Positions 1 through 20,350 of a DNA stretch of 20,350 nt are shown here, one piece after another; positions within the stretch are counted from its first letter, which is position 1, and each line of letters starts with the position of its first letter. The position numbers and the translations under genes are program-made. The DNA is from a virus. The notes below the pieces were generated by a model, which was given only the letters and a program-made list of their open reading frames with translations, searched no databases and was not told where the DNA came from. The DNA lies in IMG/VR virus record IMGVR_UViG_3300035070_002521, positions 1 to 20,350 of that record; one strand, given 5' to 3'.

Positions 1-61
1 CATTCCACTTTGATTCTAGCTTAGATAAATTCGCTTCTTTAAATTCCACTAACTTGCTCAT
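1..61 (-). CDS. Partial leftward gene at window edge, product unknown
   Basis: Only the first 20 codons are in the window (MSKLVEFKEANLSKLESKWN), read leftward from an ATG at 61. It is supported by a Shine-Dalgarno AAGGA about 7 nt upstream. It also lies just downstream of a strong candidate promoter (CRP-like palindrome 117-132 plus -10 box TATATT at 95-90). It sits beyond the terminator that closes the ssb operon, so it should form a separate transcription unit. The visible residues are charged and helical, and no family can be assigned from so little. Confidence 0.6.
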   Translation of the reverse strand, partial: MSKLVEFKEANLSKLESKWN

Positions 62-89
62 GTTTATTCCTTATCGTTTCGTTGAGTTA

Positions 90-132
90 AATATACAAAC
101 AAAATCACCTTGTGTATGTGATTGCGGTCACA
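90..132 (-). promoter_or_regulatory. CRP-like class II promoter for the left-edge gene
   Basis: A perfect TGTGA-N6-TCACA palindrome (117-132) is followed on the minus strand by TATATT (95-90), starting 37 nt from the site start. The inferred start of transcription is about 83, which puts the palindrome centre at -41.5. The hexamer at the -35 position (CATACA) does not resemble TTGACA, consistent with activator dependence. The site match is seen directly. That CRP binds is inferred from the known consensus. Confidence 0.65.
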
Positions 133-150
133 AATTTGATACAGGCAAAG

Positions 151-173
151 AAAAACCCGCGCGCGGCGGGTTT
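151..173 (-). terminator. Rho-independent terminator after ssb
   Basis: An 8-bp stem (arms 153-160 and 166-173) with a 5-nt GC loop. On the minus strand it is followed by a T run (complement of the A's at 151-155). It lies 11 nt past the ssb stop codon and closes the leftward recT-exonuclease-ssb operon. Confidence 0.85.
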
Positions 174-183
174 AGTTGGTTAA

Positions 184-723
184 TTAAATGCAGTGCATTA
201 AGTTGTTATTGTGCATTAAGCCAATTGGAGCAAACGGGATGTCATCATCAAAATCCATCGGAGGCTCATTGTATTGTGGTTGAGCTTGCTGTGGTGCTTG
301 TTGAGGTGCTCTTTGTTGTTGCTGCGGCGCATTATATTGCTGCTGTTGGGCTTGTTGTCGCGGTTGCTGATATTGTTGCTGTGGAGTTTGTTGTTGCTGT
401 GGTTGGTTGCCAGTGTGAACAAAGCCCAACTTAGCGTCGTGAATCTCAATAGATAGAATCTGGCCGTTTTGACCATCGAAAGATTTAATCTTCTGCGTTG
501 TGCCGCTTAATTCAATCACAGAGCCTTCCACAAGCGCCTGTTGGTAGAATTGCACTTGAGCCGGAGCTTTGGCAAAGATAACCGCTTCATAGTTTGTGTA
601 TTCGTTCTGCTGCGTTTCACGGTCGTAGTATCGAACGCCAAGTCGAACGCCGAAACCTGTCGACTCTCCGGCTTGAAATTGATTAGCCGCTTTGTTTAGT
701 TTGCCTGTGATAGAAATTGCCAT
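184..723 (-). CDS. ssb: Single-stranded DNA-binding protein (SSB)
   Basis: A 179-aa SSB that coats single-stranded DNA during replication and recombination. The N-terminal ~105 residues form the OB-fold (start MAISITGKLNKAANQF). A very glutamine-rich, low-complexity linker spans about residues 113-155, followed by the acidic tip MDFDDDIPF. Unlike cellular SSBs, the tip is not at the end: 15 more residues (APIGLMHNNNLMHCI) follow. I chose the ATG at 723 over one 15 nt upstream (738) because GGAGAG lies at proper spacing and the stop of the exonuclease gene overlaps it as TAATG. It is last in the recT-exonuclease-ssb operon, so it probably serves the phage annealing recombination pathway. Family assignment is secure. 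Confidence 0.93.
   Translation of the reverse strand: MAISITGKLNKAANQFQAGESTGFGVRLGVRYYDRETQQNEYTNYEAVIFAKAPAQVQFYQQALVEGSVIELSGTTQKIKSFDGQNGQILSIEIHDAKLGFVHTGNQPQQQQTPQQQYQQPRQQAQQQQYNAPQQQQRAPQQAPQQAQPQYNEPPMDFDDDIPFAPIGLMHNNNLMHCI
193..220. repeat. 10-bp direct repeat in the ssb 3' end
   Basis: GTGCATTAAG occurs at 193-202 and again at 211-220, an 18-bp period. On the minus strand it encodes the repeated LMH of the ssb tail (LMHNNNLMH). This looks like a small tandem duplication that lengthened the C-terminus beyond the acidic tip. Confidence 0.8.
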
Positions 724-1538
724 TAAAATTCTCTCCATTGGTCATTAAATTCAAAGTTTAGTTTTTTCAATTGACGATCCATTTCATCAATAAACTTTGG
801 TACGTGTTTATCGAACTTCGCCATGATAGATTCATCACGCTCAATTACAACAGTGTGAAGCCTGTTTTGTGACGAGCCTCTCAATCTATGGTCATAACTG
901 CAAAAGTGCCATTTGTCCCAACCAGTAACCCACATTGAGAACTGGCACTGAGCAATGTACTCAGGTTTTATTTTACCATTTAAAACTGTATCTAGATGAA
1001 CTTGCGTAGTGTATGGGCTTTTAATCTCCAACCCTTGCTTCTCATCCATTAGCAATCCATCGGGGCTAATAGCACAGCGTAGTGATTCATCTTTATAGAT
1101 TAAACCCGCTTCAGTGACGATACAGAAGTTTTTAGCCTCGAACGCATCACGCGCTAAAGGTTCGTTTAAGTGGCCCCATTCAGCCTGCTTGAAGCTTGCT
1201 GACTCTGGAACGTTGCCAGTAGCAATCTGAGCAATTAACTCTAGCATGTATGACTTTTTACCATCAGACATAACCGGCTCAAGTTTAGATCTAACCCACT
1301 TCTCACAGTTTGCCTTAGTCCCCTGAAATGATTCCCCATTGTAACTTACATCATTAACACCTCTCTTTTCTGTTGGAGTTATATCCACGTCATCCGGCAT
1401 TGGTGGAGTAATATCATCAGCAATAACCAGGTGAGCTCTAGAGGCGGTGATAGTGCCGGCACGATGCCTTAGCCAATCATCAGTGCCTTGCTCGATGTTA
1501 AACGTGTTAACTCCAGTAATGTGATTTATATTAATCAT
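723..1538 (-). CDS. YqaJ-type viral recombinase / exonuclease (lambda Exo-like)
   Basis: A 271-aa PD-(D/E)XK exonuclease of the YqaJ/lambda Exo family, which resects double-stranded DNA ends to give single strands for the annealing partner RecT. Visible catalytic signature: WGHLNEP with E126, SPDG with D160, EIKSP with E171 and K173, and the Q-x-Q motif around residues 197-199. The D160-E171-K173 spacing closely follows lambda Exo (D119-E129-K131). Length suits the family. The start ATG at 1538 overlaps the recT stop as ATGA, with GGAGGG inside the end of recT as ribosome site. Its stop overlaps the ssb start, so the three genes are translationally coupled. Confidence 0.92.
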   Translation of the reverse strand: MININHITGVNTFNIEQGTDDWLRHRAGTITASRAHLVIADDITPPMPDDVDITPTEKRGVNDVSYNGESFQGTKANCEKWVRSKLEPVMSDGKKSYMLELIAQIATGNVPESASFKQAEWGHLNEPLARDAFEAKNFCIVTEAGLIYKDESLRCAISPDGLLMDEKQGLEIKSPYTTQVHLDTVLNGKIKPEYIAQCQFSMWVTGWDKWHFCSYDHRLRGSSQNRLHTVVIERDESIMAKFDKHVPKFIDEMDRQLKKLNFEFNDQWREF

Positions 1539-2380
1539 TGCTTGCCCTCCAGTTTACGCGCTGTTTCTTGCTTTTCTTCTTCGCTCATATCGTCAAAGCA
1601 CTGAATCTCACGCTTATATACTTGAGATAACCAGTTAAATAGTTGCTCTGGCGTACGTCCTTTTGATTCGGTCACAGAAATAATATGCGATTCAACATCA
1701 ATGATGACCTCTGGCTGAGACTCATCTTGTACGCCCTCACCAACATCTGTGTTTAAATTGTGGATAGCTCTATCTAGTCGATCCACTTTAGGCCAATACT
1801 TTGATGCTCGCTTAACAATTGTCTTGCGCGCCATTTCTTCCCAAAACGTTTGCCACGGCCCTTTCTTGGCTTTGCTTGTTGCTGCTACCTTTTTGATATC
1901 AGCAAGGCTCATTTCCTCTGTTAGATAGTCACCATCTGGAGTTTTAACGGTGCAGTAACCACCAATGATAGAGCCGCGCTCACCAAACGCCTGATATTTA
2001 TGCGTAGGCGCTTTATCTAGCCCGTTTGATTCGTACGTATCGTTAGCGTGAACAAGTTTGCACTGACCCCACAAGATAGATCCTGCTTGTTGTGCTATAT
2101 GAAGCAAGCCCATGTAACTAATATCAAGACAAACACCGCCATCACGCGGCACTAGGTATGCTAATTTTGATGCGGGGTTTAGAGTGATGCCAATTGCAGC
2201 TACGTTAATAATTGCATTCTGTGCGCTAGTTGGATTAGATGTTGCAATCTTTGCTAGGTAATCGTTTTTCTGGAATGCTTGAATAGCAAACTGCGACTCT
2301 TTGCCCCAATTGATTGATTCATCTGCCACTACTGGTGTGAAGAATTGCTCTTGGTCGTTTACAAACTCAACTATATTCAT
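1535..2380 (-). CDS. recT: RecT-family single-strand annealing protein
   Basis: A 281-aa RecT recombinase, which anneals complementary single strands exposed by the neighbouring exonuclease. The RecT core is clear at residues 60-79 (VAAIGITLNPASKLAYLVPR), followed by DISYMGLLHIAQQAG near 86-100 and a W-x-x-M-A-R-K-T segment typical of the family. The C-terminal ~60 residues are acidic and family-variable. The ATG at 2380 has AAGGGG about 11 nt upstream. It is first gene of the leftward recombination operon. The promoter should lie in 2381-2450, where a weak -10 (TAGACT, 2415-2410) sits at CRP class II spacing from the palindrome shared with rusA. Confidence 0.93.
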   Translation of the reverse strand: MNIVEFVNDQEQFFTPVVADESINWGKESQFAIQAFQKNDYLAKIATSNPTSAQNAIINVAAIGITLNPASKLAYLVPRDGGVCLDISYMGLLHIAQQAGSILWGQCKLVHANDTYESNGLDKAPTHKYQAFGERGSIIGGYCTVKTPDGDYLTEEMSLADIKKVAATSKAKKGPWQTFWEEMARKTIVKRASKYWPKVDRLDRAIHNLNTDVGEGVQDESQPEVIIDVESHIISVTESKGRTPEQLFNWLSQVYKREIQCFDDMSEEEKQETARKLEGKQ

Positions 2381-2409
2381 TTTTTTGTTTCCCCTTTCGA
2401 ATTACACAC

Positions 2410-2452
2410 AGTCTAACCACCATCAAACAGACTTACTGTGAACCAAGTCACA
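2410..2452 (-). promoter_or_regulatory. Possible leftward CRP-like promoter for recT operon
   Basis: The palindrome at 2437-2452 reads equally well leftward. TAGACT lies at 2415-2410, with 37 nt between site start and hexamer, and matches TATAAT in 4 of 6 positions including the key A2 and T6. No -35 is visible. This could make the site bidirectional, but the -10 is weak. Confidence 0.35.
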
Positions 2453-2478
2453 AAACAAAAATGACAGTGCGATATAAT
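2437..2478 (+). promoter_or_regulatory. CRP-like class II promoter for rusA
   Basis: A perfect TGTGA-N6-TCACA palindrome (2437-2452) is followed by a perfect -10 TATAAT at 2473-2478. Site start to -10 start is 36 nt. The predicted transcription start is about 2485, so the palindrome is centred near -41. The -35 position reads ACAAAA. It drives rusA, whose ATG is at 2504. Confidence 0.7.
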
Positions 2479-2503
2479 TTACGAAACAAACGGAGGAAGT
2501 AAA

Positions 2504-2860
2504 ATGAGTGATTATGAGTTTGAACTACCCTGGCCGCCTTCAGTGAATGGGTATTGGCGGACATTTAGAAATAGACAGATAATTTCAAAGCGAGGGCGAG
2601 AATACAGGGTTAATGCTATCAAGCTAATGCAATCGTATGACTTAAGTGATGAGATGCTTACAGAGCGATTACAGGTGCATTTAACGCTACACCCACCGAC
2701 ACTGCGTAAGTACGATATTGATAACTTTTGTAAAGCTACGTTTGACGCGCTATCTCACGCCGGTTTCTGGGAAGATGACGAGCAGATTGATTCGCTATCC
2801 ATAAAGAAGGCAGAGAAGATAAAAGGTGGAAAAGTGATAATAAGAGTAACCAAGTTATAA
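2504..2860 (+). CDS. rusA: RusA-type Holliday junction resolvase
   Basis: A 118-aa RusA endonuclease, which cuts Holliday junctions formed in phage recombination or replication. The N-terminus has the family segment LPWPPSVNGYWR. The catalytic block RKYDIDNFCKATFDAL...GFWEDDEQID gives D71, D73, K77 and D92, one residue offset from E. coli RusA D70, D72, K76 and D91. Length is typical (E. coli 120 aa). A strong GGAGG lies about 7 nt before the ATG. It is a single-gene unit between its own CRP-like promoter and a terminator, facing away from the recT operon. All residues required for metal binding are present. Confidence 0.94.
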   Translation: MSDYEFELPWPPSVNGYWRTFRNRQIISKRGREYRVNAIKLMQSYDLSDEMLTERLQVHLTLHPPTLRKYDIDNFCKATFDALSHAGFWEDDEQIDSLSIKKAEKIKGGKVIIRVTKL

Positions 2861-2865
2861 AACAG

Positions 2866-2890
2866 AGGCTGCCGATTGGTGGCCTTTTTT
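2866..2890 (+). terminator. Terminator after rusA
   Basis: An 8-bp stem (2866-2873 with 2878-2885, including two G-U pairs), a GATT loop and a run of T's to 2890. It starts 6 nt past the rusA stop and isolates rusA from the early operon. Confidence 0.75.
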
Positions 2891-2908
2891 ACGACTGGTG
2901 AAAATAAA

Positions 2909-2950
2909 GTAATCTTTTTTGTTGACTTGGTAATCCGTTTTGATTACTAT
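2909..2950 (+). promoter_or_regulatory. Early promoter with palindromic operator
   Basis: TTGACT (2922-2927), a 17-bp spacer and TACTAT (2945-2950) form a sigma70 promoter. Inside it lies an inverted repeat GTAATC-N6-GATTAC (2930-2935 and 2942-2947) that overlaps the spacer and -10. A third half-site GTAATC is at 2909-2914, exactly 21 bp (two helical turns) upstream. This is the arrangement expected for a repressor operator. Which protein binds is unknown. The small Cro-like protein encoded just downstream is a candidate for autoregulation. Confidence 0.7.
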
Positions 2951-2983
2951 CACTCCATCGAAACGAAATAGAGAATTTAAAAA

Positions 2984-3148
2984 ATGTACGATTACCAATA
3001 CACAAACAAATCAAACCCTTTCTCAGTTGTTAAGTTTGACCTAGACGGTAACTTTCTTGCTATTGATTGCGACCCTACAGATAAAGAGCTGGCAACTATG
3101 GAAAACATGCACGACCTAGAAGGATGGGAAATCAGTGACACTATCTAA
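2984..3148 (+). CDS. Hypothetical protein, 54 aa, first early gene
   Basis: A small acidic protein (MYDYQYTNKSNPFSVVKFDL...) that I do not recognise. It is the first ORF after the early promoter at 2922-2950, with its ATG about 27 nt past the predicted transcript start. The ribosome site is poor (GAGAAT, about 7 nt upstream). Its last 14 nt overlap the GTG start of the Cro-like gene, which suggests coupled translation. Confidence 0.6.
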   Translation: MYDYQYTNKSNPFSVVKFDLDGNFLAIDCDPTDKELATMENMHDLEGWEISDTI

Positions 3149-3317
3149 ATACATTGAAGATAACTACGGCGGCTCACAAGTCGCCTTTGCCAAGGCTAAC
3201 GGATTAACAAAGCAGTTGGTTTGGAGGATGCTTGATAAGGGATATTGGCACGTTTACGAAGGAATGCTTTTAATCCACAAGAGAGATGTAGCAAATGATA
3301 ACAACACAACAAAGTAG
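3135..3317 (+). CDS. Small Cro-like HTH regulator
   Basis: A 60-aa protein starting at GTG 3135. Residues 13-33 (GSQVAFAKANGLTKQLVWRML) read as a helix-turn-helix with the pattern of small phage Cro/YdaS-like proteins: a short acidic N-terminal helix, an A-F-A-K-A first helix, a G-L turn, then a recognition helix followed by a W/Y-rich strand. It lies second in the operon controlled by the palindromic operator at 2930-2947, so autorepression is a reasonable inference. No dimerisation domain beyond the short C-terminal tail is visible. The function is inferred from pattern only. Confidence 0.6.
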   Translation: MTLSKYIEDNYGGSQVAFAKANGLTKQLVWRMLDKGYWHVYEGMLLIHKRDVANDNNTTK

Positions 3318-3414
3318 TATGGGCTTGTGGTTCATACACTTAGACGGTGATGTTTTAACGGGTGGATGGCTTAGCGAACAAGAAGCAATTAACGAAATGG
3401 AGCAATACAAATGA
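3295..3414 (+). CDS. Hypothetical protein, 39 aa
   Basis: A tiny ORF (MITTQQSSMGLWFIHLDGDV...) that overlaps the end of the Cro-like gene by 23 nt. It shares ATGA with the start of the next gene (3411). AGAGAG precedes the ATG at 3295. An internal in-frame ATG at 3319 would give 31 aa. The tight overlaps at both ends support translation. No family recognised. Confidence 0.5.
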   Translation: MITTQQSSMGLWFIHLDGDVLTGGWLSEQEAINEMEQYK

Positions 3415-3647
3415 GCCTGGCAAGTAAAATAATCAACCAGCGATTCATCGACACAGATGTAAAAACTCGATGTGTTGACGCGATAAAAACAAAGTCATTC
3501 ACGATGTATAAGATGTTTGACGGTGGAAATGTAAAACACTGGGCTGACGGCTCAATAACAATTTCTAGCGGGTTATCACACCTGCGATGGATGTTGCACA
3601 TGAAGACGCGAAAGCTTCCAGAGAATGATTTAGGTTTGCCGTTTTAG
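3411..3647 (+). CDS. Hypothetical protein, 78 aa
   Basis: Basic protein (start MSLASKIINQRFIDTDVKTR) of unknown role in the early operon. Start and upstream stop overlap as ATGA. It ends with PENDLGLPF. The pattern of short beta-like stretches around residues 30-55 (MYKMFDGGNVKHWADGSITI) suggests a small folded domain, but I cannot name it. Confidence 0.65.
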   Translation: MSLASKIINQRFIDTDVKTRCVDAIKTKSFTMYKMFDGGNVKHWADGSITISSGLSHLRWMLHMKTRKLPENDLGLPF

Positions 3648-3661
3648 ATAGGAGAAAGGTT

Positions 3662-3904
3662 ATGAATAAAAATCAGATAGATAACGCAATCGAAGATTCT
3701 TGGAAAGAGTTTGAAAGAACATCGGAGATAACGGGCGGTAATGCTGACAATTTACTTGGAGCGGTTGAAGAACTTAGAAGTCAGAGAGATCAACTTGCAA
3801 AGGCCTTTGATTTGATAATGAAGCAGCACATTGCAAACACACTTTGGGATTGTGAAGGTATAGATATAAAGGCGCTTCTTAATAAGACAGAAATAAAAGC
3901 ATAA
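3662..3904 (+). CDS. Hypothetical protein, 80 aa, helical
   Basis: A mainly alpha-helical, acidic protein. Residues ~28-55 (ADNLLGAVEELRSQRDQLAK) look like a short coiled coil, as in many small phage early proteins. GGAGAAAGG lies just before the ATG as ribosome site, next to the upstream stop. It is followed by a 44-nt gap containing a hairpin. No function assigned. Confidence 0.65.
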   Translation: MNKNQIDNAIEDSWKEFERTSEITGGNADNLLGAVEELRSQRDQLAKAFDLIMKQHIANTLWDCEGIDIKALLNKTEIKA

Positions 3905-3913
3905 ACCAAAACC

Positions 3914-3937
3914 AAGGGATTGCGCGAGCTTTCCCTT
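3914..3937 (+). other. Intergenic hairpin
   Basis: AAGGGA (3914-3919) and TCCCTT (3932-3937) can pair around a 12-nt loop, in the gap between the 80-aa and 112-aa genes. It is not followed by a T run, so it is more likely a processing or attenuation structure, or chance, than a terminator. Confidence 0.3.
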
Positions 3938-3948
3938 AATAGAGCAAT

Positions 3949-4287
3949 ATGAGCCTTAAACAAGCAGCTAGAGAAGCATTAGAAGGTAATGACGTAGAAG
4001 TTCATGCCAAATTATACGAGCTCCGTACCGAGTGTAGAGAGCGCGGTATTAACTCAGAAAAAGTAACAGAAATAATCAGGAGTGTGATTAATGAAGGTAA
4101 GCAACCCGAAGCAGCGCCAGAACCGCAAGAACCAAAACCAATTACACCCGAACCGCCAAAAGCTGTTCAAGATAGACGAACCGACAAAGAACTATCAAGG
4201 AGATCTCAATTCAGCGGTGAGCCAGTTAAGCAGCGCAAAGATTCAGACTCAATGATTTTAATGATGGCAGAAAACAAAAAGGCGTAA
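3949..4287 (+). CDS. Hypothetical protein, 112 aa, proline-rich middle
   Basis: The N-terminal ~50 residues are helical (MSLKQAAREALEGNDVEVHA...). A proline/glutamate-rich linker follows at about 52-72 (with PEAAPEPQEPKP), then a basic, disordered-looking C-terminus. This helical head plus flexible tail is common in phage early adaptor proteins, but no specific function can be read. Only a weak ribosome site (AGAG) precedes the start. Confidence 0.6.
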   Translation: MSLKQAAREALEGNDVEVHAKLYELRTECRERGINSEKVTEIIRSVINEGKQPEAAPEPQEPKPITPEPPKAVQDRRTDKELSRRSQFSGEPVKQRKDSDSMILMMAENKKA

Positions 4288-4289
4288 CA

Positions 4290-4616
4290 ATGAAACAATT
4301 TATATGGACACCAACAGCACTAACCAAGCTTAGGAAGCTATCAAAAACTCACACGATGCAACAGGCGGCCGATGAGATTGGATGCAATAAGAATGCAGTG
4401 CACGGAAAAGCAAGGCGCGAAGGTATCAGCTTTAGAAAGTACGGAGAGTTACACCACAGCGCAAAATACTCAGACCATGACGTTTACTTAGCTAGAGCTT
4501 TGGTAGATGAAGGAATCACCACGGCAGAGGCTGGAAGAAAGTTAGACATACCACAACCAGTAGTAAGCATGTATTGCCGAAATAAATATAGGAATCACGA
4601 CAGTGTGCAATGTTAA
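4290..4616 (+). CDS. Double HTH DNA-binding protein
   Basis: A 108-aa protein with two probable helix-turn-helix units. One lies at about 9-37 (ALTKLRKLSKTHTMQQAADE then IGCNKNAVHGKARREG). The other lies at about 64-97 (DVYLARALVDEGITTAEAGR then KLDIPQPVVSMYC), in the style of homeodomain-like/resolvase HTH folds. It probably binds DNA as a small phage transcription regulator. The target is unknown. It starts 2 nt after the preceding stop and its end overlaps the next start by 14 nt, indicating coupling within the early operon. Confidence 0.7.
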   Translation: MKQFIWTPTALTKLRKLSKTHTMQQAADEIGCNKNAVHGKARREGISFRKYGELHHSAKYSDHDVYLARALVDEGITTAEAGRKLDIPQPVVSMYCRNKYRNHDSVQC

Positions 4617-4806
4617 GCAAAACGCGTTCTTAGCTATATGCAATGCGTGTAACAAAGAGTTAAAGCTAACTGGAAAGGATGACTACAAGGCACAAAAGCC
4701 AATCATCAAAAGGCACGGCGATATGGCGGAGTTACTTGGATTTAGCGTGACAGCCATGAAGGTCAAGATTGGACAGCTCAATGGGGTTTTAAGAGAAAGG
4801 GGTTAA
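4603..4806 (+). CDS. Small HTH-like protein, 67 aa
   Basis: Starts at GTG 4603 inside the end of the preceding gene. The C-terminal half (KRHGDMAELLGFSVTAMKVK) resembles a helix-turn-helix. The N-terminal half has C-x-x-C (ICNACNKELK, residues ~12-21), which could be a single zinc-binding knuckle. It is last of the early operon, with its stop codon within a weak terminator-like hairpin. Role unknown. Confidence 0.55.
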   Translation: MCNVKQNAFLAICNACNKELKLTGKDDYKAQKPIIKRHGDMAELLGFSVTAMKVKIGQLNGVLRERG

Positions 4807-4817
4807 TACTCCTTTTT
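4796..4817 (+). terminator. Weak terminator-like hairpin at end of early operon
   Basis: AAAGGG (4796-4801) pairs with TCCTTT (4810-4815), with one G-U pair and an 8-nt loop, and merges into five T's ending at 4817. The stem is short and overlaps the stop codon, so termination would be partial at best. Confidence 0.4.
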
Positions 4818-4824
4818 ATTTAAA

Positions 4825-4867
4825 CTGGTAAAGTAAATTTGACAACACCAGAAGGTAGTGCGATAAT
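4825..4867 (+). promoter_or_regulatory. Consensus sigma70 promoter for the rha-replication operon
   Basis: A perfect -35 TTGACA (4839-4844), a 17-bp spacer and GATAAT (4862-4867), with TG one base before the -10 (extended -10). The predicted start is about 4874. An inverted repeat CTGGT-N17-ACCAG (4825-4829 and 4847-4851) brackets the -35 and could be an operator. Confidence 0.8.
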
Positions 4868-4896
4868 TGCATCACCAACAAAGAAGAGGTGTGAAC

Positions 4897-5385
4897 ATGG
4901 AAAACTTAGTGATGATTGATTCAGGAAGGACTTTTGTTAACTCAAACGATGTCGCGGAAAAGTTCGAGAAACAACATAGACAGATACTAGACAACATTAG
5001 AAGTGTAATCAAAAACGAGCCTGAATTTGGTGACGCAAATTTTCGCGCTACCACTTACACCACAGCGCAAAATAAAACCCACGAATGCTTTGAGATGAGT
5101 AGGGATGGATTTTCAATGATCGCTATGGGTCTTACTGGTAAAAAAGCGATGAGCTGGAAGGCAAAGTATATAACAGCATTTAACAAAATGGAGTCTGCGC
5201 TTATTGATATAGCGCCAACGCTAGAAAGTGTTAACCACATAGTTAAGAAGGCTGAGAGTGACAAGCAGATAGCTAGCGAGTGCGGAAGTCAACTTGCAAG
5301 ATATAAGAAGGTAAAAAAGAACAACCAAGAGAAGCTAGATTCAGCGATCAAGTCAGTTCAAATCTCACTTGGTTTCAAGCAATAA
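4897..5385 (+). CDS. rha: Rha-family phage regulatory protein
   Basis: A 162-aa protein of the Rha family, known from lambdoid and P22-like phages as a regulator whose expression interferes with growth in some host backgrounds. The signature is clear: DVAEKFEKQHRQILDNIRSV near 18-37 (winged-helix-like), NFRATTY near 48-54, and SRDGFSMIAMGLTGKKAMSWK with KAKYITAFNKME near 68-99. The C-terminal ~50 residues form a charged helix in place of the longer C-terminal domains of other Rha proteins. I chose ATG 4897 (AAGAGGTG upstream) because a TTG at 4867 would fall before the predicted transcript start. It is the first gene of the replication operon. Confidence 0.87.
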   Translation: MENLVMIDSGRTFVNSNDVAEKFEKQHRQILDNIRSVIKNEPEFGDANFRATTYTTAQNKTHECFEMSRDGFSMIAMGLTGKKAMSWKAKYITAFNKMESALIDIAPTLESVNHIVKKAESDKQIASECGSQLARYKKVKKNNQEKLDSAIKSVQISLGFKQ

Positions 5386-5406
5386 AAACTAAAAGGCGTT
5401 AGCATA

Positions 5407-6375
5407 ATGGCAGGATGGATAAGCCTACATAGGAGCATTACTAAGCACTGGCTTTGGGATGCTGAAGAGTTCTCAAAGGGTCAGGCTTGGGTTGATTTAC
5501 TTCTTAACGCTAACCACAAGCCAGCCACAGTAATGATAAAAGGAAAGGTCTACAAACTAGAAAGAGGTCAGCAGTGTAGATCAATGCTTACACTTTCAAA
5601 GCAATGGAAGTGGTCTAGAGGGAAGGTAAAAAGGTTCATTGAAGCGCTAAAAAGTGACTCAATGTTGGACATAAAAACGGACACCTACACAAGTGTGATA
5701 ACTATATGTAATTACAGTGATTTTCAGGGTGATGATACAACAGGCAGTACAACAGACGGACATCAAACGGGCATCAGACAGGACACAAACAATAATGTAA
5801 ATAATGGTAATAATGAAAATAAACCTTTAGTTGAGGCAAGGCCTAAACGAAGTAAGTTTAAGTTCACTGATGAAGATTTAAGATTCTCTGAAGAGATGTT
5901 CAAAAGAGTTATGATAGTAAATCCAGCAGCCAAGAAACCGAACTTGGAGAATTGGGCGAACACTATCAGATTAATGCGAGAGTCAGACAATCGCGATCAT
6001 AAAACAATGTGGGCTGTATTTGATTGGGCTAACAGGGATTCATTCTGGTGCTCGAACATTCTTAGCCCTGACAAGCTACGTAAACAATTCGATAAATTAC
6101 AGGTGAAGAAGAATGAAACCAATCAGCCGCGAAATGCTACAACAGGCCGCAAGCTCTCAGTCGTTGAAGAAAACAATGCAAGACTACTCGCAAAGTACGG
6201 AAACCCTGCCGCACCAAGTGAACGGACAATCAATCCCGCTGAACATACCGGAATGGATTCATACGAAGTTTCTGGAGGCGTACAGCAACAAGTGGCCTCA
6301 CACGGAATTACCATCGACATGGACTCAGGGGATTTCAGTAATGACAGTGAAGGAGATCCGCAATTCCGTTTCTAG
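5407..6375 (+). CDS. Phage replication initiation protein, O/DnaD-like
   Basis: A 322-aa replication initiator. Residues 1-107 (GWISLHRSITKHWLW..., ending ITICNYSDFQ) form the winged-helix DNA-binding domain common in phage O-like and DnaD-like replisome organisers. A linker (108-149) is rich in T, N and G. Residues ~150-235 (FKFTDEDLRFSEEMF ... FWCSNILSPDKLRKQFDKL) are the conserved C-terminal domain of this group. The final ~80 residues are flexible. It probably binds the phage origin, possibly within this gene, where the AATAATG repeats encode the Asn-rich linker. AAAAGGCG precedes the ATG. Its last 263 nt are also read in another frame by the P-like gene. Confidence 0.85.
   Translation: MAGWISLHRSITKHWLWDAEEFSKGQAWVDLLLNANHKPATVMIKGKVYKLERGQQCRSMLTLSKQWKWSRGKVKRFIEALKSDSMLDIKTDTYTSVITICNYSDFQGDDTTGSTTDGHQTGIRQDTNNNVNNGNNENKPLVEARPKRSKFKFTDEDLRFSEEMFKRVMIVNPAAKKPNLENWANTIRLMRESDNRDHKTMWAVFDWANRDSFWCSNILSPDKLRKQFDKLQVKKNETNQPRNATTGRKLSVVEENNARLLAKYGNPAAPSERTINPAEHTGMDSYEVSGGVQQQVASHGITIDMDSGDFSNDSEGDPQFRF
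5791..5823 (+). repeat. Iteron-like AT-rich repeats inside the replication gene
   Basis: AATAATG occurs at 5791, 5800 and 5809 with an exact 9-bp period, followed by a degenerate AATAAA at 5818. It lies in the linker-coding part of the O-like gene, as the lambda origin lies within gene O. It may be origin iterons or an unwinding element, or only codon repetition of the Asn-rich linker. Confidence 0.5.
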
Positions 6376-6772
6376 AGTTCTGACCGATAGAAAGGTAATG
6401 GATAAATTAAACGGTTGGCCGCCATCGCTTCCTGAGTTTATCGCGTTAGGTGGTGAAGATGTTGATTATGACGGGGCGTTTTATCGCTGTCTAAACCGAA
6501 AGCCAGAAGGTCGACCTGAGCAATTCGTTTTCGATAACTCTGCATTCAATATCCGAAGAATGACGCAAAAGGAAGCTGAGAAGTTTCACAAAAGGGAATT
6601 AGACAAGGCGATTGATTTAGAAAAGCGCGGATTGCTAAAGATTAACTCAGAAATGCCATTACGGATAACTGAGCATTCCACAGTGAATCTAAACGACATT
6701 GAGCGAGAAAACCATAAGGGGAAAGCGCACAAGTTCAGCGATAGAATCAACGCGCTCCGTAAGGGTAAATAA
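6113..6772 (+). CDS. Replication protein P-like (helicase loader)
   Basis: A 219-aa protein resembling the lambda P family, which brings host DnaB helicase to the initiator at the origin. The family-like core runs from about residue 45: IPEWIHTKFLEAYSNKWP, a W near 70, then VKEIRNSVSRVLTDRKVM and the diagnostic WPPSLPEFIALGG near 102-114. The C-terminus is basic. The ATG at 6113 has AGGTGAAGAAG upstream, inside the O-like gene, and the first 87 codons overlap that gene in the +1 frame. Because family-like sequence begins before the O stop codon, at least half of the overlap is truly coding in both frames. Position directly after O matches the O-P order of lambdoid phages. Confidence 0.78.
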   Translation: MKPISREMLQQAASSQSLKKTMQDYSQSTETLPHQVNGQSIPLNIPEWIHTKFLEAYSNKWPHTELPSTWTQGISVMTVKEIRNSVSRVLTDRKVMDKLNGWPPSLPEFIALGGEDVDYDGAFYRCLNRKPEGRPEQFVFDNSAFNIRRMTQKEAEKFHKRELDKAIDLEKRGLLKINSEMPLRITEHSTVNLNDIERENHKGKAHKFSDRINALRKGK

Positions 6773-6797
6773 ACTTTTAACTAGATAGGAAACAATT

Positions 6798-6989
6798 ATG
6801 CGTGAATACAAAAAGACATACTTCGTAGGTAGCAATGGCAGACTTTACAGAAAGGAAACTGATTACGCTAACCGTTCTTGGTGGTACATCTTCGAGGCTT
6901 ATGGCGACGGAACTGACGGGTGGGCTCTGCATGATGACAAGCCAGAGATTGAATTAACAGAGCGTGAAAATGGCGCGGTTTTTAACTAG
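6798..6989 (+). CDS. Hypothetical protein, 63 aa
   Basis: A small aromatic-rich protein (MREYKKTYFVGSNGRLYRKE, then RSWWYIFEAYGDGTDGW) likely to form a beta-sheet domain. The TAGATAGG motif at 6782-6789 gives its ribosome site 8 nt from the ATG. The same motif precedes the next two genes. No family recognised. Confidence 0.65.
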   Translation: MREYKKTYFVGSNGRLYRKETDYANRSWWYIFEAYGDGTDGWALHDDKPEIELTERENGAVFN

Positions 6990-7002
6990 ATAGGTAATGA
7001 AT

Positions 7003-7200
7003 ATGTATACATTTGAAAAGAAGAAAACAAGAAAGACAGGCAGCGCATCTCTTGGGTGGCATTTAGGTATGGGTTATGCGCAGCAATCACTTACCGTAAA
7101 GTATGAGGGCTGGTTGGTCCTATGTCCTGATGGTAAGAAAATCGCAGAGGCAACCAGTAAGAAACAAGCAAAACTAATCGCAGATTCACTAAATAGATAG
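7003..7200 (+). CDS. Hypothetical protein, 65 aa
   Basis: A basic protein (MYTFEKKKTRKTGSASLGWH...) with KYEGWLVLCPDGKKIAEATS near 32-51, followed by a helix ending LIADSLNR. An ATG at 6997 is in frame, but the AGG of TAGATAGG is only 2 nt from it, against 8 nt for the ATG at 7003, so I prefer 7003. Function unknown. Confidence 0.65.
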   Translation: MYTFEKKKTRKTGSASLGWHLGMGYAQQSLTVKYEGWLVLCPDGKKIAEATSKKQAKLIADSLNR

Positions 7201-7208
7201 GTAATGAG

Positions 7209-7871
7209 ATGAAGAAGCTAAAATTATTGGATTTATTCTGCTGCGCTGGCGGCGCCGGGCATGGTTACAGCTTGGCAGGGTTTGAAGTTACCGGTGTTGA
7301 TATCGACCCCCAACCAAAACACCCAAAGCACATGAAGTTTATGCAAAGCTGTGCTCTTGAGTATTTAAAAAACCACCACCATGAGTTTGATGTAATTCAT
7401 GCAAGCCCACCATGCCAAGCGCACACAAAGGCATCAAAGGTAGCTAGAGCTGGTGGAAAGGAGTATGAATGCTTTATTGAAAGAGTTAGAGAGGCGCTAA
7501 AAGAAATCGGAAAGCCTTACATCATCGAGAACGTACCGGGCGCACCAATGGAAGATGCATTTGAGTTATGCGGGGCAATGTTCGGCCTTAAAACGTACAG
7601 ACACAGACTTTTTGAATCTAACATGGAAATAAAAGTACCGGCGCACCCCGAACACATAGCTAAAAATTGCAAGATGGGTAGGGCACCAAAACCGGGCGAG
7701 TACATTCAAGTTGTTGGTCACTTCTCCGGCGTCCCATTCGCAAGAGAGGCTATGGGGATTAGCTGGATGGGTCAAAAGGAACTAGCTCAAGCAATACCGC
7801 CAGTTTACACGGAGTTTATTGGCAAGCGGATTATGGAATCACTAACCGCCGACCAGTTGAGAGGTAAGTGA
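7209..7871 (+). CDS. C5-cytosine-specific DNA methyltransferase (orphan)
   Basis: A 220-aa methyltransferase that would transfer a methyl group from S-adenosylmethionine to carbon 5 of cytosine in phage DNA. Visible motifs: I (LLDLFCCAGGAGHGY, residues 6-20, cofactor binding), acidic VDID (30-33), IV with catalytic C69 (HASPPCQ), VI (IIENVPG, E107), VIII (YRHRLFES), and X-like (AIPPVYTEFIGKRI). It is shorter than bacterial enzymes, with a small target-recognition region of roughly 40 residues between motifs VIII and X, as in the short C5 methylases found in other phages. No restriction enzyme is nearby, so protection from host restriction is the likely role. TAGATAGG supplies the ribosome site. 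Confidence 0.9.
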   Translation: MKKLKLLDLFCCAGGAGHGYSLAGFEVTGVDIDPQPKHPKHMKFMQSCALEYLKNHHHEFDVIHASPPCQAHTKASKVARAGGKEYECFIERVREALKEIGKPYIIENVPGAPMEDAFELCGAMFGLKTYRHRLFESNMEIKVPAHPEHIAKNCKMGRAPKPGEYIQVVGHFSGVPFAREAMGISWMGQKELAQAIPPVYTEFIGKRIMESLTADQLRGK

Positions 7872-7872
7872 T

Positions 7873-8151
7873 ATGAAAATAGGAATCTTAGGAAGAATAT
7901 CACCGGCTTTGTTTATGGCTCTACAGTCTTCACGAGGCTGCGAGGATTTTGAATTTATCGAAGTTACTCAAGAACAGGTTGATGAAGACGAAAATAAAAT
8001 TGCAATACTTGGCGGTGCGCCAATAGCTCACTTTGAGAGTGAAGATTTTAGAGCTAAGGCAATGTGCCCAATGCGGGTTTTAAGTGGAAGCGGTAAAACT
8101 GGCAGTAACAAGTCAGACCGAAAGCGCGATAGAAAGAATCGATGGAGATAG
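7873..8151 (+). CDS. Hypothetical protein, 92 aa
   Basis: Begins 1 nt after the methyltransferase stop, with GAGAGG upstream. The N-terminus (MKIGILGRISPALFMAL) is beta-alpha like, the middle is acidic (QVDEDENKIAILGGAP), and the end is strongly basic (SNKSDRKRDRKNRWR). No family recognised. Confidence 0.62.
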   Translation: MKIGILGRISPALFMALQSSRGCEDFEFIEVTQEQVDEDENKIAILGGAPIAHFESEDFRAKAMCPMRVLSGSGKTGSNKSDRKRDRKNRWR

Positions 8152-8153
8152 CA

Positions 8154-8330
8154 ATGAACCACGTATTTAGAATGCCAAAGCTACACAGGAACTCACCGGT
8201 AATGGGTAAGATACTCAAGGATATCGAGAAGCGCGGATGTTTTTATTATAGCAATCAGCGAGTAAAGATAGACGAAGCTAACACGAAGGTAGACGGCGTT
8301 TATGTTTATTTGGCATATACGCCAGCGTGA
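8154..8330 (+). CDS. Hypothetical protein, 58 aa
   Basis: A small basic protein (MNHVFRMPKLHRNSPVMGKI). ATG 8154 is preferred over the in-frame ATG at 8142 because GGAG lies 6 nt before it, inside the end of the upstream gene. Its stop overlaps the next start as GTGA. Unknown function. Confidence 0.6.
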   Translation: MNHVFRMPKLHRNSPVMGKILKDIEKRGCFYYSNQRVKIDEANTKVDGVYVYLAYTPA

Positions 8331-8851
8331 ATCCAATTGATGAGTTCAAACAAAGGTATGGGGCTGTGGTTATGAGTCATGAATTTATTATTCCACCTAC
8401 TGATGATGGTTGGTTTGGGTTTGTTAGTGGAATGACAGACATTCGAGAAGGTAGCAATGACACACTAAAGGTTGTTGTTACCGTCAGCCATGGGAATGGA
8501 AAGTGGGGTATGGCACGACTTTGGCGCTCATGGATGAAGATAACATCTGATTACATGGCCGCTAACGGGTCTAAAATGCCCCTCATGACGCGAGATGATG
8601 GTAGTTGGTATGGTAGTCGCCCTTTTAACGAAAAAGACGCTCACGAGCTATTCACGGCGCAATGGCTCGGGGTTGATGAGAATGGAAATAGATTGAGCTG
8701 GAGGAAATCAGAAGGCGAAAACGTAGCGGATAAAGGCCAGAGATTTATGGCTATGATGAAACATCAAGATTGGTGCATGGAAAAAGGCATAGCACTACCA
8801 AAGCCTCGCAACAGTGAATTGCATGAATTGGAGCAATCTCAAAACATGTGA
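8327..8851 (+). CDS. Conserved phage-like protein of unknown function, 174 aa
   Basis: A soluble protein with a hydrophobic, tryptophan-rich core (HGNGKWGMARLWRSWMKITS near 55-74, YGSRPFNEKDAHELFTAQWL near 94-113) and a charged C-terminus (RFMAMMKHQDWCMEKGIALP). The GTG start at 8327 overlaps the previous stop (GTGA). An internal ATG at 8372 would remove 15 residues. The style is that of ninB-region accessory genes after the replication genes, but I do not see the NinB signature and do not assign it. Its stop codon lies inside the CRP-like site at 8847. Confidence 0.65.
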   Translation: MNPIDEFKQRYGAVVMSHEFIIPPTDDGWFGFVSGMTDIREGSNDTLKVVVTVSHGNGKWGMARLWRSWMKITSDYMAANGSKMPLMTRDDGSWYGSRPFNEKDAHELFTAQWLGVDENGNRLSWRKSEGENVADKGQRFMAMMKHQDWCMEKGIALPKPRNSELHELEQSQNM

Positions 8852-8889
8852 GCACTATCACAGAAGTTGGCGGATATCGTATTTATAAT
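8847..8889 (+). promoter_or_regulatory. CRP-like class II promoter for the DnaJ-zinc/HTH block
   Basis: A perfect TGTGA-N6-TCACA (8847-8862) is followed by a perfect -10 TATAAT (8884-8889) exactly 37 nt from site start. The transcription start is expected near 8896, with the site centred at -41.5. The -35 position reads CAGAAG. The palindrome overlaps the stop codon of the upstream gene. Confidence 0.7.
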
Positions 8890-8917
8890 GTATACATCAA
8901 CTGAAGAGGTTAATCAA

Positions 8918-9286
8918 ATGGAATACAAAGGCAATATAACGCTACCGACTTACACGGAATACTGTGAAAGCTTGCTGAGCGATTCGGTTAAAGAAGATAA
9001 AAAAGTTAAGTGCCAAAATTGCGAAGGTCACGGAACTATTGTGGAGGACGTGCAATCTAGTCAAGGGAATTGGCACGAGATTGAAGAGGATTGCGAAGAG
9101 TGCGATGGTGAGGGTAAAGTTTATGCAAGTGAATTAGCAAGCGCTAAAAATCTTGTTAGCGTTCAACATTACAAATTAGAGATGATCGAAACAGTAAGAA
9201 AGCTTAGCTCATGGACTCGAACTGATTTCTTTCTAAATATTGCCAAGTGCAAGACTCTATTTGTCAAAGGTGGATATCATGGCTAG
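8918..9286 (+). CDS. Small protein with DnaJ-type zinc-binding motif
   Basis: A 122-aa protein with a paired C-x-x-C-x-G-x-G arrangement: C32-C35 (KCQNCEGHGT) and C59-C62 (DCEECDGEGK). This is the pattern of half of the DnaJ cysteine-rich zinc domain. No J-domain is present, so it is not a chaperone co-factor in the usual sense; such isolated motifs occur in small phage proteins. ATG 8918 is chosen because GAGGTT precedes it and upstream codons would lie before the predicted transcript start (~8896). First gene of a CRP-like unit. Function unknown. Confidence 0.72.
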   Translation: MEYKGNITLPTYTEYCESLLSDSVKEDKKVKCQNCEGHGTIVEDVQSSQGNWHEIEEDCEECDGEGKVYASELASAKNLVSVQHYKLEMIETVRKLSSWTRTDFFLNIAKCKTLFVKGGYHG

Positions 9287-9749
9287 ACCATATAAATTAG
9301 CGAGTTATTCGCAAGAAGAAGTAAGAGCAAAAGTAAAAGAGCTGGGGACTATCGCAAAGGCAGCTAAGTTCTACGAATGCGCAGAGAAGACAGTAAGCAA
9401 TAAGATTGGATTCTTTGTGTATCGAAGTGTTGACCCAAAGCACCACAAAGAGCTTAAGGAGTTGCTTAAGATTCATACCAAGAGTCGAGTTGGTGAATTG
9501 ATGGGATACTCACAGAGTCAAATGGAATGGTTCACCAAGAAGCATAAGATTAAGTGCTCATCGAAAGGTAAGCCAAAGATTGATTCAAACCTTACCCATT
9601 ACGAAATGAATAACATGGATGAGGTTATAAAGGATTATGCGACCATTTTAGATTGCGCGGATGAATTGGAAGTAAGCGCAAAGACAATCCATCGCCATTT
9701 AAAGATTTGTAGAGAGCGTAAACGTGAAGTGGCTCACAGTAGTTATTAA
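9279..9749 (+). CDS. Triple-HTH DNA-binding protein
   Basis: A 156-aa basic protein with three successive helix-turn-helix-like units: about 23-45 (GTIAKAAKFYECAEKTVSNK), 68-92 (KSRVGELMGYSQSQMEWFTK) and 120-143 (YATILDCADELEVSAKTIHR). It likely binds DNA as a phage regulator. A role in middle or late transcription is possible from its location after the replication genes, but this is inference. ATG 9279 has AGGTGG 6 nt upstream and overlaps the zinc-protein gene by 8 nt. The upstream in-frame start at 9240 lacks a good ribosome site. Confidence 0.68.
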   Translation: MARPYKLASYSQEEVRAKVKELGTIAKAAKFYECAEKTVSNKIGFFVYRSVDPKHHKELKELLKIHTKSRVGELMGYSQSQMEWFTKKHKIKCSSKGKPKIDSNLTHYEMNNMDEVIKDYATILDCADELEVSAKTIHRHLKICRERKREVAHSSY

Positions 9750-9836
9750 CTATAACTGGTACGCTAGGTTAAGTTTTTGATTAAAGTCGCTCATAGGTGT
9801 TTGTGGGTGGCTTGGAATTGATGTTTAGAGGTGTTT

Positions 9837-10061
9837 ATGAGTAATTGGATTGATATTGATAGTAAATCTCCAGATGTCGGCAAGCCCGTACTTTGTGTTG
9901 GGGTTTCTGATTATGGTGAGTTTTTAGCTCCAGTAGTGGCATCGCTTCAAGGTGATGGAAGGTTTATAATTGGGTATAGATTTCACGATGAAAGGGTGAT
10001 TGGTTTCTTTTTTGAGACGTTTGTAACTCACTGGATGCAACTTCCAGAAATGCCGGAGTGA
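9837..10061 (+). CDS. DUF551-family protein (copy 1)
   Basis: A 74-aa protein with the DUF551 pattern: an N-terminal WIDIDSKSPDVGKPVLCVG (W-I-x-V/I ... P ... VL) and a C-terminal VTHWMQLPEMPE, matching the family's terminal H-W-x-P-L-P. DUF551 proteins are widespread small accessory proteins of gammaproteobacterial phages with no known function. ATG 9837 follows AGAGGTG. An in-frame GTG 6 nt upstream is less likely. A paralogue lies at 10217. The 87 nt before it hold no clear promoter or terminator. Confidence 0.78.
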   Translation: MSNWIDIDSKSPDVGKPVLCVGVSDYGEFLAPVVASLQGDGRFIIGYRFHDERVIGFFFETFVTHWMQLPEMPE

Positions 10062-10064
10062 GTT

Positions 10065-10220
10065 ATGACAATTGAAGAGTACGAAATGCGATTCATGACT
10101 GAGCTTGAAGATAATTACACAGGCTCATTGAATTGGAATGATTACGTTAAAGAGTGCTACCAATCATTTATGGATAGCGTAGCAGAGCAAGAATTAAATA
10201 TGGAGTTGAATCAGTTATGA
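10065..10220 (+). CDS. Hypothetical protein, 51 aa
   Basis: An acidic helical protein (MTIEEYEMRFMTELEDNYTG...). It starts 3 nt after the first DUF551 gene, with GGAGTGAG as ribosome site. It overlaps the second DUF551 gene as ATGA. No family recognised. The tight packing on both sides supports it as real. Confidence 0.6.
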   Translation: MTIEEYEMRFMTELEDNYTGSLNWNDYVKECYQSFMDSVAEQELNMELNQL

Positions 10221-10393
10221 GCAAGTGGATTAGTGTGAGCGATCGCTTGCCTGAAAATGAAAGAGTTATTGCGTATACGCCAAATGAAGACTTGTGTGTT
10301 CAATACAGATTTATTCCAGCAGGTCTTTTTAAGCAAGTGGCATCAGACGCTACCCACTGGCAACCACTGCCACCAGTGCCAGAGGGTAACTAG
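10217..10393 (+). CDS. DUF551-family protein (copy 2)
   Basis: A 58-aa protein with WISVSDRLPENERVIAY at the start and ATHWQPLPPVPEGN at the end, a textbook DUF551 arrangement shorter than its neighbour at 9837. Its ATG overlaps the preceding stop, and its stop directly abuts the next ATG. Function unknown. Confidence 0.78.
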   Translation: MSKWISVSDRLPENERVIAYTPNEDLCVQYRFIPAGLFKQVASDATHWQPLPPVPEGN

Positions 10394-10633
10394 ATGGCAA
10401 TAGAAAAGGTACTACTTCAAACTCAACTATGCGCATTAGACTTTAAAGCTAACCTTGAGGTTTTAGATGTTCCAGCAAGGTTGATTGAGAATGCTAGTGG
10501 GAATCCAAGCCGTTATGTCGTATTGGACAGCGCAAACCTAACCACAGAGCAGAGGGTAAGGTTAACAAGGCTGCATGATTTGATGTGGTGCAAGATATGC
10601 GTAGAAGATATTAAATTAAGTGAGGAGTGGTAA
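10394..10633 (+). CDS. Hypothetical protein, 79 aa
   Basis: Starts immediately after the DUF551 stop (10393); GAGGG lies about 8 nt upstream. The protein (MAIEKVLLQTQLCALDFKAN...) ends with a helix containing LMWCKICVEDIKLSEEW. Its TAA overlaps the next ATG (TAATG). Not recognised. Confidence 0.62.
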   Translation: MAIEKVLLQTQLCALDFKANLEVLDVPARLIENASGNPSRYVVLDSANLTTEQRVRLTRLHDLMWCKICVEDIKLSEEW

Positions 10634-10815
10634 TGGAAAAGGAAAGAATTAGCATTGTTACTCGCGGTAATTATTCGATAGTAGTTAAAGATAATCGAAA
10701 GGAATATCGGAGTAAGTTGGCATTTAGTCGACAAGCTGAATCATTAGCAAAGACAGCTAAGGCAATTAGTGACTTTGGGCGAACTCTTGGTAATTTCAAG
10801 TTAATCAAGATTTAG
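10633..10815 (+). CDS. Hypothetical protein, 60 aa, basic
   Basis: Short basic protein (MEKERISIVTRGNYSIVVKD, then a helix FSRQAESLAKTAKAISDFGR). ATG 10633 has GAGGAG upstream and overlaps the preceding stop. The in-frame GTG at 10627 is less likely. Last gene of the accessory run before the next CRP-like promoter. Function unknown. Confidence 0.6.
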   Translation: MEKERISIVTRGNYSIVVKDNRKEYRSKLAFSRQAESLAKTAKAISDFGRTLGNFKLIKI

Positions 10816-10820
10816 AAACC

Positions 10821-10863
10821 TGTGACAACCATCACAGACTTAAAACAATGCGCGGTCTATTAT
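10821..10863 (+). promoter_or_regulatory. CRP-like class II promoter for the 189-aa gene
   Basis: A perfect TGTGA-N6-TCACA (10821-10836) with TATTAT at 10858-10863, 37 nt from site start. The start is expected near 10870 and the site is centred at -41.5. The -35 position reads CAGACT. It lies in a 76-nt gap between genes. Confidence 0.7.
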
Positions 10864-10891
10864 GGCTTCGTAACTAATTGGAGATATAGAT

Positions 10892-11461
10892 ATGATTACT
10901 TGTAAAGAAGATTTGATTGGAACTTATGTTGATGGGCGCGACATTAAGCTTGGTAATGAGTATCAAAAGTTACTGTTTAAGTTTGGCGTTAAATGGCTTC
11001 ATTTTGATGACCAAGAGGTTAGAACTGCTAGTGGGATGACTAACCACTTTTGCTTTAATGGGGAGTTCTTAAGCTGGAGTCGGAAAGAGCCTGCGGATAT
11101 CAATTACGAAAAGAAACTTACACTCAAAGACCTAAAACCAAAACCAACCAAGTTCGTAAAAGTCGAAGAGTCTATCTTTGGTTTAAAGGAGGAGTTTGAG
11201 AGTGGTGAGTTGTATCGAGTGTATGTGCATCATGGTGACAATCCGATGTATGGCGTTATCGATAGTGAGTTCTCTCTAATTCAGGCAGCGGATAGAAGCA
11301 ATGTTTACCGACAAGTTGAGACTACAGAGCGAGATTTGTTTATTGATATGATAGAGCAAGCTGGAGCTGAATTATCAAGCGATGGTGAGTGGTCATTTGC
11401 ATGCCTAGCTGCAAGTGTGTTTGATTCCGGCCGTATCAAACTAACAGGTAAACCAGAGTAA
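10892..11461 (+). CDS. Hypothetical protein, 189 aa
   Basis: A soluble acidic protein I do not recognise. It starts with a compact region rich in aromatics (LLFKFGVKWLHFDDQEVRTA near 27-46). A hinge rich in lysine and proline follows (LKDLKPKPTKFVKVEE near 79-94), then a second domain (GELYRVYVHHGDNPMYGVID near 105-124, and a helix with ERDLFIDMIEQAGAE). The two-part layout suggests two small domains joined by a linker. It is a single gene under its own CRP-like promoter, with GGAGATATAG before the ATG, so it can be expressed apart from its neighbours. Confidence 0.68.
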   Translation: MITCKEDLIGTYVDGRDIKLGNEYQKLLFKFGVKWLHFDDQEVRTASGMTNHFCFNGEFLSWSRKEPADINYEKKLTLKDLKPKPTKFVKVEESIFGLKEEFESGELYRVYVHHGDNPMYGVIDSEFSLIQAADRSNVYRQVETTERDLFIDMIEQAGAELSSDGEWSFACLAASVFDSGRIKLTGKPE

Positions 11462-11479
11462 GGGGTGGCTTTCTAATTG

Positions 11480-11522
11480 CGTGATGCTCATCACAGTAAA
11501 TTGATTATTGATTGGTTATTAT
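11480..11522 (+). promoter_or_regulatory. CRP-like class II promoter for small membrane proteins
   Basis: CGTGA-N6-TCACA (11480-11495), a 9-of-10 match to the CRP half-sites, with TATTAT at 11517-11522, again exactly 37 nt from site start. The start is expected near 11529. The -35 position reads CAGTAA. Confidence 0.62.
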
Positions 11523-11551
11523 TGTTTCAACTTAAACGAAAGGAAGAAAAA

Positions 11552-11752
11552 ATGAAAAAGAAAAAAAACAACGGTTCAGTATTTTTTGGTTTGTGTGCGG
11601 CGATGGCTCTATTATCTATTGGTGGATGGGTTTCCAATGTGTACAAGATATTCACTACAGGTTTTGAGGTGGCTCAGTGGGGTGGTTTGGAGGTAATGCG
11701 CATTGTTGGTGTATTTGTCGCTCCTCTTGGCGCTGTGCTCGGTTTCTTTTAA
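11552..11752 (+). CDS. Small inner-membrane protein, 66 aa
   Basis: A basic N-terminus (MKKKKNNGS) is followed by two hydrophobic stretches, about 10-31 (VFFGLCAAMALLSIGGWVSN) and about 48-66 (VMRIVGVFVAPLGAVLGFF), ending right at the membrane. This predicts a two-span inner-membrane protein, with the lysine-rich end in the cytoplasm. Holin-like, superinfection-exclusion-like or other roles are all possible, and none can be assigned. ATG 11552 has AAAGGAAG upstream. Codons before it would precede the predicted transcript start at ~11529. Confidence 0.65.
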   Translation: MKKKKNNGSVFFGLCAAMALLSIGGWVSNVYKIFTTGFEVAQWGGLEVMRIVGVFVAPLGAVLGFF

Positions 11753-11768
11753 TTTAAGGTTCTGCTAT

Positions 11769-11873
11769 ATGAGTCTCATTTATCGCGCCGTAATGGTGTC
11801 AATAGTGGTAGGAATTTCCTCTGTATCTTTTCTTTTGATATCGCTAGGAATTAGATTGCTGTCAGAAGTGTAA
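11769..11873 (+). CDS. Tiny single-span membrane protein, 34 aa
   Basis: An ORF of 34 residues (MSLIYRAVMVSIVVGISSVS, then FLLISLGIRLLSEV) that is nearly all hydrophobic after an initial arginine and reads as one membrane helix. It lies 16 nt after the 66-aa membrane protein and just before a terminator, with AAGG about 10 nt upstream. It probably acts with its neighbour if it is translated. Its small size keeps confidence moderate. Confidence 0.5.
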   Translation: MSLIYRAVMVSIVVGISSVSFLLISLGIRLLSEV

Positions 11874-11875
11874 CA

Positions 11876-11899
11876 AAAGCCCCTTAATTGGGGTTTTTT
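11876..11899 (+). terminator. Terminator before the packaging genes
   Basis: CCCC (11880-11883) pairs with GGGG (11890-11893) around TTAATT. The stem is extended by a G-U and A-T pairs, and six T's follow. It ends the CRP-driven membrane-protein unit and isolates terS. Confidence 0.8.
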
Positions 11900-11918
11900 A
11901 TTATTTGAAGATAGGTGA

Positions 11919-11967
11919 TATAATCAAGCTAATTCGGTTAGGCCGATTAACATTAAATCATAAGGTG
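11919..11967 (+). promoter_or_regulatory. Late promoter and conserved leader upstream of terS
   Basis: A perfect -10 TATAAT (11919-11924) without a clear -35, then a hairpin starting about +4 (TCGG 11934-11937, loop TTAGG, CCGA 11943-11946), then CATAAGGTG (11959-11967) carrying the ribosome site. The same order, with the same loop and the same CATAAGGTG, occurs upstream of the scaffold gene at 18343. Confidence 0.65.
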
Positions 11968-11972
11968 ATTAT

Positions 11973-12419
11973 ATGGGTGCAGGTAGACCAACAAAGTACA
12001 AGGAGGAGTATTGCATTCAGGCTGAAAAGCTATGCAAGAAAGGCTTTATTGATGTCGAGATAGCTGACTTTTTTGAGGTAAACGTTGATACAATTTATGA
12101 GTGGAAGAAAAAACACCCTAAATTTTCCGATGCCTTAAAGGATGGGAAGCGTCATTCTGACTCGAAAGTTGAAGACTCACTTTACAATAGGGCGCTTGGT
12201 TATGAGTTCCAAGAAGTAAAGGAAGAGCTAGATGGTGGAGCGGTAACTAAGACCACGAGAACAACCAAGCAACTGGCTGGTGACACTACCGCTCAGATAT
12301 TCTGGCTTAAGAATAGACAGCCTGAAAAATGGCGCGACAAGCAACCAGAATCAACTGTTGATGAATCCCCGATTGGTAGAATTCAGATAGAGGTTGTCGG
12401 TGCGAACGTTAACGATTAA
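11973..12419 (+). CDS. terS: Terminase small subunit
   Basis: A 148-aa DNA-packaging protein that recognises phage DNA and presents it to the large terminase. The N-terminus GAGRPTKYKEEYCIQAEKLC with an HTH (DVEIADFFEVNVDTIYEWKK, residues ~27-46) is typical. HPKFSDALKDGK and SLYNRALGYEFQE follow, then the C-terminal TAQIFWLKNRQPEKWRDK, a hallmark of many small terminases. Length is typical. AAGGTG lies 6 nt before the ATG. The large-subunit gene starts inside its last 20 nt. First gene of the structural module. Confidence 0.93.
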   Translation: MGAGRPTKYKEEYCIQAEKLCKKGFIDVEIADFFEVNVDTIYEWKKKHPKFSDALKDGKRHSDSKVEDSLYNRALGYEFQEVKEELDGGAVTKTTRTTKQLAGDTTAQIFWLKNRQPEKWRDKQPESTVDESPIGRIQIEVVGANVND

Positions 12420-13659
12420 GCCAACTCAGCCACAAGCTGACTTCCATAATCTTACCTGTAAGTATCCAGCGTTCATTGGTGGCTTTGGTACGGGAAAGTC
12501 GGAAACCATGGCTAACCAAGCGTTCATGGATGCCACTCACTCATCTAGCGCACTGATTGGGCTGTATGAGCCTACGTATGACCTTATTCGATTAATCATG
12601 GCTCCTCGAATGGAGGAGAAGCTATCCGATTATGGTATTAGGTATAAGTACAACAAGTCTGAAAATATCATCTACACTTCATCACCTCAGATTGGTGACT
12701 TCATTCTTAGGACGATGGATAACCCAGCTCGCATCGTTGGTTATGAAACGTATAGAGCGCATTGCGATGAGATTGATACTCTAAAGGAAGACCACGCGAG
12801 AGAGGCTTGGATAAAGATAATCGCTCGCAATCGTCAATCACCTGCTGGTGTGGAGAATCCATTTAATAGGGTTAGCGCTTATTCAACGCCTGAAGGGTTT
12901 AGGTTCATGTACAACACATGGAAGAAAAACCCTAAGCCTAGCTATAAGATGATTCAAGCATCAACAATGTCAAACCCATTCCTTCCTGCTGACTATGTTG
13001 AGGCGCTTAAGGAGTCTTATCCAGAGCAGTTAATTGAGGCTTACCTTAATGGTGACTTTGTTAACCTGACTGCTGGTCAAGTCTACAATCAATACTCAAA
13101 GGGTAACGAATCAAACGAGGTTGTTACTGATAGTGATTTAACTCTAGCTATTGGCATGGACTTTAACGTGCAGCACATGGCGGCAAGGGTATTTGTTTAT
13201 CGCGATGGTATTCCGCATTGTGTTGATGAGTTTAATGAGCTTTATGATACGTCTGACATGATTGAGAATATTCAGATGCGCTATCCTGATAAGAAGATTG
13301 TTATCTATCCAGATGCATCAGGTAAAAACAGGAAGACTAACGGGGCTGATGAGACTGATATCAAGTTACTTAAAAAGGCAGGATTCAGAGTCAAGGCTAA
13401 AGAGGCTAACCCAAGAGTTAAGACTAGGGTTAACTCAGTTAACGCAATGTTCTGCAATGCTAAAGGTGAAAGGCGTCTATTTGTGAACAAGGACAAGTGT
13501 CCAGTCACGCATGACGAGCTAAGCCAGCAAGTGTACAATGACAAGGGCGAGCCTGATAAATCGGCAGGCAAAGACCACGGGAACGACGCATTTGGCTATT
13601 TCATAGCTTACGAGCATCCAATCGGTGAAGTTAGGAAACGCTTCGCAATACACGGGTAA
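12400..13659 (+). CDS. terL: Terminase large subunit
   Basis: The 419-aa ATPase-nuclease motor that pumps DNA into the prohead and cuts it. ATPase part: Walker A GGFGTGKS (about 27-34), Walker B-like AHCDEID with acidic pair at about 123-124, and a coupling-type AYSTPEG near 160-166. Nuclease part (RNase H-like): D near 254 in GMDFN, D near 305 in YPDASG, and a final acidic pair in KDHGNDAFGYFI (~392-396). The GTG at 12400 is preferred to a TTG 6 nt upstream because AGAGG is at good spacing for GTG. It overlaps terS by 20 nt, indicating coupled translation. Confidence 0.94.
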   Translation: MRTLTIKPTQPQADFHNLTCKYPAFIGGFGTGKSETMANQAFMDATHSSSALIGLYEPTYDLIRLIMAPRMEEKLSDYGIRYKYNKSENIIYTSSPQIGDFILRTMDNPARIVGYETYRAHCDEIDTLKEDHAREAWIKIIARNRQSPAGVENPFNRVSAYSTPEGFRFMYNTWKKNPKPSYKMIQASTMSNPFLPADYVEALKESYPEQLIEAYLNGDFVNLTAGQVYNQYSKGNESNEVVTDSDLTLAIGMDFNVQHMAARVFVYRDGIPHCVDEFNELYDTSDMIENIQMRYPDKKIVIYPDASGKNRKTNGADETDIKLLKKAGFRVKAKEANPRVKTRVNSVNAMFCNAKGERRLFVNKDKCPVTHDELSQQVYNDKGEPDKSAGKDHGNDAFGYFIAYEHPIGEVRKRFAIHG

Positions 13660-13664
13660 ATACA

Positions 13665-15107
13665 ATGGAAACAAAACTAGACAAAGGTTATACCGACAAC
13701 CTCCCATTATGGGCTCAGGTTCGTGCGGCTATTCGAGGTAAGCAAGGGGCCATTAAGTTACTTGATGGTAATTGTGGTTATTACGGATTGGTGTCGCCTG
13801 CATATCGTGTGACTAATGATAATCACGCTGTTGTGAATGAGCGTCGCAAGTCATACTTTGCGCGCGGTCGATTCTTTAACGCTACCGGTCGAACTCATGA
13901 CGCTTACGTTGGAATGGTTGGCGCAAAACCTGTTGAGACTGAAGTTCCAGAGGGTCTAGCTGGCTTTATGGAAAGTGTCGACGGTGAAAACTCAACTATC
14001 AATGACTTTGCGCTAGAGATTGCGTCCGAGCTATTGGTTACTGGTCGTTACGGTGTATTAGTTGACCCACCAAGCAATGAAGGCAAGACTCGCAGCCAAA
14101 TGCAGCCTGCAAAACTGATTGGCTACAATGCCGAAGCAATGCCTCATCACGTGGTATCTGGTGGCAAGTTAGTGCTGGTGGACTTGCTTGAGCTGTATTG
14201 GGAAAAGGAGGGTGATGAGTACGAGTGCAAAGAACAAGTGCGCCGCCTTGAGTTAATCGAAGGTGTTTATACATCAAAGATTAAGCGTGATGGTGATTGG
14301 GAATCTATCGTAAAGCCTACCATCGATAATAAGACTCTTGATTACATCCCATTCCAGTTCTTTGGCTCAGAGCAGAATAAGCCGATTTATGACCGCCCGG
14401 TAATGTTTGATTTGGCTCATGAGAATATGGGTCACTTCCAATTAAGCTGTGACAACCTGGAGAACTTGCATTATCACGGGCAGGGTATGACTAACGTGTT
14501 TAGTGACGCTGACCCAGATAGCATTGCTGAGATGAATCCAGATGGTATCGATGTGGGCGCTAAAGGTGTTAACCAATTCGCGCAACAGGATAGAGTTGAG
14601 ATTCTACAGATTGCGGCTACTGGTGCTATCTCCACAGAAATGGAGCGAGTAGAAAAGCGCATGATTATGTTGGGCGCTCAAGTAACTCAAGATGCAGCCA
14701 CTAATCAGACTCTAGGCGCTAAAGAGATTGAATCTAATGCGTCTACCAGTCAGCTAAAGCGAATCGCTGTAAACACATCCAAGGGCTTGCAATGGTGTAT
14801 CGAACAGGCCGCATTGTTCATGAGTGTTACTGGCGAGATTAAAGTAAAAGTTAATGACCAATTCGTAACTGATGACATGACAGCCCAAGATGTTCAATCA
14901 GTATTCCAAGCGGTTCAAGGCGGTTCGCTACCTCAATCAGTATTGCTTAACACTGCGAGAAAGGCAGGTTACACAGATAAGACTAACGAGGAGCTTATTG
15001 AGGAACTTGAAGAGTCTGGTATTGAAGGTTCAACTGAGCGTGAGGCTGAATTGCAAATGGAGATTGACAACCTGCGTGAGCAACTGGCTAACCAGGGTGG
15101 TGAGTAG
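13665..15107 (+). CDS. Portal protein, DUF4055 type
   Basis: A 480-aa portal that forms the ring at one head vertex through which DNA is packaged. It shows the DUF4055 style: ERRKSYFARGRFFNATGRTH and YVGMVGAKPV near 58-90, SVDGENSTINDFALEIASEL near 105-125, then TGRYGVLVDPP, and the long helical stretch NLENLHYHGQGM in the wing/stem region. The C-terminus is a charged coiled coil (EREAELQMEIDNLREQLANQ). It lies between terL and the MuF-type gene, the usual portal position. It starts 5 nt after terL and its TAG overlaps the next GTG. Confidence 0.88.
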   Translation: METKLDKGYTDNLPLWAQVRAAIRGKQGAIKLLDGNCGYYGLVSPAYRVTNDNHAVVNERRKSYFARGRFFNATGRTHDAYVGMVGAKPVETEVPEGLAGFMESVDGENSTINDFALEIASELLVTGRYGVLVDPPSNEGKTRSQMQPAKLIGYNAEAMPHHVVSGGKLVLVDLLELYWEKEGDEYECKEQVRRLELIEGVYTSKIKRDGDWESIVKPTIDNKTLDYIPFQFFGSEQNKPIYDRPVMFDLAHENMGHFQLSCDNLENLHYHGQGMTNVFSDADPDSIAEMNPDGIDVGAKGVNQFAQQDRVEILQIAATGAISTEMERVEKRMIMLGAQVTQDAATNQTLGAKEIESNASTSQLKRIAVNTSKGLQWCIEQAALFMSVTGEIKVKVNDQFVTDDMTAQDVQSVFQAVQGGSLPQSVLLNTARKAGYTDKTNEELIEELEESGIEGSTEREAELQMEIDNLREQLANQGGE

Positions 15108-16216
15108 TGGCGATAAACCAAGAGTTAACAGCTATTGAGGCTCAGCATGGTGTTTATATTCAACGCCTAGCTGTGCAGTATGGCAACGAGTCCAAGCCTT
15201 TTATCGATTCAATGAGCGAGCGCATTAGTGCTCGCATCAATCGAGAGGTTGGCAAAAATCTAACGTCCAATCGCAAGGCTAAGTTGCTAGAAGATATCGA
15301 CGCGATTGTTAGTGAGGAACTAAAGGGCTACACGGACTCACTCAAAGCTAACAATGCAGACCTAGGTAAGTATGAGGCAGACTTTCAGGCTAAGACGCTA
15401 TCTAGCCTATACCAAGCAACTGAGGCTGCATCGATATCTAAGTCGGTTATCAAGACTAATGCTAACAACACTCTAATCAAACTTGGTGATGACTCATACA
15501 CGGGCTACACGCAGATGCTTAACAATTACGTTAGGCAGAATAGGGAGCAGATTGACAACATCGTACAGCAAGGCTTTGTGAGCGGCGCAACAACGCGAGA
15601 GATTGCATCGCAGGTATTAAGCGAGGTTGATAATCGAATTGTTAAGACTCGCAAGCAGGCTATGAATATTGCAAAGACCGGTTCGAACCACTATGCAAAC
15701 TCGGCGCGCAAAACTTACTTCGATGATGAGCCTATTGTTATTGGCACTCGCAGGATTGCAACGCTTGACAGTCAAACGTCTCAATACTGCCGAGGAATTG
15801 ATAACACAGTCGTACTAAAGACTGATTCTAACTATCGCAAAGCTTTTTCGCCGTTCCATCCGGGTTGTCGTACGGCAAACATCCCAGAGGTTGATTCGCG
15901 ATATAAGCACGAAGATGATGGCGGCGAACGACCTGAAAACTTCCGTAATGCTAACGATGGATTACTTGAGCCAGGTGTTACCAGCTCAAAGAAAACCTAT
16001 TACGAGGCAATTAAAGGTTTGGATGCTAAATCGCAGGACGCAATTCTTGGCCCCACACTAGGCAGGGCATTCCGTAAAGGCATCAAAGAAGGCTCACTAA
16101 CTCCAGAGTCATTCGCTAAGTTGACGATTGATGAGAAGAACCTAAAGCCCCTAACCCTTCGCGAGATGGAAGCAAAGGACAGCGAGCTATCAAGGCTAAT
16201 CAAATCAGTTAAATGA
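15107..16216 (+). CDS. Minor head protein, SPP1 gp7 / Mu F type
   Basis: A 369-aa head morphogenesis protein, usually a minor component bound near the portal. The N-terminal ~190 residues are helical (VRQNREQIDNIVQQGFVSGA near 142-161 is the family's R-x-x-I-x-x-G-x-x-x-G region). The conserved MuF core is at 219-261: TLDSQTSQYCRGIDNTV with C228, and SPFHPGCRTANIPEV with H251-P-G-C-R255. The remaining ~100 residues carry no toxin domain that I recognise. The GTG start overlaps the portal stop (TAGTG), with GGGTGGTGAG upstream. Confidence 0.9.
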   Translation: MAINQELTAIEAQHGVYIQRLAVQYGNESKPFIDSMSERISARINREVGKNLTSNRKAKLLEDIDAIVSEELKGYTDSLKANNADLGKYEADFQAKTLSSLYQATEAASISKSVIKTNANNTLIKLGDDSYTGYTQMLNNYVRQNREQIDNIVQQGFVSGATTREIASQVLSEVDNRIVKTRKQAMNIAKTGSNHYANSARKTYFDDEPIVIGTRRIATLDSQTSQYCRGIDNTVVLKTDSNYRKAFSPFHPGCRTANIPEVDSRYKHEDDGGERPENFRNANDGLLEPGVTSSKKTYYEAIKGLDAKSQDAILGPTLGRAFRKGIKEGSLTPESFAKLTIDEKNLKPLTLREMEAKDSELSRLIKSVK

Positions 16217-16238
16217 TCTAACCCGAAATTGAAAACCC

Positions 16239-16263
16239 AAGCCCACTTATTTGTGGGCTTTTT
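16239..16263 (+). terminator. Terminator after the MuF-type head gene
   Basis: A perfect 8-bp stem AAGCCCAC/GTGGGCTT (16239-16246 and 16253-16260) with a 6-nt loop, followed by T's. It separates the terS-portal-MuF unit from the inserted accessory cassette. Confidence 0.88.
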
Positions 16264-16275
16264 GTGTGTGAAATA

Positions 16276-16318
16276 TGAGACATGCATCACTGTTTTGGCT
16301 TTAGAGGTTCGCTATAGT
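16276..16318 (+). promoter_or_regulatory. Degenerate CRP-like promoter for the head-region cassette
   Basis: TGAGA-N6-TCACT (16276-16291; 8 of 10 consensus positions) with TATAGT at 16313-16318, 37 nt from site start as in the other copies. The -35 position reads CTGTTT. A small inverted repeat (CAGC 16330-16333, GCTG 16339-16342) lies just after the expected transcript start. Confidence 0.5.
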
Positions 16319-16363
16319 TACTCAATCGGCAGCGCAGTGCTGTTTTAACTAAGGATAAGAATT

Positions 16364-16570
16364 ATGAAAGTCGACCTAACAATTGAATGTAAGAAAGTAT
16401 CTGAAATTGACCCGTGGAGTGTGCATCGCCTAGATGTTAGTTTGGTTGATGCATGCTTGGATTCTGTAATTGAAAGTGTTGGTCTTGAAAAGTTGCTTAA
16501 CCACATTGGTGAAAATGACTTGATTGAGCACCTTGAGAATCGTGGTTTTAAAATTACAGATGAGCAGTAG
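16364..16570 (+). CDS. Hypothetical protein, 68 aa
   Basis: An acidic, helical protein (MKVDLTIECKKVSEIDPWSV..., then VDACLDSVIESVGLEKLLNH) with AAGGAT before the ATG. First gene after the CRP-like promoter in the block between MuF and scaffold. Not recognised as a structural protein; more likely accessory. Confidence 0.65.
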   Translation: MKVDLTIECKKVSEIDPWSVHRLDVSLVDACLDSVIESVGLEKLLNHIGENDLIEHLENRGFKITDEQ

Positions 16571-16584
16571 GAAAGGAAAGCAAA

Positions 16585-16629
16585 ATGACAACATATAACA
16601 GTTACGCAGAAGCTAAGATTGAAAAATAA
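16585..16629 (+). pseudogene. 14-codon gene remnant similar to start of the 17570 gene
   Basis: A short ORF, MTTYNSYAEAKIEK then stop, with a strong ribosome site (AGGAAAGGAAAG). Its N-terminus parallels the start of the 238-aa protein at 17570 (MNYSSFADAKIAHP): Y-N/S-S-Y/F-A-E/D-A-K-I. The nucleotide sequences have diverged, mostly at third positions. It lies directly upstream of the endonuclease gene, so it may be the truncated front of a gene interrupted or replaced when the endonuclease arrived. It could instead be an independent tiny gene. Confidence 0.45.
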
Positions 16630-16678
16630 ATCATGCGGTGTTAAAGTGCAGTTGATTAATTTTATGGACGGTTGATTT

Positions 16679-17566
16679 ATGAGAAAGAATCTTACCTATG
16701 ATTACTGCGCTAGCATTTGCTCTGAATTTAAAACAAGGTCGGAGATATCAAGAGAGCACCAGACAGTGTACAAAAAGGTAATTCAAAGCGGATGGAGTGA
16801 ACTTCTTCCTAGTAGAGCCAATACAGAGCATACAAGGGATAGCTGCATGACCAATGCTGCAAAGTGCAAAACAAGGGGTGAGTTTGCCAAGCGCTACCAA
16901 GGGATGTACAGGACTAGTAGAAAGAATGGATGGATGGACGACTTCTTTCCAGGTAGTGGTATAGCAAAGCCACAGGCTTGGAGTCTACTTTCGGCAGTTA
17001 GAGAGGCAAAAAAGCATCTCAGCTCAGGTGATCTAATGCGATCAAATAGGTCTGCATACAATTATCTTAAAGATCTGCATCTAGTTTCAAGGGTTTTTGG
17101 GAATAGAAGTAAGGACTTTTGGACGCCTGGAGTGATGAGGGCTCATGCTTTGCTTTGTGAAAATAGGAGTGATTTTTATAGATATTACAGGTCTGCGTAT
17201 TCAGCTATGAACAGACTTAATTGCAAGGAATATGTAATAGCAGACATACCAAGAGGAAAGGCTGACTCTGATATTTTTTACGCATGGCAGGTAATATCAC
17301 CATCATGCATGGACGTATGGAAGGTTGGGGTTGCGTCGTCAAAAATAAAGCACAAACAGAGAGCTTCAGATGTATCAAGAAGTCTAGGCGTATCAATTGG
17401 CACATACTTCCAGAAGTCGATCGGAGAAAAGTCTGCCTTAATGCTGGAGAGAGAAGTGCTAGATCGGTTTGATGGGTTTTCTGGAATGTCTGGCGATGGA
17501 TCCACCGAACTAATAATTGCAACGCCGAGTGATATTGAGAATATTTTTAATAAATTAGGATGGTAA
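16679..17566 (+). CDS. Putative homing endonuclease: HTH-like repeats plus GIY-YIG domain
   Basis: A 295-aa protein. The N-terminal two thirds hold four related repeats of about 35-40 residues (9-43, 57-90, 105-140, 153-187), each with the plan K-T/S-R-S/G-E/D-F...Y...G-W. Examples are KTRSEISREHQTVYKKVIQS and KTRGEFAKRYQGMYRTSRKN, a pattern seen in DNA-binding parts of phage mobile endonucleases. The C-terminus (~198-293) reads as a GIY-YIG nuclease of the T5orf172/MUG113 type: IFYAWQV, VWKVGVAS, R228 in KQRASDVS and E258 in LMLEREVLDRF. Arginine codons are mostly AGA/AGG, unlike the CGY codons of the capsid gene, which suggests foreign origin. It sits in a structural module beside a gene remnant, as expected for a free-standing homing endonuclease. 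Activity is inferred. Confidence 0.72.
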   Translation: MRKNLTYDYCASICSEFKTRSEISREHQTVYKKVIQSGWSELLPSRANTEHTRDSCMTNAAKCKTRGEFAKRYQGMYRTSRKNGWMDDFFPGSGIAKPQAWSLLSAVREAKKHLSSGDLMRSNRSAYNYLKDLHLVSRVFGNRSKDFWTPGVMRAHALLCENRSDFYRYYRSAYSAMNRLNCKEYVIADIPRGKADSDIFYAWQVISPSCMDVWKVGVASSKIKHKQRASDVSRSLGVSIGTYFQKSIGEKSALMLEREVLDRFDGFSGMSGDGSTELIIATPSDIENIFNKLGW

Positions 17567-17569
17567 ATT

Positions 17570-18286
17570 ATGAATTACAGTAGTTTTGCTGATGCAAAAA
17601 TCGCACACCCAGATGAAGATATTTATTCTTACAAGGGTAAATACCAGACAGGTAGTGCACCATGCAGACTTGGCGAGATGTGGAATAAATGCAACCCTGC
17701 CGACCACTGCATGACAGTTGAGAAATTCTTGGCTGATGGTCATAAGTTTATTGAGGGGGATGTTTATCTAAACTCAGATGGCCGAACTCTTGGCGTTGTA
17801 AATATTCCAGACTACAACAATAAGCGATCAACTATTGATTGTGGTTTGTATGTTCTGCGCGCAGCAGCACTAGAGGAAAAGTCTAGCGAAAAGGTTGAGT
17901 GGGATGGTAAAGGATTGCCGCCTGTCGGTGTTGAATGTGAGGTTGTGTTTGTCGAGCATGAGCACAAAGGTTATGGTGAGTTTCTTGTCCTTGGTTATCA
18001 CTCTAATTATGTATGGATGGAGTATGTTGGCGAGCTAAGTAATAAATCAAAACACTACACAGCTAGAGTTGAGTTGGTTAAATTCCGAAAACCAGAAACC
18101 CAACAACAACGCGAAGACCGTGAGCGATTGGAAGCGGCTATTGAGCTTCATGATTTGTTCAATAACACTTACTACAATGGTGATATGGAAGGAGTTTCAA
18201 ATACTGAGTGGGGTAACGCACCAGAACAACTTAAGAAATGCTATTTCGAAATGGTAGACAAAACCAACTACCGAATCAGCAAATAA
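17570..18286 (+). CDS. Conserved phage-type hypothetical protein, 238 aa
   Basis: A soluble protein with the segment WDGKGLPPVGVECEVVFVEH near 105-124, a motif (G-L-P-P-V-G-x-E-C-E) recurrent in accessory proteins of gammaproteobacterial phages. It is followed by a beta-rich region (YGEFLVLGYHSNYVWMEYVG) and a helical tail beginning FRKPETQQQREDRERLEAAI, also common in that group. The N-terminal ~70 residues (ADAKIAHPDEDIYSYKGKYQ ...) resemble the 14-codon remnant at 16585. It starts 3 nt after the endonuclease stop with AGGATGG as ribosome site located inside the endonuclease gene. Function unknown. Confidence 0.7.
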   Translation: MNYSSFADAKIAHPDEDIYSYKGKYQTGSAPCRLGEMWNKCNPADHCMTVEKFLADGHKFIEGDVYLNSDGRTLGVVNIPDYNNKRSTIDCGLYVLRAAALEEKSSEKVEWDGKGLPPVGVECEVVFVEHEHKGYGEFLVLGYHSNYVWMEYVGELSNKSKHYTARVELVKFRKPETQQQREDRERLEAAIELHDLFNNTYYNGDMEGVSNTEWGNAPEQLKKCYFEMVDKTNYRISK

Positions 18287-18290
18287 AACC

Positions 18291-18320
18291 AAGCCTCGCC
18301 ATTGTGCGGGGCTTTAATTT
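18291..18320 (+). terminator. Terminator before the scaffold promoter
   Basis: A 9-bp stem AAGCCTCGC/GCGGGGCTT (18291-18299 and 18306-18314, one G-U pair), with loop CATTGT, followed by the T-rich TAATTT. It ends the accessory cassette. Confidence 0.78.
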
Positions 18321-18342
18321 GTAAGTATTGACTTTTGAATGT

Positions 18343-18394
18343 TATAATCATTTCGTGCGGTTAGGTCGCATAATATATTCAAACGCATAAGGTG
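18343..18394 (+). promoter_or_regulatory. Late promoter and conserved leader upstream of scaffold
   Basis: TATAAT (18343-18348), then a hairpin near +2 (TGCGG 18356-18360, loop TTAGG, TCGCA 18366-18370), then CATAAGGTG (18386-18394) as ribosome site. Order, loop and ribosome segment match those before terS, while the stem bases differ but still pair. TTGACT at 18328 is too close (9 bp) to act as the -35. Confidence 0.65.
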
Positions 18395-18401
18395 CATTGG
18401 A

Positions 18402-19061
18402 ATGAACTTAGAACAATTACTTGCTTTAGGTCTTGATGAAGACAAGGCAAAACAGGTCGCAGCACTTCATGATGAAGATGTTACCGGCTTGAAAACAAAG
18501 AATACCGAGTTGCTTGGTAAGTTTGAGTCGTATAAAACTGACTTGAGCACTAAAGACCAAGCGATTGAAGATGCTCGACAGGTTGCAGCTGCTGCTGAAG
18601 AGGCTAAGCTAAAAGCCAACGGTGACATGGAAGGTCTGAAGAAGCATTATGAGGAGCAACTAGCTAACACTACAGCTCAAATGAAACTTCAAACTGAAAC
18701 AGCTCAGAACGCACTTAAGCAGCGTGACTTATCAGAGGTTCATTCTGACATTATGCGCGGTGTACATGAAAACTTCACACCGGCAGCTCAGGCTTTACTG
18801 AGTGCAAACACAGAAGTTAGCTATGACGAGCAAGGCAATAAGAAAGTAACTATTCGTCACGGCGATAAAGAATTTAACACAACTGCTGATTTTAAAGAGT
18901 TTGCAAAAACAGACCCTACATGGTCGGCAATGTTAAGTGCACCTAATACTCAGGGTTTAGGCGCGAATGGCAATCGAGGCGGCGAGGCCCCTTCGCACCA
19001 TGGTAAATCTTACTCAGAGATGTCTTTGAGTGAGCAAATCGAATACAACTCACAAAAGTAA
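18402..19061 (+). CDS. Capsid scaffolding protein
   Basis: A 219-aa protein placed just before the major capsid gene, as scaffolds are. It is acidic and helical. A long heptad-like coiled coil runs from about 25 to 108 (LKTKNTELLGKFESYKTDLS, then EGLKKHYEEQLANTTAQMKL), followed by a C-terminal region with YDEQGNKKVTIRHGDKEF and an end rich in glycine and serine. This is the style of gp20-like (DUF4355) scaffolds, which guide shell assembly and leave before packaging. No protease motif is seen. AAGGTG precedes the ATG, from the conserved late leader. Confidence 0.82.
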   Translation: MNLEQLLALGLDEDKAKQVAALHDEDVTGLKTKNTELLGKFESYKTDLSTKDQAIEDARQVAAAAEEAKLKANGDMEGLKKHYEEQLANTTAQMKLQTETAQNALKQRDLSEVHSDIMRGVHENFTPAAQALLSANTEVSYDEQGNKKVTIRHGDKEFNTTADFKEFAKTDPTWSAMLSAPNTQGLGANGNRGGEAPSHHGKSYSEMSLSEQIEYNSQK

Positions 19062-19072
19062 GGTAATTAATT

Positions 19073-20035
19073 ATGGCATTAGGTGATTTTCAAGAGTTTA
19101 CAGAGTACGGCTATAACGCATTTGTAAACACAATTCAGCAAAAGATTGAGCTATGGAACGGTGCAACGCAAGGCGCATTGATGCTTCAGTCTATTGCATT
19201 CGCTGGTGATGTTTACGAAAAGGCGGCATTTGAGAATCTATCTTCTCTTATTGGCGACCGTGACCCATCATCTACAGCAGCAAACACAGAGCACGCACTA
19301 AGCGAGCTTTTGCAAGTTGAAGTTAAAATGGCGTGGGGCATGCCTAACATTACGTATACCAACACAGCATTTGACTGGACTAAGCGCGACCCTCGCGAAG
19401 CTGGTACGCTCTTTGGTAATGCAGTCGCTGAAGGTGCAATGCAATACATGCTTAATAATGCAATCGGCTCAGCTGTTGCGGCTATTAAAGATGGCGCGCA
19501 TGGTACTGTTGTTTATGATGGCACAGCAGCAGTTGCAAGTCCTGAGTCACTAAACAAGGCTTCTGGTCTATTTGGCGACCGTCGCTCAGCTATCACCTGT
19601 TGGATTATGCACTCTAAGTCTCAAACAGACATCTTTGGTTACGCTCTTGCTAACTCAAACGACCTGTTCGACTGGGCTGGCGTTCGAGTTATGACTGATG
19701 GCCATGGTCGCCCGTTGATTGAAACTGATTCAGACGCACTATTCTTTGACAATGCAGGCACTGACAACTACATCCAGCTTGGTTTGGTTGCAGGTGCTTC
19801 AATGGTTAAAGAGCAGGGCGACATGCGCTCATACAACGTTACAGACCTAACAGATGTGAATGCCAAACAACTAATGAAGTCTGAAGGTTCGTTTGGTATC
19901 GGCATTAAAGGTTACACTTGGAATAAGAACGTAACTAAGCCCACATCGGCACAAGTTCGAACTCCAGCTAACTGGTCTCCAATCACAGATGTTGGCCTTA
20001 AAGATACTGCTGGCGTTAAGTGTATTACACTTTAA
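19073..20035 (+). CDS. Major capsid protein
   Basis: A 320-aa protein immediately after the scaffold with a good ribosome site (AAGGTAATTAATT). Features typical of HK97-fold capsid proteins of this genome type: short N-terminal arm (MALGDFQEFTEYGYNAFVNT), spine-like helix region, LLQVEVKMAWGMPNITYTNT near 82-101, AVAEGAMQYMLNNAIGSAVA near 117-136, ITCWIMHSKSQTDIFGYAL near 174-192 and GVRVMTDGHGRPLIETDSD near 203-221. The order portal, MuF, scaffold, capsid supports the call. No cleavage site or added Ig-like domain is obvious. Codon use favours CGT/CGC arginine, consistent with high expression. Confidence 0.88.
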   Translation: MALGDFQEFTEYGYNAFVNTIQQKIELWNGATQGALMLQSIAFAGDVYEKAAFENLSSLIGDRDPSSTAANTEHALSELLQVEVKMAWGMPNITYTNTAFDWTKRDPREAGTLFGNAVAEGAMQYMLNNAIGSAVAAIKDGAHGTVVYDGTAAVASPESLNKASGLFGDRRSAITCWIMHSKSQTDIFGYALANSNDLFDWAGVRVMTDGHGRPLIETDSDALFFDNAGTDNYIQLGLVAGASMVKEQGDMRSYNVTDLTDVNAKQLMKSEGSFGIGIKGYTWNKNVTKPTSAQVRTPANWSPITDVGLKDTAGVKCITL

Positions 20036-20044
20036 GGGGTTGAT

Positions 20045-20230
20045 ATGGACGCGGTACTAAAGTATCGCTCCATTGATTCTGGCGTTAATCATGAGGTTTG
20101 CGCTATTGGTTTTAAGCACGTTAAATTTAAAGATGCTGAAATCATTAGTGGTGATAAATACTTCATTGATAAAGCCGTTTCTCTTGGTGCGATTAAACCA
20201 GTAGCCAAAAAGAAGAAAGCTAAAGACTGA
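20045..20230 (+). CDS. Small head-associated protein, 61 aa
   Basis: A short basic protein directly after the capsid gene (MDAVLKYRSIDSGVNHEVCA..., ending PVAKKKKAKD). Its sheet-forming N-terminal half and lysine tail are compatible with a small virion or head decoration/completion protein, but no family is recognised. AAGGGG lies just before the ATG and a terminator follows. Confidence 0.65.
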   Translation: MDAVLKYRSIDSGVNHEVCAIGFKHVKFKDAEIISGDKYFIDKAVSLGAIKPVAKKKKAKD

Positions 20231-20233
20231 ACA

Positions 20234-20263
20234 AAAGCCCACCTAACAATGGTGGGCTTTTTT
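20234..20263 (+). terminator. Terminator after the capsid unit
   Basis: A perfect 9-bp stem AAGCCCACC/GGTGGGCTT (20235-20243 and 20251-20259), 7-nt loop and T run to 20263. It closes the scaffold-capsid transcript. Confidence 0.88.
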
Positions 20264-20300
20264 GTATATGGTAAAAATTTAAAATGAAGGATGAATTATT

Positions 20301-20350
20301 ATGACTACAAGAAATGATTTACTAAAAGGAATCACTCCGCCAGATGGTTT
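20301..20350 (+). CDS. Partial gene at right edge, probably next head or tail gene
   Basis: The ATG at 20301 has AAGGATG upstream and the ORF stays open to the window end (MTTRNDLLKGITPPDG...). The position after capsid genes suggests a head-tail connection protein. Sixteen residues are too few to identify it. Confidence 0.5.
   Translation, partial: MTTRNDLLKGITPPDG

Follow-up and report, generated by a model that had tools for sequence, protein, structure and literature searches.

The DNA analysed here (the window, 20,350 nt of a viral genome) carries dispersed palindromes of the form TGTGA-N6-TCACA. The best explanation of the data as a whole, to which we give a probability of about 80%, is that these palindromes are sites for host cAMP-CRP and that those in the window would act as class II activator sites. 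The ten arm bases and the spacer length are those of the motif of CRP, a global regulator of the host.

Four perfect palindromes are present in the window, at 117, 2437, 8847 and 10821, the positions given in an earlier interpretation of the same letters (the sequence-only reading). In 100 shuffled sequences the mean number was 0.04 and the maximum was 1, and none reached 4. Thus, as that reading had calculated, the perfect palindromes are beyond chance, and chance as their source was ruled out by the shuffles together with a ranking of inverted repeats (see below). When up to two mismatches were allowed, 17 sites were found in the window against 11.6 expected, and 8 of the 100 shuffles reached 17. 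For the two-mismatch class alone, the window and 17 relatives gave 16 sites with a -10 hexamer at offset 37 against 8.4 expected, and chance is not rejected. Our recount agrees with the earlier grading of the sites at 11480 (one mismatch) and 16276 (two mismatches). All of the sites in the six-unit set of the sequence-only reading are present, but two promoter-like units had been missed, namely the minus-strand unit of 2437 and the unit at 9723. In total, the window contains seven palindromes and eight promoter-like units (Table 1), so the dispersed CRP-like sites are confirmed and are more extensive than first described.

Table 1. Palindromes of the window and the genes discussed in the text. 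Pfam and PHROGs scans covered 10 window proteins.
Feature	Position	Strand	Detail
Perfect palindrome, putative class II unit reading leftward	117..132	-	-10 TATATT 90-95 (minus)
Perfect palindrome between divergent early operons	2437..2452	both	-10s on both strands
Perfect palindrome	8847..8862	+	Overlaps stop codon of upstream gene; -10 TATAAT 8884-8889
One-mismatch site CGTGAAGTGGCTCACA	9723..9738	+	3' end of HTH-like gene; weak -10 TACGCT 9760-9765
Perfect palindrome	10821..10836	+	-10 TATTAT 10858-10863; serves 189-aa mosaic cargo gene
One-mismatch palindrome	11480..11495	+	-10 TATTAT 11517-11522
Two-mismatch site TGAGACATGCATCACT	16276..16291	+	-10 TATAGT 16313-16318
recT-family gene	1535..2380	-	ORF; families common to relatives annotated RecT/exonuclease
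rusA-type resolvase gene	2504..2860	+	ORF; relatives' RusA annotation at same place
DnaJ central zinc-domain protein	8918..9286	+	Pfam PF00684 6.8e-09; PHROG 127 'Q-like' 5.1e-06
Possible DNA-binding protein, two HTH-like stretches	9279..9749	+	Weak matches only: 0.0035 (under cut-off), 1.2e-04
189-aa mosaic cargo protein	10892..11461	+	Single-linkage family

The unit at 117 serves the left-edge gene, whose start codon is at 61 on the minus strand. In two relatives (W01 and W04), the counterpart of this gene is annotated as opening a same-strand run in which lysozyme/endolysin, TM and holin genes occur; these operon contents come from relatives, because this part lies beyond the left edge of the window. 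Fourteen orthologs of the 117 site were found by their flanks, 12 perfect and two with one mismatch. At 2437, the plus strand carries TATAAT at 2473-2478 (offset 36) for rusA, which heads the plus early operon. On the minus strand, TAGACT at 2410-2415 (offset 37), which was absent from the earlier list, faces recT, which heads the minus early operon; recT is followed by an exonuclease gene (723-1538) and a probable SSB gene (184-738, SSB by position). All 14 orthologs of this site are perfect. The 8847 unit serves the DnaJ-zinc gene, which probably starts at 8918 rather than at the TTG at 8867, and the HTH-like gene. Its 14 orthologs found by flanks comprise 11 perfect sites and three with one mismatch. 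The site at 9723, also new to this analysis, is a conserved seventh site. The next gene is at 9831-10061, and in W01, W02 and W06 the counterpart of the site falls within the last part of the HTH-like gene. The 189-aa protein downstream of 10821 belongs to a cargo family with 38 copies across the window and all 20 related phage records (single linkage). The 11480 unit serves a small gene of no known function (probable start 11552; PHROG 6006), and its counterpart in W05, at 44010, is perfect. The unit at 16276 serves the gene at 16364-16570, which adjoins a 295-aa cassette gene. It is the weaker case for a promoter unit: it cannot stand by itself because the count of sites with up to two mismatches is unremarkable in the window alone. 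It is better supported because the variant TGAGA-N6-TCAC[T/G] with a -10 at 37 recurs in relatives, at four or five other loci (11 further places, several of which are copies of one locus).

Relatives were chosen by DNA similarity to the window. Between 3 and 12 perfect palindromes per record occur in 17 of the 20 related Vibrio phage records, and a reversed-pattern control gave 0 in all 20. Because W15, W18 and W20 (0, 0 and 1 perfect palindromes) were omitted from the 18-sequence motif set formed by the window and the 17 carriers, the enrichment figure is one for the carrier lineage: 143 palindromes against 1.17 expected. By z-score, TGTGA-N6-TCACA is the top 5-bp inverted repeat of this set when spacers of 0-20 are considered (z 131, next 57), although some GC-rich terminator-like repeats exceed it by ratio (up to 222-fold versus 122-fold). 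The 143 sites are concentrated at intergenic or promoter positions. Only 25 are inside the interiors of called ORFs, which span 74% of the sequence, and several of these 25 are at promoters within over-long ORF calls. An ortholog search seeded with perfect sites covered all 22 sequences, and of the 89 orthologous places located by their flanks, 83 retain all ten arm positions. The sequence-only reading had named lack of conservation in related phages as grounds for refutation; the palindromes are conserved. At all eight loci compared, the arms are conserved at least as well as the spacer and better than the flanks. At least three perfect sites are present in 18 relatives counted (1.284.A left out), and the head-tail adaptor stretch in which one palindrome lies is held by 104 phage records (a count of the stretch, not of the site itself). 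Against the general reading, no palindrome is present in a phage of V. breoganii with a capsid protein 92.2% identical to that of the window.

The -10 hexamers of the six units first described, listed in Table 1 or given above for rusA, start at offset 36 or 37 from the site start, as had been claimed. Among all units, the -10 peak is 37 nt from the site start, and this places the palindrome centre at -41.5 relative to a start inferred from the -10. With starts defined in this way, the class II CRP spacing proposed earlier was reproduced, and the eight units of the window have predicted starts near 83(-), 2403(-), 2485, 8896, 9772, 10870, 11529 and 16325. A -10 at offset 37 was found for 30 of 104 unique oriented perfect sites (background 1.4 per offset) and for 35 of 118 unique oriented one-mismatch sites (background 2.6 per offset). 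Without de-duplication, 207 units had a -10 at 36/37, whereas the six control pairs of offsets gave 6-31. Class I spacing (-61.5) was rejected, as offsets 57/58 give no peak (6 units). The reported absence of a TTGACA-like -35 also held: the highest match was four of six positions, in only four of 79 unique class II units. G is found at -33 in 64 of the 79 class II units versus 26 of 162 other orientations, and is therefore promoter-specific. It should be mentioned that this conserved G is not known to belong to the CRP consensus, and we count it against the CRP reading. The class II units also have a T-rich patch at -57 to -59, and the alpha-CTD is positioned upstream of a class II activator, matching this patch. 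The outermost arm base varies in 27 of 35 one-mismatch class II sites and in 74 of all 118 one-mismatch oriented sites; the outermost base is the least specific among the ten of CRP. From these features, we read the units as real activator-dependent promoters with CRP class II geometry. For the unique sets, units more than 80 or 85% alike were dropped, and the sets differ between analyses (113, 96, 104/118 and 79/162). The phage phiHSIC was included in the ortholog, -33/-35, and offset and variant counts and excluded from the 143-site counts.

The genes served differ from those first proposed. The sites had been assigned mainly to accessory genes, with early genes on other promoter types. However, both early operons, the lysis gene run and the conserved HTH-like gene are also served, and the palindrome at 2437 faces both the RecT/exonuclease and the RusA/replication operons. 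An accessory-genes-only reading is ruled out by the annotation of relatives, where head-tail and tail genes also have palindromes.

Host cAMP-CRP is the likely activator, because no CRP homologue over the cut-off is encoded by the phages, no phage regulator is common to all carriers, and a second phage group has the same motif. In the window fragment and 20 relatives (phiHSIC was outside this search), the CRP-type HTH (PF13545) gave 0 of 21 over the cut-off, with three weak sub-threshold hits, and the cNMP domain (PF00027) gave 0 of 21. These results speak against the phage-encoded CRP-fold regulator that had been offered as an alternative. Sequence clustering and HMMs for six families, again with phiHSIC outside the search, found no candidate regulator common to all 17 carriers; this approach would miss a fast-evolving regulator.

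An activator/repressor encoded by the phage, with a fold unrelated to CRP and acting like lambda CI at OR2 (active from about -42 and repressing the opposite promoter), would make the CRP match a case of convergence or mimicry. Sites are placed for activation and also close before opposing structural genes, as is seen for dual regulators of phages, and the HTH-like protein at 9279-9749 is present in the window and all 13 group A phages. In contrast, this protein is missing in all four group B phages (W14, W16, W17 and W19), which have 8-9 perfect palindromes each; the same absence argues against a phage repressor with dispersed operators, as suggested earlier. Group B is without the portal and capsid families of group A. 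A 470-aa family (probably terminase) is common to it and eight of the 13 group A phages, cargo genes are also common, and exchange between the two groups may have occurred. Moreover, the sole family in all 17 carriers is the mosaic cargo, which is found in the three palindrome-poor records too, and convergence would have to reach all ten arm bases and the spacer length of the host motif. We therefore regard a phage regulator of this kind as unlikely.

It is very improbable that the sites are used by a different host member of the CRP/FNR superfamily, or by CRP acting together with a co-regulator such as TfoX. FNR-type proteins likewise activate from -41.5. However, the variants do not support an FNR-type motif: there is no drift to TTGAT, and of the 118 one-mismatch oriented sites one is changed at the second arm position and one at the mirror position. 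The TfoX-type motif, TGCGA, differs from the motif found. Finally, palindromes without a role of their own, kept in shared leaders as recombination joints for cargo genes, would account for near-identical leaders before different cargo genes at different loci, but we dismiss this idea given the arm conservation at the eight perfect-seeded loci, the palindromes at core early and lysis promoters, and the promoter-specific offset and G at -33.

If host cAMP-CRP is the binder, a CRP dimer centred at -41.5 would substitute for the -35 contact and recruit sigma-70 RNA polymerase to a good -10. A single dimer site at 2437 would serve both divergent operons, recT leftward and rusA/replication rightward, and other sites would drive the lysis gene run, the zinc/HTH-like gene pair and small cargo genes. 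Some palindromes in relatives overlap the inferred -10/start region or the ribosome site of genes for head and tail, a placement from which repression by CRP would be predicted. At the genes for the major tail protein and the tail fibre, the conserved sites lack a -10 at offset 37 and thus do not show class II geometry. A separate structural-gene promoter adjoining the palindrome, TATAC-TGTGA, is suggestive at several loci, but its hexamer test is inflated because the last T of the hexamer is fixed by the palindrome. Therefore, at the head and tail genes of relatives we infer, rather than demonstrate, repression. The likely effect would be that host cAMP, as the signal of carbon status, sets when and how strongly the phage programme runs.

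The sites far exceed both chance and the numbers in other phages, of which ten, lying beyond the lineage or bordering on it, were counted in all; no perfect palindrome is present in T1, lambda or VP882. The density in the 17 carriers is 180 per Mb, about fifty-fold that in five enterobacterial chromosomes (3.7 per Mb). Among 36 genomes sampled from the class to which an Escherichia genome belongs, three have the strict chromosomal class II pattern with G at -33. A virus-wide habit was rejected, as the excess over all IMG/VR contigs was no more than modest: offset 37 gave 40 stretches, compared with 18 for offset 42 and 25 for a scrambled palindrome.

The many near-perfect sites lie most often where CRP could activate a phage gene, and this suggests that these phages tie much gene expression to host hunger. 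More tentatively, and with considerable doubt, a marine Vibrio siphovirus lineage may have ceded its transcription programme to host cAMP-CRP: the early operons (from one palindrome), lysis and cargo genes would be turned on and head and tail genes held back, and replication would titrate CRP as a hunger-sensing timer. If so, the dense sites of the replicating genome would soak up CRP, thereby lifting the block on structural genes and depriving the host regulon of its regulator. Pseudolysogeny has reportedly been seen in phiHSIC, a relative, and such a timer could underlie it. The question touched is how lytic and pseudotemperate marine phages sense host nutrition. The wiring diagram is simple and can be tested in cultured phages with isolated hosts, where crp or cya deletion, glucose or cAMP, and arm mutations should give predictable shifts in phage timing. 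The best-studied bacterial regulator would then join the small number of host regulators that run phages, and these phages would supply natural single-site divergent class II promoters.

Among known systems, class II CRP promoters of the galP1 type share the palindrome, the centre at -41.5 and a good -10 without a good -35; the Vibrio phage units differ in the conserved G at -33, in one site facing two promoters and in being phage-borne. Lambda CI at OR2/PRM is an activator at about -42 able to repress an opposing promoter, but it is encoded by the phage. Cyanophage genes are said to be under host PhoR/PhoB, so that marine phage genes follow nutrient state through a host regulator; there, phosphate and a few acquired genes are concerned, whereas in the Vibrio phages it would be carbon and core operons. 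In open-licence papers, a search for CRP sites across a phage genome gave the T1 case but none from a Vibrio phage; the word CRP is absent from the paper on ValSw3-3, a relative, and in a CTXphi paper the CRP concerned acts at a host promoter. In coliphage T1, phage promoters are under host CRP, as is predicted here, but there cAMP-CRP represses the pir, dam and recE promoters (PMC6737242), and T1 is without such a site array because it has no perfect TGTGA-N6-TCACA. CtrA-regulated phages of Alphaproteobacteria (lytic deferment) are alike in design: in several lineages the phage promoters are enriched in strong sites for a global regulator of the host, phage genes are tied to host state, and binding and regulation have been demonstrated (PMC9437464). 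Regulator and hosts are different, and the CtrA sites cluster in terminal-repeat or gap regions and control few, uncharacterised genes (PMC9437464). In contrast, the putative CRP sites of the Vibrio phages are spread across early, lysis, structural and cargo loci and have a fixed class II geometry at many of them. Thus, phage genes under host regulators are already known (CtrA, PhoB and T1-CRP), and the CRP wiring proposed here would be a new variant.

The window is a virus record of 20,350 bases. In it, CRP-like palindromes (TGTGA-N6-TCACA) were verified at all positions proposed in the sequence-only reading: four perfect sites (10/10 arm positions), one 9/10 site and one 8/10 site. As that reading stated, perfect sites are far above chance (here four, where 100 shuffles average 0.04) and each -10 hexamer begins at offset 36 or 37, counted from the start of its palindrome. 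Palindromes with two or fewer mismatches, counted over the window as a whole, are not unusual (17 versus 11.6 expected). Two promoter-like units are additional to those in the earlier list (see table).

Table. Sites and genes discussed in the text.
Record	Position	Feature	Context
Window	117	CRP-like site	Faces gene whose W01 and W04 counterpart heads a same-strand run including lysozyme or endolysin, TM and holin genes
Window	2437	CRP-like site; -10 at 36/37 on both sides; orthologs perfect in 14/14	Between recT-exonuclease and rusA/replication operons
Window	2437, minus strand	Additional unit; TAGACT at 37	Faces recT
Window	4867-5385	Rha-type regulator (PF09669, 6.1e-27)	
Window	8847	CRP-like site	Upstream of DnaJ-zinc protein and protein with two weak HTH-like stretches
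Window	9723-9738	Additional class II CRP-like unit; one mismatch; conserved; weak -10 TACGCT	Overlaps coding end of HTH-like gene, encoding REVAHS tail; -10 precedes gene 9831-10061
Window	10821	CRP-like site	Upstream of mosaic cargo family member
Window	10892-11461; 17570-18286	One mosaic cargo family	Exchangeable N- and C-terminal parts
Window	19073-20035	Capsid protein	
W07	27138	TATAAT within palindrome; TAAAAT at 37	
W08	19714	TATAAT within palindrome	

We ranked inverted repeats with 5-bp arms and spacers of 0-20 in 18 sequences (794,276 bases). TGTGA with spacer 6 had the top z-score (143 versus 1.17 expected; z 131, next 57); the repeats below it were mostly GC-rich and terminator-like, a few being higher by ratio. 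When TAnnnT was scored as the -10 pattern, perfect oriented sites gave a peak at offset 37, which places the palindrome centre at -41.5 (30 of 104 unique sites; background 1.42 per offset). The corresponding values were 35/118 for one-mismatch sites (background 2.64) and 16/502 for two-mismatch sites (background 8.4), and three-mismatch sites had no excess (78 versus background 106). Without de-duplication, sites with 0-1 mismatch had 207 -10 elements at 36/37; for comparison, six other offset pairs gave 31, 26, 15, 20, 6 and 12. In the class II units, G occupies -33 in 64/79 (26/162 in other orientations), T is enriched at -57 to -59 (1.59 versus 0.90 per site), and there is no TTGACA-like -35. 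The outermost base is the changed position in 27 of 35 one-mismatch class II sites and in 74/118 of all one-mismatch oriented sites.

Megablast with the window matched 376 phage records, every one from Vibrio, and 20 relatives (W01-W20) were picked from the best and spread match listings. Perfect palindromes numbered 8, 3, 9, 10, 6, 10, 7, 7, 12 and 9 in W01-W10, and 10, 4, 9, 9, 0, 8, 9, 0, 9 and 1 in W11-W20; a reversed control pattern gave none in 20/20. Among the poor records, matches to the window span about 300 bases in W15, 60 in W18 and 39 in W20. However, W16, W17 and W19 match it over only about 1% and still carry 8-9 each. The scarcity of palindromes in the poor records is therefore not explained by how closely they resemble the window. 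The 17 carriers (three or more perfect sites) have 180 perfect palindromes per Mb, compared with 3.7 per Mb in five enterobacterial genomes (4.0-5.1 Mb; 10-23 each). phiHSIC, a pseudotemperate marine phage according to the title of its paper, has 7 (14 at one mismatch or fewer), Vibrio phage 1.284.A has 3, Kagunavirus UTI89UKE1 has 1, and Dhillonvirus EP23, T1, lambda and VP882 have none. Three IMG/VR contigs (3300028048_000142, 3300028048_000238 and 3300028886_000072) carry 4-6 each, many of them TGTGATATAWATCACA; these may represent a further phage group with a separate array of CRP-like sites.

The sites are also conserved. Starting from perfect sites at eight loci, we located orthologous places by their flanks alone, with the palindrome masked: the arms were perfect in 83/89 places and had one mismatch in 6/89. 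Conservation was 0.979-1.000 in arms, 0.786-1.000 in spacers and 0.765-0.969 in flanks. Two tail-gene loci are conserved almost throughout and thus give little information. In W01, W02 and W06, too, the counterpart of the 9723 site falls within the last part of the HTH-like gene.

What binds the palindromes? In the window and 20 relatives, no CRP-type HTH exceeded the Pfam cut-off (three matches were weak) and no cNMP domain was found. The only sequence family in 17/17 carriers is the mosaic cargo family, which also occurs in the palindrome-poor records. The protein with two weak HTH-like stretches is present in the window and 13/13 group A phages; it is absent from group B (W14, W16, W17 and W19). 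Because these searches yielded no phage candidate common to the carriers and the motif matches the gammaproteobacterial CRP consensus, the binder is probably host CRP (probability about 0.8). V. cholerae CRP sites from a ChIP-seq study include TGTGATATGATTCACA (PMC6050953).

The proposal that these promoters serve mainly accessory genes was not supported, since core early and lysis genes also stand at palindromes (2437 and 117). Many palindromes of the relatives occupy gaps where a cargo gene reads leftward and a structural gene (tape measure, head morphogenesis or head-tail adaptor) reads rightward; they serve the cargo gene in class II geometry, and the start codon of the structural gene is a short way downstream. 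Other palindromes, at the genes for tail fibre and major tail protein, have no -10 at 37, and two contain TATAAT (W07 and W08; see table). CRP sitting over such starts would be expected to block them.

The mosaic cargo family has 38 copies in the window and 20/20 relatives; its member at 10892-11461 has no Pfam match and hits only PHROGs of unknown function. In W03, W04, W09, W11, W14 and others, a near-identical leader (about TTATAGTAATTGCAACTTAAATAGGAG) follows the palindrome before different cargo genes at different loci, and could be a recombination joint for cargo swapping. The capsid protein exceeds 60% identity in only 6/562 matching records. Its best match among those listed is V. breoganii phage 1.189.B (92.2%), which has no perfect palindrome. 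The early region, by contrast, is matched by phages from other species of Vibrio, so the genome is mosaic. No predicted ORF in the 20 relatives matched the Rha-type regulator; W02 nonetheless has an annotated Rha protein.

Host PhoB reportedly regulates cyanophage genes. CtrA is another host regulator used by phages, and LexA and Spo0A are cited as further ones in the same source (PMC9437464); T1 promoters are described as repressed by CRP (PMC6737242). Phage use of host regulators is thus already known, but our search of open-licence papers turned up no account of class II CRP promoters dispersed over a phage genome.

Follow-up and report, generated by a model that had tools for sequence, protein, structure and literature searches.

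In the window, a 20,350-base viral contig from a Vibrio phage which carries a phage packaging and head module, one gene has two starts, and these lie on either side of a probable endonuclease gene. We consider it likely, with a probability of roughly 70%, that this is a homing-type GIY-YIG insertion into the start of the gene, with a donor-derived front end re-supplying the 5′ end. Because there is a single instance, and no donor phage with both the endonuclease and the MNYSSFADAKI front end was found, we only infer the mobility of the endonuclease, its cleavage activity and its co-transfer with the front end. The genes of the region are arranged as follows (L numbers are our labels for fetched loci).

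15107 to 16216, minor head protein, following terminase and portal in the upstream part of the module
16364 to 16570, plus strand, ORF, 68-aa gene directly upstream of the stub
16585 to 16629, plus strand, 14-codon ORF (the stub), native start MTTYNSYAEAKI, then GAA AAA TAA
16679 to 17566, plus strand, 295-aa ORF, probable endonuclease
17570 to 18286, plus strand, ORF, 238-aa gene (the interrupted gene), starting MNYSSFADAKIAHP
18281 to 18420, plus strand, downstream flank, 99.3% DNA identity to L007 and L014, both endonuclease-free
18402 to 19061, scaffold
19073 to 20035, major capsid

The first-pass annotation had taken the 14-codon ORF, with its ribosome site, for the old start of the 17570 gene, and had predicted that relatives without the endonuclease would carry a gene which starts with the sequence at 16585 and runs directly into the 17570 frame. 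Syntenic relatives of this kind were sought with the 238-aa, minor head, scaffold and capsid proteins as queries, and three were found: L007, L014 (Vibrio phage 1.144.O) and L002. Each has one uninterrupted gene of 227-238 aa with the start MTTYNSY..AKIANP, located, as in the window, after the minor head protein gene and before the scaffold gene, and running straight on in the expected frame. The endonuclease is therefore polymorphic for presence and absence, and the empty site is intact in all three. The start regions of these genes are 87.5-92% identical to the stub over 38-48 aligned bases; L007, whose minor head protein is 94% identical to that of the window, shows 87% identity to the upstream flank and 95-99% to the downstream flank. 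Because the genes of the relatives are uninterrupted and the downstream DNA is near-identical, we take the stub to be the original start, separated from its body by the insert. The contrary outcome would have been that the 14-codon ORF is a conserved mini-gene in its own right; this was looked for and discarded, as no relative has the ORF alone.

The same relatives bear on a different reading, in which the window once held tandem paralogues, the endonuclease entered the first copy, the body of this copy was lost, and the gene at 17570 would be its native neighbour, read from a start of its own. Modules of the family are present more than once in some phages, for example in L004, L005 and L044. 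Against this, a single copy stands between the minor head and scaffold genes in each of the three syntenic relatives, and in two of these the DNA immediately downstream of it matches the window at 99% identity; the reading would also require an extra duplication and an extra deletion. We regard tandem paralogues as unlikely.

The stub encodes MTTYNSYAEAKIEK, that is 12 native codons and two extra codons before the stop. Its Shine-Dalgarno was found as proposed (16570 to 16577, plus strand, GGAAAGGA, seven nucleotides upstream of the stub ATG, from the sequence), and the leader at 16571-16584 is common to the window, L015 and others. At positions 16582-16621, identity to the intact start is 90% in the syntenic L007 and 100% in Vibrio phage jenny 12G5, and at 16584-16621 it is 92% in L014. 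The family-standard start, M(T/K)TYN(S/T)Y..AKIANP, stands at the front of full-length genes in a sample of about 35 Vibrio phages and viral contigs; the window is the sole sampled member in which it is reduced to a stub. Starts similar to the stub occur in over 100 Vibrio phage records; the stub-region DNA matches 113 such records at a permissive cut-off, so that some of these may be chance matches. Tight degenerate patterns for the stub or the new start gave no match in the viral contigs searched. Eight pattern matches in genome contigs, including a Bacillales 13-codon ORF (L050), all came from non-Vibrio genomes and were taken as chance. The RNA structure of the leader between stub and nuclease did not differ from shuffled sequences (z 0.03).

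At the protein level the stub and the 238-aa gene have YNSYAEAKI and YSSFADAKI in common. The match between the two starts, already noticed in the first-pass annotation, holds up in a ranking of all 1,340 start-codon peptides of the window, in which the stub comes out far ahead of all others in similarity to the 17570 start (BLOSUM62 score 34, the next 23; none of 20,000 random 13-mers reached 34, with a maximum of 26), so that chance is not the explanation. The comparison with relatives, in which the stub turns out to be the family-wide start motif, is the stronger evidence.

Homologues of the interrupted gene (phrog_13341 and phrog_29722) are found by tblastn in 416 phage records, 415 of them from Vibrio. 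The members occupy varied genome positions, namely between terL and portal, at helicase-primase genes, between portal and scaffold, and after the capsid gene. The family is a mosaic (L002-L066): DNA anchors of 40-85 bp, nearly the same from member to member, are interspersed with blocks that do not align and with C-terminal modules of several unrelated kinds. In the window, the anchors downstream of the start and the segments which frame the alien DNA are as follows.

16622 to 17569, plus strand, inserted DNA, similar to no family member, left edge at 16621-16625
17557 to 17560, plus strand, Shine-Dalgarno AGGA of the new start, in the last codons of the endonuclease gene, sequence TTAGGATGGTAAATTATG, nine nucleotides to the ATG
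17570 to 17685, plus strand, replacement front end, starting MNYSSFADAKIAHPDEDIYSYKGKYQTG
17680 to 17766, plus strand, anchor 2, KCNPADHCMTVEKFLADGHK, mostly 85-95% DNA identity in family members that do not align otherwise
17855 to 17903, plus strand, anchor 3, LRAAALEEK.SEKVEW, 96% identity to L014
18088 to 18139, plus strand, anchor 4, KPETQQQREDRERLEAA, 86-97% identity in many loci

BLAST depth over the fetched loci is 33-35 up to 16621-16625 and 0 from 16640 to 17560, and about 28 loci resemble the window again from 17680-17686 onwards. The right edge of the alien DNA, and with it that of the imported front end, may therefore reach to about 17680, where sequence comparison places it, and anchor 2 is likely to be the right-hand recombination boundary. 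Because the family swaps blocks between anchors anyway, an independent exchange could also have brought in the front end. The right-hand boundary may stem from such an exchange or from a mis-join during assembly at anchor 2 (60-85 bp); the contig comes from a public collection and is probably metagenomic. The join between stub and nuclease and the presence of a second, different start are independent of this question.

This mosaic structure, with near-identical DNA anchors between unalignable blocks, also invites the idea of an ordinary block exchange, in which homologous recombination between anchors replaced the front and the endonuclease came to lie beside it independently. Such an exchange would keep one start, without a stub and without a second start three bases past the stop codon of the endonuclease gene, and the part replaced here is the start anchor itself. 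We therefore judge this account improbable, somewhat more so than that of tandem paralogues.

The surroundings of the gene contain further observations. The 68-aa gene upstream has 81% DNA identity in L047, where it lies beside terL and away from the family of the interrupted gene, and its protein has counterparts with 50-72% identity in eight Vibrio phages and with about 31% in a further two; since it stands beside unrelated genes in other Vibrio phages, it moves between contexts too. After the 238-aa gene a terminator scan finds a strong intrinsic terminator at 18291-18314, which is kept in L007 and L014. An Rfam isrJ match at the same position, just over the gathering score, is probably the terminator hairpin only. 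Endonuclease genes of the HNH type occur in relatives: one lies between the portal and minor head genes in L009 (5334-6011; also in L008), a relative without the insertion of the window, and one overlaps the 3′ end of a family member by about 30 bases in Vibrio phage 209E38-1 (L020, 1775-2440).

The 295-aa protein scores below every Pfam and NCBIfam cut-off and has no named PHROG match, and its class assignment, that of a probable GIY-YIG (MUG113/T5orf172-like) endonuclease, is based on remote sequence evidence. Residues 52-263 are 23.7% identical to BcepSauron gp125 (E 2e-4), which passes Pfam MUG113, a family we take to be of the GIY-YIG type. The homologue L058 reaches MUG113 (24.1 bits, cut-off 22.3) and aligns across the following segment.

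17273 to 17512, plus strand, putative GIY-YIG catalytic domain, IFYAW...VWKVG...R...LEREVL...STEL, aligned to the L058 MUG113 domain

Y201, K215, G217, R234, E257 and E277 are invariant across three homologues, and residues 2-128 match Rhizobium phage proteins with a GIY-YIG domain. The protein contains about four repeats of 40-45 aa (repeats 1-2, p about 0.0005; 2-4, p 0.002; 3-4, p 0.018), and this repeat region also matches annotated GIY-YIG proteins; presumably the repeats bind DNA. Such repeats are usual in T5orf172/MUG113 phage nucleases, the two families being related (PMC10448857), so the repeated domains expected of a GIY-YIG phage homing endonuclease of this kind are present. An AlphaFold model from the single sequence had a mean pLDDT of 39.5 and was not used. 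A search for other carriers of the nuclease returned remote homologues only, none of them within the family of the interrupted gene.

An endonuclease could also be borne by an intron or intein, with stub and body rejoined by splicing. The native part of the stub does end in T (AAGATT), and splicing would restore the reading frame as AKI-AHPDEDIY. But Rfam gave no group I or group II intron match, even at E values up to 10, and the conserved start motif and a ribosome site are present at the downstream gene itself. As the stub frame is closed by TAA, there is no intein; the nuclease has its own start and stop instead of being in frame with both host halves. Splicing is thus very unlikely.

The new ATG at 17570 lies three bases after the stop codon of the endonuclease gene, and the functional start, MNYSSFADAKI, retains the protein motif of the family. 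Its DNA is different. A search with positions 17560-17690 against 50,697 phage records returned no Vibrio phage match, and among the fetched loci the best match to the front end is a divergent member, L036, with 76% over 72 bp, which is also the sole one within 17569-17636. The starts were compared over the 27 bases coding for Y..I in 38 family members. Here the stub is identical at 27 of 27 positions to the intact starts of L018 and L062 and has a mean identity of 0.82 to the family, whereas the new start has a mean of 0.59 and a nearest value of 0.74. The own mean identities of the members are at least 0.68 and their nearest-neighbour minimum is 0.78, which places the new start below all 38; the sample was drawn partly by similarity to the stub, and the result held after it had been widened by members chosen because their protein resembles that of the 17570 gene. 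The diverged codons that the first-pass annotation had pointed out are borne out by the direct comparison: the two starts share 17 of 27 bases and differ in eight of nine codons, with the protein motif kept. Leaving Ser aside, five conserved residues allow a choice of codon, and the new start has a different codon for all five; the three residue changes from stub to new start (N/S, Y/F, E/D) are all conservative. Codon agreement with the family is 0.41 at the new front, the lowest among 35 sequences (with only seven informative codons), and a typical 0.76 in anchor 2 of the same gene.

Since it is the dead copy that has kept the family sequence and the live copy that departs from it, the front end must already have been different on arrival, which points to an import from a divergent relative. 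For the same reason the least probable of the alternatives, a target-site duplication at insertion with later drift of one copy, is set aside although the insert is flanked by two starts, since drift would be expected in the dead copy and a fresh duplication with drift is ruled out.

The insertion which we favour would have proceeded as follows. A GIY-YIG homing-type endonuclease gene would have entered the start of the gene which follows the minor head gene and precedes the scaffold gene. The native start segment of 36-38 bp is itself one of the DNA anchors which many otherwise dissimilar Vibrio phages have in common; being near-identical in scores of them, it would make a good shared homing target. 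A break in or near this segment may have been repaired from a donor phage in which the endonuclease gene lay directly upstream of that phage's own divergent version of the gene. The repair would have copied the endonuclease and the front of the donor gene, probably up to the next strong similarity at 17680-17766. The gene body would now be read from the new ATG by use of the Shine-Dalgarno in the last codons of the endonuclease gene, and the gene would thus retain a complete N-terminus. The respelled front end may escape target recognition, which would make the carrier immune, and the respelling may also limit loss of the insert through recombination between the two starts.

In fungal mitochondria, mobile ORFs are known that replace the end of a gene (Allomyces atp6; Glomus atp6, atp9, cox2 and nad3; PMC3630166). 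As in the window, the endonuclease ORF lies inside the gene, the native end persists as a remnant close to relatives, and the in-frame end linked to the homing endonuclease gene is diverged, largely at synonymous sites. For Glomus atp6 the remnant has 91% DNA identity to a relative and the two copies have 63.5% to each other (PMC3630166); the corresponding figures of the window are parallel, with 90-100% for the stub against relatives and 63% between the copies. The reasoning from a conserved remnant and a diverged copy was applied earlier to these Glomus and Allomyces mobile ORFs (PMC3630166). However, they replace the 3′ end (C-terminus) in mitochondria, whereas in the window a native remnant and a diverged in-frame copy are present at the 5′ end of a phage gene, together with a new start codon and ribosome site. 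By analogy, the window would represent a phage 5′-end version of a situation known from fungal mitochondria, the closest parallel being at the opposite gene end.

Other systems share single aspects. Mitochondrial introns with a duplicated gene piece resemble the window in that the mobile element carries the piece, which is a proposed route to partial gene replacement, but they are described as introns and the window has none by Rfam. Free-standing homing endonucleases of the T4 type and intronless homing (PMC2988022) are similar in that the endonuclease gene spreads with co-conversion of flanks or interrupts a coding gene; in the case of mobE of phage Aeh1, nrdA is split into separate coding regions, whereas here the lost piece is re-supplied in another spelling. 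The T5orf172/MUG113 phage homing endonucleases (PMC10448857) share with the window the probable nuclease class, the repeated and presumably DNA-binding domains and a site by head or terminase genes, and the "nuclease genes at boundaries of genetic exchange" of the same study are likewise located at the edge of exchanged DNA. A search of this study for duplicated or truncated gene starts yielded no case of a stub plus a new start, and in the open literature, with most subscription papers outside its scope, we found no phage homing endonuclease gene with a replacement gene end.

The window offers a clear sequence footprint of how a selfish nuclease can break a coding gene of a phage and yet leave this gene functional by means of a new start, and the start segment is a direct target-site candidate for an uncharacterised nuclease family. 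More tentatively, and with a probability we consider rather low, the nuclease may be a home-and-rescue element, which targets the conserved start anchor and travels with a cleavage-proof, respelled front which repairs the gene it breaks, so that the host gene would bear no cost. Should the unit travel whole, it would be a natural counterpart of engineered homing drives with a recoded rescue copy of their target. If this proposal is true, invasion of many phage lineages would be possible, since the anchor is common to over a hundred Vibrio phage records.
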